Below, piece after piece: positions 1 through 64,000 of a stretch of 64,000 nucleotides of DNA (position 1 is its first letter; the number at the start of each line of letters is the position of its first letter). The stretch is from Ruania zhangjianzhongii (GTDB taxonomy: Bacteria > Actinomycetota > Actinomycetes > Actinomycetales > Beutenbergiaceae), in the NCBI RefSeq assembly GCF_008000995.1, contig NZ_CP042828.1, forward strand, positions 3,462,882 to 3,526,881, written 5' to 3'. The notes beneath the pieces are model-generated. The model was not told where the DNA came from. It saw nothing but the letters and a program-made list of their open reading frames with translations, and did no database searches. The translations under genes and the position numbers were made by a program.

Positions 1-457
1 GGAACACACTGATCCCGCCACCTCCCCGGCTGGACTTGAGCACGAACCGCTCCGGCAAGGAGTCCCAGTCCACCGCATCCGGGTCGGCCCAGCGGCCCAA
101 CTCGGCAGGAATCTGTATCCCATGTGCTGCCGCGAACGCTCGTCCGGCCGTTTTGGTGTAGAGGTCGAGGATCGGCTCGCGCAGGCCCTCGCGGGTGTTC
201 ACACCCGTGGTGTTCGCGCGACGGTGGAAACGGGCCGAGAGTGCGTAGGAGGGCTTACCCGGATCATGCTCCGGGTCGGTTGTCCCGGTCGCCTGGCGCT
301 CGGCCGGAGTCTTGACCTCCGCGGAAAGCACATCGATCTGTGCCTGCAGCACCTCGTTGCCGACCAATCTCTTCTTGAGACGCCCCCGCAGGGTGGTCAG
401 TCGCTCTTCCGCGCGCGCAGAAGTCTCGCTGCGGGTCCGCCCTGGTTCAGTCGTCAC
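1..457 (-). CDS. TupA-like ATP-grasp protein (5' part, cut by window edge)
   Basis: The visible N-terminal 152 residues start at a GTG that overlaps the stop of the preceding gene (GTGTGA), with AGGAG just upstream. They begin with a charged, probably coiled-coil segment and end in FVLKSSRGGGGISVF. This matches the FVLKSDGGAGS nucleotide-binding strand and glycine loop of the other TupA-like proteins here (8157, 9552, 26457). TupA-like ATP-grasp enzymes are named after the teichuronopeptide gene of Bacillus and are expected to ligate an amine to a carboxylate using ATP. The catalytic C-terminal half lies outside the window. The start overlap suggests translational coupling to the degenerate paralogue upstream. 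Confidence 0.75.
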   Translation of the reverse strand, partial: MTTEPGRTRSETSARAEERLTTLRGRLKKRLVGNEVLQAQIDVLSAEVKTPAERQATGTTDPEHDPGKPSYALSARFHRRANTTGVNTREGLREPILDLYTKTAGRAFAAAHGIQIPAELGRWADPDAVDWDSLPERFVLKSSRGGGGISVF

Positions 458-1389
458 ACTGTCTCCTCGTACCGGAAAGTACCCCCGGGTGTCCGGTTAT
501 CCAAGGCTCCGGCACGGTAGGGCTGCATCAGCATGCGAGCGTGTCCGCGGTCGAAGGCCCTCCCCAGACGCTCATCCCACTCAGCGGTCATGCTCGGAAT
601 GCGGGCGAGGGTCACGTCGATCCCGCTGAGGATCATCGCGCCGTTTTTCTCGTGCCAGCCGATCTGGACGTAGGGCCTCGAGATGTGTTCGGACAAGACT
701 CGGGAACTCCGCACAATCTCGCCGAGCCATTCCGGCACTGCGATGTCCGGGGCGTAAGTGTCCCCGGGGCGGATGTCCCCCAGGTCCTTCCCGCCTGAGC
801 TGACATGCTTGACGCGTCCGTCCTGCCGCAGTTCGATCAGCGGAGTTCGGCCTCTGAAAGCGTGTACGACGGCGGTCGGTTCGCTGTCCAGATCGACGCC
901 GAACTGCATGCCGTGCGAGCGGACATAGGCTTCTGTCTGCGCAGGGTCAGTGAAGATGGCACCAGCACCGTCGAGACCAGCGTGAGGATCGCTGGCCTTG
1001 GCGTGGATCCGCTGCATCATCCGCGCACCGGCCACCAGGCTCGGGACGCCATTGGTCTTCTCGACCTTCAACCGAGGCAAGACGCGCTTGCCGTGCTGCG
1101 CACCGAGCACCTCTTGTAAGCGAAGCCGTTCGGCCTTGAGCGCTTCCCGCTGCCGGCCTGCCGCTTCGATCTCACCTCGCACGGTGGCGATCTCTGTCTT
1201 CAAGGTCCGCAGATCTCCATCGGTCGCCCCTGCCGATGGCTGTCCCTGAGTTCCAGAAGACGCTCCCGTCGCAGGCGAATCCGGTTCGTCCGAAGATCCC
1301 TGCGCTGCGTCCTTCGAGCGCCGCATCTTCCGCACGATGCGCGTCACCGTTCCAGTCGAACCCTTATCTTGCCGCATTCTTCGAATCAT
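454..1389 (-). CDS. Degenerate TupA-like protein (probable pseudo-ATP-grasp)
   Basis: About 311 residues from ATG 1389. An ATG at 1377 is as plausible, and the frame is open to 1479 without a good ribosome site. Residues about 55-105 look like a coiled coil. The C-terminal half aligns by eye with the TupA-like proteins nearby: VPEWLGEIVRSSRVLSEHIS corresponds to LPQWLPEMVATARHLSRAIG in the protein at 9552. The stretch holding the FVLKSDGG lysine and glycine loop is absent, and the GEITRAPGG metal-site motif is replaced by SGIDVTLARIPS. It is therefore probably catalytically dead, perhaps a partner or scaffold for the intact enzyme encoded just downstream. The family assignment rests on eye alignment only. 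Confidence 0.6.
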   Translation of the reverse strand: MIRRMRQDKGSTGTVTRIVRKMRRSKDAAQGSSDEPDSPATGASSGTQGQPSAGATDGDLRTLKTEIATVRGEIEAAGRQREALKAERLRLQEVLGAQHGKRVLPRLKVEKTNGVPSLVAGARMMQRIHAKASDPHAGLDGAGAIFTDPAQTEAYVRSHGMQFGVDLDSEPTAVVHAFRGRTPLIELRQDGRVKHVSSGGKDLGDIRPGDTYAPDIAVPEWLGEIVRSSRVLSEHISRPYVQIGWHEKNGAMILSGIDVTLARIPSMTAEWDERLGRAFDRGHARMLMQPYRAGALDNRTPGGTFRYEETV

Positions 1390-1537
1390 CGCACAGCGGT
1401 CTGTGATCCTCGCGACTACTCGCCGCACCCCGAGGGAACTGTTCGCCTTGGCGGGACCCGGGACCGTATGCTGTCTCACGGCCCGAGTTCACGCAGCGGC
1501 CGTTGACGAAACGCACCTGGCCCTAGGGAGTACGGCA

Positions 1538-2797
1538 GTGACAGTAGACGTAGTGATCCTCGGTTTGGGGTACGTCGGATTACCACTCGCGCAAGAGGCG
1601 GCACGCAGCGGTCTGTCGGTCCTCGGCTTCGACATCAGTTCGCACGTGGTCGAGGGGTTGAACGCCGGACGCTCGCACGTGGACGACCTCTCCGCGGCGG
1701 ACATCCAGGAGATGCTCGACGCGGGCTTTCGCGCCACGAGCGACGAAGCCGAGCTGGGCAGCGCCAGCACCATCGTGGTGTGCGTGCCCACGCCTCTCGC
1801 GGAGGACGGCTCCCCTGATCTCGGCGCCGTCACCGGCGCCACCCAGACGGTCGCTCGCCAGCTTCAGCCGGGGCAAGTGGTGATCCTGGAGTCCACCACC
1901 TGGCCGGGCACAACCGAAGAGATCGTCCAGCCGCTGCTGGAAGAGGGTGGGCTCCAGGCCGGCACTGACTTCCATCTCGCGTTCTCGCCAGAGCGGATCG
2001 ACCCGGGCAATCCCACCTACGGCATCAAGAACACGCCGAAAGTCGTCGGCGGCGTCACCCCAGCGTGCACGGAGCGTGCCGCGGACTTCTACCGGAAGTT
2101 CATCGATACCGTAGTGCCAGCCAAAGGTAGCCGTGAGGCCGAGACCGCGAAGCTGCTGGAGAACACCTACCGGCACATCAACATCGCCTTGGTCAACGAG
2201 ATGGCGCGATTCTGCCACGAGCTCGGCATCGACCTCTGGAACGTCATCAGCCTCGCTGCGACGAAGCCGTTCGGCTTCCAGGCCTTCTACCCGGGCCCCG
2301 GCGTCGGTGGGCACTGCATCCCGATCGACCCGAACTACCTCAGCTACACGGTGCGGACCCGACTTGGTTACCCGTTCCGCTTCGTGGAGCTGGCCCAAGA
2401 GGTCAACTCGGGTATGCCGGGGTACGTCACGCGCCGCGCCCAGGACATCCTGAACGAGGACGGCAAGGCGTTGCGCGGTGCGAAGGTGCTACTGCTCGGA
2501 GTCACCTACAAGAAGAACATTGCCGATCAGCGTGAATCGCCCGCTGTTCCCCTTGCTGAGCACCTCCGCTCCGGCGGTGCGGAGGTGACGTACCACGATC
2601 CGGCCGTGCCCGCCTGGAACCTGCCGGACGGGACCCTCGAGCGGGTGCCGGACCTCGAGCAGGCGGTGGGCGCAGCGGACCTGGTGATCTTGGTGCAGAG
2701 CCACTCTGCCTACGACGTGGAAAGCCTTGCCTCGCAGGCCCAGCAGTTCTTCGACACCCGGGGTGTCACCTCCTCGCCAGGGGTGCACCGGTTGTGA
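1538..2797 (+). CDS. wecC: UDP-sugar 6-dehydrogenase (UDP-ManNAc dehydrogenase-like)
   Basis: 419 residues from GTG 1538, preceded by AGGGAG seven bases upstream. The frame is open further 5', but that part is not protein-like. Nucleotide-sugar dehydrogenases oxidise C6 of a UDP-sugar to the uronic acid with two NAD+. The N-terminal Rossmann motif is ILGLGYVGLPLAQ, the catalytic cysteine lies in GPGVGGHCIPIDP (about residue 260), and the C-terminal UDP-binding domain is present. The stop overlaps the start of the exporter permease gene (GTGA), so it heads an operon with the ABC transporter and a GT4. wecB at 56654 could supply UDP-ManNAc. UDP-glucose or UDP-GlcNAc are alternative substrates. 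Confidence 0.85.
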   Translation: MTVDVVILGLGYVGLPLAQEAARSGLSVLGFDISSHVVEGLNAGRSHVDDLSAADIQEMLDAGFRATSDEAELGSASTIVVCVPTPLAEDGSPDLGAVTGATQTVARQLQPGQVVILESTTWPGTTEEIVQPLLEEGGLQAGTDFHLAFSPERIDPGNPTYGIKNTPKVVGGVTPACTERAADFYRKFIDTVVPAKGSREAETAKLLENTYRHINIALVNEMARFCHELGIDLWNVISLAATKPFGFQAFYPGPGVGGHCIPIDPNYLSYTVRTRLGYPFRFVELAQEVNSGMPGYVTRRAQDILNEDGKALRGAKVLLLGVTYKKNIADQRESPAVPLAEHLRSGGAEVTYHDPAVPAWNLPDGTLERVPDLEQAVGAADLVILVQSHSAYDVESLASQAQQFFDTRGVTSSPGVHRL

Positions 2798-3678
2798 CAC
2801 GTCGCGGGCGGGCCGAACAGAAACCGCCCTCCGCACTGGCCAGACTGGCCGCCGACCACGGTCTGACGGCGATCGGAGGCCGTCCCTCACTGGGCGGCTA
2901 TATCCGCTCGTTGTGGCAACGGCGGGCGTTCCTGTGGGCGATGGCGTCGTCCCGCTCTTACGGCAAGAATCAGAACAACTATCTGGGTCAGTTGTGGTCG
3001 GTGCTGAGCCCACTCAGTCTCGCTGCCGTCTATTACCTGGTCTTTGGGCTGCTGCTGGCGCGCGTCAGTGACGGTGTCGACAACTACGTCGGATTCCTGA
3101 CGGTCGGCGTGTTCATCTTCTCCGCAATGGCCAGCACGATCACTTCGGGCTCCACGGCAATCACGAACAACCTCAACCTGGTGCGTGCTCTGCACTTCCC
3201 GCGCGCAATCCTGCCCATCTCCGTGGCGCTGGCAGAAGCGATTTCTCTTGTGCCGGCGATCGCAGTGATGCTGGTCATCGTCGCCGTCACCGAGCAGGCG
3301 GTGAGCTGGTCCTGGTTGTTGCTGCCGGTGGTAGTGGTGCTCTTCTTCCTGTTCAGCGCGGGCGTGGCGATGATCGCCGCACGCTTGGTGGTCGGTGCCC
3401 GCGACCTTCGCAACCTCATCCCGATGGCGATCCGCCTCTTGCGTTACGTCTCCGGGGTATTCTTCCTGATCAGTTCACTCGATGCGCCACGAGTCCTGAC
3501 CGCGGTCATGGAGTACCAGCCGGTCGCCCTCTACCTCACCCTGGTGCGCTCGTGCGTGCTTGGCGAGTTCAGCCCGCAGCTGGACCAGTGGCTGATGGGA
3601 GCCGGGTGGGCGATCGTGACCGCAATCATCGGATTCATTGTGTTCTGGCAAGCTGAGGATCGCTATGGCAGAGACTGA
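2794..3678 (+). CDS. ABC-2 type polysaccharide/teichoic acid export permease
   Basis: 294 residues. GTG start overlaps the dehydrogenase stop. After a soluble N-terminal segment of about 50 residues there are some six hydrophobic segments, for example AAVYYLVFGLLLARV, VGFLTVGVFIFSAMAST and AIVTAIIGFIVFW. This is the arrangement of TagG/Wzm permeases, which move lipid-linked teichoic acids or O-antigens across the cytoplasmic membrane. The gene overlaps the ATPase gene, as is usual for the pair. The transported glycan cannot be read from the sequence; the neighbours suggest a uronic-acid-containing polymer. Confidence 0.85.
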   Translation: MTRRGRAEQKPPSALARLAADHGLTAIGGRPSLGGYIRSLWQRRAFLWAMASSRSYGKNQNNYLGQLWSVLSPLSLAAVYYLVFGLLLARVSDGVDNYVGFLTVGVFIFSAMASTITSGSTAITNNLNLVRALHFPRAILPISVALAEAISLVPAIAVMLVIVAVTEQAVSWSWLLLPVVVVLFFLFSAGVAMIAARLVVGARDLRNLIPMAIRLLRYVSGVFFLISSLDAPRVLTAVMEYQPVALYLTLVRSCVLGEFSPQLDQWLMGAGWAIVTAIIGFIVFWQAEDRYGRD

Positions 3679-4522
3679 CGACCGCGATTTCGACGAGATC
3701 GATCACGAGGCCGACGACCTGGAGGACGCTCCGGCGGAGCCGGCCCATCCCCGATCGCTGGCAGGTGCGCCGGTGGTGGTGGCCGACGATATCCACGTGC
3801 GCTACCGGGTCTTCGGAGGTCGGAAGAGCACTGCTCGTGACATGGGGCGGATCCGTCGCCTGCTGAACCGCTCACGCGCCCATGTCGGTGCCGTCACCGA
3901 GGTCCATGCCGTGCGTGGTGTCTCGTTCGTGGCTCGGCACGGTGAGTCGGTCGGACTGATCGGCACCAACGGAGCTGGAAAGTCCACACTGCTGCGGGCG
4001 ATCGCCGGACTGATGCCGACCAGTTCCGGGACGGTCTACGTGGGCGGCAGCACTGCGCTCCTCGGCGTCAACGCGGCCCTCGTGCCCGCATTGACAGGGG
4101 CGAAGAACGTGATGATCGGTGGACTTGCGCTGGGCCTCACCCCCGATGAGGTGCGTGAGCGGTTCGACGACATCGTCGAGTTCGCCGGTATCGGTGATTT
4201 CATCAACCTTCCGATGAAGGCCTACAGCTCCGGTATGGCGGCTCGGCTCCGATTCGCCATCTCCACTGCGGCGGTCCCGGACATCCTGATGATCGACGAA
4301 GCCCTCGCCACCGGTGACGCCGCGTTCCGCACCCGCAGCCGGCAGAAGATCGAGGAGATCCGCGCGCACGCAGGCACCGTGTTCCTGGTGAGCCACTCGA
4401 CCCAGACCATCGAACGCCTCTGCGACCGAGCGATCTGGATCGACCAGGGCGAGATGGTCATGGACGGCCCCTCCGCCGAGGTGGTCGAGCAGTACCGGCA
4501 GGCGCTGAAGAAGAAGCTGTGA
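3665..4522 (+). CDS. ABC exporter ATPase (TagH/Wzt type)
   Basis: 285 residues from ATG 3665, inside the 3' end of the permease gene. An acidic N-terminal tail of about 35 residues precedes the nucleotide-binding domain. Walker A is GTNGAGKSTLLRA, the signature is YSSGMAARL and Walker B is DILMIDEALATGD, followed by the switch histidine in FLVSHST. The split architecture with an N-terminal RxxG-like lead (VHAVRGVSF) is typical of TagH/Wzt. There is no long C-terminal carbohydrate-binding domain of the Wzt kind. It powers the permease encoded at 2794. The stop overlaps the GTG of the next gene. Confidence 0.88.
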   Translation: MAETDDRDFDEIDHEADDLEDAPAEPAHPRSLAGAPVVVADDIHVRYRVFGGRKSTARDMGRIRRLLNRSRAHVGAVTEVHAVRGVSFVARHGESVGLIGTNGAGKSTLLRAIAGLMPTSSGTVYVGGSTALLGVNAALVPALTGAKNVMIGGLALGLTPDEVRERFDDIVEFAGIGDFINLPMKAYSSGMAARLRFAISTAAVPDILMIDEALATGDAAFRTRSRQKIEEIRAHAGTVFLVSHSTQTIERLCDRAIWIDQGEMVMDGPSAEVVEQYRQALKKKL

Positions 4523-5616
4523 CCACTACGGCCCTGCGCATTCTGGTCGTCACGGTCGTGCACGACCCGGAGGATGCGCGGATCCGCTACCGGCAGATCC
4601 CTGCTCTGCGCGAGGCGGGCCATGCGATCACCTACGCCGCCCCGTTCCACGCCTTCGGACGCACCGTGCCGACCGGAGTGCACGGTATCGATCTGCCACG
4701 GGCGACCGGCCGCCGCCGCCTGGTCGCCGTCCGTGCCGCGCGGCGGCTGATTCTCAAGGTCGGCCCCAGTGCCGACGTGATCCTGCTGCATGACCCCGAC
4801 CTGCTGCTCGCGGCGGCCGGTCTGGCCAAGCGGGTCGCGCCGATCGTCTGGGACGTGCACGAGGACACCGCCGCAGCTCTGTCCATGCGCAGCTGGGTGC
4901 CGAACCTGCTACGCCGACCGCTCGCCTGGGCCGTGCGGCTGGCAGAACGGCTCGCGGAGCGCCGGTTCCACCTGCTGCTCGCCGAGCACAGCTATCGGCA
5001 GCGGTTCCGGAAAGCGCACCCGGTCGTCCCGAACTCGGTGCGGGTGCCCGCGGACCGGCCCGAGCCGCCAGGCCCCGACCGGGTGGTGTACCTCGGCAAA
5101 ATCTCCCGGGCGCGCGGCGGCGAAGAGATGCTCGCGCTCGCTCGAGCGGTTCCGGAGCTGACCTTCCAGCTCATCGGCCCCGCGGAAGCAGCGCTGCGTC
5201 CGCAGCTGGCTGCAGCGCACCGGGCGGGCGAGCTGGAGTGGTTCGACTTCCTTCCCAATGAGCAGGCACTGGCGAAGTTGCCCGGTGCTCTGGCCGGGCT
5301 GGCGTTGCTCCATGACGAGCCGAACTACGCCCGATCCCTGCCGACCAAGCTGGTGGAGTACCTGGCCCATGGGGTGCCGGTGGTGAGCACTCCGAACCAG
5401 ACCGCCGTCGACCTGGTAGAACGCTCCGGCGGGGGTGCCGTCGTGCCGTTCGGGGACGTCTCCGCGGCAGCAGCAGCGCTACGGCGCCTAGCAGCAGACG
5501 AGACACGCCGCCGGTCGCGGGCCACCAGCGGGTATGACTACGTGGCCGCTCACGTGAACTGGAACCGCGACGGAGCAGAGTTCGTCCGAGTGATCGAGGG
5601 CTTCAGCAGGAGCTAG
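4519..5616 (+). CDS. Glycosyltransferase family 4
   Basis: 365 residues, GTG start overlapping the ATPase stop. It has a GT-B fold layout: N-terminal acceptor domain starting LRILVVTVVHDPEDARIRYR, then a donor-binding domain with VVYLGKISRARGGEEML and the family 4 signature LPTKLVEYLAHGVPVVSTP (about residues 275-295). It probably transfers a sugar from a nucleotide donor to the growing polymer at the inner face of the membrane. It is the last gene of the dehydrogenase-exporter operon and ends tail to tail, overlapping by four bases, with the cation transporter on the other strand. Donor and linkage are unknown. Confidence 0.82.
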   Translation: MTTTALRILVVTVVHDPEDARIRYRQIPALREAGHAITYAAPFHAFGRTVPTGVHGIDLPRATGRRRLVAVRAARRLILKVGPSADVILLHDPDLLLAAAGLAKRVAPIVWDVHEDTAAALSMRSWVPNLLRRPLAWAVRLAERLAERRFHLLLAEHSYRQRFRKAHPVVPNSVRVPADRPEPPGPDRVVYLGKISRARGGEEMLALARAVPELTFQLIGPAEAALRPQLAAAHRAGELEWFDFLPNEQALAKLPGALAGLALLHDEPNYARSLPTKLVEYLAHGVPVVSTPNQTAVDLVERSGGGAVVPFGDVSAAAAALRRLAADETRRRSRATSGYDYVAAHVNWNRDGAEFVRVIEGFSRS

Positions 5617-6569
5617 CCGCCGGCACCCTCGGATCCTGGCGACGTGCGCTCCACTCCGTGCGCGCGGGCAAGATCAGGTTCGAGGTAGATCACCAGCTCC
5701 AGCGGCGTACTTTCCCGGATGCGAACTTCTGCCGCGTCGATCGCCCACGCCACCGCAGCGGCGCTAGCCCCCGTCTCCACGGCCACCTTGGCAGCGACGA
5801 GCACTCGGTCCGGACCCAGGTGGAGAGTACGCATGTGGATCACCGAGGTGATCCCCTCGCCCACCACGGCAGTCTCGATCGCGTCCTGGTGCTCCGGCAA
5901 CGCGGACTCGCCCACCAGCATCGACTTCATCTCCACCGCGAGGAACGAGGCGATCACCACGAGCAGCACACCGATGGAGCCCGAGCCGATCGCGTCCCAA
6001 CGGCCGTCGCCGGTGATCAGGGTCATCGAGACGCCGAACAGCCCGAGCACCAGGCCGACCAGGGCACCGATGTCCTCGAGCAGGATCACCGGCAGCTCCG
6101 GCGAGCGGGACCGGCGCACGAACCGCAGGAGGGACGTCTTGCCGCGCACGTGGTTGGCTTCCAGCACGGCGGTGCGCAGGGAGAAGGACTCCATCACGAT
6201 TCCCGCTACGAGGACCGCCACCGGCACCCAGTGCCAGGCGGTGATCGGGTGCGGTTCGGAGAACTTGTGCCACGCCTCGTACAGGGCGAAGCAGCCACCC
6301 AGGGTGAACAAGATGATGGACACGATGAACGCGTACACGTACCGCACCCGGCCGTAGCCGAACTGGTGCGTCTCGGACGCCTCCTGCTTGGCTCGCTTAC
6401 CGCCGACCAGCAGCAGCACTTGGTTGCCGGCGTCGGCCACCGAGTGCACCGCTTCGGCGAGCATCGAGCTGGACTGGGTGAGCAGATAGGCAATGAACTT
6501 GGTCACCGCGAGCCCGCTGTTGGCCAGCAGTGCCGCGATCACGGCCTTGGTGCCGCCGCCTGATGCCAT
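5613..6569 (-). CDS. Cation diffusion facilitator family transporter
   Basis: 318 residues. About six transmembrane helices are visible, with the CDF motif EAVHSVADAGNQ in the second helix and LLEDIGALVGLVLG in the fifth. A soluble C-terminal domain of about 95 residues follows. Such proteins export divalent metals (zinc, iron, cobalt or manganese) in exchange for protons. The motif has N where many members have H or D, so the metal cannot be predicted. It lies 56 bases downstream of manB on the same strand, a frequent actinobacterial neighbourhood, and may be cotranscribed with it. Confidence 0.85.
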   Translation of the reverse strand: MASGGGTKAVIAALLANSGLAVTKFIAYLLTQSSSMLAEAVHSVADAGNQVLLLVGGKRAKQEASETHQFGYGRVRYVYAFIVSIILFTLGGCFALYEAWHKFSEPHPITAWHWVPVAVLVAGIVMESFSLRTAVLEANHVRGKTSLLRFVRRSRSPELPVILLEDIGALVGLVLGLFGVSMTLITGDGRWDAIGSGSIGVLLVVIASFLAVEMKSMLVGESALPEHQDAIETAVVGEGITSVIHMRTLHLGPDRVLVAAKVAVETGASAAAVAWAIDAAEVRIRESTPLELVIYLEPDLARAHGVERTSPGSEGAGG

Positions 6570-6625
6570 CTGTCAGTCCTCTCGCCCCGAGTGCTCCGGG
6601 GAGAGCATAGCGGTCCGGCGGCCTG

Positions 6626-8060
6626 TTACTCGGGCTCTTCGCCCTGACGGACCAGGTCGAGTACGCCGTCGCGGATCTTGATCATGATGTCCTCGTCCTG
6701 AGCCTCGACGTTCAGGCGCAGCAGCGGCTCGGTGTTCGAGGAGCGCAGGTTGAACCACCACCGCGGAGTGCTGTCCCAGTGGCTGTAGGTGACGCCGTCG
6801 AAATCCTCGATCTCGACGGTGCCGGCATCGATGTCGTCGGCAAATGCCTGTCGGACCCGCTCGTGCGCCGCACCGACGTCCGCCACCCGGGAGTTGATCT
6901 CACCGGAGGCGAAGTACGGGGTGTAGATCTCGGCGAGCTCGGACAGCTGGGCTGTCCCCTCCCCCAGGGCGCGCAGCACGTGCAGCGCGGCGAGCATGCC
7001 GGTGTCGGCAAACCAGAAGTCTCGGAAGTAGTAGTGCGCACTGTGCTCGCCGCCGAACACTGCACCGACCTCGGCCATCTGCGCCTTGATGAAGGAGTGG
7101 CCCACCCGGGTGCGTACGGCCCGGCCGCCAGAGCCCTCCACCAGCTCGGGCACGGCCCGGGAGGTGATGTGGTTGTGGATGATGGTGGCCTCACGTCCAG
7201 CGCCCTGCTCCTTGAACAGCTCGCGCAACCCGACCAACGCCGTCACTGCCGACGGGCTGACCGGCACCCCACGCTCGTCCACCACGAAGCAGCGGTCCGC
7301 GTCGCCGTCGAAGGCCAGGCCCAGGTCGGCTTCCTCCGCGATCACCGCCGTCTGCAGGTCCATGAGGTTCGCGGGATCGAGGGGATTCGCCTCGTGGTTG
7401 GGGAAGGTCCCATCGAGCTCGAAGAACAACGGCACGATCTCCATGCCGACGTCGGGCAGACCGGAATCCGGGCCGAGCACTGCGGGAACGGTCAGGCCGG
7501 CCATCCCGTTGCCGGCGTCCACCACTACCCTTCAGCGGGCGGATCCCCTCCAGCGGAACGAGCCCGCGCAGGTGCGCGGCGTAGTCCGCGAGCAGATCGG
7601 ACTCGGTGACCGTGCCACTGTCACCGGCTGCGGGGATGCCCTCGGCCAGGTACTGCGCGGCCAGGTGGTGCAGATCAGCCAGCCCGGTGTCCTGCCCCAC
7701 CGGTCGAGCCCCAGCGTGACACAGCTTGATGCCGTTGTACTGGGCCGGGTTATGGCTGGCAGTGAACATGGCCCCGGGGACGTCCAGAGAGCCGGAGGCG
7801 TAGTACAGGCCGTCGGTCGAGCACAGGCCGATCATGGTCACGTCCACACCACGCCACGCAGCGCCCTCGGCAAAGGCTCGGGCGAGCCCGGGTGAGGAGT
7901 CGCGCATATCGTGCCCGATCGCGATCGCACCGGCTCGGGCAGGGGCCGCCACTACATCGGCAAACGCACCGCCGAGGGCGCGGGCCACCTCGGCGTCCCA
8001 CTCCTGCGGGACCACGCCCCGGATGTCGTAGGCCTTGACGATGGCATCGAGATCAGACAC
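6626..8060 (-). pseudogene. manB: Phosphomannomutase/phosphoglucomutase with a 1-nt frameshift
   Basis: Two frames together give a full-length alpha-D-phosphohexomutase of about 477 residues. The first part (GTG 8060 to about 7531) carries KAYDIRGVVP and the phosphoserine loop FTASHNPAQYNG. The second part carries VVVDAGNGMAG, the metal site AFDGDADRC and the sugar-phosphate loop RSSNTEPLLRLN. The frame changes at a CCC run, 7528-7530 (GGG in the coding strand). Removing one G restores LKVVVDAGNG exactly, and no other lesion is seen. The enzyme makes mannose-1-phosphate for GDP-mannose and is usually needed for actinobacterial mannolipids, so a sequencing error is as likely as a real mutation. 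Confidence 0.85.
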
Positions 8061-8156
8061 GCGGCCAGCCTACAATGGCCACAACCGCAACCCGCAAACC
8101 CTGTTTGATTACCCACCGACGGTGACCCACACCAGCGGTAGGGACGAGAGATACCC

Positions 8157-9350
8157 ATGGCGCAGGCACTTCGTAAATTTATTGAGCGGCACTTCGGTCC
8201 GATTCGACGCCGCGACGAAAAGATCACTACACAAAAGAAGCTCTTGAAGCGTAGCCGTCGTCAGGTGGTGCAACTCCGTCGACGGCTACGGGCCGCCGAA
8301 GCGGAACTGAGCAGGCTGCACAGCGAGAAAATGGCACTGGTCAGCGGGCAAGAAAATGCCGACGCTCAAGAGAAGAAACGGGAGGAACTGCCATCCTTTC
8401 GACGTGAAATATTATCGCATCGAGCACTCGTGCGCCAGGCACGGTTCATCGATCCGGAATCAAAGACCGCACTTCGCCAGATCCCGCATAAACTCCGGAC
8501 CTACACTCTTGCGGAATCGCACGGACTCCGCACTCCAGAAATCCTCGGCCTGTGGCCAGATATCGACTCGATTGACTTTACCGGCCTCCCCGAAGCTTTT
8601 GTACTGAAATCAGATGGCGGCGCGGGCGGTCAAGGCATCTTTCCACTCATCCGCACGTCGGAAAATAGATTCACCATCGCCGGTTCAACAAACGAGGTTA
8701 CCCAGCAGGAAGTGAAGGACACTATTCGGTCCTTACGTCCCGGCAAGGCGCGACCACCCTTTTTTGTCGAGAAATTTATCACTTCAAAGAATCAGCAAGA
8801 CCCGATACCTCAGGACATAAAAATATACGCATTCTATGGAGAAATAGGACAAATACTTCTCCGTTCAGTATCACAGCACGGCTCTCATCACGGGACCCGA
8901 TACCGCTTCATCTGGCCCGATGGTTCCGATCTCGGTGAAGTCTCGTTCGACACCGCTGCCCCTGCGATCGACGCTAATGTCCCAATACCGGACAACCTCG
9001 ACAAGTTGGTCGAGGTCGCACGCCACCTCTCGCTCTGCGTGGGTACGTCATTCATTCGCGTCGATGTGTACGACACGTCCGGCGCTCCCACGATCGGCGA
9101 GCTCACGAGAGTTCCCGGAGGCCAGCACAGGTACCGCACGGAACATGACCAGGTGATGGGTGCCATGTGGTTGCGTGCCCGGGCGCGTCTGGAGTACGAC
9201 CTCACGGCTGGCCGCCCTCCGGGAGCTATACATGGCGAGCACTCGGCGGTCGATTACTATCAACAGCTCGGAACGGTCCAAACCGGACCTGGGTCCTGGC
9301 CAACGATCCACCGCCCATGCTCCCAGTGGTGCCAGCGGCCGCTCGCGTGA
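8157..9350 (+). CDS. TupA-like ATP-grasp ligase
   Basis: 397 residues from ATG 8157. Residues about 15-75 are charged and heptad-like (coiled coil). The core has IPHKLRTYTLAESHG, the nucleotide-binding FVLKSDGGAGGQG (about residue 157), PPFFVEKFI, PQDIKIYAFYGE and the GELTRVPGG metal site near residue 307. The tail ends in PCSQWCQRPLA, sharing a CxxWC motif with two paralogues. Members are expected to form an amide bond with ATP; the substrates are unknown. The 5' two thirds are visibly richer in A and T than the flanking genes, which suggests transfer. It sits with its paralogue between manB and the DUF3499 gene. Confidence 0.82.
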   Translation: MAQALRKFIERHFGPIRRRDEKITTQKKLLKRSRRQVVQLRRRLRAAEAELSRLHSEKMALVSGQENADAQEKKREELPSFRREILSHRALVRQARFIDPESKTALRQIPHKLRTYTLAESHGLRTPEILGLWPDIDSIDFTGLPEAFVLKSDGGAGGQGIFPLIRTSENRFTIAGSTNEVTQQEVKDTIRSLRPGKARPPFFVEKFITSKNQQDPIPQDIKIYAFYGEIGQILLRSVSQHGSHHGTRYRFIWPDGSDLGEVSFDTAAPAIDANVPIPDNLDKLVEVARHLSLCVGTSFIRVDVYDTSGAPTIGELTRVPGGQHRYRTEHDQVMGAMWLRARARLEYDLTAGRPPGAIHGEHSAVDYYQQLGTVQTGPGSWPTIHRPCSQWCQRPLA

Positions 9351-9525
9351 AAGAGTAACTCTCTGGCGGGACACAGCAACGGAGGCCCTCCGGTATCGCA
9401 GGGTATACACCGCATCCCGCGCCATCATCCTCGAGGTAAACGTGCCGCGAATTCGGTATGAACTTTTCGAGATGTGGTCGGCCCGTATCGCACCTATCGT
9501 CCGTTGAAACGTATCGTTGGAGTCC

Positions 9526-9555
9526 ATGTCGTCAACCGCACCTTCCCGTCGATGA
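9526..9555 (+). CDS. Possible 9-codon leader micro-ORF
   Basis: ATG at 9526 opens a nine-residue frame (MSSTAPSRR) whose TGA overlaps the ATG of the TupA-like gene at 9552 (ATGA). GGAG lies only three bases before the ATG, closer than usual. It could be a coupled leader, or the relic of a different N-terminus for the downstream gene. Support is weak. Confidence 0.2.
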   Translation: MSSTAPSRR

Positions 9556-10706
9556 GTTCCACGAAAGCTTGGCTGCGCGCCCGCATCCGGCCGATCGCTG
9601 TTCGCGACCGAACCATCGCAGAACAGAAGTCGACCCTCACCAAGCTCCGCGGCGAACGAGAGCGGTACCGGCAGCAGATCGAGACGCTCACCCAGGACCT
9701 TGAACACACCCGGACGGCTCACCACCTGGAGCAGGAGCGCCAACGGGAGCGGGCCAATGGCACCCCCTCTTTCCAGCACCTGCTGCACTCCCTCCGGCAA
9801 CAGGCGAACATCTCCGTGCGGTACGACGGATCAGCACAGACGCCGCTGATGCAGATCCCCTACAAGCTGCGGAACTATCGGCTCGCCCAGTCGCACGGCA
9901 TTGCGGTGCCGGAGATCCTTGCCGTGTGGGAGTCGGCCGCCGCCGTCCGCGACCTCGGTCACCTTCCTGCGCAATTCGTCCTCAAGTCGGACGGCGGAGC
10001 AGGCTCGTCCGGGGTGTTCCTGCTCGAACGAACCGGCACGGACGGGTACACCATGCTCGGCACGACTAGCACCTTCAGCGAGCACGAACTCACCTCGCAT
10101 CTGGCCAGCCTGGATTCTCGTCGCGTGCGGCCTCCCTTCTTCGTCGAGGCCTTCTTGAATACCGGCCCGTCGACCGGCCCGATCCCGGAGGACGTGAAGA
10201 TCTACGCGAGCCACGGGCGCATCCTGCAGGTCATGCTCCGCCGCGTCGGCAAGCACGGGGCACCGAGCACGATCCGCACCAGGTTCGTCGACGCCGAGGG
10301 AGAGGACCTCGGGTCGGTGGCGCTGGACCGCACCGGCGACGACACGATCCCCCTCCCCCAGTGGCTGCCCGAGATGGTCGCTACCGCCCGGCACTTGTCC
10401 CGCGCGATCGGCGTCCCGTTCTGCCGGGTCGACCTCTACGACGGTGTCGACGGCCCGATCCTCGGCGAGATCACCCGAGCTCCCGGCGGTACGCAGCGCT
10501 ACAGCGAAGACCACGACCGATGGATGGGCGAGCAGTGGCTGCGCGGCGCGGTCGATCTTGGTCGAGACCTGGCGGGCGGCCGGCCCTACGGCGTCCTGCA
10601 CGGCGACCATCCAGCCACAAACTTCTATCCGGCGGGCCACCTCTCGCAGGCGGCTGATCCCGGTCCGTGGCAGCAGCAGGTGGTCCACTGCGGCCGGTGG
10701 TGCTGA
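9552..10706 (+). CDS. TupA-like ATP-grasp ligase
   Basis: 384 residues from ATG 9552. The same frame is open from a GTG at 9474, so the N-terminus may be 26 residues longer. A coiled-coil N-terminus (about residues 10-70) precedes the core: IPYKLRNYRLAQSHG, FVLKSDGGAGSSG, RPPFFVEAF, PEDVKIYASHG, FCRVDLYDG and the metal-site motif GEITRAPGG. The protein ends in HCGRWC, the C-terminal CxxWC tail shared with the proteins at 8157 and 26457. GC content is typical of the genome, unlike its neighbour. The role is inferred to be ATP-dependent ligation in surface glycopolymer decoration. It ends six bases from the convergent DUF3499 gene. Confidence 0.82.
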   Translation: MSSTKAWLRARIRPIAVRDRTIAEQKSTLTKLRGERERYRQQIETLTQDLEHTRTAHHLEQERQRERANGTPSFQHLLHSLRQQANISVRYDGSAQTPLMQIPYKLRNYRLAQSHGIAVPEILAVWESAAAVRDLGHLPAQFVLKSDGGAGSSGVFLLERTGTDGYTMLGTTSTFSEHELTSHLASLDSRRVRPPFFVEAFLNTGPSTGPIPEDVKIYASHGRILQVMLRRVGKHGAPSTIRTRFVDAEGEDLGSVALDRTGDDTIPLPQWLPEMVATARHLSRAIGVPFCRVDLYDGVDGPILGEITRAPGGTQRYSEDHDRWMGEQWLRGAVDLGRDLAGGRPYGVLHGDHPATNFYPAGHLSQAADPGPWQQQVVHCGRWC

Positions 10707-10712
10707 CCGGGC

Positions 10713-11117
10713 CTACTCCCCGTCGCCGCGGATCACCCGCAGGTGCCCGCGTCGGCCCACCTCCGGGGTCGGGCGTGGCGCGGTGACCGGAGCCGCCGGC
10801 CCTGGAAAGTCTCCACGCGCTGCGGGTACTGCAGTAGGCGGCGGTGTGCGGGAGGCCTCCCGCACGGCGTCGGCGAGGGCGAGCAGGTCATCCGGGCTCG
10901 GCGGTGCCGGCTCGAACTCGGTGGCCAGGCGCACCACATCCCAGCCCCGGGGCACAGTGAGCCGCTCCGCGTGCTGCACGCACAGGTCGTAGGTGTGCGG
11001 TTCCGCGTGGGTGGCCAGTGGCCCGAGCACCGCTGTCTGGTCGGAGTAGACATAGGTGAGCGTCGCCACGGCAGCTTCCTGGCACGCGGATCGGGTGCAG
11101 CCTCGAGTCGCTCTCAC
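10713..11117 (-). CDS. DUF3499 family protein
   Basis: 134 residues from GTG 11117. The family core is clear: CTRSACQEAAVATLTYVYSD, GPLATHAEPHTYDLC and HAERLTVPRGWDVVRL. The spaced cysteines and histidines look like a small metal-binding fold. The C-terminal 50 residues are proline/alanine rich and low complexity. The family is confined to Actinobacteria and has no assigned function. It lies in a conserved block with a metallopeptidase-family gene, a DUF5719 gene and phosphomannomutase, and is divergent from the metallopeptidase-family gene. Confidence 0.85.
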   Translation of the reverse strand: MRATRGCTRSACQEAAVATLTYVYSDQTAVLGPLATHAEPHTYDLCVQHAERLTVPRGWDVVRLATEFEPAPPSPDDLLALADAVREASRTPPPTAVPAARGDFPGPAAPVTAPRPTPEVGRRGHLRVIRGDGE

Positions 11118-11187
11118 AGAAGATCACCGTACTCCGCCACGCCGCTGATCTGTGCCTACCACGCCGTGACTCTGGCAGGCTGGCACT

Positions 11188-11631
11188 ATGACGCCCGCCC
11201 TGCCTGAGACCTCGCCGCGCAAGCGCCGGCGTGACCGGCACGGCCGTGGCCTGCGCGGCCGGTTGCTGCCACCCACCCTGCCAGGCTGGCGCACCCGCGC
11301 CGAGCGCTTCGACGAGCTGATGTTGTCCGCAGTGCAGCGCCTGGAACGGCACGTCGGGCCGGAGCTGGACGGTGTCGAGTTCGCCGTCGAGGCGGTGCCG
11401 CCCTCAGACCCGGCACCGTGGGAGGTCGGCGCCGTGCCGCTGGGCCGGTACTTCCCGGCCAACCCCGCGGCCGGCCTCGCCGACCGCATCGTGGTCTACC
11501 GGCACCCGGTCATCGCCCGCACCGACAGTGAGGCAGAGATCGCGCTGCTGCTCCGCGATGTGCTGGTGGAGCAGATCGCCCACCTGCTCAGCAGAGCCCC
11601 GGAGGACATCGACCCCGACTATCTGAGCTGA
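11188..11631 (+). CDS. Metallopeptidase-family (zincin-like fold) protein
   Basis: 147 residues. After a basic N-terminus the family pattern appears: FDELMLSAVQRLERHVGPEL, VEFAVEAVPPSDP, VPLGRYFPA and the terminal helix LLRDVLVEQIAHLLSRAPED. Related proteins carry an HExxH-like zinc site in the last helix. Here the equivalent is EQIAH, without the expected glutamate and first histidine, so peptidase activity is doubtful. This state is common in actinobacterial members. It lies between DUF3499 (divergent) and DUF5719 (convergent). Function unknown. Confidence 0.8.
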   Translation: MTPALPETSPRKRRRDRHGRGLRGRLLPPTLPGWRTRAERFDELMLSAVQRLERHVGPELDGVEFAVEAVPPSDPAPWEVGAVPLGRYFPANPAAGLADRIVVYRHPVIARTDSEAEIALLLRDVLVEQIAHLLSRAPEDIDPDYLS

Positions 11632-11650
11632 TCGGAGCGCCGGCCGCCGG

Positions 11651-13180
11651 TCAGTACCTGCCGAGGCGCACCGACACGGACTGGTCCCGGTCAGCATCGG
11701 CGGTCAGCGGCAGCACGCCCACGAGCGAACCGTCACCAGCGTCACCAGACAAGGCCAGGCTCGCCAGCACCGGCCCGCCGGTGATCTCCACTGCGCTGGC
11801 CTCGCCCAGCTGCAGCTCATCGTCGTCGCCCACGGTCACGGTGGCACCAGCGGGGACGCTCACCTCGGTCGCCTCGCCGGCCTCACCGTCGGCACCGATC
11901 GGGCGCACGCTAGCCTGCACCTCGGCCTCGCTCGGGTTGGCCACGGCGACGGTGGCGTTGTCCACCAGCGAACCGAGCCCCAGCAGCGGCAGCAGACCGT
12001 GCTCGGCCGGCGGGGTGGCCGGCACCCAGGCCCGGTCGATCACCGGCTGGTCCGGGTCCTGCTCACCCGGCTCCCCGGTGCGGGAGAGCAGCACCGACCC
12101 GGTCACCGGTTGATCGGAGTGCACGGCGATGCTCACGTAGCCGGGATCGATCCCGTCCAGCGCCACGTCGGTCACCGTGTGCGGGTCGATCTGCAGGTCC
12201 TGTGCTCCGGGCAGCCCGGTGCTTCCGTCGGCGCCGAGCACATCCAGGGACACGGTGGCCACCTCGTCGCCCGGGTTCACCAGCCGCAGCGAGCCACCAC
12301 CGTTGTTGTAGATCGGCACCGGCCCGATCTGCACCTCCTCGGCGGGCGCCACCGTGGGGGTGACAGTGGCCGTCCCGGCCGCTACCAGACCGTTCAGCAC
12401 GGTGTCCTGGATGCTGGCCGCCACAGCGCCGCCGTCCACACTCAGGTGCACAGCCAGCCGTGGTTCCATCGAGACCGACTCGAGCAGCACCTGGCGCACA
12501 TCGTTCGCCGGGATGGTCACCGTCACCGGCTCCTCCAGGGCACCAGTGGCGCCCCACATCCGCGCGGTGACGTTCACCGGAGTCTGACCCGGGTTCGCCA
12601 GGGTGAGCCTGGCGCTGGCACCGGCCTCGGTCTGCCCACCTACCAGCCAGGTCGACGGCGCGGGCTGGCTGCACGTACCGGCCGTCAGGCCGCGCAGGTC
12701 GCCGGAGTCGCTACGGGCCAGCGCGGCGCCGGTCGCGAGCGCCGTGGTGTCCGCCGAGGGTGCCGCCTGCAACGCGACCGGTACCCCGTCGGTGCTCTCG
12801 AACAGGCGCAGGTTGCCGGACGCGGAGATCTCCTCCGGGTCACCGGCACCCACCTCGCCGGCGGAGGCGGTCTCTGCCGGCCCGTCCCGGCCGAGCACCA
12901 TCAGCTGGCTGAGTACCTGGGCCTCCGCTCCCCCGGTGCCGAACTCCTCGTCGTAGTCGATGTCTCCGCCGTCGCCGGTGGGTACCACCGGGGCCGGCGG
13001 GCAGACCAGGGACAGGGAGGCGGCGCCGACGTCCACCGCCGGTGCGGGGACCGGCTCCGAGCCGGGTGCCTCGGCGATCATGCCACCGGCCACTCCGGCT
13101 GCGGCCAGAGCCACCACGCCGGCACCGGTCACTGCAGCGCCGAGCACCCGCAGAGTGGTGCGCAGCCGTCCACCAGCCAT
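11651..13180 (-). CDS. DUF5719 family membrane-anchored protein
   Basis: 509 residues from ATG 13180, overlapping the stop of the upstream giant glycosyltransferase gene (ATGA). The frame is open further 5' but the overlap argues for this start. A single hydrophobic segment (VLGAAVTGAGVVALAAAGVAGG, about residues 12-33) is followed by a long extracytoplasmic region of repeated beta-sandwich-like blocks such as LTLANPGQTPVNVTARMWG, LRLVNPGDEVATVSLDVLG and VAVANPSEAEVQASVRPIG. The gene regularly follows this glycosyltransferase in Actinobacteria. A role as an envelope accessory protein is inference. Confidence 0.82.
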   Translation of the reverse strand: MAGGRLRTTLRVLGAAVTGAGVVALAAAGVAGGMIAEAPGSEPVPAPAVDVGAASLSLVCPPAPVVPTGDGGDIDYDEEFGTGGAEAQVLSQLMVLGRDGPAETASAGEVGAGDPEEISASGNLRLFESTDGVPVALQAAPSADTTALATGAALARSDSGDLRGLTAGTCSQPAPSTWLVGGQTEAGASARLTLANPGQTPVNVTARMWGATGALEEPVTVTIPANDVRQVLLESVSMEPRLAVHLSVDGGAVAASIQDTVLNGLVAAGTATVTPTVAPAEEVQIGPVPIYNNGGGSLRLVNPGDEVATVSLDVLGADGSTGLPGAQDLQIDPHTVTDVALDGIDPGYVSIAVHSDQPVTGSVLLSRTGEPGEQDPDQPVIDRAWVPATPPAEHGLLPLLGLGSLVDNATVAVANPSEAEVQASVRPIGADGEAGEATEVSVPAGATVTVGDDDELQLGEASAVEITGGPVLASLALSGDAGDGSLVGVLPLTADADRDQSVSVRLGRY

Positions 13181-16100
13181 CAGCCAGTCTCCCCTCGGCG
13201 CCGCCTGGTCGGCAACGCCAGTAGCACGGTGAGCACACCGACCACCACGGCCACCACCCGCCACGGTCCGAACCAGAGCGGGCGATGGTGCAGCACGAGA
13301 TCGCCGGTGGCCCCATCGGGTACCAGGAAGGTCTGGCGCCAGGGGTCCTCACCGGCGCGCAGCGGTGTGCCACCGAGCCAGGCGCGCCAGGCCGGATCGG
13401 CCCGGTCGGCCAGCGTCACGGTGCGATCGCTACCCTCGGCGGTGATCGGTCCGCCCAGGTGCGCATCGGTGGCCGGAACGTTCTGGATCAGGGTGCCGTC
13501 GCCGTCCCGGAGCTGCAGCCGTGCGATCGCGGAGTCGGAGCTGCCCTCGCCCAGACTCAGCCGCCAGATCACCCCGGCGCTGTTCTCGGTCACCCGCTCC
13601 AGCCCGGGCACCGCGTCCAGCTCGGCGATGATCGCGGAGCGGCCGGAGGTATCCACCGCGGCGGGCCCGGTCACCGTAGTCTCCTCAGGAGGAACGATCA
13701 CGACGGCGATCGCGTGCTCGGCGAGGGCGCCGGCAGCGTCCTCGGCGGTTCCGCTGACCAGGGCGGCCACCAGCTCGGTGAGGCTGGCATCGGCCGGGTC
13801 AGTGGTGCCGGTGGTGCGCTCTGCCCAGCGCTGCACCTGCACCGTGGCGGCGGTCTCGGTGAGCTGGGGACCGTTATCGCGCCAGAGCTGGGCGTCCACC
13901 CCGGCGGAGGTCGCGGTGACCATCAGCACCCGGGACTGCTGCTCCGAGCTCTGCAGCTCCAGGCCCAGCGCGGGCACCGGGCTGATGCCTCGGGAGCCGA
14001 TCAGCATCAGCTCGCTCTCGCTGGTCCCGGAACGATCGGCCAGCACCTGGGCGGTGAAGCCCACAGCGCTGGCAGTCAGGGTGAGCAGCACCACCACGGT
14101 GGACACGGCAGCAGTCACCTGCCGCCAGCCGAAGTTCGCGTCGCTGAGCGTCCCGCGCAGCCCGTCGGCGGCACCGAGCATGGCGATCAGCAGCCCGGCG
14201 AGCACCAGCGAGGTACCCGGTCCGGCCCAGCCGTGCACCACCTGGTCGAGGCCGTCGCTGCCGCGGCCGATACCGACGGCGACCCGGGTGCTCACCAGCG
14301 CCGTGGCCAGGCCGGCGAGTGCCACCAACCACCCGATCCGCACGCCGCGGGCTCGCCCACCGCCACGGAAGAGGGCGGCGACGGCGCCGAGGAGGATCAC
14401 GGCGGTGCCGGCCAGCGGCACCCAGCCGGCGATACCGGCGGGCAGGATCGCCAGGTCCAGCGGCTGCTGCGGCCAGCCGAGCATCGCCAACCAGGCGGGC
14501 CCGGGATCACTGGGCACCGGAGCACCCGGGTCCGCGAACAGCACTCGCCAGCCGTTCTCGGTGCCGGCGGCATGCAGGAGGAGCGGAACGAGCGCGACCA
14601 CGGCGGGCAGCAGCACCAGGACCAGGCGGCCGCGTCCTACCGGCAGGTTCCGCCGCCGGCCGAGCGCGAGAGCCAGCACCACGGTGGCCAGGAGGCCGGC
14701 GCCGAGCAGCACCGGGGCCCCGCTCACCACCACGGTCAGCGCCAGGCCAGCCGCGGCGGCAGCGCCGAGGGAGCCCGCGCGGGAGACCCGGGAGACGACC
14801 GCGGCACGGGGCTGCTCGTCGGCGGCGGATTCGTAGGGGGTGCCGGTGTTCGACGGGATCGGGCTCACACCGGTCCAGTCCAGGCCCGACGACGTGGCTC
14901 GGGGTGTGGGCCGGTCGGTCGCCTGGGTCGGCGCCTCGTCGTCGGTCGCCTCACCGGCGTGCTCGCCGTCAGTCGCCTCACCGGCGTGCTCGCCGTCAGT
15001 CGCCTCACCGGCGTGCTCGCCGTCGGTCGCCTCACCGGCGTGCTCGCCGTCGGTCGCCTCACCGGCGTGCTCGTCGTCGGTCGCCTCGTCTGCGGGAGTG
15101 CCGTCCGTCTCCTCGCTGGCCGGCTCAGGTGCCGTACCCCCAGCATCCGTCCGGTCGGCCGGTGCCGCCGCAGCAGCGTCCGCCTCGTCCCGCGTGGACT
15201 CGGCGCTCTCCGGCTCCGCAGCGTTCTTGTCCGGTTGGTCCGAGCCGGGCCGGGCCACCCGGGCGAGCGCAGCGAGCCGCGCGCGTTTCGCCTCCCGGGC
15301 GGACTTCCCGGCGCATGAGGAGGTGCGCTGTGGCATCCGCTGGGCCCCGACCATACCGGAGACGAACACGTCCCGGCGGTCCAGGCCGAGGCTGCGCACC
15401 ACGGCGAGCACCGCGAGGGGAAGGACGATGTGGGCCACCACACCACCGAGGCGTCCGGCACCGAGACCGATCAGCAGCGTAGGGCCGAGCGCCCAGGCCA
15501 GCGCCGCCCACGCCCGCAGCAGCACCGAGCGGGTGACGGCCCCGGCGGCAAACCAGGCGGTCAACGCGGCCAGTGGTATCGCCAGCACCAGCAGGATCGC
15601 CACGGTGAGCTGGACGGGGACGCCGAGCGGCCCCCCGGTGAGCCCGGAGATGCCGGTCAGCACCAGCAGGAACGGGTCCGGCGGCCCGGCGTACCCGTCT
15701 CCGGAGGCGATCCAGGAGGAGGTGGCCGCGCGCCACAGCTCGGCGAACGTGTCGTCGCTCGGCAGCAGGGCGCCACCGGTGAGGGCCCCGGAGAACGCCG
15801 TCGGCGCCACGGTGACCAGGCTGAGTGCGACCGCGACCAGGCAGACGGCGGCCAGCGTGATCCGGCGTCGGCGGGCCACGGCGGCCCGTTCGGCGATCTC
15901 CAGCTCGCTCGGGGTGCGTGCCGCGCGCCGTGCGGCTGCCGCCTGCATTCGCCGGTCCCGGCGCAGGCGCGCCACTTCGCTCCAGGGCGCCTGCAGTGAC
16001 CGGAGCCGCCGCTGGGGTAGCCGGCGAGTACGCCGTGCTCGGCGGCGGGCGCGAGCGATCGCGCGCGGGTGGCTGAGCACCACCAGCGGTGCGATCACCT

Positions 16101-17028
16101 CGGCCACGGCGAGCCCGAGCTCGTTGGCGCTCACCCGCCACAGCGCGCGGGCGGGCCCGGCCAGAACCGCGAGCACGGCCAGTAGCGGCACCGCCAGGGC
16201 CCGGGCGGAGGCCAGCCGCAGGTGCAGCACCGCCTCCCGGCGGGCCCGGAACGAACGGCGCGTGTCCGAGGGCGTGTCCGGTTCCTCGCGCCACCCGCGG
16301 TAGCCCGCCCGGGCGTGCCGGACCACGGCGCGCGGCACCACCACCACCCGGTGCCCGGCCAGTCGGGCCCGCTGGCTGAGGTCGCGGCCGTCCTCGAACG
16401 GGCCGAGCACGGGATCGGGGCCGCCGAGCTGACGCCACAGCCTCAGGTCGATGAGCATCCCCGCGGTGCCCACGGCGAGCACGTCATCGGTGCCGTCGTG
16501 CTGACCCTGATCGATCTCGCCGTCCTCGATACCGGTGAACCGGCGCCCCCAGCGGGTAGCGCGGGCGCCGACCGAGATCAGCCGGTCGGGGTCCTCCCAC
16601 TCCACCTGCTTGGTACCGGCCACGGCGATCGAGTTGCTCACGTCGACGGCGGTGAGCAGGTGCTCCAGCGCTCTCGGCTCGGGTGCGGAGTCGTCGTGCA
16701 GCAACCACAACCAGCTCCGGTCGGTGCCGCCTGCACCCGAGGAGGCTGCGCCGTCGTCGATCGTACGCAAGGCGCGCCGCACCGCTGCGCCGAAGGTGGG
16801 AGCTCCGGCCGCCGGGACGTGCCGGACCCGGTCAGGGTCCAGGCAGGCGTCCGCCAGGAGCCGGTCCCAGGTCTCGGTGCTCGGCTCGTGGTTCCGGTCG
16901 ACGGTGGCCAGGACGATCTCGTCCGGCCGATGGGTCTGGGTGGCGAGAGCCGCCAGCGTCTGCGCGAGGTAGGGCGAGTCGAGCGAACCGACCACCATCG
17001 CGCGCAGGTAGGTCTCACGGGTGGTCAT
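13180..17028 (-). CDS. Giant GT2 glycosyltransferase/multispan membrane protein
   Basis: 1282 residues from ATG 17028; an ATG at 17052 is possible. The first 250 residues form a GT2 domain (YLRAMVVGSLDSPYLAQTL, DDSAPEPRALEHL, GMLIDLRLWRQLGGPD, GRDLSQRARLAGH). A basic linker and more than ten hydrophobic segments follow, with a large extracytoplasmic C-terminal portion. A cytosolic-looking acidic insert near residues 570-710 carries five near-perfect 9-residue repeats (EATDGEHAG). This type sits next to whiB, DUF5719 and manA/manB in many Actinobacteria and is thought to act in envelope glycan assembly; acceptor and donor are unknown. Confidence 0.82.
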   Translation of the reverse strand: MTTRETYLRAMVVGSLDSPYLAQTLAALATQTHRPDEIVLATVDRNHEPSTETWDRLLADACLDPDRVRHVPAAGAPTFGAAVRRALRTIDDGAASSGAGGTDRSWLWLLHDDSAPEPRALEHLLTAVDVSNSIAVAGTKQVEWEDPDRLISVGARATRWGRRFTGIEDGEIDQGQHDGTDDVLAVGTAGMLIDLRLWRQLGGPDPVLGPFEDGRDLSQRARLAGHRVVVVPRAVVRHARAGYRGWREEPDTPSDTRRSFRARREAVLHLRLASARALAVPLLAVLAVLAGPARALWRVSANELGLAVAEVIAPLVVLSHPRAIARARRRARRTRRLPQRRLRSLQAPWSEVARLRRDRRMQAAAARRAARTPSELEIAERAAVARRRRITLAAVCLVAVALSLVTVAPTAFSGALTGGALLPSDDTFAELWRAATSSWIASGDGYAGPPDPFLLVLTGISGLTGGPLGVPVQLTVAILLVLAIPLAALTAWFAAGAVTRSVLLRAWAALAWALGPTLLIGLGAGRLGGVVAHIVLPLAVLAVVRSLGLDRRDVFVSGMVGAQRMPQRTSSCAGKSAREAKRARLAALARVARPGSDQPDKNAAEPESAESTRDEADAAAAAPADRTDAGGTAPEPASEETDGTPADEATDDEHAGEATDGEHAGEATDGEHAGEATDGEHAGEATDGEHAGEATDDEAPTQATDRPTPRATSSGLDWTGVSPIPSNTGTPYESAADEQPRAAVVSRVSRAGSLGAAAAAGLALTVVVSGAPVLLGAGLLATVVLALALGRRRNLPVGRGRLVLVLLPAVVALVPLLLHAAGTENGWRVLFADPGAPVPSDPGPAWLAMLGWPQQPLDLAILPAGIAGWVPLAGTAVILLGAVAALFRGGGRARGVRIGWLVALAGLATALVSTRVAVGIGRGSDGLDQVVHGWAGPGTSLVLAGLLIAMLGAADGLRGTLSDANFGWRQVTAAVSTVVVLLTLTASAVGFTAQVLADRSGTSESELMLIGSRGISPVPALGLELQSSEQQSRVLMVTATSAGVDAQLWRDNGPQLTETAATVQVQRWAERTTGTTDPADASLTELVAALVSGTAEDAAGALAEHAIAVVIVPPEETTVTGPAAVDTSGRSAIIAELDAVPGLERVTENSAGVIWRLSLGEGSSDSAIARLQLRDGDGTLIQNVPATDAHLGGPITAEGSDRTVTLADRADPAWRAWLGGTPLRAGEDPWRQTFLVPDGATGDLVLHHRPLWFGPWRVVAVVVGVLTVLLALPTRRRRGETG
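14947..15081. repeat. 27-nt minisatellite, five units
   Basis: Five head-to-tail copies of a 27-base unit starting CGCCTCACCGGCGTGCTCGC, differing at one or two positions. They lie in frame in the GT2 gene on the minus strand and encode EATDGEHAG (first unit EATDDEHAG). Copy number can change without breaking the frame. Confidence 0.95.
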
Positions 17029-17071
17029 GGCGTCATCGCTGCGCCGACGCACCCGGCGTCATACTCGGTTC

Positions 17072-17395
17072 TCACATGGCACGGCGCTTGAGCTTGCGCC
17101 GCTCCCGCTCGGACAGGCCACCCCAGATGCCGAACCGTTCGTCGTGAGCCAGTGCGTACTCCAGGCACTCCGCCCGGACCTCGCAGGAGATGCACACCTT
17201 CTTCGCCTCGCGGGTAGAGCCACCCTTCTCCGGGAAGAACGCCTCCGGATCGGTCTGCGCGCACAGCGCACGCTCCTGCCAGGACAGCGCACCGTCGTCG
17301 TCGAACACCTCCGCCAACGGCAGATTTGCCTCGGGCCGCGGGGCTGGTTGCGGGATCCCGTTGGTGAGAGGACCCTCTCCTAGGATGTTCCACAC
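17072..17395 (-). CDS. WhiB-family iron-sulfur transcription factor
   Basis: 107 residues. The four cluster ligands are visible: LCAQTDP, then CISCEVRAEC (C-x2-C-x5-C), followed by the family turn GIWGGLSERERRKLKRR and a basic C-terminus that contacts DNA. The G(I/V)WGG turn and the genomic position beside the GT2, TIGR03089 and manA genes suggest the WhiB2/WhiB-type regulator connected with septation in Streptomyces and mycobacteria. WhiB proteins bind a 4Fe-4S cluster and partner with the principal sigma factor. A promoter-like sequence lies upstream at 17457-17486. The start could be a few codons downstream. Confidence 0.9.
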   Translation of the reverse strand: MWNILGEGPLTNGIPQPAPRPEANLPLAEVFDDDGALSWQERALCAQTDPEAFFPEKGGSTREAKKVCISCEVRAECLEYALAHDERFGIWGGLSERERRKLKRRAM

Positions 17396-17456
17396 GGGCT
17401 ACCCCAATCGTCGGACGCTACTGCCGAGCGACTCTGCTCGCTCCCTGCCTACGTAA

Positions 17457-17486
17457 ATTACAAGCGTGTCATCCCCACAAAGTCAA
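17457..17486 (-). promoter_or_regulatory. Putative whiB promoter
   Basis: On the minus strand TTGACT (17486-17481) and TGTAAT (17462-17457) are separated by 18 bases. This would start transcription near 17450, about 55 bases before whiB. It lies in the 141-base divergent gap between whiB and the TIGR03089 gene. Confidence 0.45.
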
Positions 17487-17536
17487 GCCCAGAGGTGATA
17501 TCCGCAGACATTCACTCCAGCGCATATTCTGGTGTC

Positions 17537-18232
17537 ATGACGATGAACCGCTCCCCCGTGCTCGGACTGCTGGACTCCTGGTCAGGTGGCCAGGGAGCAC
17601 CTGCGCTGACCTGGTATGGCCCGGCCGGTGAACGGGTGGAGCTCTCCGAACGGGTGCTGGCCAACTGGGTGACCAAGGCGGTCAACCTGCTCACCGATGA
17701 GGCCGACGTCGCTCCCGGCAGCACGGTCGGGCTGGACCTGCCGATGCACTGGCGCACCCTGGTGTGGGCCCTGGCTGCCTGGGGCTGCGGAGCCACGGTG
17801 GTGCCCTCGGAGGAGGGCGCCTCCCCTGCTGGGGTGGACGTGCTGGTCACCGCCGACGAGGCTGCCGCGGCACCGGTGGTGATCGCGATCGCCCTCCCGG
17901 CACTGGCCCGGCAGGTGGACCAGCTCCCGGCGGGAGCGGTCGACGGGGCCGCCGAGCTGATGGCCCAGCCGGATGTGCTGATCAGCCCGCCGGACTGGGA
18001 TCCTGGCGCCCTCGCACTGGGTGCGACCCGGCACGCGGGGCTCGCCGAGGACCTCGGCGTCGAGGTGCCGAGCCGGGAACGGGTCCTGGTACCCGCCAGC
18101 GGGCTGGACCAGGGTCTGCGCACCTGTCTGGCGATCTGGTCGACGGGCGGCTCGGTGGTCCTCGTCGGCGATCCGGATGCCGACCTGGACCGGATCGGCG
18201 AGCAGGAAGGTGCCCTCCCGCTGCCCGGATGA
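17537..18232 (+). CDS. TIGR03089 family protein
   Basis: 231 residues from ATG 17537 (an in-frame ATG at 17543 is also possible). It resembles the N-terminal part of AMP-forming acyl-CoA synthetases: PALTWYGPAGERVELSERVL, GSTVGLDLPMHWRTLVWALA and CGATVVPSEE. The adenylation core with the phosphate loop and C-terminal lid is missing, as is normal for this actinobacterial family. It is divergent from whiB and convergent with manA. No function is established; catalysis of the synthetase type is unlikely given its size. Confidence 0.8.
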   Translation: MTMNRSPVLGLLDSWSGGQGAPALTWYGPAGERVELSERVLANWVTKAVNLLTDEADVAPGSTVGLDLPMHWRTLVWALAAWGCGATVVPSEEGASPAGVDVLVTADEAAAAPVVIAIALPALARQVDQLPAGAVDGAAELMAQPDVLISPPDWDPGALALGATRHAGLAEDLGVEVPSRERVLVPASGLDQGLRTCLAIWSTGGSVVLVGDPDADLDRIGEQEGALPLPG

Positions 18233-18264
18233 GCTGCGCGAGCTCGTGAGGACGGTGCGGCGAG

Positions 18265-19437
18265 TCAGGGCACGTCGGCCTGGACCAGCACCCCGGTGCC
18301 GGCCACCTGGAGGTCGCCCTCATCGGCAGCGACGAACACCGCCTGGCCGCGGCCCAGGGTGCAGGTCTGCTCCGCGGTGGCCACGTGCACCCCGCCGTCC
18401 AGACCGAGGAGCACCCGCGGGCCCCGGCCGGGCAGGCGGCTGCCGGGATCACCGTCCAGCCGGGTCAGGGACAGCTCGAAGTCGTCCACCGGGGCGTAGA
18501 ACACACCGGTGGCCTCGGTGAGCAGCTCCGGTGCGATCCGGATCGGTGGGGCGGCCACGCTGTCCACGGCGGCGAGCAGCTCGGGGATGTCCACGTGCTT
18601 ACCGGTCAGTCCGGCGCGGAGCACATTGTCGGAGTTGGCCATCACCTCCACACCGAAGCCGCTGAGATAGGCGTGCACGCAGCCGGCCGGCACGAACATC
18701 ACCTCCCCCGGCTGCAGGGTGACCGGGTTCAGCAGCAGTGCCGCCACAGCGCCGGGGTCGCCGGGGTGGATCTGGGCCAGCCGAGTCACGATCGCGTCGG
18801 CGCGCTGCGAGGGCGAGGTGCCGGCAGCGAGCCGGGCGGCGCACTGGCGGACCACCTCCTGCACCTGCTCCGCGGTGCCGATCTGCAGCAGCCGGCCGAA
18901 GGCGGCGTGCACCCCGATCGCGCTGGGCTCGGCGCGCAGACGCACCAACAGGTCGCGGGCCAGCGGGGCGGACAGGTCGGCGAGCAGCTCGGCGGCCCGG
19001 CGCGGGGCCCGGAAACCACACACCGCCTCGAACGTGGTGAGCGCGTACACCAGCTCCGGCTTGTGGTTCGCGTCGTGGTAGCTGCGCCGCTCCCGTGGCG
19101 TGGCCCCCGCCTCCTCCCGGGCGAAACCTTCGCGTGCCTGGGCCAGATTCGGGTGCACCTGCAGGGAGAGTGGCTGCATCGGGGCGATCAGCTTCAGCAG
19201 GTAGGGCAGCTGCGGGCCGAACCGGGCGACGACGTCCGCCCCGAGACGTTGCTGCGGCGCCTCGGCGAGGTGGGTACGTAAGTCCGTTCCGCCGTCGGTC
19301 ATCGACGGTGCGCTCGGGTGAGCGCCGTACCAGGCCTCGGCCACGGGCACACCCGTGGCCGTCTCGCCGAGGAAGTGTGGGATGACCTCGGGTGAGCCCC
19401 AGGAGTAGTGCTGGGGCCGCGGAACCAGGGTGAGCAC
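18265..19437 (-). CDS. manA: Mannose-6-phosphate isomerase, class I
   Basis: 390 residues from GTG 19437 (VLTLVPRPQHYSWGSPE). The frame is open further 5', but that part is a shadow of the neighbouring gene. Type I zinc-dependent isomerase motifs are present: PLSLQVHPNLAQAREGF, HDANHKPELVYAL and PAGCVHAYLSG. It interconverts fructose-6-phosphate and mannose-6-phosphate, feeding ManB and GDP-mannose synthesis in the cytoplasm. It starts four bases after the stop of the upstream epimerase gene, so the two are probably one transcript. Confidence 0.92.
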   Translation of the reverse strand: MLTLVPRPQHYSWGSPEVIPHFLGETATGVPVAEAWYGAHPSAPSMTDGGTDLRTHLAEAPQQRLGADVVARFGPQLPYLLKLIAPMQPLSLQVHPNLAQAREGFAREEAGATPRERRSYHDANHKPELVYALTTFEAVCGFRAPRRAAELLADLSAPLARDLLVRLRAEPSAIGVHAAFGRLLQIGTAEQVQEVVRQCAARLAAGTSPSQRADAIVTRLAQIHPGDPGAVAALLLNPVTLQPGEVMFVPAGCVHAYLSGFGVEVMANSDNVLRAGLTGKHVDIPELLAAVDSVAAPPIRIAPELLTEATGVFYAPVDDFELSLTRLDGDPGSRLPGRGPRVLLGLDGGVHVATAEQTCTLGRGQAVFVAADEGDLQVAGTGVLVQADVP

Positions 19438-19441
19438 TCCG

Positions 19442-20500
19442 CTAGCGTTGCACGTCCACCGGGGGCAGGTGGACCACCGGGGTGGCGTGGCGTCCCTCCC
19501 GCTGATACCAGTCCACCATCGTCTCGATCCCCTCCGGCAGGCTGACCGAGGCAGTGAACCCGACCTCGCGGATCCGGTCCGCGGTGAAGGCGGTCTCCGC
19601 TGCGGAGAGTTTCTGTACCCGGGCCGAGGTGATCGGCAGGTCCTTGCCGGTGGCGCGGCCGACCAGATCGAACGGTTTGGCGGCGAGCAGCACCGGCGCC
19701 AACGGCAGCCGGGCGCGAGGTTCGCGCCGGCCGAGCGCCCGGTACACCAGGGACACCGTCTCCCGCGAGGCCAGGTCTGGCTTGTCGACGTAGTTGTACA
19801 CCTCCGGCTCACCGTCCGGCAGTCGGGAGGGCGCCGACCACAGGTAGCCGATCGCCGCCACCACGTTGGCGACGAAACACATACTCTTCCGGTTCGCGCC
19901 CGGCCCCACCGGGAGGAACCGGTGGCGGTCGATCTGGCGGATCAGCTTGTACAGGTTCGCGAAGTTCCGTGGGCCGAACACCACAGCAGGGCGCACGATC
20001 AGCGCGCGCCGCCCGCCACCGGCCTCCCACTGGCGGTAGACCGCTTCGGCGGCGAGCTTGGAGCGGCCGTAGTCGTTGACTGGCTCCGGCGTGGTGTGCT
20101 CGTCCGGTGGGGTGGCGTGCTCGCCGTAGACGGCGACCGAGGAGTAGAAGCACAGGTTGGTGATGCCGTGGTACTCCATCGCGGCGCAGATCGCGCGGGC
20201 GCCGCCGACGTTGACCGATTCGAAGGTGGCGGTGCCGATGCCGAAGTCGTGGTGGGCGGCGGCCAGGTTGAGCACGGCGGTGCAGCCGGCCATCGCCTCG
20301 ATCAGCGCGTCGACATCGCGAACGTCGCCGATCTGGGTGGGCCGGGCGCTGTGCGGGTCCGGATGCAGGTCGAAGCGGACCAGCTCCACGCCGAGGGCGT
20401 CGAAGACCGGCGCCAGGTGGGAGCCGACGAAGCCCGAGCTGCCGAGGACCAGCACCCGGTCACCAGAGGTCAACGTGTTCGTCACCAGCATCTCCTTCAC
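19442..20500 (-). CDS. NAD-dependent epimerase/dehydratase (extended SDR)
   Basis: 352 residues; an ATG at 20491 would give 349. The Rossmann motif is VLVLGSSGFVGSHL, the NAD-site motif is LNLAAAHHDFG, and the catalytic pair is in NDYGRSKLAAE (YxxxK), with the active-site serine in FYSSVAVYG. A substrate loop RPAVVFGPRNFANL follows. Extended short-chain dehydrogenases of this kind change nucleotide-sugar stereochemistry or oxidation state. The substrate is not evident. It lies just upstream of manA and divergent from a GT2 gene, consistent with surface sugar synthesis. Confidence 0.85.
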   Translation of the reverse strand: MKEMLVTNTLTSGDRVLVLGSSGFVGSHLAPVFDALGVELVRFDLHPDPHSARPTQIGDVRDVDALIEAMAGCTAVLNLAAAHHDFGIGTATFESVNVGGARAICAAMEYHGITNLCFYSSVAVYGEHATPPDEHTTPEPVNDYGRSKLAAEAVYRQWEAGGGRRALIVRPAVVFGPRNFANLYKLIRQIDRHRFLPVGPGANRKSMCFVANVVAAIGYLWSAPSRLPDGEPEVYNYVDKPDLASRETVSLVYRALGRREPRARLPLAPVLLAAKPFDLVGRATGKDLPITSARVQKLSAAETAFTADRIREVGFTASVSLPEGIETMVDWYQREGRHATPVVHLPPVDVQR

Positions 20501-20604
20501 CTGGTGGCTGTGCTACCACCGGTGGTCACGGTACCCGTCCCGGCTGAGGGTACTGTGGACGCTGCCCGGAACCGCCGGGGTACCCACCAGATGCGGGAGG
20601 TCCG

Positions 20605-21381
20605 ATGCCGCGGGTGTCCGTGGTGATGCCGGTGCACAACGCCGCCGAGACCGTGGCGGCCTCGATCCGATCGGTGCAGGCACAGTCGCACCCCGACTGG
20701 GAGCTGCTGGTCACCGATGACGGCTCGAGCGACGACTCCTGGCAGATCCTGACCGAGCTGGCCCGGCTGGACTCGCGGATCCGCCCGGAGCAGAGCACCG
20801 AGCAGCTCGGCGCCGCACGGGCACGCAACGCCGCTATCGAGCGGGCCACCGGGGAGTACGTGGCGTTCCTGGATGCCGACGACCTGTGGCTAGCGGACAA
20901 GCTCACCCGCCAGCTCGACTTCGCCGCCGAGCACAAGGCGCCGGTGACCTTCACCGCGTACTACAAGATCGCCGCAGATTTCGACGGCGACGCTCGCGAC
21001 TTCTCGCCGAACGGTCGGGTGGTGCCCGCCCGGGACGAGCTGACCTATTCCGCGCTGCTGCAGCAGAACTACATCGGCTGCCTGACCGGGATGTACCAGG
21101 TGAGCGCGCTGGGCAAGCGATTCATGCCGGACCTGCGCAAGCGCCAGGACTACGGGCTGTGGCTGTCCCTGCTCCGGGACGGCACCGTCGCCCGCGGGCT
21201 GGACGAGCCGCTGGCGCTGTACCGGGAGCAGCGGGCCGGTTCATTGTCCGGGTCCAGCCGGCTGTCGTTGGCGAAGTACAACTGGCAGCTGTATCGGAAG
21301 GTGGAAAAGCTCTCCCTGCTCCGGTCCGTGTGGGCGCTCGGTCAGGCCACGGTGCGTTCCACCCTCAAGCGCCGGATCTGA
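20605..21381 (+). CDS. Glycosyltransferase family 2
   Basis: 258 residues from ATG 20605, preceded by GGGAGG. A single GT-A domain: PRVSVVMPVHNAAETVAASI, DDGSSDDSWQIL, the metal site FLDADDLWLADKLTRQL and a downstream acceptor segment with KRQDYGLWLSLLRDG. It resembles the short WaaE/WcaA-type glycosyltransferases that add one sugar in capsule or teichoic acid pathways. It is divergent from the epimerase-manA pair. The 171 bases after it (to 21552) hold nothing recognisable. Confidence 0.85.
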   Translation: MPRVSVVMPVHNAAETVAASIRSVQAQSHPDWELLVTDDGSSDDSWQILTELARLDSRIRPEQSTEQLGAARARNAAIERATGEYVAFLDADDLWLADKLTRQLDFAAEHKAPVTFTAYYKIAADFDGDARDFSPNGRVVPARDELTYSALLQQNYIGCLTGMYQVSALGKRFMPDLRKRQDYGLWLSLLRDGTVARGLDEPLALYREQRAGSLSGSSRLSLAKYNWQLYRKVEKLSLLRSVWALGQATVRSTLKRRI

Positions 21382-21552
21382 GCGTCGTCTGACTCTCCAG
21401 TGCACTACTCAGCAACGTAGCCGCTCCGCCCAACGGCGGCTCTTACCCAACGCGTGCTGCAGCTCGGCGATCCTTTCGTGACGTTCTTCCGACGCAGAAC
21501 CCCGCCTACACCGCACCGTTGACCGCGAAAGTAACGAATTGCCGTTCCTCGG

Positions 21553-24500
21553 TCATCGACGGCGCTCGAGCTCGTCGATGGCCGTCACAACCCGGGCACT
21601 GTTGTCGCGGTCGCGGTAAGTGAAAGAGTCGGCGACCCGATTCGCATACATCTGCTCGACTGCGCAGTCCCTTTCGAGCAGGTGCTCTAAGGCATCGAGA
21701 GTCTCGTCCACTGAGTGAGTGACCGGGCCGTACCCGTCCCGCTCGTAGTCGAACCAGGACGCCGAAGCGTGCCCCGCCTCGTAGTCATCCTCGTCGAAGC
21801 GCGCGTAGATGACCGGGGTGCCCAAATAGGCAACATCGAAGTGCACCGACGAATAATCGGTGAGGAAGGCATCGCAGGTGCGCAGGAGCTCCTGGAAGCT
21901 GGTCAGGTTGGTGTCCGCTACTCCGATCCGGCCAGCCGCCGCCAGGGTCCGATCGAAGTGCGCGGTCATGTTGTAGTGGGGCAGAAACGTCAGCCGGTAG
22001 TCGTACTTCTCCAGCATCTGGAGCAGCCGAGGACTGTGCAGCACCCCGGAGATAAACCGCTCGTATGCCGAGCCTTCGAAGGGAATCTGGCCCGGGTTCG
22101 CCCTGCCACTCAGTCGAGGCACCAGGTATTGCCGCCAGGTCGGCATGAAGAGGACAGTTCGACTTCGTGGCGCCGGAGTAAGGCCGTCATACCGGGGCAT
22201 GCCGATCTCGTGAATCTGCCGGTCGTAGCCGGACACGGCACGGAGTGCTTCGCTCTCACGCGACATGACCGTCAGCACCATGTCATAGCCGGAGAGACCG
22301 CGCTTAAAGGCGTTGGGGTTGAGATGCACACCGTGCTTGAGGTACACGCGCAGGGCACCGATCCGCCAGGCGAGGTGTCGCACGTAGCTTTCCTGACCCC
22401 ACGGTGTCGGTGTGAGGTAGCGGATCGAATAGGCGTTGGCCAGCACACCGGCGTGCAGCATGAGCACCTGATGTCGCAGCGAGGAGTGATCGACGACATT
22501 TCCCAGGTGCGCCACCCGATCGCGCTGCGGACTCGAGCGGTCGATGACGTAGTAGACACGACGCTTCGGGTGCGTCTTGCGAAGGTGTTTGAACAGATGC
22601 AGACCATTGTCCTGGGCGGTGTCGGTCCGCTCCCCGATCAACCATATCTGCCGACCAGCGAAGAACGGGCGGGTCAGTAGGCGCACCAACCGCAACAAGA
22701 CCATTCGACGACTCCCCCGCCGTCGAAGGAGTGAACCTAGATCCTTGCGCACCATCGTCGCCCCCCAGCGGAGCCGTCCTTGCTGACCACGGCCGCTCTG
22801 GACGGTGAGGAAGGCGACGAGGCCGCTCCCCGTGGTGTGCAGCAGGTAGCGGACGACTTTGCTCGGGTCCGTCGGCGCGACCATCTCGACGGTACGGGCA
22901 TCGAGCAAGACGCCCTTCGCTGGGCGCATCCGTCGACTGATTCGGAATGCCTCAACTTCTGTTTCCAAGTGAAGTGCCAGCCGATAATTTCCATCTACGG
23001 CAGCGTCCAGCGAAAGTGTGCCGCTACAGTCCTCCCACACCGCATTTCCATGCTTGTCGACACGCTCAGTGAGTCGAACCGAATCTGACGTGATGCGGCG
23101 ATCTTGGGCTTCCAGGACGAGGCGGTACCGCCAAGGCGGACGACGCATTCCAGGAGGGAACCTCGCGGCCATCCATCCGAACACCTGAATATCGCCATCA
23201 CGGGGATCGACGGCCTCGACTCGCGGTGTAGAAGCGAGGAGAGAAAGGCGACCCAAGTAATCAGCGAAAGGCCCAGCCACACTCGGCGCCACAGATAACG
23301 CGTGGGCAATATATGAGGCTACCTCTAACTGTGAAGTCTGCCTTGTCCAAACCAAGAGTGGAACAGGGGTATCGAGTTCTACTTCACGTAATCTACGTTC
23401 CTCCCGACGAAATGCTCGGGACCAAGATCGCACCCCTCGCACCCTGGGTAAGCTACTGATCGAAACATACCGCTCATCCGAATTCTCTAAATCAATACAC
23501 GCGGCGTCAGCCAACTCGCTCCGCGAGCCGCCCTCAGCCTCGATGAACCGGACACTCGGATGATGAACTGCCGCCTCGCCCACGTCCGCCCGGGCGTCCC
23601 GTGGGTAGATGACCGTTATCGAAGTTCCGAAAGCGAGTTCGGTACGAACCCTATGCAACGTATCGACAAGTCTCCACGCCACATTAGCCGTAACCATGAA
23701 GACGACACCGACGTCGTCCGGCGGCAAGCCCTCAACAACAGCGGACGATCCCGAAACCGCCACGACGTCCGGCTCATCCATCACCCTTCCTGGCGGATCG
23801 GCCAGCGGAACCTCCACTGGCTGCGATTGTGGCGCTCCAACAAATTGACTGATCGCGCCGATATACGCGCCACGTCCGAACCGTTCCCTCATGATCGCTA
23901 GACCACGATCGGATTGCTCTCGGTAGCGAGCCGGGTCAGCATACAGAGAGCGCACAAGATCGGAAACCTCAGATGGGTCCGCATAGAGCGCACTCTCGCC
24001 GAATATGGAGGCGAACCGAGGGGGCAAGATTGTGACGCAACCGCTCGCAATCGCGCGAGCAGCCGTAGGCTCGAACACCTCGATCGAAGACGGATGAGGA
24101 AAGTACGCGTAGAAGTCGAGTTGATCAACGAACTCTCGCAGGTCGAACTCGCGCTTCCGAAGTGAGACCCACGAGGTTGGACGCTCTGCGGACCCGAGCA
24201 GTTCCGTCACCGGTTCGTCGTCACCCAGAATTCGCACGCTCATGCTGCCATCGGCGGGATACACGCTGAGCAGCTCTTCGCGAGACGCCGGCCAAGCCGA
24301 TGTCGCGTCATCACCTTGGCGACCCAACACAGGTAGGGAACTCCGGAAACTGTCCCGACCGACATTCGACGCAGCGACGTCCACAATATCGGGAACGACG
24401 ATCTCGGTGAGGCGGTCGGACGGGATCTCGTCGGAAAGTAGCGACTGCACCCTGGCGCTCTGTGCCGCCCAGATCGGCTCCGCTGAAAACAACGAACGAA

Positions 24501-26328
24501 CATTCCTGTCGCACGCACTCGGTGAGTAAAGATCGAGCCCATCTATGCTTCTCGGCGCCTTGTCCGCCACGAGGACCACCTGACCGATATCAAGCGCGCT
24601 CTTGTTCGCCGGCGGGAACTGCAGCAGCTCTGGCGACCGCACTATCAGCAAGGAAGCAGATGAGACCTGGTCTAGTGCGACAAAATCCACGACCCGGGAA
24701 TTGATCAGATCCAAAACCTCGGGACGGAGCGGTAGTCGACGTCGACTCAAATGCAAATACGACTCTATTTGGCTCACGCCAACCCGATACCCAGCGTCTG
24801 CCAATGCAGAAATCTGGTCGAGCAACGCCCGCTGGGCTGTCTCGAGGTGGCGCCAATCGCTCAGCAACAAAACATCGTAGCGAGGCGGATTCACGGCGAT
24901 TCGATCCTGATCGATTTGGAATCGCTGGGGAATTGCGAAACGTCGCTCATCCTGGAATCGCGGCAAGTATAATTCACGACGCGTCCTGACACCATTGTGC
25001 CACCGCTCGTAAGCGTTTCTATAGATGTAGCGCGAGACATGATGCCATCCGGGAGTGAAATCGGCCCGGGAAAGGGAGCCACTACCCATACGGTACATCG
25101 ACAGAGGTGCTTCCAAGTCTATCGTCAACCGTCCCGTTGCCCGCTCGAGCCGTTTACGATACTCGGTATCGGCACCTTTTCTCGAACTATCGAAATATCC
25201 GACCGTGTGCAATGCAAGCGCACGACGAAACATCAACGATACAGCGTTCTCTTGACTCGTCTCATATCCGGGCCTCTGGAAGTCAAGGTTCTCTTGCACT
25301 CTGAAACAGTAGCTCCGCGAGGCTGGCGCGTCGGGGTTCTCCAGCAGCGCCTTTGCCTGCAATTCGATCCGCCTCGGATGTGACCAGTCGTCCGCATCCT
25401 GACATGTAACGAACTCGCCCGAAGCTAAGTCAAGTGCAGCGTTCCGCGCAAGATAGGTGCCCCCGTTCCTCGCCATCCGATGGAGTCGAATTCGCGGGTC
25501 GAGGGCGGCGCACTCGGCCAGCAGTTCCGTGTACTCGGGTGGTGAGGCGTCGTCCATCAGGAGAATCTCAATATTGCGCCACGTCTGGTTACAGATTGAC
25601 CGAACGGATGTGACGAGTCCCGGGCCTGGCTTGAACACTGACAAGATCACGGTCACAAGCGGGCCGTCGTCAACCGCGGAATCGACCTCGCAGGTGAGGC
25701 CGTCAAAAGGCGTCATCGCCCCATCAGTCACCGCGATCGGCTCGAGCTCATGTTGCGCGAACATCTTGTCAACCAGACGCTGCCAGGCGCCGCGCTCCTT
25801 GCGATCCTCACCGGCGCCGCGTCCGCTCGCGAACGGGTTGGTCAGGTCTGCGTTCAGGAACAGACGGGAGTGCGGCTTCAAGTCAGTGAAATCCGGAAGC
25901 CACGACCTGAGAAGGTCGGTGGCACCTGCCTGCCACAACCTGTCGACGACGACCTGCTGATCCGCGGCTGAGAACGCTGAGCGCCCATGCTGGCGCCTGA
26001 CCTCTTCTAGCAGCATGACGGAGTCACCGAGATCACCGTCGTCAAGGTTCTGCATACCGATCAGTTGCGCCAGCGCGATCGTCCACGCAGGTTCGAGTGG
26101 TGGGAGTGGATCGCCTGACAGGCGGCTAGCTCGGGCCTTCGAGATGAGGTCGTCACAGGACCAGCCGCCCGGGGCCGCCGCATAGGCAAACAAGTCACGT
26201 GCGGCTCGCGACCTGGTACGAAGAGCCGTCCGTAGGAGCGCGTTCATGCCCCGCCGCATCGGCAGTGTCCCGAGGTAACTCGTAGCAAGAGCGGGCTGCA
26301 ACCGAGCCGTTCGCTCGTTCTTGGTCAT
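21553..26328 (-). CDS. Multidomain glycosyltransferase: helical domain + GT2 + GT4-like + TagF
   Basis: 1591 residues from ATG 26328. Domains in order: a helical region (about 1-200, with ALRTRSRAARDLFAY and LFLNADLTNPFASG), a GT2 domain (about 220-440, CQDADDWSHPRRI), a GT4-like GT-B domain (about 480-850, VLLLSDWRHLETAQR, FEPTAARAIASGCVTILPPR), an unassigned region ending in a beta-sandwich-like part (about 880-1190), and a C-terminal CDP-glycerol glycerophosphotransferase (TagF-like) domain (about 1230-1591: VYYVIDRSSPQRDRV, LKHGVHLN, FMPTWRQY, TDYSSVHFDVAYL). It probably builds a phosphopolyol-containing wall polymer. The middle part is less GC-rich than both ends. Confidence 0.85.
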   Translation of the reverse strand: MTKNERTARLQPALATSYLGTLPMRRGMNALLRTALRTRSRAARDLFAYAAAPGGWSCDDLISKARASRLSGDPLPPLEPAWTIALAQLIGMQNLDDGDLGDSVMLLEEVRRQHGRSAFSAADQQVVVDRLWQAGATDLLRSWLPDFTDLKPHSRLFLNADLTNPFASGRGAGEDRKERGAWQRLVDKMFAQHELEPIAVTDGAMTPFDGLTCEVDSAVDDGPLVTVILSVFKPGPGLVTSVRSICNQTWRNIEILLMDDASPPEYTELLAECAALDPRIRLHRMARNGGTYLARNAALDLASGEFVTCQDADDWSHPRRIELQAKALLENPDAPASRSYCFRVQENLDFQRPGYETSQENAVSLMFRRALALHTVGYFDSSRKGADTEYRKRLERATGRLTIDLEAPLSMYRMGSGSLSRADFTPGWHHVSRYIYRNAYERWHNGVRTRRELYLPRFQDERRFAIPQRFQIDQDRIAVNPPRYDVLLLSDWRHLETAQRALLDQISALADAGYRVGVSQIESYLHLSRRRLPLRPEVLDLINSRVVDFVALDQVSSASLLIVRSPELLQFPPANKSALDIGQVVLVADKAPRSIDGLDLYSPSACDRNVRSLFSAEPIWAAQSARVQSLLSDEIPSDRLTEIVVPDIVDVAASNVGRDSFRSSLPVLGRQGDDATSAWPASREELLSVYPADGSMSVRILGDDEPVTELLGSAERPTSWVSLRKREFDLREFVDQLDFYAYFPHPSSIEVFEPTAARAIASGCVTILPPRFASIFGESALYADPSEVSDLVRSLYADPARYREQSDRGLAIMRERFGRGAYIGAISQFVGAPQSQPVEVPLADPPGRVMDEPDVVAVSGSSAVVEGLPPDDVGVVFMVTANVAWRLVDTLHRVRTELAFGTSITVIYPRDARADVGEAAVHHPSVRFIEAEGGSRSELADAACIDLENSDERYVSISSLPRVRGVRSWSRAFRREERRLREVELDTPVPLLVWTRQTSQLEVASYIAHALSVAPSVAGPFADYLGRLSLLASTPRVEAVDPRDGDIQVFGWMAARFPPGMRRPPWRYRLVLEAQDRRITSDSVRLTERVDKHGNAVWEDCSGTLSLDAAVDGNYRLALHLETEVEAFRISRRMRPAKGVLLDARTVEMVAPTDPSKVVRYLLHTTGSGLVAFLTVQSGRGQQGRLRWGATMVRKDLGSLLRRRGSRRMVLLRLVRLLTRPFFAGRQIWLIGERTDTAQDNGLHLFKHLRKTHPKRRVYYVIDRSSPQRDRVAHLGNVVDHSSLRHQVLMLHAGVLANAYSIRYLTPTPWGQESYVRHLAWRIGALRVYLKHGVHLNPNAFKRGLSGYDMVLTVMSRESEALRAVSGYDRQIHEIGMPRYDGLTPAPRSRTVLFMPTWRQYLVPRLSGRANPGQIPFEGSAYERFISGVLHSPRLLQMLEKYDYRLTFLPHYNMTAHFDRTLAAAGRIGVADTNLTSFQELLRTCDAFLTDYSSVHFDVAYLGTPVIYARFDEDDYEAGHASASWFDYERDGYGPVTHSVDETLDALEHLLERDCAVEQMYANRVADSFTYRDRDNSARVVTAIDELERRR

Positions 26329-26456
26329 GTGTCGAGTACTCCTCCAGTTGCCAGTAGCCGACACAGGATATCTGACCGTGTGAACTCCATGCCGTACTCT
26401 GTTCCAGTCAGTCACGGCCTGCTCACCCCAACCGTGGGCTCAGATGGAACGGACGT

Positions 26457-27695
26457 ATGCTCGGTACCACGAGGCGGCAGCGCGCCCTCACAGGGGCGGT
26501 CCTGATTGTTGCTACCGGGACCGTCACCGCCGTGTTACTCGACCTGCCTCAGATCGGGCTAGCAGGCATCATTGCCCTGGTCACACTCGGCGTCCTGGTG
26601 GTCCTCAACATTCGGGCTCGACTCAAAGCCCTTGCCAGCGGCGTCCGCCGTGCCGGTCGAGGTGAGGATTCCTCCCGATCCCTTCGTCAGCGCCTACGCG
26701 AACTAGAGGGGGAACTTGCGTCCGTCCAGCACGAGCGTGACCGTCTCGACGACCTGACCAGTGCCTCGTTTCGACAGTCGATCCGGCAGTACATTCGGGT
26801 GGTGCGCGCCGAGCATAAGCTCAAAGATCCGCATCGCTCCGCGGCCCTTCAGCTGCCGCACAAGCTACGGAACCTGGAGTTCGCTGCCAGCCACGGCGTC
26901 GGGGTCCCCACCGCCTATCAGGTGTGGCCGGACATCGCATCGATTGACCTAGGCGCTCTGCCGGAGACCTTCGTGCTCAAGTCTGACGGGGGCGCAGGCT
27001 CAGTCGCTGTCTTCCCCCTGCAACGGCTCGACGACGATCGGTACGGGGTCATTGGCGGGAAGGCCGAATACACCGAGTCCGAGTTGCTAGGACACCTGCG
27101 CTCTCTCGGCCGTCGCGCGCGCGCTCCCTACTTTGCCGAGGAGCTGCTCGTCGCTGCGGACCGTGCCCCGCTCCCCGACGACGTCAAGTGCTATATGTTC
27201 TACGGCGAGGTTGGACAGATCTTGGTCCGCAAAGTTGGCGAGCACGGTGACCCGTCCACCATCCGGCTCAAGTTCGTTAACGAACAGGGCAAGGACTACG
27301 GCCCCGTCGCAGTCGGTAGAACACACGACGAGACCATCCAGGTGCCGAACTCTCTGCCCGAGATCTCCACCGCCGCCAAGCATCTGTCCCGGGCGATCGG
27401 ACTACCGTTCTGCCGCGTCGATCTCTATAACACTTCGCGCGGGATCGTACTCGGCGAGATCACCCGAGCTCCGAGTGGTGGCAATGAGTATTTCGTCGAG
27501 GACCATGATGAGATGCTCGGCTGGCAATGGGTCCGGGCCAGCGCTCGGTTGGAGGTCGACCTGAACTCCGGGCGGCCGGCTGGGCCGGTTTTTGGCACAG
27601 CAGCGGATCTACGCCTCTATCCACCTAGTGATGATCCTCTCTCACCGGCCAACTTCGGCCGGACCACCGTGGACTGCACGCAATGGTGCGAATGA
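26457..27695 (+). CDS. Membrane-anchored TupA-like ATP-grasp ligase
   Basis: 412 residues from ATG 26457. Residues about 11-50 form two hydrophobic helices (ALTGAVLIVATGTVTAVLL and LAGIIALVTLGVLVVLNI), then a coiled coil to about 100. The TupA-like core follows: LPHKLRNLEFAASHG, FVLKSDGGAGSVAV, APYFAEELL, PDDVKCYMFYGE, FCRVDLYNT and GEITRAPSGG. The tail is DCTQWCE, matching the CxxWC ends of the proteins at 8157 and 9552. It is divergent from the giant glycosyltransferase. The anchor suggests ligation at the membrane, perhaps on a lipid-linked glycan; substrates unknown. Confidence 0.82.
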   Translation: MLGTTRRQRALTGAVLIVATGTVTAVLLDLPQIGLAGIIALVTLGVLVVLNIRARLKALASGVRRAGRGEDSSRSLRQRLRELEGELASVQHERDRLDDLTSASFRQSIRQYIRVVRAEHKLKDPHRSAALQLPHKLRNLEFAASHGVGVPTAYQVWPDIASIDLGALPETFVLKSDGGAGSVAVFPLQRLDDDRYGVIGGKAEYTESELLGHLRSLGRRARAPYFAEELLVAADRAPLPDDVKCYMFYGEVGQILVRKVGEHGDPSTIRLKFVNEQGKDYGPVAVGRTHDETIQVPNSLPEISTAAKHLSRAIGLPFCRVDLYNTSRGIVLGEITRAPSGGNEYFVEDHDEMLGWQWVRASARLEVDLNSGRPAGPVFGTAADLRLYPPSDDPLSPANFGRTTVDCTQWCE

Positions 27696-27720
27696 TCGCA
27701 CCACACACGGCCGACCGTCT

Positions 27721-28975
27721 TGTTCCGGTGGTGGGTGAGGTGGGGGGTGGGGGCTGAGGGGTCGGTGTGTGGGTAGCGTTCTGGGGCGGGTCTGTGTGGG
27801 TGGAGCGGTTACAGTACGCGGGGTCGGTTTTGTGGAAGGTGGGTGTTGATGGGTTCGCGTGTCGAGGCGGCGGCTGGGGCTGGGGCAACCGGTGCTGGGC
27901 GAGAGGCTGGCGGCAGGGTGCGTGGGGGTGGGGGTTTTCGGCCTGATATTGAGGGGCTTCGGGCTGTGGCGATTGGTTTGGTGCTGGTCTATCACGCTGG
28001 GGTGGTGGAGTTGGTGCCTGGGGGGTTTGTGGGGGTTGATGTCTTTTTTGTGATTTCGGGGTTTTTGATCACGGGGTTGTTGATTCGGGAGCTCGAGCGT
28101 GATGGTCGGGTGTCGTTGGGCCGGTTTTATGCGCGTCGGGCGAAGCGGTTGTTGCCGGCTGCTGGGTTGGTGTTGGTGGTCACGGCGGCCTTGACGTGGG
28201 CGTCGGTGTCGGTGGTGCAGTGGCGCACTTTTGGTGGGGACATCGTGGGTGCGGCGTTGTATGTGGTGAATTGGGTTCTTGCTGGGCGGTCGGTGGATTA
28301 TCTGGCTGAGGGTGTGGGGGTTTCGCCGGTTCAGCATTTTTGGTCGTTGGCGGTGGAGGAGCAGTTCTACATCGTGTGGCCGTTGTTGTTGGTGTTGGTG
28401 GGCTGGTGGGTGCGTCGGCGCAGTGGTGCGCGGTTGCGGCCGGTGATGGGGGTGGCGATCGGGTTGGTGATCGTGCCTTCGTTGATCTGGTCGGTGGTGA
28501 TGACGGCTTCGAATCCGGAGGCGGCGTTCTTTGTGACTCCGACGCGGTTGTGGGAGTTGGGTGTGGGGGCGTTGGTCGCGATCGGGGCCACGTGGTGGTT
28601 GCGGGTGCCGCGGTTGGTTGCGGTGGTGTTGGGTTGGGCTGGTTTGGTCGCGGTGATCGCGAGTGGGGTGTTCCTGAGTAGTGCGGTGGCGTGGCCGGGG
28701 TATGCGGCGGTGTGGCCGGTACTGGGTACTGCTGCGGTGATTGTGGCGGGGTATACCTCGGGTCGGGCGGGTGCGGCGGGGTTGTTGTCGTGGAAGCCGG
28801 CGGTGTGGGTGGGGGGCCTGTCGTATTCGTTGTATTTGTGGCACTGGCCGTTGTTGGTTGCTGCTGCTGGTTTCTGGGGTGAGCTCGGTGGCAAGCGGGG
28901 GCTGCTGGTCGCTGGGGCGAGTTTCATCCCGGCGTACTTGTCCTACAGGTTTGTGGAGAACCCGTTCCGGTTCGC
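27721..28975 (+). other. G/T-skewed block covering an intergenic gap and an acyltransferase domain
   Basis: The plus strand is dominated by G and T: bases 28021-28080 contain only four A and four C. The bias begins in the gap before the acyltransferase gene and ends inside it, near the end of the membrane domain, where normal C-rich codons resume (from about 28980). Neighbouring genes on either strand do not show it. Confidence 0.8.
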
Positions 28976-29981
28976 CAAGCCGATCGCGAAGTCGAACCGG
29001 TTGGCGTTGTCGATGGGAGCCAACTTCTCCCTCGCCGGAGTCGCCGCCGGACTCGTGCTAATGCTCGTGGTTCCGCAGGTGGGGACCAACCCCCAAGAAG
29101 AACAAGCAGCAGCCGGAGCACAGGCGGTCGGTTCCGGAACCGAACCGCCAGCCGGGTCGTTGGCGAGCCTGGCATCCGTGGAATGGTTCGTTCCGGCCGC
29201 AACCCAGGCAACCGAGGATATTCCCCCGCCGGCAGCACAGGAGTGCCACGCAGGTCAGCAGACCTCGGAGGCGCAAATGTGCGAGTTGGGCGACCCGGAC
29301 GGCGATATGACCATCGCCATGGTGGGTGATTCCAAGATGCTGCAGTGGTGGTCCGCGGTGGATCAGGTCGCTCAAGACCAGGGCTGGCGGGTCATCTCGT
29401 TCACCAAGTCCTCCTGCGCGTTCAGTGCCGGGATGGAAGTACGGTCAGGCGAGCCCGACACCACCTGTGCGCAGTGGAACGAGAATGTGCTCGCTGAACT
29501 GCTCGAGCTCGACCCGGACGTCGTCCTCACCTCCGGCCGGTCTTCCGAGGCGCTGGAGGACTGGAACGATCCGGACAGCGGCTCACGCGCGGCGATGGCC
29601 GACGCTCTCGTCGAACAGTGGACACCACTGACCGACGCTGAGATCCCCCTCATCGCCCTGCTAGACAATCCGAGTCCCAACGGGAACGTGTACGAATGCG
29701 TCGCCGAGCATCCGGACGACCTTGCTGAGTGTGCCTTCGGCCTCGACAACGCTATCGACAGCAGCGGAGCCTCAGCGCAGTTGGTCGCCGCTGAGCGGGT
29801 CGACGGGGTCCAGACCATCGACATGAGCCCCGTGATCTGTCCCGAGGACAACGTCTGTGTTCCGGTGATCGGAAACGTCCTGGTCTACCGCCAGGGCTCA
29901 CACCTGACCGACACATTTGTCCGTACCACGTCGAGTCGATTGGAAGAGGAACTCGTCGCAGCAGTGGCCGCGGCCGAATAG
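27849..29981 (+). CDS. Acyltransferase-3 membrane protein with C-terminal SGNH domain
   Basis: 710 residues from ATG 27849, with GAAGG upstream. The first 400 residues form an OafA/YrhL-type acyltransferase: FRPDIEGLRAVAIGLVLVYH, GVDVFFVISGFLITGLL, RRAKRLLPA and FWSLAVEEQFYIVWPLL, with about ten membrane helices. A periplasmic SGNH hydrolase-like domain follows, with the nucleophile in AMVGDSKMLQWW and a late histidine in QGSHLTDTF. Such fusions O-acetylate surface glycans or peptidoglycan. The two halves differ sharply in base composition, suggesting a mosaic gene or a local mutational process. Confidence 0.85.
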   Translation: MGSRVEAAAGAGATGAGREAGGRVRGGGGFRPDIEGLRAVAIGLVLVYHAGVVELVPGGFVGVDVFFVISGFLITGLLIRELERDGRVSLGRFYARRAKRLLPAAGLVLVVTAALTWASVSVVQWRTFGGDIVGAALYVVNWVLAGRSVDYLAEGVGVSPVQHFWSLAVEEQFYIVWPLLLVLVGWWVRRRSGARLRPVMGVAIGLVIVPSLIWSVVMTASNPEAAFFVTPTRLWELGVGALVAIGATWWLRVPRLVAVVLGWAGLVAVIASGVFLSSAVAWPGYAAVWPVLGTAAVIVAGYTSGRAGAAGLLSWKPAVWVGGLSYSLYLWHWPLLVAAAGFWGELGGKRGLLVAGASFIPAYLSYRFVENPFRFAKPIAKSNRLALSMGANFSLAGVAAGLVLMLVVPQVGTNPQEEQAAAGAQAVGSGTEPPAGSLASLASVEWFVPAATQATEDIPPPAAQECHAGQQTSEAQMCELGDPDGDMTIAMVGDSKMLQWWSAVDQVAQDQGWRVISFTKSSCAFSAGMEVRSGEPDTTCAQWNENVLAELLELDPDVVLTSGRSSEALEDWNDPDSGSRAAMADALVEQWTPLTDAEIPLIALLDNPSPNGNVYECVAEHPDDLAECAFGLDNAIDSSGASAQLVAAERVDGVQTIDMSPVICPEDNVCVPVIGNVLVYRQGSHLTDTFVRTTSSRLEEELVAAVAAAE

Positions 29982-30080
29982 CCCGCACTCTGAGGCCGCG
30001 GCCGCTCCGGCTGGACTCTCTCGGCAGCCCGGTTCACTGGCGCAGCGCGGCATGGACACCTTCCACCTGCGCATCCGTGA

Positions 30081-31079
30081 CGGGTCGCCGCAAGGGGTTG
30101 CACCGGGGCCATCTCGTCTGCACAGGCGAGGCTCTCAGCGGATCTGGACGCGGCCACACGGGCCGAGCGCGCCGACCGGGGCATCCCGGCCGAGCGGAGG
30201 GGCGCAGGAGTGGCCGCACAGGTGGTGCTGGCCCGGCGGGTGTCACCCGTGCGCGGCAGTCAGTGCCTGGGTCTTGCCAAGGCGTTGATCGCCGAGATGC
30301 CGCATACGCTGTCGGCACTCGCACACGGCCGCCTGAACGAGTGGCGGGCCACTCTGCTGGTGGGAGAGAGCGCATGTCTGACCGTGGCCGATCGTGAAGC
30401 CTTTGATGCTGAGCTGTGTGGCGACCCGGACCGGTTCGCCTCGTGGGGCGACAAGCGTTTCATTGCTGAGGCACGGTCGCTCACTGCACGGCTGGACCAG
30501 GCGGCGCTGGTACGCCGGGCCGCCAAAGCCGAGGCCGACCGGAGGGTGACGATCCGTCCGGCGCCGGACACGATGGCGCAGGTCACCGCGTTGCTTGCGG
30601 TCGCGCAGGGCGTCGCTGTGCATGCCGCACTGCTCCGGCGGGCCGACGAACTGCGGGCCCAGGGCGACGAGCGCTCCAAGGGACAGATCATGGCCGACAC
30701 GTTGGTGGAGCGCGTCACCGGCCGGACGTCGGCCGAGCGGTGCCGGGTGGACGTGCAGCTGGTGATGACCGACCGGTCGCTTCTGAACAACGCCGACGAC
30801 CCGGCGTTCGTGCCCGGACATGGGGTGGTGCCAGCCCGGTGGGCCCGGGAGCTGGTCGCTCGGGCGAGCGACACCACCGACGACGGTGGCGGGCTGGGGG
30901 CCTGGGTCCGGCGGCTGTTCACTCCACCCGGCGGTACTCAGCTGGTTGCGATGGAGGCACGTTCCCGGATAGCGCCGCCCGGCCTGGCGCAGTTCCTACG
31001 CCAAGGAGGCAGCCGGCTGGCGATTTTGCCTAGCCTTCGTCCTACACTTTGCCTAGTTTCCGTCCTACATTTTGCCTAA
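30081..31079 (+). pseudogene. DUF222/HNH endonuclease-type remnant
   Basis: An open frame from 30081 encodes the DUF222 pattern SSAQARLSADLDAATRAERA, PAERRGAGVAAQVVLARR, LVERVTGRTSAERCRVDVQL and AMEARSRIAPPGLAQFLR. Full-length relatives continue into a Cys/His-rich HNH nuclease domain. Here the frame diverges at that point into a short unrelated tail within a tandem repeat and stops at 31079. The 5' end also lacks a clear start; the first usable one is GTG 30210. It looks like the remains of a mobile-element-associated gene broken at its 3' end. Confidence 0.75.
31025..31079. repeat. Imperfect 23-nt tandem repeat, possible mobile-element end
   Basis: Two consecutive 23-base units starting TTTGCCTAG and containing CGTCCTACA, then a third start TTTGCCTAA, at the point where the DUF222 frame loses homology. 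Short tandem repeats of this kind occur at insertion-sequence ends as transposase sites. No transposase is nearby. Confidence 0.55.
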
Positions 31080-31573
31080 TCATCCGCAGGCAGTGCGTCC
31101 CCGACGTCGGCCACGATCTCCGGTGCGATCTCCTCGATCGTGTCCAGGCAGCGGGTGAAGCCGCCCTGGTCGCCGTACCAGGGGTCGGGAACGTCCCCGC
31201 CACTGCCGTCCGGCGGATAGGACCGGTACAGCCGGATCTTCTCCTCCGGCACCCCCACGCGGCGCAGCCCGCGGACATGCTGCCCGGTCATCGCCAGGAA
31301 CAGGTCGTAACGCTCGGCATCTGCAGCGGTAACCTGCCGGGCCGTGTGGTGCGGCACCGGGTAGCCCCGCTCGCGCAGTTCCTGCTGGGCACGTGAATCG
31401 ATCGGGTTGCCATGCTCCTCATCGCTGATCCCCGCCGAGTCCACCCGGACCCGCTGAGACAGTCCGGCGTCGTCGAAGCGCTCGGTGAGCACCACCTCGG
31501 CCATCGGCGAGCGGCAGATGTTGCCGGTACAGACCACCAGCACGCGGTAGTCCGGGTCGGGCAGCACACTCAT
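31076..31573 (-). CDS. Low-molecular-weight protein tyrosine phosphatase
   Basis: 165 residues from ATG 31573, overlapping the TGA of the micro-ORF upstream. The catalytic loop is VCTGNICRSPMAE (CxxxxxRS) near residue 14, and the general acid is in the DPWYGD motif near residue 120. Such enzymes remove phosphate from tyrosine. In polysaccharide loci they often reset autophosphorylating chain-length kinases (Wzb/Wzc), but no kinase gene is seen here. It is the last gene of a small operon behind a lipoprotein. Confidence 0.9.
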   Translation of the reverse strand: MSVLPDPDYRVLVVCTGNICRSPMAEVVLTERFDDAGLSQRVRVDSAGISDEEHGNPIDSRAQQELRERGYPVPHHTARQVTAADAERYDLFLAMTGQHVRGLRRVGVPEEKIRLYRSYPPDGSGGDVPDPWYGDQGGFTRCLDTIEEIAPEIVADVGDALPADD

Positions 31574-31662
31574 CTCGAGACCTCCACCGTCAGTTCGTCC
31601 TCGCCGATCCCTGTGCACGTTACCTGGAAACCGCTCACCGTCAGTGACTCGTTCGGCTTCAT
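31570..31662 (-). CDS. 30-residue micro-ORF resembling the lipoprotein C-terminus
   Basis: ATG 31662 overlaps the lipoprotein stop and its own stop overlaps the phosphatase start, ATGA at both ends. Its sequence includes LTVSGFQVTCTGIGEDELTV, which parallels VSVGDLSVTCTAIADGALEL at the end of the lipoprotein. This may be a tandem duplication remnant kept as a coupling ORF. Whether it is a functional peptide is unknown. Confidence 0.45.
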   Translation of the reverse strand: MKPNESLTVSGFQVTCTGIGEDELTVEVSR

Positions 31663-32009
31663 CCCGCCGCGGTCAGCTCGAGGGCGCCGTCGGCGATCGC
31701 GGTGCAGGTCACGGACAGGTCGCCGACGCTCACCTGGTCCCCCGCGGCGCACTGGCTCTCGGTGCCGCCGATTGCGAAGGTCGCGTCACTACCGGCGATG
31801 CTGACCAGCTCGAAGGTGATCTCACCGGAGGTGGTCAGGCCCAGGGACAACGGGTCGATCTCGGTGCTCGCACCCTCACCCTTCAGCGTGATCGAGCATG
31901 AACCGCCGGAGCAGCTGTAGCTGGTGCTGGTGCAGCCGGTCAGGCCGACGAGGGCGAAGGTGATGGCGGCAACTGCGGTCAGGGCGGTGCGGACAGGAGA
32001 TCGGGACAT
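31659..32009 (-). CDS. Small lipoprotein of unknown function
   Basis: 116 residues. A signal peptide with lipobox LVGLTGC (cysteine about residue 26) indicates a membrane-anchored extracytoplasmic lipoprotein. The mature part is short and beta-rich, with two further cysteine pairs (SCSGGSC; CAAGDQVSVGDLSVTC) that may form disulfides. No family was recognised. It heads a coupled three-ORF operon that ends with the tyrosine phosphatase. Confidence 0.7.
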   Translation of the reverse strand: MSRSPVRTALTAVAAITFALVGLTGCTSTSYSCSGGSCSITLKGEGASTEIDPLSLGLTTSGEITFELVSIAGSDATFAIGGTESQCAAGDQVSVGDLSVTCTAIADGALELTAAG

Positions 32010-32094
32010 GCGCTCAGCGTGGCATGCCTCGACCGGACCAGCCGCTCTCCGGAACGGGCAGCACTACCCAGGGGCAGCACTCCCCATCGGGAGC

Positions 32095-33318
32095 TCAGCG
32101 AAACCGTTCGCCGCGCTCCACGACCTGAGTTCCGCCGTCGGGCGTGGGCTGCTGCACCACCGTGCCGCCGATGATCACGTGCTCACTACGGGCGCCGATC
32201 TCCAGCGGGTCCGCGTCCCAGACCACCACGTCCCCGTCCCGGCCGGCCTCCAGGGCGCCCACCCGATCGGCGAGGCCGAGGATCTGGGCCGGATTGGCGG
32301 TCAACGCCTGCAGCGCCACCTCCCGCGGGAGCCCCTCCTTGACCGCAAGCGTGGCCTGGTGCACCAGGAAGTTGATCGGCACCACCGGGTGGTCGGTGGT
32401 GATCGCCACCTGCACCCCCGCAGCCGCGATCGCGGCCAGGTTGCCGATCGCCCGATCACGCAGCTCGACCTTCACCCGGGAGGTGAACATCGGGCCGAAG
32501 ATCACCGGGATGTTCTTCTCTGCGAGCACGTCGGCGATCTTGTGCCCCTCGGTGCCGTGGTTGATCACTAACCGGTAGCCGAACTCCTCGGCAATGCGGA
32601 TCGCGGTGGCCATATCGTCATGGCGGTGGCAGTGCTGGTCCCAGGCGAGCTCGCCGTCGAGCACAGCCACCAGCGTCTCGTGGGTGAGGTTGCGAGCGAA
32701 CGGCTCCCCCTTGCTCTCGGCGTGCGCCCGTGCCGCGGCATAGTTCTGCGCGGCCACGAACGCCTCCCGGAGCACGGCGGCCACCCCGAGCCGCGTGGAC
32801 GGAGTCTCCTTCTTCTCCCCGTAGACGCGTTTCGGGTTCTCCCCCAGCGCCGACTTCACCGAGACGTCCGCGCGAATCAGCTGCTCGTCCACGGTCCGCC
32901 CGCCCCACGTCTTGATCGCCACCGTGCGGCCACCGATCGGGTTCCCCGACCCGGGCTTGACGACGGCCGTGGTCACCCCGCCGGCGAGCGCATCGCGGAA
33001 GCCGACCTCCTCGATGTCGATACCGTCCAGAGCGCGGAAGCGGGCACCGTTCGGATCGGTCATCTCGTTCGTGTCGTCACCGGACCAGCCCTCACCGTCC
33101 TCAGCGACGCCCAGGTGCGCGTGCGACTCCACGAACCCCGGCAACACCCACTTGCCGCGTGCGTCGATCGTCTCGGCGCCGTCCGGGACAGCGGTGTCGG
33201 AACCCCCGACAGCGCTGATCACCCCATCGGTGATCACCACAGTGCCGCCGGGGAGGTCAGGTGCGTTCACCGGGACCACATGGCCGCCGGTGATGGCCAG
33301 GATGCGTGCGTCAGTCAT
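32095..33318 (-). CDS. Amidohydrolase family protein (imidazolonepropionase-like)
   Basis: 407 residues. The metal-dependent hydrolase layout is clear: an N-terminal beta domain (GGTVVITDGVISAVG), the HxH metal site in GFVESHAHLG, later histidines in WDQHCHRHDD and NHGTEGH, the aspartate in ITTDHPVVP, and the end motif NPAQILGLADRVGALEAGRDGDVVVWD. The enzyme probably hydrolyses a cyclic amide or similar bond; the substrate is unknown. It has no obvious link with the glycan genes and may be a free-standing housekeeping enzyme. Confidence 0.85.
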   Translation of the reverse strand: MTDARILAITGGHVVPVNAPDLPGGTVVITDGVISAVGGSDTAVPDGAETIDARGKWVLPGFVESHAHLGVAEDGEGWSGDDTNEMTDPNGARFRALDGIDIEEVGFRDALAGGVTTAVVKPGSGNPIGGRTVAIKTWGGRTVDEQLIRADVSVKSALGENPKRVYGEKKETPSTRLGVAAVLREAFVAAQNYAAARAHAESKGEPFARNLTHETLVAVLDGELAWDQHCHRHDDMATAIRIAEEFGYRLVINHGTEGHKIADVLAEKNIPVIFGPMFTSRVKVELRDRAIGNLAAIAAAGVQVAITTDHPVVPINFLVHQATLAVKEGLPREVALQALTANPAQILGLADRVGALEAGRDGDVVVWDADPLEIGARSEHVIIGGTVVQQPTPDGGTQVVERGERFR

Positions 33319-33394
33319 GCACCCAGTCTGCTACAGGGCGCAAACAGAACTGACGGAGCCGCTCACCCCAGCGCATTCGGCACCTACTTCGCCC

Positions 33395-33447
33395 GGTCGT
33401 GCTCCCGGGTATCGACCGGCCGCAGGAGGTGACGAGTGAATGGATTC
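33395..33447. repeat. Dispersed intergenic repeat, copy 1
   Basis: Segment A (33395-33419, GGTCGTGCTCCCGGGTATCG and on) is followed after nine bases by segment B (33429-33447, GTGACGAGTGAATGGATTC). Both recur near 51816-51869 in another arrangement. It lies in the 161-base gap between the amidohydrolase and dehydrogenase genes, in which nothing else is evident. Confidence 0.8.
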
Positions 33448-33479
33448 AGCGCGCGGTGCGGGTTTGCGGCAAGGAGCGG

Positions 33480-34772
33480 TCAGCCGACGCCGATGCTCAG
33501 GTGCCGAACGCCATCCCACCGGGCCGGGTCGGTGAGGTGGCGCCCGTCCACGAGCACCTGGATCCCGGGCAGATCGCTCGGGCCGAGCTCGGTGTACTCG
33601 CGGTGGTCAGCCTGGACGATCGCCGCATCGGCCGGCTCACCCAGGTGGTAGGCGTCCAGGCCGTGGGCGGTGAGTTCCTCGTCGGTGAACATCGGGTCGT
33701 GCACCACCGCCCGGGCCCCTGCTTCGGTCAGTGCAGCCACAGTGGGGAACACTCCGGAGAACGCGGTCTCCTTCACCCCGCCACGGTAGGAGGCGCCCAG
33801 GACCACGACGGTCTTCCCGGCCAGGTCCCCAAGGGCGCCGGTGAGTAGGCCCACGGTGTAGGCGGGCATCGCCATGTTCGCCTCGCGAGCGGTGCGCACC
33901 ACGCTCGCGTCCGGGTCGGTCCACAGGTACAGCCGCGGGTAGACCGGGATGCAGTGCCCGCCCACAGCGATCCCGGGCCGGTGGATGTGCGAGTACGGCT
34001 GGGAGTTCGAGGCGGCGATCACCTCGTGCACGTCGATGCCGTGCGCAGCGGCGAACGTGCCGAACTGGTTCGCCAGCGCGATGTTGACGTCCCGGTAGGT
34101 GGTCTCGGCAAGCTTGGCCATCTCCGCTGCCTCGGAACTGCCCAGGTCCCACACCCCGTTCGGGCGGTCCAGGTCCGGCCGGTCGTCGAAGGTGAGCACG
34201 TCGGTGTAGAACGCCGCTGCCGCGCGAGCCCCTGCCTCGCTGAGCCCCCCGATCAGCTTCGGGTAGCGGCGCAAGTCGGTGAACACCCGCCCGGTGAGGA
34301 CCCGCTCCGGGGAGAACACCAGGTGGAAGTCCTCCCCCTCCGTCAGCCCGGAGATCTCCTCGATCATCGGCTTCCACCGGGTGCGGGTGGTGCCCACCGG
34401 CAGGGTCGTCTCGTAGGAGACGAGCGTGCCGGGCGTCAGGTGCGTGGCCAGGGACCGGGTGGCGCTGTCCATCCAGCCGAAGTCCGGCTCCCAGGTGTCG
34501 TCGTCCACGAACAACGGGACCACCACCACTACGGCATCGCTACCGGGGACGGCGTCGGCGTAGTCAGTGCTGGCGCGCAGCCGGCCGGCAGCCACCTCCT
34601 CGGCGAGCTTGGCATCGAGGTCTGCCTCACCAGGGAACGGCTCGGTGCCCGCGTTCACCTGGTCCACCACGGCCTGGTTCACGTCCACGCCGATCACCTC
34701 ATGCCCCCGGGAGGCAAACTGCACGGCCAGCGGGAGGCCGATCTTTCCCATCGCGACGACGGTGATCCTCAA
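33480..34772 (-). CDS. Nucleotide-sugar 6-dehydrogenase (second copy)
   Basis: 430 residues from TTG 34772, with AGGAG six bases upstream; the frame is open further 5' but unsupported. Motifs: ITVVAMGKIGLPLAVQFASRGH for NAD, FSPERVLTGRVFTDLRRYPK, and the catalytic cysteine in IAVGGHCIPVYP. The C-terminal UDP-binding domain has VLGASYRGGVKETAFSG. It differs clearly from the enzyme at 1538 (AMGKIG versus LGYVG motif and longer sequence), so the two probably act on different sugars. It follows, on the same strand, the 649-residue glycosyltransferase gene. Confidence 0.85.
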   Translation of the reverse strand: MRITVVAMGKIGLPLAVQFASRGHEVIGVDVNQAVVDQVNAGTEPFPGEADLDAKLAEEVAAGRLRASTDYADAVPGSDAVVVVVPLFVDDDTWEPDFGWMDSATRSLATHLTPGTLVSYETTLPVGTTRTRWKPMIEEISGLTEGEDFHLVFSPERVLTGRVFTDLRRYPKLIGGLSEAGARAAAAFYTDVLTFDDRPDLDRPNGVWDLGSSEAAEMAKLAETTYRDVNIALANQFGTFAAAHGIDVHEVIAASNSQPYSHIHRPGIAVGGHCIPVYPRLYLWTDPDASVVRTAREANMAMPAYTVGLLTGALGDLAGKTVVVLGASYRGGVKETAFSGVFPTVAALTEAGARAVVHDPMFTDEELTAHGLDAYHLGEPADAAIVQADHREYTELGPSDLPGIQVLVDGRHLTDPARWDGVRHLSIGVG

Positions 34773-34821
34773 TGTGGCTCCTCGGCTCCTCGCAGACTGG
34801 AACGGTGCGGGCACCACAGAG

Positions 34822-36771
34822 TCAGTGCGGTCCACCGCCCTCGCCGATCATACCGACCTCGTCAGCGAGCAGTTCGATCTCCTCGGCGAGCAGGCCCAGT
34901 CCGCTGAACCCGTCCTCGGTGAGGGTGGTCAGGTCCCGCTCGGAGCGGGTCACCCAGCGCGGGCGGCGGCCGAAGGCGTGCCGACAGCCGTCGGACACGG
35001 CGAGGTGGTCGAGCACCTCCTCAGCACGGGTGGGCACTCTCACCACGGTGAGCACCGCCGTCGTGTGCACCCGCGGGGGCGGCTCGCGGCGGGTGAGCAA
35101 CAGATGCGGATCTGGCACCAGCACCACCCGGGCATCCACCGGCGTGGTCGAGGCGAGCAGGTGACACTGCGAGCGCGCGGCGCGCTCCAGCACCTCCGGG
35201 TCCAGGTCAGGGCGCTGCGCCCGGGCCTGGAAGGCGTCCTCCTGGTGGAGCACGCCGAGTGTCAGCCCACTGCTCGCCACCTGCTGGAGTAGCTCGTCGA
35301 ACCGGGCCAGGTCCACCGCACCGACGGAGAGGTCGGCCACCACGAGCACGTCCACCTCCGTCGGGTCGAGCTCTCCGCGCGCTGTGGTGAACGATGGTGG
35401 CGCAGCGAACGGCCGGGTTCCGTCGGCCGGCATCCGCAGCTCCGCAGCGGTGCGGTGCCAGTGCCGATAGCTCTCCCGGTAGAGCAGCCGCTCCGGGTGC
35501 ATCCACCCGTACCGGAAGTCCGACCGAGAGAGCGTGCCCGCCCGCAACCGGGTGATGGCCAGCGGCTGCGACACGTCGAGCACCGGGCCGACGGCGTGCT
35601 GGATCCGTTCGTAGAACTCTGAATCGGCGCTCTTGCGCACGGGGTCGAACGGACCCACCGCTGCCAGCACCTCATGGCGGATCATCAGGGATGAGGCGTT
35701 CCGCCGGCGCGGCGAGTACCCCAGCCACTGGTGGGTCAGGTCGTCCATCGCGCGAATCGCCTCACTGAGAGATCCGCTCGCCTCCGGATTCTTCTGCAGC
35801 ACGTCGAGCTGTCTGCGCAACCGCTCCGGGTGGGACCAGTCGTCGCTGTCCTGGAAGGCGATGTACTCCCCGGTAGCTTCTCGGAGTCCGGCGTTGCGCG
35901 CCGGATACGTACCGCCGTTGGCCTCCAGGGTGAGCACCCGCACCCGGGAATCCAGAGCCTGCGCCCGCTCATACCAGGGCCAGTAACTCGGGCCGGAAGC
36001 GTCGTCGACGATGATCAGCTCCAGGTGCGCGTGCGTCTGCGCCAGGATCGATGTGACCGAGGTGAGCAGACCGGCGTCCGGGCGGTAGGAGGGCATGATC
36101 ACACTCACCAACGGTCCTCCGGTGGAGGGCGACGACGGCGCAGCGAGCCCGTCGAAGAACGTCGCCTCTGTGGTGCTCACCGTGGGGGGCGTCAAACCGG
36201 CCTGGGCGAACGGCTCACCCAGGAGCCGTTCCCACACCCGGTGCGCAGCCGGTCCGGCGGCGTTGCCGATCGGTCGACCGGCCTGCGAGTACGGGTTGGC
36301 CAGGTCCACCTCGAGATAGTGCCGGATCGTGGGGTGCAAGCGTTGCCCCGTGGCAAGCACCGTACGCACCACGTCCCGGCGACCGGCCTGCAGCGCCAGC
36401 TGCGCGAGCAGCAGCTGGGCGGTCTCCCCCATACCCGCGGCGCCACGCGCCCGCTGGAGCACCAACCAGCCCGCCAGGGCTGCGTCAGCGTGCGCACCGT
36501 CGGTGGACAGAGCGGTGAGCAACGAGGCGAACGTGGCTCGACGACGGGAGTCAAACCACGCCGATGGCACCGCCGGATCGCGTAACCGGGCAGCAAACCC
36601 GGTGTGGTCATGCTCCCCGCGAGTGGTGGCGCGAGCCAACAGGTCCAATACCGCCCCGGACCGGGTTCGCAGGGCAGCGCGGGTGTAACCCACGGGGTTA
36701 CTGAGCACGTCCGCCTCGGGGCTCCGGGCGATCGTCACCAACTGTTCATCACATGGAGGACTGGCCGTCAC
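34822..36771 (-). CDS. Helical-domain GT2 glycosyltransferase, shortened relative of the multidomain family
   Basis: 649 residues from GTG 36771 (AGAGGG nine bases upstream). The N-terminal helical domain (about 1-190) contains ALRTRSGAVLDLLARA and YLEVDLANPYSQAG, matching the 1591- and 922-residue proteins. The GT2 domain (about 215-440) has LIIVDDASGP, NGGTYPARNAGL and FQDSDDWSHPERL. The remaining 200 residues resemble only the first half of the GT4-like domain of its relatives (VLVVADLSVGAVDLARF), without the donor-binding half, so only the GT2 part is likely active. Donor and acceptor are unknown. Confidence 0.82.
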   Translation of the reverse strand: MTASPPCDEQLVTIARSPEADVLSNPVGYTRAALRTRSGAVLDLLARATTRGEHDHTGFAARLRDPAVPSAWFDSRRRATFASLLTALSTDGAHADAALAGWLVLQRARGAAGMGETAQLLLAQLALQAGRRDVVRTVLATGQRLHPTIRHYLEVDLANPYSQAGRPIGNAAGPAAHRVWERLLGEPFAQAGLTPPTVSTTEATFFDGLAAPSSPSTGGPLVSVIMPSYRPDAGLLTSVTSILAQTHAHLELIIVDDASGPSYWPWYERAQALDSRVRVLTLEANGGTYPARNAGLREATGEYIAFQDSDDWSHPERLRRQLDVLQKNPEASGSLSEAIRAMDDLTHQWLGYSPRRRNASSLMIRHEVLAAVGPFDPVRKSADSEFYERIQHAVGPVLDVSQPLAITRLRAGTLSRSDFRYGWMHPERLLYRESYRHWHRTAAELRMPADGTRPFAAPPSFTTARGELDPTEVDVLVVADLSVGAVDLARFDELLQQVASSGLTLGVLHQEDAFQARAQRPDLDPEVLERAARSQCHLLASTTPVDARVVLVPDPHLLLTRREPPPRVHTTAVLTVVRVPTRAEEVLDHLAVSDGCRHAFGRRPRWVTRSERDLTTLTEDGFSGLGLLAEEIELLADEVGMIGEGGGPH

Positions 36772-36881
36772 GTAGTGATCCCTCTTCTCTGGTGTGGTCG
36801 GAGAAGTTCCGCTTCTGACGACTGCACCCGAGGAGGGCACGTGATGATGAACACCGCGAGACTAGCAGGAGGACGAGCGGC

Positions 36882-37250
36882 GTGAGGTCACGCAAGTTTC
36901 TGCTCGGTCTCGGCGTTCTCGCCGTTCCAGCGCTGTTTACTGCGGCAACCGCAGCCCTCGGCCATCCCTGGCTCCCCGCTGTCGGTATGGCGGCTTTGCT
37001 CCTGCTGATCGGTGCCGTCGCGTTGGACACAAACAAGCGCTCCCGGGCCCGGTACGGCCAGCGGCCGGTAGCCGCGCCGGTCAAGGCTGCACCGGCCACT
37101 ACTGAGGAGGATCTGATGGGCACGATCCGCCTGCTGCAGGCCCAGTACGTGGGTCGGCTGGACCGCGCCCAGGACAGCTTAGAACTCGCCACCACTGCCC
37201 TGGTGGCGGCCGCTGAGGAGCGGGCCCGGGCCGGGGCTCAGCAACAGTGA
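36882..37250 (+). CDS. Small membrane-hairpin/coiled-coil protein
   Basis: 122 residues from GTG 36882 with GGAGG upstream. Two hydrophobic helices (about residues 6-26 and 31-49: FLLGLGVLAVPALFTAATAA and GMAALLLLIGAVAL) are followed by a charged, helical C-terminus that could form a coiled coil (LLQAQYVGRLDRAQDSLELA). The same hairpin plus coiled-coil layout begins the TupA-like protein at 26457 and the methyltransferase at 40063. No enzymatic domain is present. Its stop overlaps the start of the 922-residue glycosyltransferase (GTGA), so it may be that protein's membrane partner. Confidence 0.7.
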   Translation: MRSRKFLLGLGVLAVPALFTAATAALGHPWLPAVGMAALLLLIGAVALDTNKRSRARYGQRPVAAPVKAAPATTEEDLMGTIRLLQAQYVGRLDRAQDSLELATTALVAAAEERARAGAQQQ

Positions 37251-40015
37251 AGGAGCGTGCACTGAGCACTGCGGCAGTGCATGCAGACCACGCCCGACTA
37301 GCCGGTCGCGACCCGGCGGCACTCGCCGCCACACTGCTGCGCACCCGGTCCGTGGCCGGGCGCGAGGTGCTCGCACACCTGGCGAGTCTGGGCCGGCTCT
37401 CCTCAGCGGAGATCGCTGCACTGCCCTATCGAGGCCTGGACGCACGGGGGGTGCGCAACTTGCTGGATCCGCAGTGGGCGGCCGAGCTCGCTCGCGTCCT
37501 GGCGCTGCAGACCGGTGACCTGGACGAACAGCGGGCAGCGTTGGACCTGTTCGAGGCCCTCGCCGAGGCGGGCGGGCTCCGTGCTCTCGGTGATCACAGC
37601 ACGCTCTACCTGCAGCTTCTGATGCGTCATCGCCGGCGCGAGCAGCTGGAGCATCTGCTCGTCAGCGCCGATATTCCCGGCCGTCAGCACCGCGGCATCG
37701 TGGCGGATCTGCAGAACCCGTTCCTGCCCGGCGGCCCGGAGGTGACCGGACCCTGGTTGGCCGAGCTCAGCAGCGCGGTGCTGAAGCGTTCCTTCGCTCC
37801 CCTCGAGCTACTGCCGGGCAACGCAGCACCGCTGGACCGAGTCGGCGCCGAGCTGGGCGTCCCGGTGACCGGTGGCCCGCTGATCACGGTCATCATGGCA
37901 GCCCACAATCCTGGTGCCGAGCTGCTGACCGCGGCGCGATCGATCCGGGACCAGACCTGGCAGCGCTGGGAGCTGTTGGTGATCGACGATGCGTCCACCG
38001 CTGCCGCACCTGGTATCTGGACACAGGTACGGGCACTCGATGAGCGGGTGCGGGTCATTCACAAGGCAGTCAACGGCGGCACCTACCGCGCCCGGAACAC
38101 CGCGCTAGCCCAAGCGCGCGGCGAGCTGGTCACGTACCTCGACTCCGACGACTGGGCCCACCCGGCCTACCTGGCCACCGGTGCCGCACCGTTGCTGAGC
38201 TCGCCCGGAGTACCCGCCACCCGAGGCTGGGGAGCGCGGGTGAGCGCGAACCTCGAGGTCACCCGGCCCGGATACCAGGTGGTGGTGCCGGCAGCTACGT
38301 CGCTGATGTTCCGGCGTGAGCAGGTGATGGCCCGGATCGGGTTCTACGACCCGGTCTACAAGGCTGCCGACACCGAGTTCGCCCGACGCCTGGAGGCCGC
38401 GTTCGGCCGTGCGATCACACTGACCACGAAGGCTGCGCTGACGCTGATGCGGGCAGATCCGGACTCCTTGTCCGCCTCGGACTTCGCTGCCGGCTGGCGG
38501 CACGGGTCCCGGAACGAGTACACCCAGGCACACCGGGACTTTCATGACCAGATCCGCGCTGGCCGGTCCGCCTATCTCGATCCGCTCGCGGAGCGCCCGT
38601 TCCCGGCGCCGCGGCGGTGGTCCACCCGGCTGGCCGACGCTCATGCGCCCGCTCCCAGGTTCGACGTCGTGTTCGCCGGGGACTGGCGCCGGCATGGCGG
38701 TCCGCAGAACTCGATGTTGGCGGAGATCGCTGCCTGCCGGGCCGACGGACTACGGGTGGGCATCATGCACCTGGAGGCGCTGCGATTCATGACCCGGCGC
38801 AACGACGGGCTCTGCCTCCCCGTGCGTGAACTCCTCGCCGCCGGCGAGGTGGAGTGGATCCATCTCGACGACCGCGCCAGTATCGGCACCCTCCTGCTGC
38901 GCTATCCCCCAATCCTGCAATACCCACCGCACACGCTGGCTGCTGTCCGGCCGGAGCGGGTGCTGATCGTGGCGAACCAGGCGCCGTGTGAACCTGATGG
39001 GTCTGACCAGCGGTACGTGCCGGCGGACGTCACCGCAAACGCCACCACGTTGTTCGGGGTGCCGCCCACCTGGGTGCCCCAGGGACCCACAGTGCGACGC
39101 GCGCTGGAGCGTGCCGGCGGGGCGGCGCTGGCGGACTGGGACAACACCGGGCTGATCGACACCGAGGCCTGGGAGGTGCGCCGGAACCGGGCGCTGGGTC
39201 GGCCGCTGGTCGTGGGCCGCTACTCGCGGGACGATGCGATCAAGTTTCCAGCGTCGGCCGAGGAGCTCCTCACGGCGTACGCCTTCGCGGCCACGGTGCG
39301 GGTGCGGATGATGGGCGCGACCAGCACTGTGCCCCGGTTGCTGCGCCAGGCGGGCCGGAGCGTGCGTGTCCCGGGCAACTGGGAGCTGTTGCCGCACAAG
39401 TCCCAGGACGTGCGCGAGTTCTTGGCCGGGCTGGACTTTTTCGTCTACCTGGACAACCCGCGCGCGAACGAGGCGTTTGGCCGGGTGATCCTGGAGGCAG
39501 CGGCTAGTGGTGTGCTGACGATCGTCTCGCCCAAGCACCGGGACACCTTCGGCGACGCGGTGCTCTATGCCGAACCGGACGAGGCGGTAGCGCTCGTGGA
39601 TCGGTTGGTGGCCGACCCAGCCGCCTATGCGGCCCAGGTCGAGCTCTCCCGGCGTCGGGTGTCCGAGCAGTTCGGTTACGCCGGTTTCGCTACCCGGATG
39701 CGGTCGCTGGCCGGTGAGAGCGCTGCGGCATCGCGGCTCCCCCGGGGCCCCGAGTGGGCAGTTCAGGTGGCCCCAGACCGTCACCTGCCGCTTCCCGCCC
39801 ACGACGGCGTGGCTGAGCGGGTGATGTCAGTCGCCGTGCGCACGCTCGCCGATGGGCAGCGGGCCGGTCGGCTCGATCTGGTGCACCCGCGGTCGGCTCC
39901 ACCGGCGGAGGTCCAGGCGGCTCTGGTCGCCGCGCTGGCGGAGCTGGAACAGCAGCCTGCACGGCCCGTTGCCGAGAGCGGCGTGCAGGCGACGGCTGAC
40001 ACCGTCGGCTCATGA
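37247..40015 (+). CDS. Helical-domain GT2 + GT4-like bifunctional glycosyltransferase
   Basis: 922 residues, GTG start overlapping the upstream small membrane gene. Helical domain about 1-195 (LLRTRSVAGREVLAHLA, GIVADLQNPFLPGG). GT2 domain about 205-430 (ITVIMAAHNPGAELLTAAR, NGGTYRARNTALAQ, YLDSDDWAHPAYL). GT4-like GT-B domain about 465-840 (FDVVFAGDWRRHGGPQNSML, VVGRYSRDDAIKFP, FVYLDNPRANEAFGRVILEA). It is the middle-sized relative of the 1591-residue enzyme, lacking the TagF domain. It probably adds two different sugars in surface polymer assembly. No membrane segment of its own is seen. Confidence 0.85.
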   Translation: MKERALSTAAVHADHARLAGRDPAALAATLLRTRSVAGREVLAHLASLGRLSSAEIAALPYRGLDARGVRNLLDPQWAAELARVLALQTGDLDEQRAALDLFEALAEAGGLRALGDHSTLYLQLLMRHRRREQLEHLLVSADIPGRQHRGIVADLQNPFLPGGPEVTGPWLAELSSAVLKRSFAPLELLPGNAAPLDRVGAELGVPVTGGPLITVIMAAHNPGAELLTAARSIRDQTWQRWELLVIDDASTAAAPGIWTQVRALDERVRVIHKAVNGGTYRARNTALAQARGELVTYLDSDDWAHPAYLATGAAPLLSSPGVPATRGWGARVSANLEVTRPGYQVVVPAATSLMFRREQVMARIGFYDPVYKAADTEFARRLEAAFGRAITLTTKAALTLMRADPDSLSASDFAAGWRHGSRNEYTQAHRDFHDQIRAGRSAYLDPLAERPFPAPRRWSTRLADAHAPAPRFDVVFAGDWRRHGGPQNSMLAEIAACRADGLRVGIMHLEALRFMTRRNDGLCLPVRELLAAGEVEWIHLDDRASIGTLLLRYPPILQYPPHTLAAVRPERVLIVANQAPCEPDGSDQRYVPADVTANATTLFGVPPTWVPQGPTVRRALERAGGAALADWDNTGLIDTEAWEVRRNRALGRPLVVGRYSRDDAIKFPASAEELLTAYAFAATVRVRMMGATSTVPRLLRQAGRSVRVPGNWELLPHKSQDVREFLAGLDFFVYLDNPRANEAFGRVILEAAASGVLTIVSPKHRDTFGDAVLYAEPDEAVALVDRLVADPAAYAAQVELSRRRVSEQFGYAGFATRMRSLAGESAAASRLPRGPEWAVQVAPDRHLPLPAHDGVAERVMSVAVRTLADGQRAGRLDLVHPRSAPPAEVQAALVAALAELEQQPARPVAESGVQATADTVGS

Positions 40016-40062
40016 GCGCATTAGGTTACGCTCGGGTCACACTCCGATGAAGGGATGCGCTG

Positions 40063-41115
40063 GTGCCCAGACGTCAGCTCGCGATGGTCGCCGTAGTGGC
40101 GACTGCGGTGTTCGGTGCGGTCTTCCTTGTGTGGCGCGGTGAGGGCCTTGCCGGGGCATTCCTGCTGGTCGGTCTCGCCGCAGCAATACTGATCCAGTTG
40201 GACGCCCGCAAGCGGCTCTCCGATCTGGCTGCCGATCTGCGCCGGAACCGGGCGGAGCTGCGGACCCTGGCCGCTCGGACGGCGAACCAGGCGACCGAGC
40301 TGAAGGAACTCAACCTCGGAGTGAGGCGGAACACGAGAGTCACCCGCCAGGCTCATGATGAGGTCACCGCGGTCGCCGACCAGGTTCGCGCCGTCGGCGG
40401 CCAAACGCGCGATGTCGAGGCCCTTCTTACCGACGAGGCGGAGCGGGCGCGCAAGCATCGCCAATCAATGCGCTCCAGGCTGCGGGCGATGAGCCGGGAC
40501 TCGCTCACCCAGAACCAAGCGCTGCTGCAGTTGCACGGGCAGTTCGCCCCGAACGCGCCGCTCCCGGCAGTGGCGGGGTGGGCGATGGAACCCACGGCGT
40601 TGGTGGAGCTGGTCAACTTGATCTCCCGGCTCCGTCCGCAGCTGGTCGTCGAGTGTGGCTCCGGCACTTCCACGCTGTGGATCGCCTATGCGTTGCGCCG
40701 CAATGGCAGCGGCCGGGTGGTGGCCCTGGATCACGACGCCGAGTACGCCGCGGCTAGCAACCGCGTGATCGCCGAGCACGGCCTGAGCGACTGGGCCCAG
40801 GTGCAGCACGCACCGCTAGCACCGACCAGCACCCCGCGGGGCGATATGCCCTGGTACTCCGCCGACCTCACCGGGTTGGCGGGTATCGAGCTGCTCATCG
40901 TCGACGGGCCGCCGCAGGCCACCGGCGAGCTCGCCCGCTATCCTGCCCTCCCGGTCCTCGCCGACCGGCTGGCCCCCGGTGCGCACATCCTCTTCGACGA
41001 CGCCGACCGTCCCGGTGAGGTCGCGGCCCTGGACACCTGGCGGGAGGGCCACGCGCTGGACACGGTGCGCGACCTCGCCGGCCGGGCACTGCTGCTGCGC
41101 CTGCGGACCGACTGA
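40063..41115 (+). CDS. Membrane-anchored class I SAM-dependent methyltransferase
   Basis: 350 residues from GTG 40063. Two hydrophobic helices (about residues 7-46: LAMVAVVATAVFGAVFLVW and LAGAFLLVGLAAAILIQL) are followed by a coiled coil to about 140 and then a methyltransferase domain. That domain has LVVECGSGTSTLWIAYAL (motif I), VVALDHDAEYAAAS (motif II), and ELLIVDGPPQATGELARYPALP. The Methyltransf_24-like domain suggests modification of a small molecule or sugar. The anchor matches those at 26457 and 36882. It lies 47 bases after the bifunctional glycosyltransferase gene and is likely cotranscribed. Confidence 0.82.
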   Translation: MPRRQLAMVAVVATAVFGAVFLVWRGEGLAGAFLLVGLAAAILIQLDARKRLSDLAADLRRNRAELRTLAARTANQATELKELNLGVRRNTRVTRQAHDEVTAVADQVRAVGGQTRDVEALLTDEAERARKHRQSMRSRLRAMSRDSLTQNQALLQLHGQFAPNAPLPAVAGWAMEPTALVELVNLISRLRPQLVVECGSGTSTLWIAYALRRNGSGRVVALDHDAEYAAASNRVIAEHGLSDWAQVQHAPLAPTSTPRGDMPWYSADLTGLAGIELLIVDGPPQATGELARYPALPVLADRLAPGAHILFDDADRPGEVAALDTWREGHALDTVRDLAGRALLLRLRTD

Positions 41116-41131
41116 GCCCGCACCGGCCCGA

Positions 41132-42151
41132 TCAGGCCAACTGGATCGGCAACTCCAGCGAACCCGGGTCCGGCCCAGCAGAGACCTCGCACGAGTCGAT
41201 CGTGGACAGCTCGGGAGCGAGCGTGAGCACCGCTGCGGTCATGTCCAGCGGGATGTGGAAGAACATGCTGCCCTCCATCTCGATCATCTCGCTGCCCTCG
41301 AGATTGTCGGTCGCCAGCGGCTCGGTCGGCTCACCGCCCTCGGGGGTCAGCGTGACCGAACCGGCCGGCAGCGACCATCGCGGCGAGCAGACCCCGATGC
41401 CCTGATTCGTGCTGATGCCGTCGATCTGCAGGTACGCCTCTCCTTCTGGCGCCCACCCGGGCCCGTCGATCCAGGCGTGCCGGGAGCCGGTGGCGCCGTC
41501 CAGACCGATGGTGAACTCGACGTCACCGCCAAGTATGGGCTCCATCAGCGGGTCCACCGCGCGCAGGGTGGCCGACATCGTCTCCGAACCCGACAGCTCA
41601 GCCCAGGCACCGGGCAGCAGGCGAGTGCTGGTCGCGTCCACGGCATCCCCGCCTAGCTCACCGGTGCGCAGATCGAGGGTGGTGCTGCGGTCGGCATCGG
41701 TGACCTCGAGCTGAACGGCGCTACCCTCCGGCACACTCACCAGGAGCAACGCCCGCTCCTCGGTCATCGGGACCAGGTCCGCGGTGAGATCGTGCTCGGT
41801 ACCGCCAGCCGTCAGCGTCACCGCCGGCTCACCGCCGTCAGAGTAGGAGGGTGCCGCCCGGTCCAACCGCGCGAGCACGAACTCCTCCCCCGGCGCCGGC
41901 GCGAACGCTTCCTCGCCCAAACCGAAGCTGGTGGCATACGGCTCCTCGATCGTGTCGAGGACCTCCAGGGAGGTCAGCTGGAAAGCCACGTGCGGCATGG
42001 CAACCGCGGCATCGGTGATCTGCTGATCCAGGGCAGCCATCGAGTAGCTCTGGCTCAGGTCCAGATATCCGGGGCTCCTCTGCTCGGGGCTGCACGCCGT
42101 CAACCCAGCGGCAACCAGCAACACTCCGACACCAGCGGCGATCCTTCTCAC
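41132..42151 (-). CDS. Lipoprotein of unknown function
   Basis: 339 residues. Signal peptide with lipobox AAGLTAC (cysteine about residue 20), so a secreted, membrane-anchored lipoprotein. The mature part is acidic and beta-rich, with segments such as VTLTAGGTEHDLTADLVPMTEERALLLVSVPEG and a late cysteine in TIDSCEVSAG. No family was recognised. It converges on the methyltransferase gene and is followed upstream by the sugar-catabolism cluster. A structural or sensory role in the envelope is only a guess. Confidence 0.7.
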   Translation of the reverse strand: MRRIAAGVGVLLVAAGLTACSPEQRSPGYLDLSQSYSMAALDQQITDAAVAMPHVAFQLTSLEVLDTIEEPYATSFGLGEEAFAPAPGEEFVLARLDRAAPSYSDGGEPAVTLTAGGTEHDLTADLVPMTEERALLLVSVPEGSAVQLEVTDADRSTTLDLRTGELGGDAVDATSTRLLPGAWAELSGSETMSATLRAVDPLMEPILGGDVEFTIGLDGATGSRHAWIDGPGWAPEGEAYLQIDGISTNQGIGVCSPRWSLPAGSVTLTPEGGEPTEPLATDNLEGSEMIEMEGSMFFHIPLDMTAAVLTLAPELSTIDSCEVSAGPDPGSLELPIQLA

Positions 42152-42222
42152 AGCGCCGATGCTAGGGGCTCACCTCTCGGCGCCAGGCCGCCGGGAGCGG
42201 GCAGAACTGCCCACCCGAGGGC

Positions 42223-42693
42223 TCAGCCGCTCTGGGCCTGCTCGTGGGCGCGGATGGCTGCTACCTTCTCGGCCGAGGCCGAGCTCTCGTCGAACCGATA
42301 GTCGAGCCATTCGGAGGCCAGCCGTTTGGCGACTTCGAGACCGATCACGCGCTGGCCGAAGGTGAGCACACTCGCGTCGTTGGAGAGCACGGAACGTTCT
42401 ACCGAGTAGCTGTCATGCGCGGTCACGGCGCGCACTCCCGGGACCTTGTTCGCCGTGATCGCCATTCCGAGTCCCGTTCCGCAGATGAGCAGGGCCCGGT
42501 CGGCCTCTCCGCGGGTGAGACGGCCGGCGGCCTCGACGGCGACATCAGGGTAGATGGTGTGTTCCTCGGACGTGACGCCGACGTCGGTCACCTCCGCCAC
42601 ACGCGGGTCGGCTTCGAACAGCGCCTTGATGGCCGTCTTGTACTCATAACCGGCGTCGTCACTTCCGACGACGATCCGCCACGTGGTGGACAT
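42223..42693 (-). CDS. RpiB/LacAB-family sugar-phosphate isomerase
   Basis: 156 residues. Family motifs: [23 protein letters not shown], the active-site cysteine in [19 protein letters not shown], and [10 protein letters not shown]. These enzymes interconvert aldose and ketose phosphates (ribose-5-phosphate isomerase B, galactose-6-phosphate isomerase, or the tetrulose-4-phosphate isomerases of erythritol and threitol breakdown in mycobacteria). The GTGLGM form and the company of an FGGY kinase and sugar transporter suggest a catabolic role rather than the housekeeping one. It is the last gene of the LacI-transporter operon. Confidence 0.85.
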
Positions 42694-42767
42694 CGGTGGT
42701 CAACTCCTCTTCTCGGGTGGGTCTAGGTCACGGCACGTGCGGCTGCACGGGCACGTCTAGGTGGAGA

Positions 42768-43826
42768 TCACCTGTTCACGGTCATCGTCGATCCACGCAC
42801 CTGCAACTCCGGGGCGAACCGGCGGTGTGCCGGGGCGTGGTCACTCCCGGTGCGGACGCGTTGGATGATCCAGTCGACGGCGGCCGCACCGATCTCCTGG
42901 ACCGGCGCCCGCACCGTCGTCAGCCCCGGGTTGAGGAAGGCCGAGAACGGGTGGTCGCCTTGCCCACAGACGCCCAGGTCTTCGGGCATGGACAGTCCGA
43001 GCTCGTTCGCAGCACGGTATACACCAAGGGCAAGGAAGTCGTTACCGGCGATGACGCCGGTTCCCCGCGGGATGTGTGCCAGCCGTCGCCGTGCTTCGGC
43101 ATAGGCGGACTGCGGCTGCCACGGCAGCGTGCTGTTGTTCTCCCGCGGACTCTCGATCCGGACGATCGAGACGTCCTCGGGCGCCCGCCCTCGGGCTACA
43201 CAGGCACGGTGGACACCGGCGATTCGCGAGTGCACCGTGGTGATCTCCAAGTCCTCCTCGAACACCACGAGCGGCCAGTGACCACTGTCGAGCATGTGCA
43301 CCGTGGCATCGTAAGCACCCTGCTCGTAGTCGATGCCGACCAGCTCGCAGTCCACCTCGAGCAGCGGTCGGTTGACGCAGATCATCGGCACCCCGTTGGC
43401 CATCAGACGCTGCCACGGGGCGTCGGAGCCCTGAGAGGACACGACGATCGCGCCATCGACCCGCCACCGCAGCATCGCATCGACGGCGCTCTCCTCGTTC
43501 TGCAGGTTCTCCTCCGTTGCCGCGAGGTGCAGCATGTAGCCGTCTTTCCGGCTGCGCCGCTCGACTACGCTGAACAGCTCGGAGTAGAAGGGGTTGGACG
43601 GATTCGTCATGACCAGTCCGAGGCTGTTCGCAGAGCCCAGCACGAGTGCGCGGGCAGCAGCATTGGGGACGTAACCCAGTCGGCGCGCCTCCGCCAGGAT
43701 CTTGTCCCGCGTGGTCGGACTGATGCTGCCCGAGCCGCGGAGCGCACGCGAGACGGTGTTCGCAGTCATCCCGACGTTCTGCGCGATCGTCTTGATCGTC
43801 GGCGGTCGAGCGGCCTCCGGCGTCAT
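42768..43826 (-). CDS. LacI-family transcriptional regulator
   Basis: 352 residues from ATG 43826, with GGAGG eight bases upstream. The helix-turn-helix is TIKTIAQNVGMTANTVSRAL and the hinge helix is YVPNAAARAL. The periplasmic-binding-like sensor domain follows, with SNPFYSELFSVVE and the late GVCGQGDHPFSAFLNPGLTTV. It very probably represses the neighbouring uptake and catabolism genes until a sugar or sugar phosphate binds. Three AACGTT-centred sites upstream of the cluster (48388-48451) are of the kind LacI proteins bind. Confidence 0.9.
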   Translation of the reverse strand: MTPEAARPPTIKTIAQNVGMTANTVSRALRGSGSISPTTRDKILAEARRLGYVPNAAARALVLGSANSLGLVMTNPSNPFYSELFSVVERRSRKDGYMLHLAATEENLQNEESAVDAMLRWRVDGAIVVSSQGSDAPWQRLMANGVPMICVNRPLLEVDCELVGIDYEQGAYDATVHMLDSGHWPLVVFEEDLEITTVHSRIAGVHRACVARGRAPEDVSIVRIESPRENNSTLPWQPQSAYAEARRRLAHIPRGTGVIAGNDFLALGVYRAANELGLSMPEDLGVCGQGDHPFSAFLNPGLTTVRAPVQEIGAAAVDWIIQRVRTGSDHAPAHRRFAPELQVRGSTMTVNR

Positions 43827-43937
43827 GGCCCACGCCTCCGATACACGATCCCCTACCCCACCATCATCCGAACCTTCGCGAGACCACGGCCTGCAGACCC
43901 ACAGAACATGCTACGCGGACCCGGCAACGGGCACTCC

Positions 43938-44780
43938 TCACTTCACCGACCCGCTCATCAGTCCGCTGACCAAGTGCCGACCAAGAGCGAACAGGAGAAC
44001 CAGGATCGGCACCACGGCAAGGATCGCGGCCGCTGTCAACGGTCCCCAAGCCCTCCCGAAAGCAGTGATATAGGAGTAGATCGCTACCTGTACCGGCCGC
44101 AGCGTGGGGCTCTGCACGAGCACGGTCCCAGCCAGGAACTCACTCCAGGCCCCGATGAAGACGAGCATTCCAGCCGCGAAGATCCCCGGACGGCACAGGG
44201 GCAGGATCACTCGGGCGAGAATGCCGATATTCGACAGGCCATCGAGCTTGCCGGCTTGGTCCAGCTCTGTGGGCACCGCCTCGATCGCACCTTTCATCAC
44301 CCAGGTGGCGAGCGGAAGGTTCAGCGCGAGGTAGATCAACGGCAGCGTGTACCACTGGTTGCTGACGCCCAGCGCCGTGAAGTAGATGTAGGTGGGGACC
44401 ACCAGAATCGCTGCTCCCATCGCAAGGGGAACGCAGGCCACGATGACATAGAAGACCAGCTGCCTCATCCGAAACCTGAGGCGGTCCAGCGCGTACGCGG
44501 TCATCGAGGCAAGGATCACGGCGAGGCAGGTCGCCATCGCTCCGTAACCAAGGCTGGTGAGGAACGCCTTGCCGAAACTGCCGAAGATGACCGTCTCATA
44601 GTGTTCGGTCGTCGCGCTGAAGCCCCACAGTCTCGGTTGTGGCGACAGGATCTCCTGCACGGGTTTGAGCGAGGTCGCCATTCCCCACAGCACGGGGAGC
44701 AGATTGACCAGGGCGATCAGAGCAACCCCGACCATCGCCGCGAGGCGGCCGACGAACGCGTTCTGCCGTTGGCCATTCAT
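43938..44780 (-). CDS. Carbohydrate ABC transporter permease (MalG type)
   Basis: 280 residues; the ATG overlaps the stop of the partner permease. Six hydrophobic segments and the cytoplasmic coupling motif EAVPTELDQAGKLDGLSNIG (EAA loop, which docks on the ATPase) identify the CUT1 family. It forms the inner-membrane channel with the permease upstream. No ATPase gene is present in this cluster, so a shared MsiK-like ATPase encoded elsewhere is expected, as is usual in Actinobacteria. Confidence 0.92.
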   Translation of the reverse strand: MNGQRQNAFVGRLAAMVGVALIALVNLLPVLWGMATSLKPVQEILSPQPRLWGFSATTEHYETVIFGSFGKAFLTSLGYGAMATCLAVILASMTAYALDRLRFRMRQLVFYVIVACVPLAMGAAILVVPTYIYFTALGVSNQWYTLPLIYLALNLPLATWVMKGAIEAVPTELDQAGKLDGLSNIGILARVILPLCRPGIFAAGMLVFIGAWSEFLAGTVLVQSPTLRPVQVAIYSYITAFGRAWGPLTAAAILAVVPILVLLFALGRHLVSGLMSGSVK

Positions 44781-45667
44781 AGGTCCGGCCTCCCAATTCG
44801 GCTCAGCCTGGTATAGGCAAGAACGAGGAATATGTTGATCACCATCGCGGCGCTCGCTAGCGCTGCGGCACCGCCGAACTCGAGGTCGGTGAACGCCGTC
44901 TGATAGATCTGCAGCGCCAAGGTCATCGTCGCGTCACCAGGGCCGCCGCCGGTCACGACGAGGGGCACCTCGGCGTTGTTCAGGCTGCTCACCAGCAGGA
45001 CGATGACCACGATGGTCAGTGATGTCCTCAACAGCGGAACGGTGAGTAACCAGAATCGTTGCAGCGCTGAGGCGCCGTCGACCTTCCCGGCCTCAAAGAC
45101 TTCTGCGTCAATCGACTTCAGGCCGGCAACGAGCAGCAGCACCGCAAAGCCGAGCGTGCGCCACGTGGCTACCAGAATGAGGCTCACCATGGCGCTCGCT
45201 GGTTCCAGTAGCGGGGTGATTCTCGAGCTGAAGAGCACCTCCGCGAGCCATGATCCGATTCCCAGGCTCTCCAACCAGGTCCACCGAAACAACAGCGAGG
45301 CCACAACCGTCGAGAGCACCCAGGGAACGATGACGACGACTTGCAACGCCAGCGACCGGTTACGGGTGAGCCGGTCCAACAAGGAGGCGATGGGAAGCGC
45401 GAGCGCCACCGTGAGCACGACAGTGCCGGCCACGAAAACTGCCGTACGAGCCAACAACGGCACTGTCGAGGAGGTGAACACCGCCTGCTGCCAGTTCTCC
45501 AGCCCGGCAAACCCGGCCACGGTCGCGAGCCGCAGGTCCAGCAGGCTGTAGACGAAGGCGAAGATCGTCGGCAGGACGAGAACGATCAGCAACAGAATCG
45601 CGGTGGGGGCGAGGAGGAGAGCGGCAAGACGCCGCTCCCCTCCTCGAATCGTTGGCGCAGACGACAT
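44777..45667 (-). CDS. Carbohydrate ABC transporter permease (MalF type)
   Basis: 296 residues; ATG overlaps the stop of the binding-protein gene (ATGA). Six hydrophobic segments, with the EAA-type coupling loop LKSIDAEVFEAGKVDGASALQ near residue 195 (shown in part) followed by FWLLTVPLLRTSLTIV. This is the partner of the MalG-type permease. The tight overlaps with both neighbours indicate one translationally coupled transport unit. Substrate specificity resides in the binding protein and cannot be read here. Confidence 0.92.
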   Translation of the reverse strand: MSSAPTIRGGERRLAALLLAPTAILLLIVLVLPTIFAFVYSLLDLRLATVAGFAGLENWQQAVFTSSTVPLLARTAVFVAGTVVLTVALALPIASLLDRLTRNRSLALQVVVIVPWVLSTVVASLLFRWTWLESLGIGSWLAEVLFSSRITPLLEPASAMVSLILVATWRTLGFAVLLLVAGLKSIDAEVFEAGKVDGASALQRFWLLTVPLLRTSLTIVVIVLLVSSLNNAEVPLVVTGGGPGDATMTLALQIYQTAFTDLEFGGAAALASAAMVINIFLVLAYTRLSRIGRPDL

Positions 45668-46911
45668 CAGTCAGCGGCGAATTCTTCGGCCGCAGTCTGC
45701 AGCGCCGTCGCCGGATCCGTACCGTTGGTCATCACGTCGAGCACGATCTGGTTCATCACCGGGCGATAGTCCCCACCGGCGCCGGCGGGAGGAAGCCACC
45801 CGTCGTCGAACGCGGCATCGGCCACCTGGAGATACTCCGGTAGATCGAGCTCTTCAGTCGTCGATTGACGGGCCGGCGACTGCCCAGCGGTCTCTACCCA
45901 CAACCTGTCCGCCTCGGGGCTGATCAGGTGGGCGGCGAATCGTGCGGCGGCTTCCTGGTGCGGGCTTCCCGACCAGACGCCGACGGTCCACCCGTTGATG
46001 ACGTTCGAGGTGCCCTCGGCGGACGGGAACAGAGCGAAGCCGGTCTCCTCCTCGCCGAGTTGCTCCTGGATCGTGGGGACACGAGTGGCCGAGGCCATAG
46101 CGGCAACGCAGTTTCCTGCGGAGAACTGCTCGTAGGGATCCTCACTGCTCCAGGTGACGGACTCCGGCGGTGTGATGCCGTCCTCGACCAGACCCACCGT
46201 GTAGTCGAGCGCTTCGACCGCCTCGGGTGTATCCCACATCGGCGCACCGTCATCAGCGAACAGCGTGCCCTGCTCGTAGACCATCCGTGCTGCGAGCGTC
46301 GTGACATCGGAGGTGGCTTCGCTGAAACCTTGGCAGAAGCCCCACTGGTCACTGTCGCCGAGTTCGCTGAGGGTCTCGGTGAACTTCTCCCAGGTGTCGA
46401 GATCGCTCGGCGAGACGCCAGCCTCCTCGAAGAGGTCGGCGCGGTAGAGATACCCCATGGCTACCCGGGAGAGCACCACCCCGTAGGTCTCGTCACCCTC
46501 GGTCAACCGTTGCCAGAACGCATCGTCCAGGTCTTCTCGGTCCTCGTCCGTGAAGGCGCCGGAGACATCGGCGAACAGTTGATTATCCAGTACCGGATCG
46601 AGATCGAGGACGGTCACCCAAGCGAGGTCGGGTGCATTGCCCGAGGCAGCCGCGGCCATGAACTGCGGCGCCAGCAGGGACCACTGCGAGGTCTGCACCT
46701 CGACGTTGATTCCTTCATTGGCCTCTTCGAAGGAGTCAATCAGCTCCCGCAAGGCGACTTCTCGTCCACTCTGACCGTTCGGATCGAGGAACGTCGACAT
46801 GGTGATCGTGATCGGCCCATCCTCTTCTGAGCCGCCTGGACCGCACGCTGCGAGACCCAGGGCAGTGGCCACCGCGACACCCGCTATAGCGGCCTGACGT
46901 TGCTTTGTCAT
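45667..46911 (-). CDS. Extracellular solute-binding lipoprotein (CUT1 sugar type)
   Basis: 414 residues with GGAGG before the ATG. A signal peptide ends in the lipobox ALGLAAC (cysteine about residue 23). The mature protein has the binding-protein pattern ITITMSTFLDPNGQSGREVA, LIDSFEEANEGINVEVQ, AAAASGNAPDLAWVTVLDLD and NVINGWTVGVWSGSPHQEAA. It captures a sugar or polyol outside the membrane and delivers it to the permeases. It lies 105 bases downstream of the two unknown proteins, in the same direction, so it may also have its own promoter. Confidence 0.92.
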   Translation of the reverse strand: MTKQRQAAIAGVAVATALGLAACGPGGSEEDGPITITMSTFLDPNGQSGREVALRELIDSFEEANEGINVEVQTSQWSLLAPQFMAAAASGNAPDLAWVTVLDLDPVLDNQLFADVSGAFTDEDREDLDDAFWQRLTEGDETYGVVLSRVAMGYLYRADLFEEAGVSPSDLDTWEKFTETLSELGDSDQWGFCQGFSEATSDVTTLAARMVYEQGTLFADDGAPMWDTPEAVEALDYTVGLVEDGITPPESVTWSSEDPYEQFSAGNCVAAMASATRVPTIQEQLGEEETGFALFPSAEGTSNVINGWTVGVWSGSPHQEAAARFAAHLISPEADRLWVETAGQSPARQSTTEELDLPEYLQVADAAFDDGWLPPAGAGGDYRPVMNQIVLDVMTNGTDPATALQTAAEEFAAD

Positions 46912-47016
46912 CTTCTATCCTCCGTTGGACTAGATTCCGAACTTCTTTGCCCGGTATCTGTGACTCATCGAGCCGTTCCCGGCCCAGGCGCGCGCTCCGC
47001 GCCCAGGCCGGTCCGA

Positions 47017-47355
47017 CTACGCCTTGAGAGCCAGAAAGATCGACCCCTTCACCTGCCCTTGGCCGGCAACCGAGCCGCGGACCCGCAGCCACCCGCCGAA
47101 GTCGCGCACCGACCAGGACGTCACCCGGGAACCGGCCACGTGCGGCTGCACGTCCTCGAGCGGGCACCAGTCCAGACCGTCCGGCGAGATCTCCGTCTCG
47201 AGTCGGAACTCCACCCCGTTCGGCGGCTCGTCCAGCACCACGAACCAGCGGGCCTCTCGGGCCCATGCGACCTCATAGGGTTCGGTGGCGAACTCCGAGG
47301 CGAATTCAGTATTGCGTTCGATCAGAACAGTCAGCGATTCATTCACGGTGGTCAC
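47017..47355 (-). CDS. Uncharacterised protein, probable DUF6385-like
   Basis: 112 residues. Beta-rich, no signal peptide: VLIERNTEFASEFATEPYEVAW, WFVVLDEPPNGVEFRLET and WSVRDFGGWLRVRGSV. The start overlaps the stop of the upstream gene. It resembles small conserved proteins that accompany carbohydrate transporters; the DUF6385 label is from memory and unverified. A cytoplasmic carbohydrate-recognising or enzyme-subunit role together with the protein at 47352 is possible. Confidence 0.55.
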   Translation of the reverse strand: MTTVNESLTVLIERNTEFASEFATEPYEVAWAREARWFVVLDEPPNGVEFRLETEISPDGLDWCPLEDVQPHVAGSRVTSWSVRDFGGWLRVRGSVAGQGQVKGSIFLALKA

Positions 47356-48299
47356 CAGTCAATCGAAACGAGGGCGGAGTCGATGTAGAGGAAGTTGCGC
47401 ACGTCGGCATGGGTGCGCACCGAGAAGTAGAAGTTCAGCAGCCCGTTGAGGGAGCGGTACTTCTCCGTATAGAGCGGAACGTCAACCTGTGAGGTGTCGT
47501 AGATTCTGTCGTTGACCTGAAGTTCGACGTTCGTCCGCGTCTCGGTGTCGAATTGCCACCGCAGATAGTGCCAGTTGATCTTCGTCGGCACCTCGTTGTA
47601 GCAGAGGTCCTGCGGCTCGGTGAACGGCTTCCAGTCATCGGGATTGGGCGCTGTGAAGTCGTCGAGCTTGCTGTAGTTCACCTTGCCGTCGAAGCGCTCT
47701 TTGCCGGTCGGCTCCACCACGGTCGGCGCCCACCAGCGGCGGTCCGGGACATTGTCCATCGTGGTGTTCATGTACCGAGCGACAACGTGGTACCGCGTGC
47801 CGTCGTCCATGTCGCTGCCGAGGGTGAAGGCCCCGAACAGGTCTTCGGACGGGTGGTAGTTGCCGTCCCACTCCTTGGGCGGGGCGTTCTTCGGATCCAG
47901 AGCCCTGGCCTCGGACTTGTAGGTGAAGTAGGCCTCCAGCTGCACTTTGCCGCGTACCGGCATGGTGAGCCGTCGGATGGCGGTCGCGGTGTGCCCCTTG
48001 ATCGGCCTGGTCGCCATCTTCAGCGCGTAGGTGCCGCTCACCGCGCCATGGGTGCCCACGTCATAGAAGTTGCACGAGCTGAGCTGCGGCGGACGGAAGT
48101 CCGACATCTGCGGCTCGAGGGTGTCCAGGTTGCCCGCGGCGTCGTAGTTGCCGGACAGCTGGGTCCAGCCATGGGTACCCGAGTTGAAGTCGTCGTGGGC
48201 GATGATCCGTGACAACGGCTGGAACTTCGTCACCCCCGGCGCAGCATCGGAATGGGCCCGCCGCATCGTTGTGTAGTCGGGCGCTGCTCGATCGGTCAC
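47352..48299 (-). CDS. Uncharacterised beta-rich protein, probable DUF6772-like
   Basis: 315 residues from GTG 48299, chosen because GGAGGAG lies six bases upstream. A TTG at 48383 would add 28 residues that do not look conserved. The protein is rich in aromatic beta strands: HDDFNSGTHGWTQLSGN, YALKMATRPIKGH, QLEAYFTYKSEA, GAFTLGSDMDDGTRYHVV and WHYLRWQFDTETRTNVELQV. This looks like a concanavalin-type jelly roll. No signal peptide is visible, unusual for such a fold. It is the first gene after the operator region. The DUF6772 label is from memory. Confidence 0.6.
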   Translation of the reverse strand: MTDRAAPDYTTMRRAHSDAAPGVTKFQPLSRIIAHDDFNSGTHGWTQLSGNYDAAGNLDTLEPQMSDFRPPQLSSCNFYDVGTHGAVSGTYALKMATRPIKGHTATAIRRLTMPVRGKVQLEAYFTYKSEARALDPKNAPPKEWDGNYHPSEDLFGAFTLGSDMDDGTRYHVVARYMNTTMDNVPDRRWWAPTVVEPTGKERFDGKVNYSKLDDFTAPNPDDWKPFTEPQDLCYNEVPTKINWHYLRWQFDTETRTNVELQVNDRIYDTSQVDVPLYTEKYRSLNGLLNFYFSVRTHADVRNFLYIDSALVSIDW

Positions 48300-48387
48300 G
48301 ACTGCTCCTCCATCGTTGGTTCCAGTAGTGGGTTCGAGGCCGAGCCTCCACTCGCGGAGAGCGAGGAGCGACTTTGCGTCCAACCCG

Positions 48388-48451
48388 ATCTCAACGTTTA
48401 TATATTAACGTTGAGATTTGCGCAAGCCGTTCCGGTGTAAACGTTGAGATC
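48388..48451. promoter_or_regulatory. Operator region: three AACGTT-centred sites with overlapping promoter
   Basis: A perfect 11-base inverted repeat ATCTCAACGTT (48388-48398) / AACGTTGAGAT (48407-48417) and a third copy TAAACGTTGAGATC (48438-48451) share the AACGTT core typical of LacI-family operators. On the minus strand TTGCGC (48425-48420) and TATAAA (48402-48397), 17 bases apart, form a promoter inside the operator array, about 90 bases before the gene at 48299. The LacI protein encoded at 42768 is the obvious candidate regulator. Confidence 0.75.
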
Positions 48452-48507
48452 GGGGCGCCTGTTGACATCGAGGCAACCACGACTGCCCTACCGAGTGTGG
48501 GTGCTCC

Positions 48508-48577
48508 GGGGCGCGCTCTGGGGCCCGGTCCGGGGCGCGCTCCGGGGCCCGGTCCGGGGCGTGCCGCGGGGCGCACG
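48508..48577. repeat. GC-rich 24-nt tandem repeat
   Basis: Two nearly identical 24-base units (48508-48531 and 48532-48555, GGGGCGCGCTCTGGGGCCCG and on, differing at one base) and a degenerate third unit lie between the kinase gene and the operator region. They contain GGGCCC palindromes and could end the kinase transcript. Confidence 0.75.
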
Positions 48578-48614
48578 CCGTAGTGCGCTCCTCACCAGAT
48601 CGGGCCTGCTGGGC

Positions 48615-50183
48615 TCAGTCGGAGATGTGCGCCTGGACCTGGTGGATCTTCTCCCGCAGCTGCGGGTAGCTGTCGATATAGGCGTCCACGAAGTATGCGT
48701 ACTCCTCGTGCCTGTCCCGATCGGGTTCCACCACATCGGTGCGGTGCACCATCGCATCGGCAGCGGCCTGGACCGAGTCGAACAGTCCCGCCCCGGCTGC
48801 GGCGAGGATGCAGGAGCCGAGGACGGCAGCATCGCCGACCTGAGTGATGGCGATCGGCACGCCTGTCACGTCAGCGTGCATCTGCATCCAGTCGGCCGAG
48901 TTCGTCGCACCACCGCAGGCGACCATCTCCTCCAGCTGGAGCCCGGCCGTGCGCATCGATCGCAGGATGTGCTCGGTGCCGTAACAGACGCCCTCCTGGA
49001 TCGCGCGGTAGAGGTGCTCAGGTCCGTGATGCAGGCTCAGGCCCCAGATGATGCCGCGCGCCTGGCCGTCGGTGTACGGGGTGCGATTGCCCTGGAAGTA
49101 TTCGTTCACGATCAGGCCCTCGGAGCCGGGAGGCAGATGCCGGGAGCGCTCGTTGAGCACGTCGTAGGGGTTACGGCCGGCGGCTTCGGCAGCGGCGGTG
49201 ACGTCCTTGGCGAAGTTGTCCTTGAACCACTTCAGCACCGACCCGGTCGAGACCTGACCTCCCTCCACCGTGTACTGCCCGGGCAGGACACCATCGGTGT
49301 AGGCGCCGAAGAAGCCGCGACCGGACAGCGCCTTGTCGCTCTGCCCCGAGAGCACATGGGAGGACCCGGTGATCAGCGCCATCCGGCCCGGTTGCAGCAC
49401 ATTGAGTCCAATCTGACCGGCCCAGGCGTCCGCACCTCCTTGGGCCACCGGGGTTCCCGGTACCAATCCCAGGTCGCGGGCCGCGCCGGCAGTCAGACCG
49501 GCCACCGGGGTGCCCAGATCGAGGACCCGCTCGGGGAGCTTCTCGAACACGTCGCCGGCACCGACGTCCGCGTAGAAGTCCTCGGGCCAGCCCCCCTCGT
49601 CCCGGTCGTAGTACATCCGGTGCGCTGCGGAGTTGATGTTGACGGTCCACTCACCGGTCAGCCGGTAGTTGATCCAGTCCGGGGCGTCGATCAGGTACTT
49701 CGTGGCCCGGTAGGTGTCGGGCTCGTTCTCCCGCAACCAGGCGGCCTTGAACGGGTACCACTCCGGGCTTGCCGGCCCGGTGCCATCGCCGTTGTAGCGC
49801 CTGGCCACCGACGCGCTCGCTTCTGCCCGCTTCGCCTGCGCCACCGCGCGCACATCCATCCACATGATGGCGGGCCGGAGTTCGCGGCCGCTCGCGTCCA
49901 TGGCGACGACGGTCATCGTGGTGGCGTCGTAGGAGATTCCGGCGATCTGCTCCGGCTGCAGGCCGGAGGCCGTGAGGCACTGCGCCGTAGAAGCCGATAG
50001 GGCCTCCCACCAATCGTGCGGACTCTGTTCCGCCCAGCCGGACCGGGGATGGTGCGTGCGGTAGGGGGTGGCCGCGAAGGTGACCGGCGTGCCCGCGATG
50101 TCGAAGATCGCGACCCGACAGCTCTCGGTGCCGAAATCGATGCCCATCACGAACGGGCCGTCAGAACGGGGGGAAGTGGTCAT
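48615..50183 (-). CDS. FGGY-family carbohydrate kinase (pentulose/tetrulose type)
   Basis: 522 residues from ATG 50183, with AAGGGG six bases upstream; the ATG at 50198 is less well placed. The N-terminal ATPase fold starts MGIDFGTESCRVAIFD. The hexokinase-like second domain has GGADAWAGQIGLN, ITGSSHVLSG, and the signature region ACGGATNSADWMQMHADVTG. FGGY kinases phosphorylate ketoses such as ribulose, xylulose, erythrulose or related polyols. With the transporter, LacI regulator and RpiB-type isomerase it makes a plausible route: uptake, phosphorylation, isomerisation. The exact sugar is unknown. Confidence 0.88.
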   Translation of the reverse strand: MTTSPRSDGPFVMGIDFGTESCRVAIFDIAGTPVTFAATPYRTHHPRSGWAEQSPHDWWEALSASTAQCLTASGLQPEQIAGISYDATTMTVVAMDASGRELRPAIMWMDVRAVAQAKRAEASASVARRYNGDGTGPASPEWYPFKAAWLRENEPDTYRATKYLIDAPDWINYRLTGEWTVNINSAAHRMYYDRDEGGWPEDFYADVGAGDVFEKLPERVLDLGTPVAGLTAGAARDLGLVPGTPVAQGGADAWAGQIGLNVLQPGRMALITGSSHVLSGQSDKALSGRGFFGAYTDGVLPGQYTVEGGQVSTGSVLKWFKDNFAKDVTAAAEAAGRNPYDVLNERSRHLPPGSEGLIVNEYFQGNRTPYTDGQARGIIWGLSLHHGPEHLYRAIQEGVCYGTEHILRSMRTAGLQLEEMVACGGATNSADWMQMHADVTGVPIAITQVGDAAVLGSCILAAAGAGLFDSVQAAADAMVHRTDVVEPDRDRHEEYAYFVDAYIDSYPQLREKIHQVQAHISD

Positions 50184-50390
50184 GGTCTGCCCCTTCATCG
50201 AGTCGGTGCGGTAGGAGGCGCGGGCCTGGTGTGCGAAGCAGACTACTGTCGCCGACGCTCGGCCGCTGACGAGTGCTCAAGCGAGCGGGCGTGACCGGGC
50301 AGGCAGCGGGCGAACCGGCCCCGAGGGCCGGGAACTGCCCACCGGCGGCGATACACTCCGAAGCATCCCCCGATCCGAAGGACACAGGTG

Positions 50391-51776
50391 ATGGCGACCC
50401 CCGCCCCGGACACCCACGACGCACTGCACCGGCTGCGGCAGGCGATGCCCGAGGTCACAGTGCTCAGCGCCGACGACGAGTTGCAGGCGCACCGGTGGGA
50501 CCGGGCGCTGGACCCGAACGCCGGTGTCCCGCTGGCGGTGGTACTGCCCCGCAGCACCGAGGACGTGCAGCAGATCGTGCGGTATGCCGGTGCGCACGGC
50601 ATCCCCCTGGTGCCCCGCGGCGCCGGCTCGGGGCTGTCCGGGGGAGCCTCCGCCGTCGACGGCTGCCTGGTGATCTCGATGGCGGAGATGACCGACTACG
50701 AGATCGACCCGGTGACCCGGATGGCCACGGTGCAGCCGGGCATCATCAACGCGGACCTGAAGCAGGCGACCGCCGCGGAGGGGCTCTGGTACCCGCCGGA
50801 CCCGGCGAGTGTGGGGTTCTCCTCGATCGGCGGCAATGTGGCCACCAATGCCGGTGGACTGTGCTGCGTGAAGTACGGGGTAACCACCGACTACGTGCTC
50901 GGGTTGACCGTGGTGCTCGCCGACGGCACCGTGGTGAACCTGGGCGGCCCGCGGCTGAAGGAGGCCGCCGGGCTGAGCCTGACCAAGCTGTTCGTGGGCA
51001 GCGAGGGCACGCTGGGCATCATCACCCAGGTCGTGCTCCGGCTGATCCCGCCGCCGCCCCCGGCGTGCACTGTGGTCGCCACGTTCGCGGACCTGGATGC
51101 CTCCTGCCAGGCGGTGCTCGAGGTCGCCTCCACCGTGCGGGCCTCGATGCTGGAGTTCATGGACGCCGCAGCGGTGAACGCGGTCGAAGATGTGCACGGC
51201 TACGGGTTGGACCGCACCGCAGCGGCGATGCTGATCGCCCAGTCCGACCAGCCCGGTGAGGCCGGTACCCGCGAGGTGGAGGTGATCGCTGAGGTGTTCC
51301 GCAAGTTCGGTGCCACCGAGGTGCTGGTCACCAGCGACCAGGCCACCGGGGACACCTACACCGCCGCCCGCCGGGCCGCGATTCCTGCCGTGGAGGCCAA
51401 GGGCCGGCTACTGCTCGGCGACGTGGGCGTCCCGCTGCCGGAGCTGGGCTCGCTGGTCACCGGCATCGCCGAGATTTCCGCCCGGCACGAGGTGGTGATC
51501 AGCGTGATCGCACACGCCGGCGACGGGAACACCCACCCGCTGGTGGTCTTCGACCCCGACGACGCAGCTCAGGCCGCCCGCGCCGAGGTCGCCTACGGTG
51601 AGGTGATGGACCTGGCGATCGGGCTCGGTGGCACGATCACCGGGGAGCACGGGGTGGGCCGGACGAAGAAGGCCTGGCTGCCGGACTATGTGGGTGAGGA
51701 CGTCGTCGCACTGAACCGCACCATCAAAGACGCACTCGACCCACGCGGCCTGCTCAACCCCGGCGCCATCCTCTGA
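50391..51776 (+). CDS. FAD-binding oxidoreductase (glycolate oxidase GlcD / D-lactate dehydrogenase family)
   Basis: 461 residues from ATG 50391, with AAGGA eight bases upstream (GTG 50388 is possible). The PCMH FAD fold is clear: LAVVLPRSTEDVQQIVRYA, GIPLVPRGAGSGLSGGAS, NVATNAGGLCCVKYG and FVGSEGTLGIITQVVL. The C-terminal cap ends with HAGDGNTHPLVVFD and GTITGEHGVGRTKK. The enzyme oxidises a 2-hydroxy acid such as glycolate or D-lactate. It is divergent from the kinase gene across 207 bases and could handle a product of that pathway. Confidence 0.9.
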   Translation: MATPAPDTHDALHRLRQAMPEVTVLSADDELQAHRWDRALDPNAGVPLAVVLPRSTEDVQQIVRYAGAHGIPLVPRGAGSGLSGGASAVDGCLVISMAEMTDYEIDPVTRMATVQPGIINADLKQATAAEGLWYPPDPASVGFSSIGGNVATNAGGLCCVKYGVTTDYVLGLTVVLADGTVVNLGGPRLKEAAGLSLTKLFVGSEGTLGIITQVVLRLIPPPPPACTVVATFADLDASCQAVLEVASTVRASMLEFMDAAAVNAVEDVHGYGLDRTAAAMLIAQSDQPGEAGTREVEVIAEVFRKFGATEVLVTSDQATGDTYTAARRAAIPAVEAKGRLLLGDVGVPLPELGSLVTGIAEISARHEVVISVIAHAGDGNTHPLVVFDPDDAAQAARAEVAYGEVMDLAIGLGGTITGEHGVGRTKKAWLPDYVGEDVVALNRTIKDALDPRGLLNPGAIL

Positions 51777-51815
51777 TCACACCCGCGCCACGCCCGCTCG
51801 CCCCGCTCGCAGGGC

Positions 51816-51869
51816 GAATCCATTCACTCGTCACCCGCTGCAGGGGTCGTGCTCCCGGGTATCGACCGG
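51816..51869. repeat. Dispersed intergenic repeat, copy 2
   Basis: Segment B in reverse complement (51816-51834, GAATCCATTCACTCGTCAC), ten bases, then segment A (51845-51869, GGTCGTGCTCCCGGGTATCG and on). The same two segments occur at 33395-33447 but with A turned round relative to B. The 225-base gap around it has no gene. Confidence 0.8.
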
Positions 51870-51944
51870 GCGAAGGACGTGTCGAACCGATTCTTGGGGT
51901 GCTCCAAAACGCGCACCCAACGCGCTCAGCGCGCCGCGGGGGCC

Positions 51945-51977
51945 GGCAGTTGTCCAACGCCGCGTTGGACAACTGCC
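51945..51977. terminator. Perfect 15-bp hairpin, bidirectional terminator candidate
   Basis: GGCAGTTGTCCAACG (51945-51959) and its exact complement (51963-51977) flank a three-base loop. It lies between the ends of the convergent oxidase and GT2 genes. There is no long T-run, as is usual in Actinobacteria. A protein-binding palindrome is the alternative. Confidence 0.6.
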
Positions 51978-52001
51978 TTGGCGCAACTGGGACCGCGAGA
52001 T

Positions 52002-53096
52002 CTAGCGGGCGAGCACTGACGCCGCCATCATCCGCAGCGGCGCCTCCCGCGCCAACAGGTGGCTCAGGTCCCGGGTGACCAGCGTGCCCGGCCGTCCATG
52101 GTGACGCCGTTCCTGGGCGAGACGAATGAGCACCTCGGCTGCGCCGTCGCCGGCAATGATCGTATCCAGCAGCGCCCGGTCCGCCCGGGAGAGCACGGCC
52201 TCGCACCCCGGTGCTGCCCGCAACAGCGCCAGCGCCACCTTGGCCAGGTCCGCTCGCTCGGTCGCGGTCCAGGTCTGCGGCTCCGGGCGGTGGTAGACGG
52301 CGCCGAACAGGTGGATGCGCAGGTACTTCACCACGGCGGCGCGGCGCTGCACGAGGTCCAGGCGGGCGAACCAGGACCGCTCCAGCAGCCGGGTGAGGAA
52401 CTTCAGCTCCTCGGCCACCGGGCGGGGACTGTAGGTGATCCGGTCTGCGGCGTCCTCGCCGATCACGTAGGCCGGCCCGCGGCGGTCGAAGGCCACGGCG
52501 GCCTGGAACCACAGCCGGGTGACGAAGCCGACGTCTTCCCCCACCGCCACCTTCTCGTCCAGCCGTAGGCCGAGCCGGGCGATCGTGGCCGTGGAGACCA
52601 GGCCGAGGGGTGCGGACCGGTAGCAGAGGCGGTCCTTCACCCCGTCCAGACCGGTGCGCCGCCACGGCCGGGTCGGCGGGGTGGGCACGGCCCGGTGGCC
52701 GCGCTCCAGTCGTGCGATCACCGCCTCGGCACCGGTGTTCTTCGCGAGCCAGTACCAGGACGAGATCGCCCCGGGCTGGAGGGTGTCGTCCGAGCCCATG
52801 ATGGCCACGTACTCCCCGGTGGCGGCCTCGATGCCGGCGTTGAACGGGCCGGCGGGCCGGCGGCGGCCATCGTGGTGCTCCAGCCAGGTGACCTGCTCCC
52901 GGTGCTGCTCGTCCACCTCGGCGCGGATGGTGTCGGCGTCGATGTTGTGGCAGACCACCGTCAGCTGTACCCCTTCGCCGTTGTGGTCGAGCACGGACCG
53001 GACCGCTCGGGCGATCGGGCGCTCGGGGGTGTGCACGGCGATCACCAGGTCCACCCCGGGGCGCACCCGCTCCGGGCCGGTGGAGGGGTCAGTCAC
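52002..53096 (-). CDS. Glycosyltransferase family 2
   Basis: 364 residues from GTG 53096, overlapping the upstream GT4 gene by eight bases. The GT-A domain has DLVIAVHTPERPIARAVRSV, AGPFNAGIEAATGEYVAIM and the metal site MGSDDTLQPGAISSW. A helical C-terminal half follows, with VAVGEDVGFVTRLWFQ. The metal motif is GSDD rather than DxD in the usual place, within family variation. Together with the GT4 enzyme it probably adds sugars to the same surface glycan. Confidence 0.82.
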   Translation of the reverse strand: MTDPSTGPERVRPGVDLVIAVHTPERPIARAVRSVLDHNGEGVQLTVVCHNIDADTIRAEVDEQHREQVTWLEHHDGRRRPAGPFNAGIEAATGEYVAIMGSDDTLQPGAISSWYWLAKNTGAEAVIARLERGHRAVPTPPTRPWRRTGLDGVKDRLCYRSAPLGLVSTATIARLGLRLDEKVAVGEDVGFVTRLWFQAAVAFDRRGPAYVIGEDAADRITYSPRPVAEELKFLTRLLERSWFARLDLVQRRAAVVKYLRIHLFGAVYHRPEPQTWTATERADLAKVALALLRAAPGCEAVLSRADRALLDTIIAGDGAAEVLIRLAQERRHHGRPGTLVTRDLSHLLAREAPLRMMAASVLAR

Positions 53097-54210
53097 GGCC
53101 GGCGGCCCGGGTGCCGGTGCCGGCGTATACCGCCGCGTACTGGCTCGCCACCTGGTCCGGGGCGAACCGGTCGCCGATCGTGGCGGCCACGTCCGAGGCG
53201 TTCAGGTGGCGGGTACGGCGTTCGACGGCGGAGATCGCGTCCGCGTAGGCACTCGCCTCCTGCTCGCTCACCAAGGCTCCGACGCTGGGGTCGATGTACT
53301 CGCCCTGGCCTCCGGTCGCACCGACCACCACGGGCCGGCCGGCCACCAGGGCCTCGGCGGCCGAGACGCAGAAGTTGTCCCCCTTGGTGGGCAGGAAGAA
53401 CAAGTCAGCGGCGGCCAAGGCCTCGCGGACACCCGAAGAATCGGTGGCCCCCGGCAGTCGGACCAGGTGCTCGACGCCGCGCTTGCGTGCCCGCCGAGCG
53501 ACAGCCTCACGCAGCGGCCCCTCCCCCACCCAGGTGAGCCGTGCCGGGCTGCCGCGGCGGTCCAGCTCGGCCACCGTGTCCACGGCGATCAGCGGGTCCT
53601 TGCGGTCCACCAGGCCGCCGACGGCGACCAGCCGGGTGGGCGTGCGTGGCCGGATCGGGCGGGGGTCCAGGTGCTCCGGCGGGGGCACGATGCACGGCAC
53701 CACCACGGTGGGGCCGGTGTTCCGGCGCTGGCGAATCGGCCGGGCCAGGTAGTCGCAGACGGCGGTGACCACGTCCGGTCGGCGGACCAGCGGCCAGAGC
53801 AGCGGCAGGGCGAGCCGCCAGAGCAACGGCAGGGTGCTCGGTGTGGTCAGTCCGGACCAGTGCTCGGTGTGCACCCAGGTCCCCTTCGGGCGCCACCAGG
53901 CCATCGCGAGCAGCGTGGAGAAGGCCATCGTGTGCACCAGGTCAGCGCCGCGGACCTCGTCGCGCAGCGCCTTCCCGGCGGCCAGGATCTGCGCCGGTGA
54001 GGTGGTGCTCATCGGGATCCGGACCACGTCCAGGCCTTGGTAGGTCAGGCGCCGGGTGCCGTCGTCGGTGTGTGGAGGTACCAGGTGCACCACCCGGATC
54101 TCGCTGACCTCGCGCCGAGACTTGATCGCCTGGATGTCGGCGAGGGTGAAGGTGCCCGAGGTGGGCACCTTTTCCGTGGGGAACCAGGTGGTGACCGCGA
54201 CGACCTTCAT
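53089..54210 (-). CDS. Glycosyltransferase family 4
   Basis: 373 residues from ATG 54210 (MKVVAVTTWFPTEKVPTSGT); the frame is open 105 bases further but that part is not protein-like. GT-B motifs: LVHTMAFSTLLAMAWW in the acceptor domain, VAVGGLVDRKDPLIAV, LTWVGEGPLREAVARRAR, and the donor site LPTKGDNFCVSAAEALVAGR. The enzyme transfers a hexose or related sugar at the cytoplasmic side of the membrane. It is coupled with the following GT2 gene. Confidence 0.85.
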   Translation of the reverse strand: MKVVAVTTWFPTEKVPTSGTFTLADIQAIKSRREVSEIRVVHLVPPHTDDGTRRLTYQGLDVVRIPMSTTSPAQILAAGKALRDEVRGADLVHTMAFSTLLAMAWWRPKGTWVHTEHWSGLTTPSTLPLLWRLALPLLWPLVRRPDVVTAVCDYLARPIRQRRNTGPTVVVPCIVPPPEHLDPRPIRPRTPTRLVAVGGLVDRKDPLIAVDTVAELDRRGSPARLTWVGEGPLREAVARRARKRGVEHLVRLPGATDSSGVREALAAADLFFLPTKGDNFCVSAAEALVAGRPVVVGATGGQGEYIDPSVGALVSEQEASAYADAISAVERRTRHLNASDVAATIGDRFAPDQVASQYAAVYAGTGTRAAGRD

Positions 54211-54324
54211 CGGCGTGCCCCGGGCAGGCGGCCTGGTTCGGTGGAGGTTCGCACGGTTACGAGTATGGCCCACCGAGGGGTTCCGGTGCCGGGTGGGAGC
54301 GGTGAGGTGCACCACCCGGGTGGG

Positions 54325-55473
54325 TCACCACTCGGCGATGCTGCCGTCGGTACGGTGGAACCCGGGGGTGCGCCAGCGGTGCGGGCTCTGCGCGGCGCGG
54401 CGCACCGCGGCCTCGTCGATCTGCACCCCCAGGCCTGGACCGGTCGGGCGGTGGATGTAGCCGTCGGCGAAGGTGAACACTTCGGTGTCCAGCAGGTAGT
54501 CCGTCAGCTCGGCGGAGCCGGCGTTGTAGTGGATACCGAGGGACTGTTCCTGGATGAGGAAGTTGCTGCTGGCGAAGTCCACCTGCAGCGCGGCCGCGAG
54601 CGCCAGCGGCCCGAGCGGGCAGTGCGGGGCGATCGCGGCGCCGTAGGTCTCGGCCAGGACGGCGATCCTGCGGGTCTCAGAGATGCCGCCGGCGTGTGCC
54701 AGGTCGGGCTGCACCACGCTGACCCCGGCGGTGAGCACCGGCAAGGTGTCCCAGCGGGAGTAGAGCCGCTCGCCGGTGGCGATCGGGATGGAGGTGCTGG
54801 CCACGAGCTGGTCCCAGGCGGTGTTCAGCTCGGGCACCACCGGCTCCTCCACGAACAGCGGGTGGAACTCCTCCAGCAGCGGCAGCAACCGGCGGGCGTA
54901 GCCGGGTGAGATCCGGCCGTGGAAGTCGATGGCGAAGTCCCCCTCGGTGCCAAGGGTCTCGCGTGCTGCGCGAGCGCGGTCCAGGATCGCTGTGGTCTCG
55001 GCCAGGGATCCCAGGTGCTCGGTGGCACCGGAGGCGTTCATCTTCACCGCGGTCAGCCCGGTGGCGAGCTGGGTCTCGATCGCGGCGGCCACATCGCTCG
55101 GATCGTCCCCGCCGATCCAGCCGTAGACGCGGACCTTGTCCCGCACGGGTCCGCCGAGCAGCTCGTGCACCGGGACCCCAAGCGCCTTGCCCTTGATGTC
55201 CCAGAGCGCGTGGTCGATCCCGGAGACGGCGGAGCCGAACACCGGGCCGCCGCGATAGAAGCCGGTGCGGGTCATCAGGTGCCAGAGGTGCTCGATCCGG
55301 GTGGCATCCTGGCCGATCAGCAGGTCGGTGTACCCGTCGATCGCACCCTGGACGGCCTCGGCGTGGCCCTCCAGACTCGCCTCGCCCCAGCCGACGTGCC
55401 CGTCCTCGGTCTCCAGCCGGACCAGCAGCCAGCGAGGGGCGACCTGAAAGGTTTCGATGCGCTCGATGATCAC
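54325..55473 (-). CDS. D-galactonate dehydratase-like enolase-superfamily enzyme
   Basis: 382 residues from GTG 55473 (GTG 55482 also possible). The mandelate racemase fold is complete: N-terminal capping domain (VRLETEDGHVGWGEASLEGH), KMNASG, metal and catalytic residues in IDFHGRISPGYARRLLPLLE, EEPVVPE, ATGERLYSRWD, QPDLAHAGGISETRRIA and the histidine in APHCPLGPLALAAALQ. The D-x-H-G-R motif and IQEQSLGIHYN are as in galactonate dehydratases (DgoD), which convert D-galactonate to 2-keto-3-deoxygalactonate. No other galactonate pathway gene is nearby. Confidence 0.8.
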   Translation of the reverse strand: MIIERIETFQVAPRWLLVRLETEDGHVGWGEASLEGHAEAVQGAIDGYTDLLIGQDATRIEHLWHLMTRTGFYRGGPVFGSAVSGIDHALWDIKGKALGVPVHELLGGPVRDKVRVYGWIGGDDPSDVAAAIETQLATGLTAVKMNASGATEHLGSLAETTAILDRARAARETLGTEGDFAIDFHGRISPGYARRLLPLLEEFHPLFVEEPVVPELNTAWDQLVASTSIPIATGERLYSRWDTLPVLTAGVSVVQPDLAHAGGISETRRIAVLAETYGAAIAPHCPLGPLALAAALQVDFASSNFLIQEQSLGIHYNAGSAELTDYLLDTEVFTFADGYIHRPTGPGLGVQIDEAAVRRAAQSPHRWRTPGFHRTDGSIAEW

Positions 55474-55589
55474 AGTGCCCACCGTACCCAGGTGCCGAGA
55501 CCGTCCCGACGAGTGAACGCCGTCGGCCCCCGTATCGCAGGCAGGGGCGAATCCTGACCCAGGTCGGCTCACTCTCGTCAACTCGTTCT

Positions 55590-55841
55590 ATGACTCCGAG
55601 GCTGGCGGACTACATCAAGGCGGGCATGGCCTTCGATGCTGACGAGCGCCTTGATGCCGCGCACCACCTATTGCTGAGTGTGGATCAGGATTCCGACGTG
55701 GACGGGGCAGGCATCGATGCGGCGTGGGACGAGGTCATCGACCGCCGCGTCGAGGAGATCGTGAGTGGCAGGGCGGAACTTGTGGACGGGCGCGAGGCGC
55801 ACGCTGGAGTCCGCGCCGAGATCGCCGCGCTCCGCAGGTGA
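55590..55841 (+). CDS. Addiction-module antidote-like protein (TIGR02574 type), no partner toxin beside it
   Basis: 83 residues. The family pattern is ADYIKAGMAFDADERLDAAHHLLLSVDQ, AWDEVIDRRVEEIVSGRAEL (shown in parts), rich in short helices and acidic residues. Such proteins usually pair with a RelE-type toxin encoded just downstream. Here the next genes are a Phd-type antitoxin and a PIN toxin, so this is either an orphan antitoxin or a third member of a composite module. The gap to the next gene is 45 bases and contains direct repeats. Confidence 0.7.
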   Translation: MTPRLADYIKAGMAFDADERLDAAHHLLLSVDQDSDVDGAGIDAAWDEVIDRRVEEIVSGRAELVDGREAHAGVRAEIAALRR

Positions 55842-55858
55842 ACTTCGCCGGGCGCGAT

Positions 55859-55879
55859 GGTGCTACATAGGTGCTACAT
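55859..55879 (+). promoter_or_regulatory. Direct repeat before the antitoxin gene, autoregulatory site candidate
   Basis: GGTGCTACAT occurs twice, at 55859-55868 and 55870-55879, an 11-base period close to one helical turn, seven bases before the antitoxin start. Antitoxin-toxin complexes commonly bind such repeats to repress their own operon. Confidence 0.55.
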
Positions 55880-55886
55880 TGGAATC

Positions 55887-56132
55887 ATGAAGACAGTCAG
55901 TCAGCGTGAGTTGCGGAACGACTCCGGCGAGGTCATGCGGCAGGTCCAGCAAGGTGCCTCGTTTCGCGTGACCAGCCGCGGTGTCCCGATCGCGCACCTG
56001 GCACCGATCGAGGAAGACCCGCTGCAGGAACTGACCCTGCGAGAAGGCACCGGAGTCATGGAGTTTCCTCCCGGTTCGCAGGTACCGGAGTCAACCGAAG
56101 ATGTCCTGTCGGAGCTTCGCGGCGACCGATGA
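55887..56132 (+). CDS. Phd/YefM-type antitoxin
   Basis: 81 residues from ATG 55887; an in-frame upstream GTG (55857) lies inside the direct repeats. The DNA-binding N-terminus is KTVSQRELRNDSGEVMRQVQ followed by SFRVTSRGVPIAHLAPI, and the acidic, flexible C-terminus would wrap the toxin. It neutralises the PIN ribonuclease encoded next and probably represses the operon. The stop overlaps the toxin start (ATGA). Confidence 0.88.
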   Translation: MKTVSQRELRNDSGEVMRQVQQGASFRVTSRGVPIAHLAPIEEDPLQELTLREGTGVMEFPPGSQVPESTEDVLSELRGDR

Positions 56133-56521
56133 TCCTCCTCGATACCTCAGCACTGGCGAAGCTACTGGTAGACGAGCGGGAGTCGTCAGAGCTGCGCACT
56201 GCCCTTGCGAACGAGAGCGCCGATCGACAGGCCTTCGCGATCTCAAGAGTCGCGGTGATCGAGTTGCGTAGGCTCGGAATTCGCTTCCATCTCGCCGTCG
56301 AGAACGTCGAAGCCGTGCTACGCCCGTTCCGCATCCTGCGCCTCACCGAGGCGATGATGCAACTGGCAGCACGGCTTCCGTTTCGGCATCTGGGCACGCT
56401 GGATGCGTTGCATGTCGCAACAGCTCTGGCGGCCGAGGCGCGCGGCCTCCTGACCTACGACGCCCGACAGGGCGAGGCCGCTGAGGCTGAGGGTCTGGTC
56501 GTGACTCAACCAGGACACTGA
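56129..56521 (+). CDS. PIN-domain ribonuclease toxin (VapC family)
   Basis: 130 residues. The acidic active-site residues are in MILLDTSALAKLL (D5), ISRVAVIELRR (E), LGTLDALHVATAL (D) and LLTYDARQ (D), the normal PIN quartet. VapC toxins cut tRNA or rRNA when the antitoxin is degraded. The gene overlaps its antitoxin by four bases. The pair sits between an epimerase-type glycan gene and a dehydratase gene, a typical place for a stabilising module in an accessory region. Confidence 0.88.
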   Translation: MILLDTSALAKLLVDERESSELRTALANESADRQAFAISRVAVIELRRLGIRFHLAVENVEAVLRPFRILRLTEAMMQLAARLPFRHLGTLDALHVATALAAEARGLLTYDARQGEAAEAEGLVVTQPGH

Positions 56522-56653
56522 CCGCCTGCTGGTGGACACACGCACCAGTTGACGCGTCGACTCGCCAGTGGTGGTGGGTCCCAGCCTGAACACCCTGCCG
56601 GACTGGAGGGTCGGCGAGGATCGGGGGCAGGCAGAACACCTAGACTCACCGGC

Positions 56654-57700
56654 ATGAAGATCCTGAGCGTGGTGGGGGCCCGTCCGCAGTTCGTGAAGCT
56701 GGCACCGGTGGCGGCGGCGTGCCAAGAACGCGGTGTGGAGCACGTGATCGTGCACACCGGTCAGCACTACGACGCGGCGATGTCGGACGTGTTCTTCACC
56801 GAGCTGGGCATCCCCGCCCCGGACACTCACCTGGGCATCGGTTCCGGCTCGCACGCCGAACAGACCGGGAGGATGCTGATCGGCCTGGAGGGCGCTCTCG
56901 CCGAGGCCGACCCGGACTGGGTGCTGGTCTACGGCGACACCAACTCCACCCTGGCCGCCGCAATCGCCGCGGTGAAGCTGCAACTGCCGCTGGCGCACCT
57001 GGAGGCCGGTCTGCGCTCGTTCAACCGGCGGATGCCCGAGGAACACAACCGGGTACTCACCGATCACGCTGCCGACGTGCTGCTCGCGCCCACCCAGGTG
57101 GCCGCCGACCACCTGGCGAACGAGGGCCTGGCCGCGCGCACCCAGGTGGTCGGCGATGTGATGACCGACGTGCTGCACCAGGTGGCCACCACCGTCGGGG
57201 ATCGGGTGCCGGCTGCGGTCACCGCCGCCGGCCTGACCCCCGGGGAGTACTCGATCGCCACCATCCACCGAGCCGAGAACACCGACGACCCCGCCCGGCT
57301 GGAGGCAGTCCTGGACGGCCTGGGTGCCGTGGACCACCCGGTGCTGCTGCTCGCCCACCCGCGGCTGCGGGCCACCGGAGCGAACCTGGAGCGCGGCAAC
57401 ATCCACGTGGCCGACCCGCTCGGCTACCCCGACCTGATCGCGGCAGCCGCCCAGGCACGCGGGGTGATCACCGACTCCGGCGGGCTGCAGAAGGAGGCGT
57501 TCGAGCTGCGCACCCCGTGCACCACTGTGCGCACCGAGACCGAGTGGGTGGAGACCGTGCAGCTGGGCTGGAACACCCTCGCCGAACCTGCCGACATCCC
57601 GGCCGCGGCCAGCCGTCCGGCCCCACCGGCCACCAAGGCCACGCCGTACGGCGACGGCCACGCCGCAAAGCGGGTGCTGAGCGTGCTCGCCGCCTCCTGA
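56654..57700 (+). CDS. wecB: UDP-N-acetylglucosamine 2-epimerase (non-hydrolysing)
   Basis: 348 residues from ATG 56654; the frame is open further 5' but not protein-like. Family motifs: KILSVVGARPQFVKLAPVAA, HTGQHYDAAMSDVFF, VYGDTNSTLAAAIAAVKL, HLEAGLRSFNRRMPEEHNR, TIHRAENTDD and TDSGGLQKEAF, ending with RTETEWVETVQLGWN. It converts UDP-GlcNAc to UDP-ManNAc in the cytoplasm, the substrate of a WecC-type dehydrogenase (candidates at 1538 and 33480). The stop overlaps the next start (TGATG). Confidence 0.93.
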   Translation: MKILSVVGARPQFVKLAPVAAACQERGVEHVIVHTGQHYDAAMSDVFFTELGIPAPDTHLGIGSGSHAEQTGRMLIGLEGALAEADPDWVLVYGDTNSTLAAAIAAVKLQLPLAHLEAGLRSFNRRMPEEHNRVLTDHAADVLLAPTQVAADHLANEGLAARTQVVGDVMTDVLHQVATTVGDRVPAAVTAAGLTPGEYSIATIHRAENTDDPARLEAVLDGLGAVDHPVLLLAHPRLRATGANLERGNIHVADPLGYPDLIAAAAQARGVITDSGGLQKEAFELRTPCTTVRTETEWVETVQLGWNTLAEPADIPAAASRPAPPATKATPYGDGHAAKRVLSVLAAS

Positions 57701-58470
57701 TGCAGCCCAGCACCTGGCGGCAGGTCGACCGCGCCGAGCTGCTCCGGCTCAGTGGCGAGGACCCGTTCCTGCGCTGGGGGACCGATGACCGGGTGCTGGC
57801 GATCGCCGGGCCGGCTGGCTGGGCCTGGCTGCACCCGTGGCGCCCGGGCGGGCGGCACTGGGGTGGGGCCTTCGTAGGCCCAGATCACGACGGCGGAGCG
57901 CTGGCCGGGTCTGCGCTGTCCCGTCTCATCTCCCTCGCCCAGGCGCGCGGGGTCACCCCGGAGTGGTTCTCCACCACCGATAGCAGCCCGCTGCCGTTGC
58001 CCGCGGGTTGGGAGCAAGCGGGCGTCGGCGAGTGGCACTTCATGTGGGCCGAAGACGTCACCGAGCGGGCACCTACTGAGCTGACCTTCATCGAGCTCGA
58101 CGACGCGGCCGACGCCGCCACGATCGACGCCTTTGGTCAGGCGCACAACGCCGCGTTCGAAGGTTTTCCCGGGATCGGCTACGCGCTGCTCTGGCTCGGC
58201 ATCCGGGAGCGTGGTGAGCTGGTGGCGATCGGCGCCCTGCATGCCCTGGCCACCGGAGTGCCGCACCTGGCCGGGATCGTCACCCACACCGAACGGCGCG
58301 GCCAAGGCCTGGGCCGCGCGATGGTGACCGAGCTGACCAGACGAGCGATCGCCGTCGCCGGAGTGAGCACCCTCGGGGTGACGCGCACGAACACCGCCGC
58401 CGTCCGGCTGTATCAACGCCTCGGCTACCGGACCGCGCACACCTTCCGCACCGCGGACCTGACCCGCTGA
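57700..58470 (+). CDS. GNAT-family acetyltransferase
   Basis: 256 residues from ATG 57700, translationally coupled to wecB. The N-terminal half is divergent (WAWLHPWRPGGRHWGGAF). The C-terminal half has the acetyl-CoA site VTHTERRGQGLGRAMVTELT (R/QxxGxG/A form) and a late NTAAVRLYQRLGYR. It probably N- or O-acetylates a small molecule. The coupling to wecB suggests an amino sugar, but members of this family are diverse and the link is inference. Confidence 0.85.
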   Translation: MQPSTWRQVDRAELLRLSGEDPFLRWGTDDRVLAIAGPAGWAWLHPWRPGGRHWGGAFVGPDHDGGALAGSALSRLISLAQARGVTPEWFSTTDSSPLPLPAGWEQAGVGEWHFMWAEDVTERAPTELTFIELDDAADAATIDAFGQAHNAAFEGFPGIGYALLWLGIRERGELVAIGALHALATGVPHLAGIVTHTERRGQGLGRAMVTELTRRAIAVAGVSTLGVTRTNTAAVRLYQRLGYRTAHTFRTADLTR

Positions 58471-58489
58471 GTCCTCAGCGTCAGACCAC

Positions 58490-59635
58490 TCAGCGCTGGG
58501 CGCGCTCCGCGAGCGCGGCCACCGGCTCGGCCCAGCCGGCCACCTGCTCCTCGGCGCAGAGCACCCCAGCGGCCGCGTCGGCCGCCTGCTTGGCCGCCGT
58601 CACGCCGTCGGCAGTGAGCGCATCCACCGCTGCGGCGAATGCCTCCGCGGTGAAGTCCTCGGCCACAGTGCCGAGATGGTGCTCGGTGACCAGTGCGGCC
58701 ATCTCCGGGCTGGGCCCGACCAGCAGCGCGAGCCGGGCCTGGACGAAGTCGAAGAACTTGTTCGGCAGCGCCCAGCGGAAGTTGAACGAGATCGGCGGCA
58801 GCGAGTACACGCCCACGTCGTAGCCGTTCAGCGTGGGCACCACCTGATCGGTGGGCACTGGGTCGTGGATCCGGATCGCCGGGTGATCGCGGTAGCGCTC
58901 GCGCAGCCCCGGCACGTACCCGTCGCCCTGGTCGATCAGGTACAGGTCCAACGTGGCGCCGGAGGTGATCAGGTCCATCGCCTCGAGCATCACCTCCAGC
59001 CGGGTGGCCACCCCGTTGCCGGCGTGCACCAGCCGCAGCGGGCTGGCCACCGGGGTGGGTCTCAGGTCGCTGCGATGGTGCGGGGCGTTCATCACCACCC
59101 CGGCCTCGAGGCCGAACTCGCGCCGATACTCCTCGGCGATTCCTCGGCCGACGGTGGTGACCGAGTCTGCGCGGGTGCCATAGCTGCGCACCAGCCAGCG
59201 GTAGTAGGGCGCCACGAACCAGCGCCAGCGGCGCAGCTCCTCGTTCTGCCGCGGGTGGTACTCGTGCAGATCGGCGTGCACTCCACCGCGCGGGGCCAGG
59301 TCCAGCGCGAGCGGGACGGTGTCGATATCGTCGGCGAGCACCACGTCGTAGCGCCCGGCCCTGCCGGTGAGCAGGTCGGTGGCGGCGCGGACCACCGGGG
59401 CGGTGCGGTACGCCGCCCGGTAGCGGCGCAGGATGAGCAGCCGCCGGTCCTTGTGCCAGCTGATCGCCGACTCGGGCAGCTGCAGGTGCTCGGACACCCC
59501 CTCCGGGGCGGGGCCGTAGCCGAGCGTGCTGACGGCGTAGCCCTCCTGCTGGAACAGCCGGATCTGGCGGAGCACCCGGGCGTCGGAGCGCAGCGGGCTG
59601 AAGGACAGGATCAGCAGGCTCGGCGCCTCAGCCAC
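58490..59635 (-). CDS. Glycosyltransferase family 4
   Basis: 381 residues; the start overlaps the stop of the next GT4 upstream by eight bases. GT-B pattern: LLILSFSPLRSDARVLRQI, YDVVLADDIDTVPLALDLA, LRLVHAGNGVATRLEVMLEA, and the donor domain YDVGVYSLPPISFNFRWAL with NKFFDFVQARLALLVGPSPEM. The FNFRWALPNKFFDFVQA pattern resembles sugar transferases of capsule clusters. Last gene of a run from the ABC exporter (61100) through two GT4s on the minus strand. Confidence 0.83.
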   Translation of the reverse strand: MAEAPSLLILSFSPLRSDARVLRQIRLFQQEGYAVSTLGYGPAPEGVSEHLQLPESAISWHKDRRLLILRRYRAAYRTAPVVRAATDLLTGRAGRYDVVLADDIDTVPLALDLAPRGGVHADLHEYHPRQNEELRRWRWFVAPYYRWLVRSYGTRADSVTTVGRGIAEEYRREFGLEAGVVMNAPHHRSDLRPTPVASPLRLVHAGNGVATRLEVMLEAMDLITSGATLDLYLIDQGDGYVPGLRERYRDHPAIRIHDPVPTDQVVPTLNGYDVGVYSLPPISFNFRWALPNKFFDFVQARLALLVGPSPEMAALVTEHHLGTVAEDFTAEAFAAAVDALTADGVTAAKQAADAAAGVLCAEEQVAGWAEPVAALAERAQR

Positions 59636-61103
59636 GGCGGCCTCGCAGCACCCGGGTGTAGAGGTCGATCAAGTCGGCGGCCTCGTGCTCCCAAGTAAGT
59701 TCGGCGGCGGCCGCACGGGCGGCATCCCGGTAGCCACTAGGGTCGGCGAGCACCTGCTCGATCGCCGCGGCGAGCTCTTCGGGTGTGTCGGCGTCGAACA
59801 CCTCACCCACCCCGTACTGGCGCACGATCGCGGCCGTGTCCGGCAGGTCGGCGGCCACGATCGGCAGCCCGGCGTGGATGGACTCGAACAGCTTGTTCGG
59901 CAGCGAGTACAGGTAGGACAGGCAGATCGGGCGCACGTACACCACCGCTGCGTCGGCATCGGCGAGGGTCTGCGGGACCTGCGCCGAGGGCACGCTGCCG
60001 GCCAGGTGCACCCGCTCGGCCACCCCCGCCTCGCGGGCGCGGTGGAGCAGACCGGTGATGTAGGCCTGGTCGCCGTAGCCGAGCAGCACCAGGTGGACAT
60101 CCGCTGGCAGGAGGGCGACGGCGTCCACCGTCTCCTCGAGTCCTCGTCCGGTGGTGATACCTCCGGTGTAGGAGACGATCTTGTCCGCCGGGCTCAGGCC
60201 GGTGAGCTGGCGTAGCCGGCCGTGGGTGGGGTCCGGGACGGTGCGCGCGGTGGGGATGTTCCGCACCAGAGTGGGGCGTTCCGGCAGCCGGTAGGTGCGC
60301 TGCAACCAGTCCGCGATCGACCCGGAGACAGTGATCACCCCGCCGGCACGGCGGATGCCGATGCGCTCGATGATCGCCTCGGCGGCCGGAGCAAGCCACC
60401 GGTCTTGGCGGATGTTTCTCCGCCGCCACAGCTCGTGCGAGTCGTAGACGACCCGGGCCCGGGTGCCCGCGCAGATCAGCAGAGCCGGGACCAGGGCGTT
60501 GGCATCGTTGGCGTGCACCACGTCCGGGGCGAGCCGGCGGCCCTCGCGCACAGCGCCGATCCACCAGTAGGTCAGCCGCGCGGTCTGGTAGAGCCGCATC
60601 CAGGCATCGGCGGCGAAGGCGGTAGCGCGGGTGGCCGGCGTGGGGTTGGGCGCCGGTGCTGCCGGTGCTGCCGGTGCTGCCGGTGCCAGGCTGGCGGCGG
60701 CGGGCGTGGGGCCACCAGCGGTCCGCTCCTCGCCAGCACCCCCGGCCGAGGTGACCTTCTCCTCCCCCGCCGACCCTCCGCCGTCGGCCATCGGCGACAC
60801 CAGCGGCTTCCCGGTGACCAGATCCTTGCCACGCAACCGGCGCCAGGCCCGGGTGAGCCGGGGCAGCATCCGGGTGAGCAGCAGGTCTGGGGCGCGGTGC
60901 ACCTCGGTCTCGCCGACGTACCCGATCCCGGCCGAGTGGCCGGCCAGGTCCCGGGCGGAGGCGACGATCCGGGCATCGGCGCCGGCGGCGCGCAGGGTGG
61001 CGGTGGTCTTCAGCACCCGAGAGTCGGTGCTCGCGTCGTTGTAGACCAGGGAGACCACCCGTGGGCCGCGGCCTCGGTGGGTGGGGAGCGGCGGGATGCT
61101 CAT
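59628..61103 (-). CDS. Glycosyltransferase family 4 with low-complexity insert
   Basis: 491 residues, overlapping the exporter stop by four bases. N-terminal domain RVVSLVYNDASTDSRVLKTT, then a low-complexity insert (about residues 105-160) with GGGSAGEEK and Ala/Pro triplets (APAAPAAPAAPAP). After it come DVVHANDANALVPALLI, VVYDSHELWRR, VSYTGGITTGRGLEETVDAV and SLPNKLFESIHAGLPIVAAD. The insert lies in the acceptor domain and includes a 9-base tandem repeat (60655-60690). Otherwise a normal GT4 transferring a sugar at the cytoplasmic membrane. Confidence 0.83.
   Translation of the reverse strand: MSIPPLPTHRGRGPRVVSLVYNDASTDSRVLKTTATLRAAGADARIVASARDLAGHSAGIGYVGETEVHRAPDLLLTRMLPRLTRAWRRLRGKDLVTGKPLVSPMADGGGSAGEEKVTSAGGAGEERTAGGPTPAAASLAPAAPAAPAAPAPNPTPATRATAFAADAWMRLYQTARLTYWWIGAVREGRRLAPDVVHANDANALVPALLICAGTRARVVYDSHELWRRRNIRQDRWLAPAAEAIIERIGIRRAGGVITVSGSIADWLQRTYRLPERPTLVRNIPTARTVPDPTHGRLRQLTGLSPADKIVSYTGGITTGRGLEETVDAVALLPADVHLVLLGYGDQAYITGLLHRAREAGVAERVHLAGSVPSAQVPQTLADADAAVVYVRPICLSYLYSLPNKLFESIHAGLPIVAADLPDTAAIVRQYGVGEVFDADTPEELAAAIEQVLADPSGYRDAARAAAAELTWEHEAADLIDLYTRVLRGRRG
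60655..60690. repeat. 9-nt tandem repeat in a GT4 gene
   Basis: Four copies of GCCGGTGCT-type units in frame, encoding Ala-Pro-Ala triplets in the linker of the GT4 protein. Copy number can vary without frameshift. Confidence 0.8.
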
Positions 61104-62983
61104 CGTGGGCCTCCCGCTATCGGCGAACCGGTGGCGGCTGGGCCGTCGGGGTCGGCGGCCTCCACGTCCGGGTCATCATCCGGATCATCGAGGTCGGCAT
61201 CGGCGACCAGTCCGGCGAGCGCGGCCTGCTGGGCGAAGTCGGGTTCGGCGGCCACCACCTCGTCGAAGGAGCCGTGCGCCACCAGCTCGCCGTCGCGCAT
61301 GAAGCAGACGATGTCGGAGTGCCGGATCGTGGCCAGCCGGTGCGCGACCACCACGATCGTCACCTCACCGGTGAGCTCGGCGATCGCCGTGGTGACGGCA
61401 GCCTCGGTGGAGGTGTCCAGCGCGGAGGTGGCCTCATCCATCACCAGCACCAGCGGGTCGGTGTACAGGGCGCGGGCGATGCCCAGCCGCTGACGCTGGC
61501 CGCCGGAGAGAGCCAGGCCGCGTTCCCCGATCCGGGCGTGGATGCCGCCGGGCCGGGCCTCGACCACATCGAGGAGCTGGGCGCGGGCCAACGCACGGCG
61601 CACCTGGTCCTCGTCGACATGCTCGGCATCCCAGCTCAGCGCCACGTTCTGGGCGATGGTGGAGTCGAACAGGGACACCTCCTGGGGCACGTACCCCACC
61701 CGGGAGCGCCAGTCCGCCAGTACCCGGCCCATCGGCACCTGGCCCACCAGGATCTGCCCGTCGGTAGGTTCGAGCAGGCCGAGGAGCAGGTCCACCAACG
61801 TGGACTTCCCGGACCCGGAGGCACCGACCAGGGCCAGCGACTGACCGAACGGGAGGTCGAAGGAGACCCGGTGCACCGCGTGGTCCTCACTGCCCGGATA
61901 CGCGAACGTGACGCCTTGGACGTGCACGCTCCGAACGCCGTCGGGAATCGGCTCCGTGGCGATCTGGGCGGACTCGGCGGAGCGCTGCTCCCCCTTGCGG
62001 ATCTCGTCCAGCACCTGCTGCGCGAACGGCATCGAAGCACCGGTCTGCGCCATGATCGACTGGAACCGGGTGAGCGAGGGCACGATCCGGAAGCCCGCGA
62101 CGGCGAACAGCGCCACTGCGCTCAATGCACCCGCGGTCTCGTTCTGCAGGTAGCCGACCACGGCACCGAGTGCGAGGCCGCCGACCAACCCGGCCTCGAG
62201 CACATACCGCGGGATCACGCCGAGGAAGGACATGTTCGCGCGGGCGCGGGAGGAGAGCAGGCGTTCGGCGCGGACCACCTCGGCCACCTCGGGGCCCTTG
62301 TCCCGCAGGGTGATCTCTTTCAGCGAGTGCACCATCTCGCTGACCAGGCGCACGGAGCGGGTGGAGTGCTCCCGGTTGGTGCGTCCGGCGTGCACCGCTT
62401 TGCGCAGCACCCACAGGTACAGCACAGCGCCGATCAGTCCGAAGTAGACGATCGCGACGGCCGCGATCAGTGGTTCGGCCACGATCAGCACTGCGAGCAC
62501 GGCCACGAAGGTGAAGACCTCCCCGGAGAGCATCGCCGAGGGGATCAGCACCCCGGTGACAGTGGTGGCGACGCCGACGTCGGTGGAGCGGACCAGATCG
62601 GTGGAGTTGCGGCCGAGGCGGTCGGTCCACGGGGAGCGGAAGAAGGCATCCAGCAGCTGCACGCCGAGCTCCTGCTCGAAGGTGGCGAACCGGCGGGTGG
62701 CCAGCCACTGCAGACCGATCGCCAGCACACTCTTGGCCACGATCAGCGCGCCGACACCGGCGAGCAGGTAGGGCACCTGGTCGGCGGCGATCTCGCCGAT
62801 CACCGGCAGGTTCAGCGGTTGGCCGGAGAGCAGCGGGGACAGGGTGAGGGCGAGCAGGCCGAGGGCAGCCACGTCCAGGATCGCCAGGGCGCCGGAGGCG
62901 ATCGCGAACGCGACGATGAACCGGCTGGAGCCGCCGGGCAGCACGCCGAGCAGGGCGCGCATCATCCGCCACAGCGCACCCAT
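61100..62983 (-). CDS. ABC exporter, fused permease-ATPase (MsbA/lipid or glycan exporter type)
   Basis: 627 residues with GGAGGTGAG before the ATG. Six membrane segments in the first 310 residues, then the ATPase domain: Walker A LVGASGSGKSTLVDLLLGLL, Q-loop VGYVPQEVSLFDSTI, signature LSGGQRQRLGIARAL, Walker B LVLVMDEATSALD and the switch histidine VVAHRLATI. A C-terminal tail of about 45 residues is acidic (DADLDDPDDDPDVEAAD). It would form a homodimer exporting a lipid-linked intermediate. It is coupled to the two GT4 genes downstream. Confidence 0.9.
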   Translation of the reverse strand: MGALWRMMRALLGVLPGGSSRFIVAFAIASGALAILDVAALGLLALTLSPLLSGQPLNLPVIGEIAADQVPYLLAGVGALIVAKSVLAIGLQWLATRRFATFEQELGVQLLDAFFRSPWTDRLGRNSTDLVRSTDVGVATTVTGVLIPSAMLSGEVFTFVAVLAVLIVAEPLIAAVAIVYFGLIGAVLYLWVLRKAVHAGRTNREHSTRSVRLVSEMVHSLKEITLRDKGPEVAEVVRAERLLSSRARANMSFLGVIPRYVLEAGLVGGLALGAVVGYLQNETAGALSAVALFAVAGFRIVPSLTRFQSIMAQTGASMPFAQQVLDEIRKGEQRSAESAQIATEPIPDGVRSVHVQGVTFAYPGSEDHAVHRVSFDLPFGQSLALVGASGSGKSTLVDLLLGLLEPTDGQILVGQVPMGRVLADWRSRVGYVPQEVSLFDSTIAQNVALSWDAEHVDEDQVRRALARAQLLDVVEARPGGIHARIGERGLALSGGQRQRLGIARALYTDPLVLVMDEATSALDTSTEAAVTTAIAELTGEVTIVVVAHRLATIRHSDIVCFMRDGELVAHGSFDEVVAAEPDFAQQAALAGLVADADLDDPDDDPDVEAADPDGPAATGSPIAGGPR

Positions 62984-63463
62984 CTGCTCACCTCCGCTTT
63001 TTCTGGCCGCCGGCCCGGTGCTGGGCGCGGCCTCGGCTAAACCCTATGTCGAGGCAGGGTGGGCGCGGGCCCAGGCGCGCCCCGGGCCGGTGAGGGGCCG
63101 TGCTGACCCACCAGCCCGTCCCACCCCGCCCAAGCTACGCCGAACCTCCAGTCCGGCAGGGTGTTTCCGGCTCGTACCCACCACAGTTGAGGTCTCGACG
63201 CGTCAGTCGGCGCCGGCGGCCGCGTTCCAGCTCGACGGCGGGCCAGAATCCTGCTGGAACGGCCTGATCGTTCCTGCAAAACCGACATTGGCCGTCCTGC
63301 AAAACTGACATTGGCGCGGAGGAGATCATGCCCGACAGTGCTGCTCGGTATACCCCGGGGCATCGTGCCCCTTACCAGGACCACCACCAACCCGCTCGGC
63401 GAGAAGCTGTGGGCGATGCCGATCGCGGCGTTGTGGCAATAGACCACCGGAGGGGTCTGTGGG
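62984..63463. other. 480-base gap without a convincing gene
   Basis: Between the ABC exporter and the GT4 at the window end. It contains a pair of direct repeats (63271-63315) that look like a mobile-element end. Short open frames on both strands lack family patterns and good ribosome sites. Confidence 0.7.
63271..63315. repeat. Tandem direct repeat, mobile-element end candidate
   Basis: TTCCTGCAAAACCGACATTGG (63271 onward, shown in part) and GTCCTGCAAAACTGACATTG (63294 onward) are nearly identical units spaced 23 bases apart. Like the repeat at 31025, the two units are adjacent and share a TCCT-CA core. No transposase is present. Confidence 0.6.
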
Positions 63464-64000
63464 TCAGCCGGTACGCGCCGCGGCCGTGATCGCCGCTGCG
63501 CTGCGGTGCCCGACCGCGGCCAGTGACCGGTGCTCGGCCACCCAGGCGGCGAGCCGGTCCCGGTCATCGTCGGTCGGCCTGGTGCGCAGCGCGGCGATCA
63601 TCGCTTCGGCCACCTCGCCGGCGTCGTAGCCAGTGGCCCGGCCGAGGGACTTCTCCGCAATCAGGTCGGCGGCCGGCCCTACCCCGGCGAAGGTCACCGG
63701 CGTGCCGCAGGCCAGAGCGGCGAACATCTTGGTCGGCATCGCGAAGTCGTAGCCGATGCCGGGCTTCAAGCTGACAACGGCGGCGCGGGCGGCGCGCTGC
63801 CAGATCGCAGACGTGGCGGCGTCCACCGGGTCGTGCAGCTCGATCGCACCGGTAGGCAAGTCCGCCGCGAGCGCGCGCAGCGCCGGCCAGGAACTGCCCT
63901 GCCCGAGGTAGACCAGCTTCGCGTCCGGGAGCTCCGCCAGCACGCGGGCCATCGCTCGGGCGAAGATCTCCGCGCCCTGCCACTCCGAGGCAGTGCCGGC
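63464..64000 (-). CDS. Glycosyltransferase family 4 (3' part, cut by window edge)
   Basis: The last 178 residues of a GT4 protein; the frame continues past the right edge. Visible are LVYLGQGSSWPALRALAADL, an intact donor-binding stretch VSLKPGIGYDFAMPTKMFAALACGTPVTFAG and a helical end. The MPTKMFAALACGTPV element corresponds to the family 4 sugar-donor loop. It runs in the same direction as the exporter and GT4 genes and may belong to the same glycan locus. Confidence 0.75.
   Translation of the reverse strand, partial: AGTASEWQGAEIFARAMARVLAELPDAKLVYLGQGSSWPALRALAADLPTGAIELHDPVDAATSAIWQRAARAAVVSLKPGIGYDFAMPTKMFAALACGTPVTFAGVGPAADLIAEKSLGRATGYDAGEVAEAMIAALRTRPTDDDRDRLAAWVAEHRSLAAVGHRSAAAITAAARTG

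What the first reader, a model, noticed from the sequence alone, without database searches (positions are those of the whole stretch)
1..27695. Five TupA-like ATP-grasp proteins in one surface-glycan region
Sequences at 1, 454 (degenerate), 8157, 9552 and 26457 share an FVLKSDGGAG-type nucleotide motif and a GEITRAPGG-type metal motif (the 454 copy lacks the first). TupA is named after Bacillus teichuronopeptide synthesis. Two UDP-sugar 6-dehydrogenases and WecB nearby would supply uronic acids, and several glycosyltransferases and ABC exporters are present. I infer a uronic-acid polymer whose carboxyls are joined to amino compounds by different ligases. Such a multi-ligase system in an actinobacterium appears undescribed to me.
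Basis: partly seen in the sequence, partly recalled or inferred. Interest (0 to 1): 0.75.

Follow-up and report, generated by a model that had tools for sequence, protein, structure and literature searches.

The report
Glycan-locus set of TupA-like amide ligases
An actinobacterium carries four long-diverged TupA-like ATP-grasp ligases and one apparently inactive relative inside one cell-surface sugar-polymer region, where they probably join amino compounds to acidic sugars; the enzyme kind is known, but this many in one region, two of them beside their own polymerases, is unusual.

Summary
Four proteins (A, cut by the window edge; C; D; E) pass the Pfam TupA cut-off (PF14305). They are the only four in the 5.1-Mb genome (a Ruania or close kin) and lie within about 28 kb. 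The fifth (B) is related but has lost both the nucleotide loop and the two metal ligands. It does not look like decay: B stands directly before A in three species and evolves under constraint. The model of D (pLDDT 88) is an ATP-grasp fold nearest LysX/ArgX, Ddl and RimK ligases. A relative, Campylobacter Cj1438C, is reported to amidate glucuronic acid in a capsule, so the chemistry is known in kind.

Dehydrogenases occur in all 8 Ruania genomes examined, with or without TupA. Within the genus, glycan-locus TupA tracks Glyphos_transf polymerases (4 of 4 versus 0 of 4), in fixed pairs (E with one, A/B with another); outside the genus that link fails. Three TupA-free species show the same locus with the modules absent. 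No PgsB-type poly-glutamate synthase was found, which argues against Bacillus-like teichuronopeptide. New features: a C-terminal C-x2-W-C tail, a conserved pseudo-ligase, an acylphosphatase fusion in a relative. Substrates are unknown.

The parts
1..457 (-). 5' part of TupA-like ligase A (whole gene L005 18284-19339, 351 aa); type 2, no C-x2-W-C tail
   Evidence: PF14305 64.2 bits for the whole protein; only the piece to window base 1 lies in the window
454..1479 (-). B: TupA-related pseudo-ligase directly upstream of A (4-base overlap); exact start uncertain
   Evidence: No Pfam TupA hit; blastp to E 8e-9; orthologues before A in G005 and G007; motif residues lost in 3 of 3
1337..2797 (+). 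Nucleotide-sugar 6-dehydrogenase DH1 (true start probably near 1540)
   Evidence: TIGR03026 420.6 bits (cut-off 189.8), under every equivalog cut-off shown, so its sugar is not fixed; PF03721; DH1 also in TupA-free G002 and G006, not seen in the 20 kb taken from G003
2794..4522 (+). ABC exporter: permease 2794-3678 and ATPase 3638-4522
   Evidence: PF01061 and PF00005; present in TupA-free G002 and G006
4519..5616 (+). GT4-type glycosyltransferase
   Evidence: PF13692
8157..9350 (+). TupA-like ligase C, 397 aa, C-terminal CSQWC; between manB and the DUF5719 gene
   Evidence: PF14305 61.1 bits; GC 0.570 against 0.681 for the window; the site has about 1 kb without TupA in G002, G003, G006
9552..10706 (+). 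TupA-like ligase D, 384 aa, C-terminal CGRWC (open frame from 9474)
   Evidence: PF14305 53.3 bits; AlphaFold2 pLDDT 88.3; ATP-grasp fold matches
19442..20500 (-). NAD-dependent sugar epimerase/dehydratase-like protein; genus core
   Evidence: NCBIfam epimerase- and reductase-type hits, all below cut-off; present in G002, G003, G006
20605..21381 (+). GT2 glycosyltransferase; genus core
   Evidence: PF00535; present in G002, G003, G006
21553..26415 (-). Glyphos_1: 1620-aa GT2 + Glyphos_transf polymerase-like protein, divergent partner of E
   Evidence: PF04464 121.2 bits and PF00535; 70-79% identical C-terminal part beside E in G005, G004 and a MAG
26457..27695 (+). TupA-like ligase E, 412 aa, N-terminal hydrophobic segments, C-terminal CTQWC
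   Evidence: PF14305 62.8 bits; hydropathy 2.5 for the 19 residues from position 34
27843..29981 (+). AT3-SGNH acyltransferase, one of three mosaic copies
   Evidence: PF01757 and PF19040; near-identical first 1.2 kb in three copies
33480..34835 (-). Second nucleotide-sugar dehydrogenase DH2; genus core
   Evidence: PF03721; TIGR03026 305 bits; present in G002, G003, G006
56549..57700 (+). WecB, UDP-GlcNAc 2-epimerase
   Evidence: TIGR00236 251.8 bits, cut-off 210.15

Best explanation
A, C, D and E are ATP-grasp carboxylate-amine ligases of the TupA-like amidoligase family that act in the cytoplasm on a cell-surface glycopolymer or its precursors before ABC-dependent export. Each would use ATP to activate a carboxylate as an acyl-phosphate and join it to an amine. 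The likeliest carboxylate is a uronic acid residue of the polymer (GlcA, ManNAcA or a di-N-acetyl uronic acid). The amine (amino acid or amino alcohol) is unknown and probably differs between paralogues. E and A/B are encoded in accessory modules together with their own Glyphos_transf-type polymerase; C and D sit without one at another site of the same locus. B is a conserved, catalytically dead paralogue that probably serves A as a structural or substrate-binding partner. Shown here: family membership, fold of D, motif conservation, module linkage, sites without the modules in sister species, constraint on B. Inferred: activity, substrates, direction of the linkage, role of B.
Against: No activity data; a fold does not show a substrate, and ATP-grasp kinases and carboxylases are among the fold matches too. 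Dehydrogenases occur in all 8 Ruania genomes irrespective of TupA, so they do not single out uronic acids. Outside the genus the polymerase link is not general: 8 of 14 TupA-bearing genomes searched lack PF04464 altogether (5 of the 10 behind the named loci), and only 3 of 13 named loci, all Ruania or the MAG, have it within 10 kb. No glycerol-3-phosphate cytidylyltransferase at E 1e-5 in the window's genome; of the four PF04464 carriers only G005 has a match, below the cut-off. One strong and one weak IspD-family hit in G000. So what the Glyphos_transf proteins polymerise is uncertain. Some type-1 or related TupA genes lie outside this locus (G001 L047; G004 L045, L046). The 4 versus 4 genus pattern is not phylogenetically independent.
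Confidence: 0.5

Rival explanations
1. The ligases are N-acylating enzymes: an amino sugar or amino polyol in the polymer supplies the amine, and a free acid (amino acid, hydroxy acid, succinate) is activated. Uronic acids are not involved.
For: Within Ruania, TupA tracks Glyphos_transf and not the dehydrogenases. ATP-grasp ligases close to the D model (LysX/ArgX, Ddl, RimK) are amino-acid ligases. A DegT aminotransferase lies just right of the window (L006 1985-3091).
Against: The one characterised TupA-like glycan enzyme I found here, Cj1438C, uses the uronic carboxylate. Dehydrogenases are near TupA in 11 of 13 named loci.
Confidence: 0.25
2. The reader's version read as a Bacillus-like teichuronopeptide: a uronic-acid polymer with linked poly-glutamate or peptide.
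For: Family name; dehydrogenases and WecB in the window. tupA is tied to teichuronopeptide synthesis in B. halodurans (PMC8153356 passages).
Against: No PgsB match in 8 of 8 Ruania genomes, while the same search finds B. subtilis; that PgsB would be the enzyme needed is my assumption. B. halodurans C-125 is said to have no tupA paralogue (the sentence is ambiguous), unlike the 4-5 here. Linkage in the genus is with Glyphos_transf polymerases.
Confidence: 0.08
3. Serotype-like turnover: horizontally gained glycan cassettes, some with a TupA, pile up in a variable locus; some copies are redundant or silent, and there is no coordinated multi-ligase system.
For: C has GC 0.570 in a 0.681 window. 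TupA numbers vary 0-6 among same-genus genomes. Three TupA-free species keep the backbone without the modules. Mosaic AT3 copies.
Against: Each paralogue has relatives at the same kind of place in other species, and catalytic motifs are intact in four. Module gain and function are compatible, so this is partly a statement about history.
Confidence: 0.17

Closest known systems
Campylobacter jejuni Cj1438 C-terminal domain (TupA-like capsule amidoligase)
   Same: TupA-like ATP-grasp; acts in surface-polysaccharide synthesis; amide with a uronic C6 carboxylate is reported (PMC11800379, passages)
   Different: There the domain is fused behind a GT2 and a middle domain; here the ligases are stand-alone with an N-terminal helical stretch and, in type 1, a C-x2-W-C tail. 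I did not compare the sequences
TupA of alkaliphilic Bacillus (teichuronopeptide)
   Same: Family name and cell-wall role
   Different: Said to have no paralogue in B. halodurans (PMC8153356 passages); no PgsB in Ruania
Linked ATP-grasp ligases in general (as summed up in the CDC123 paper, PMC4431377, one passage)
   Same: Several ligases of one region acting in succession, teichuronopeptides and O-antigen being named as products
   Different: No actinobacterial glycan locus, ligase-polymerase module or dead partner is described in that passage
Streptomyces teichuronic-acid-like polymer on wall teichoic acid (utr genes; PMC13274773, section 8 and passages)
   Same: Actinobacterial wall polymer with a uronic acid; the window region plus L006 has WecB and an oxidoreductase, aminotransferase and hexapeptide acyltransferase set that could make a di-N-acetyl uronic acid
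   Different: ATP-grasp has 0 occurrences in its main text; a polyol-phosphate backbone is not shown here
LysX/ArgX, RimK and Ddl ligases
   Same: ATP-grasp fold and metal motif
   Different: 9-18% identity in the 50 VIA rows; small-molecule or protein substrates

Membership tests
TupA-like ATP-grasp amidoligase (PF14305) | Profile score over the curated cut-off | tested here: met
   A 64.2, C 61.1, D 53.3, E 62.8 bits against 25; B not
TupA-like ATP-grasp amidoligase (PF14305) | ATP-grasp fold | tested here: met
   For D only: pLDDT 88.3, fold matches. B model poor, 60.6. A, C, E not modelled
TupA-like ATP-grasp amidoligase (PF14305) | Nucleotide-loop lysine and metal-binding Asp and Glu | tested here: met
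   Present in A, C, D, E; Asp and Glu lost in B and its 2 orthologues. Roles assigned by alignment to VanA/Ddl and recall
TupA-like ATP-grasp amidoligase (PF14305) | ATP-dependent amide formation | not testable with these tools
   Needs purified enzyme
Bacillus teichuronopeptide pathway | Poly-gamma-glutamate synthesis (marker PgsB, my choice) | tested here: not met
   0 of 8 Ruania genomes at E 1e-5; control B. subtilis positive. Another synthase is not excluded
Bacillus teichuronopeptide pathway | Polymer with uronic acid and glutamate | not testable with these tools
   Chemical analysis needed
Wall teichoic acid (glycerol- or ribitol-phosphate) | Glyphos_transf-type polymerase | tested here: met
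   Three PF04464 genes in G000
Wall teichoic acid (glycerol- or ribitol-phosphate) | CDP-glycerol or CDP-ribitol supply | tested here: inconclusive
   No TIGR01518 match in G000 at E 1e-5; one strong PF01128 hit (probably IspD) plus one weak; other donor enzymes not searched
Teichuronic acid | Uronic-acid nucleotide-sugar synthesis genes in the locus | tested here: met
   Three dehydrogenases and WecB; they are not specific to TupA carriers

The most novel reading that the evidence does not exclude
A combinatorial amidation system for a wall glycopolymer: each TupA-like ligase decorates one polymer segment with its own amine, E and A/B being dedicated to their own Glyphos_transf polymerases, with B a conserved dead ATP-grasp subunit that lends A its acceptor specificity, and with the C-x2-W-C tail as a docking or metal site whose place is taken by an acylphosphatase domain in one relative.
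Probability: 0.2. Interest if true: 0.7.

Novelty: new variant of a known kind. Interest (0 to 1): 0.45.

Why it matters
The name 'ATP-grasp fold amidoligase' is used by annotators, yet the only glycan substrate I found for a TupA-like ligase is in a Campylobacter capsule. A locus with four intact, long-diverged paralogues, one dead partner, sister species without the modules, and what looks like a cultivable carrier (Ruania albidiflava DSM 18029, taken to be G005, with A, B, E and a D-like gene at the same site) is a direct test bed for what these ligases attach and how specificity is set. Charge-cancelling amides on acidic wall polymers would bear on pH and salt tolerance and on phage or toxin binding (inference).

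Tried and rejected
Rejected: B as a decaying pseudogene (open frame, same place in 3 species, dN/dS below 0.4; dS is near saturation and the G005 frame runs on upstream, so the ratio is rough). Rejected: C, D, E as recent tandem duplicates (37-43% identity; separate groups). Rejected: a phage or defence origin (no phage match at E 0.001; the one PADLOC hit, E 0.0005, is to residues 15-66 of D). Plasmid relatives are distant (6 records, none covering 80% of the query). Rejected as sole argument: the dehydrogenases as proof of a uronic substrate. Other family models hit C and D below their cut-offs (PF14397; TIGR02291, best 25.6 bits against 314.2). Led nowhere: Rfam (0 matches); the B model (pLDDT 60.6, confident only from about residue 200 to 320), made from an alignment without its true orthologues; sequence search of solved structures (best E 0.0013). 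The tRNA-Glu call at 16007-16092 lies antisense inside a coding frame and is probably false. The listing (10 of 19 papers shown) gave no title on Ruania wall chemistry; I opened none of them.

Rows dropped: in the tree the second, shorter TupA frame of L035 and the two pieces of the frame-broken L036 gene were left out, as were distant hits other than G131 and G226. C-x2-W-C counts use the 23 type-1 rows of that tree: 19 have it, 4 Serinicoccus rows have two cysteines without the tryptophan. The dropped L035 and L036 frames do not show it.
Full report
WHAT IS THERE. The window is G000:C2:3462882-3526881 of a 5.1-Mb genome. A same-genus genome, G005, has a contig of the same length (98,535 bases) and the same TupA neighbourhoods as Ruania albidiflava NZ_ATWL01000014, so I take the window to be from a Ruania species or close kin. 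A runs off the window; its whole protein is L005 18284-19339, 351 aa. A, C, D and E pass the PF14305 cut-off and are the only four PF14305 matches of the genome. Four matches in 5.1 Mb all within about 28 kb is far from a chance scatter (my estimate, order 1e-6). C, D and E are 37-43% identical to each other. B passes no model but matches E, D and C over its C-terminal half (E 8e-9, 1e-7, 2e-6).

CATALYTIC STATE. A, C, D and E keep the lysine of the V-L-K-S loop and the R-[VI]-D and G-E-[IL]-T residues. The profile of 17 type-1 proteins aligns the latter with the RVDLF...NEVN motif of VanA. In B both the Asp and the Glu are replaced, in the window copy and in the G005 and G007 orthologues. B nevertheless stands directly before A in three species, beside the divergent dehydrogenase DH1 and the convergent Glyphos_2, and its dN/dS is about 0.19, 0.35 and 0.29 for the three pairs, against 0.12-0.18 for A (dS near saturation). 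A search with B in 99 related genomes found it only beside A, in those three; the other matches were to TupA proteins.

TWO TYPES AND A TAIL. Type 1 (C, D, E) ends in C-x2-W-C. In the tree 19 of 23 type-1 rows have it; the 4 Serinicoccus rows keep two cysteines but not the tryptophan. Type 2 (A) lacks it. E and its relatives have hydrophobic N-terminal segments (top 19-residue hydropathy 2.2-3.0 in 5 of 5 E-type proteins; 0.5-1.1 in A, B, C, D). In G004 one more relative, away from this locus, carries an acylphosphatase domain at its C-terminus (PF00708, 77.4 bits), which fits an acyl-phosphate-forming enzyme.

HOW THE SET AROSE. The tree puts A, C, D and E in separate groups: A with G005 and G007, C with G004, D with G004, E with G005, two G004 copies and a MAG; deeper forks are open. 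So these are old paralogues or separate gains. Copy numbers in the genus: G000 4, G004 6 (4 on the contig of this locus, 2 elsewhere), G005 4 (3 on the contig of this locus), G007 1, G001 1 (not in this locus), and 0 in G002, G003, G006. In an evenly drawn sample of 396 genomes of the phylum, 18 had PF14305 at E 1e-5 and none had more than G000's 4. Among the genomes behind the named loci, Nesterenkonia sp. has 4 and O. laminariae 3.

THE LOCUS WITHOUT TUPA. In G002, G003 and G006, which have no TupA, the backbone is the same: DH2, GT2, epimerase, manA, large GT2, DUF5719, manB, and in G002 and G006 also GT4, ABC exporter and DH1. Between manB and DUF5719 they have 983-990 bases; the window has 3591, about the difference made by C and D. 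Between GT2 and DH2 the three have about 1.2-1.3 kb; the window has 12 kb, holding Glyphos_1, E, an AT3 gene and further frames. B, A, Glyphos_2 and Glyphos_3 lie between DH1 and DH3, where G002 has 7 kb and G006 almost nothing. TupA genes are therefore accessory modules in a genus-wide glycan locus. This also shows that dehydrogenases and exporter are not specific to TupA: PF03721 occurs in 8 of 8 genomes.

WHAT TRACKS TUPA. PF04464 occurs in G000, G004, G005 and G007 and in none of the other four: exactly the genomes with TupA in this locus. Pairs are specific: E beside Glyphos_1 (70-79% identical to the window's) in G000, G005, G004 and a MAG; A/B beside Glyphos_2 (82-83%) in G000, G005, G007; Glyphos_3 in all five. 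Outside Ruania the rule breaks: of 10 genomes behind the named loci, 5 have PF04464 (four Serinicoccus, one MAG) and 5 do not (four Ornithinimicrobium, one Nesterenkonia), and of four further TupA carriers one has it. There the more constant neighbour is a nucleotide-sugar dehydrogenase: 11 of 13 named loci; ABC genes 11 of 13, AT3-SGNH 9 of 13, Glyphos_transf 3 of 13 within 10 kb (L025/L032 and L031/L034 share a genome).

MECHANISM. Cj1438C is described as a TupA-like ATP-grasp domain that forms an amide with the C6 carboxylate of GlcA (PMC11800379, passages; the primary papers were not held). On that precedent I take amidation of a polymer uronate as the likeliest reaction. Sugar supply: three dehydrogenases, whose sugar no equivalog model settles (DH3 comes nearest, UDP-glucose dehydrogenase 609 bits, cut-off 757); WecB; and, just right of the window, an oxidoreductase, a DegT aminotransferase and a hexapeptide acyltransferase (L006 994-4206), a set that I recall from 2,3-diacetamido uronic acid pathways. 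Streptomyces is reported to carry such uronic acids in a polymer on wall teichoic acid (PMC13274773, section 8). Against a simple teichoic reading: no TIGR01518 match in G000. Against Bacillus-like teichuronopeptide: no PgsB in 8 of 8.

VERDICT. A real, correctly spotted cluster; a known enzyme kind in an unusual multiplicity and arrangement; substrates unproven. The most testable new points are the ligase-polymerase modules and the conserved dead partner B.

Noticed in passing
window 27843-29981; L005 6657-8807 and 8893-11079: Three AT3-SGNH acyltransferase genes share a first 1.2 kb at 99.4-99.8% DNA identity with the window copy, while the SGNH halves differ (77% or no alignment to the window copy; 90% over nearly full length between the two L005 copies): mosaic genes, perhaps a recombination-driven cassette system for surface acylation.
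   Followed up: partly
window about 7530 (6626-8060): manB (phosphomannomutase) is split by a frameshift: two frames match an intact relative from G002 back to back (residues 1-177 and 177-477). Sequencing slip or real lesion; described only.
   Followed up: partly
L046 8906-10285: TupA-like domain fused to an acylphosphatase (PF00708) in a same-genus genome.
   Followed up: partly
L047 8969-10078: A type-1 TupA-like gene directly beside a gene that looks like glutamyl-tRNA synthetase, with none of the glycan query genes found in the 20 kb around it; the synthetase name is from its visible sequence, not from a family search.
   Followed up: no
window 14935-15114: 27-base tandem repeat (5.7 copies, 96% match) coding a GEATDGEHA-like acidic stretch in the 1290-aa glycosyltransferase-like protein.
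   Followed up: no
L006 994-4206: Oxidoreductase, aminotransferase and hexapeptide acyltransferase set resembling di-N-acetyl uronic acid synthesis, about 65-68 kb from the window start.
   Followed up: partly
L031, L034: A MAG labelled Acidobacteria carries E, Glyphos_1 and Glyphos_3 at 61-79% identity to the window's proteins; the contigs look like a Ruania-type actinobacterium, so the bin label is doubtful.
   Followed up: no
window 28001-30000: Strong local GC skew (+0.217) and AT skew (-0.259) over the AT3 gene, the largest of the 2-kb steps in the window.
   Followed up: no
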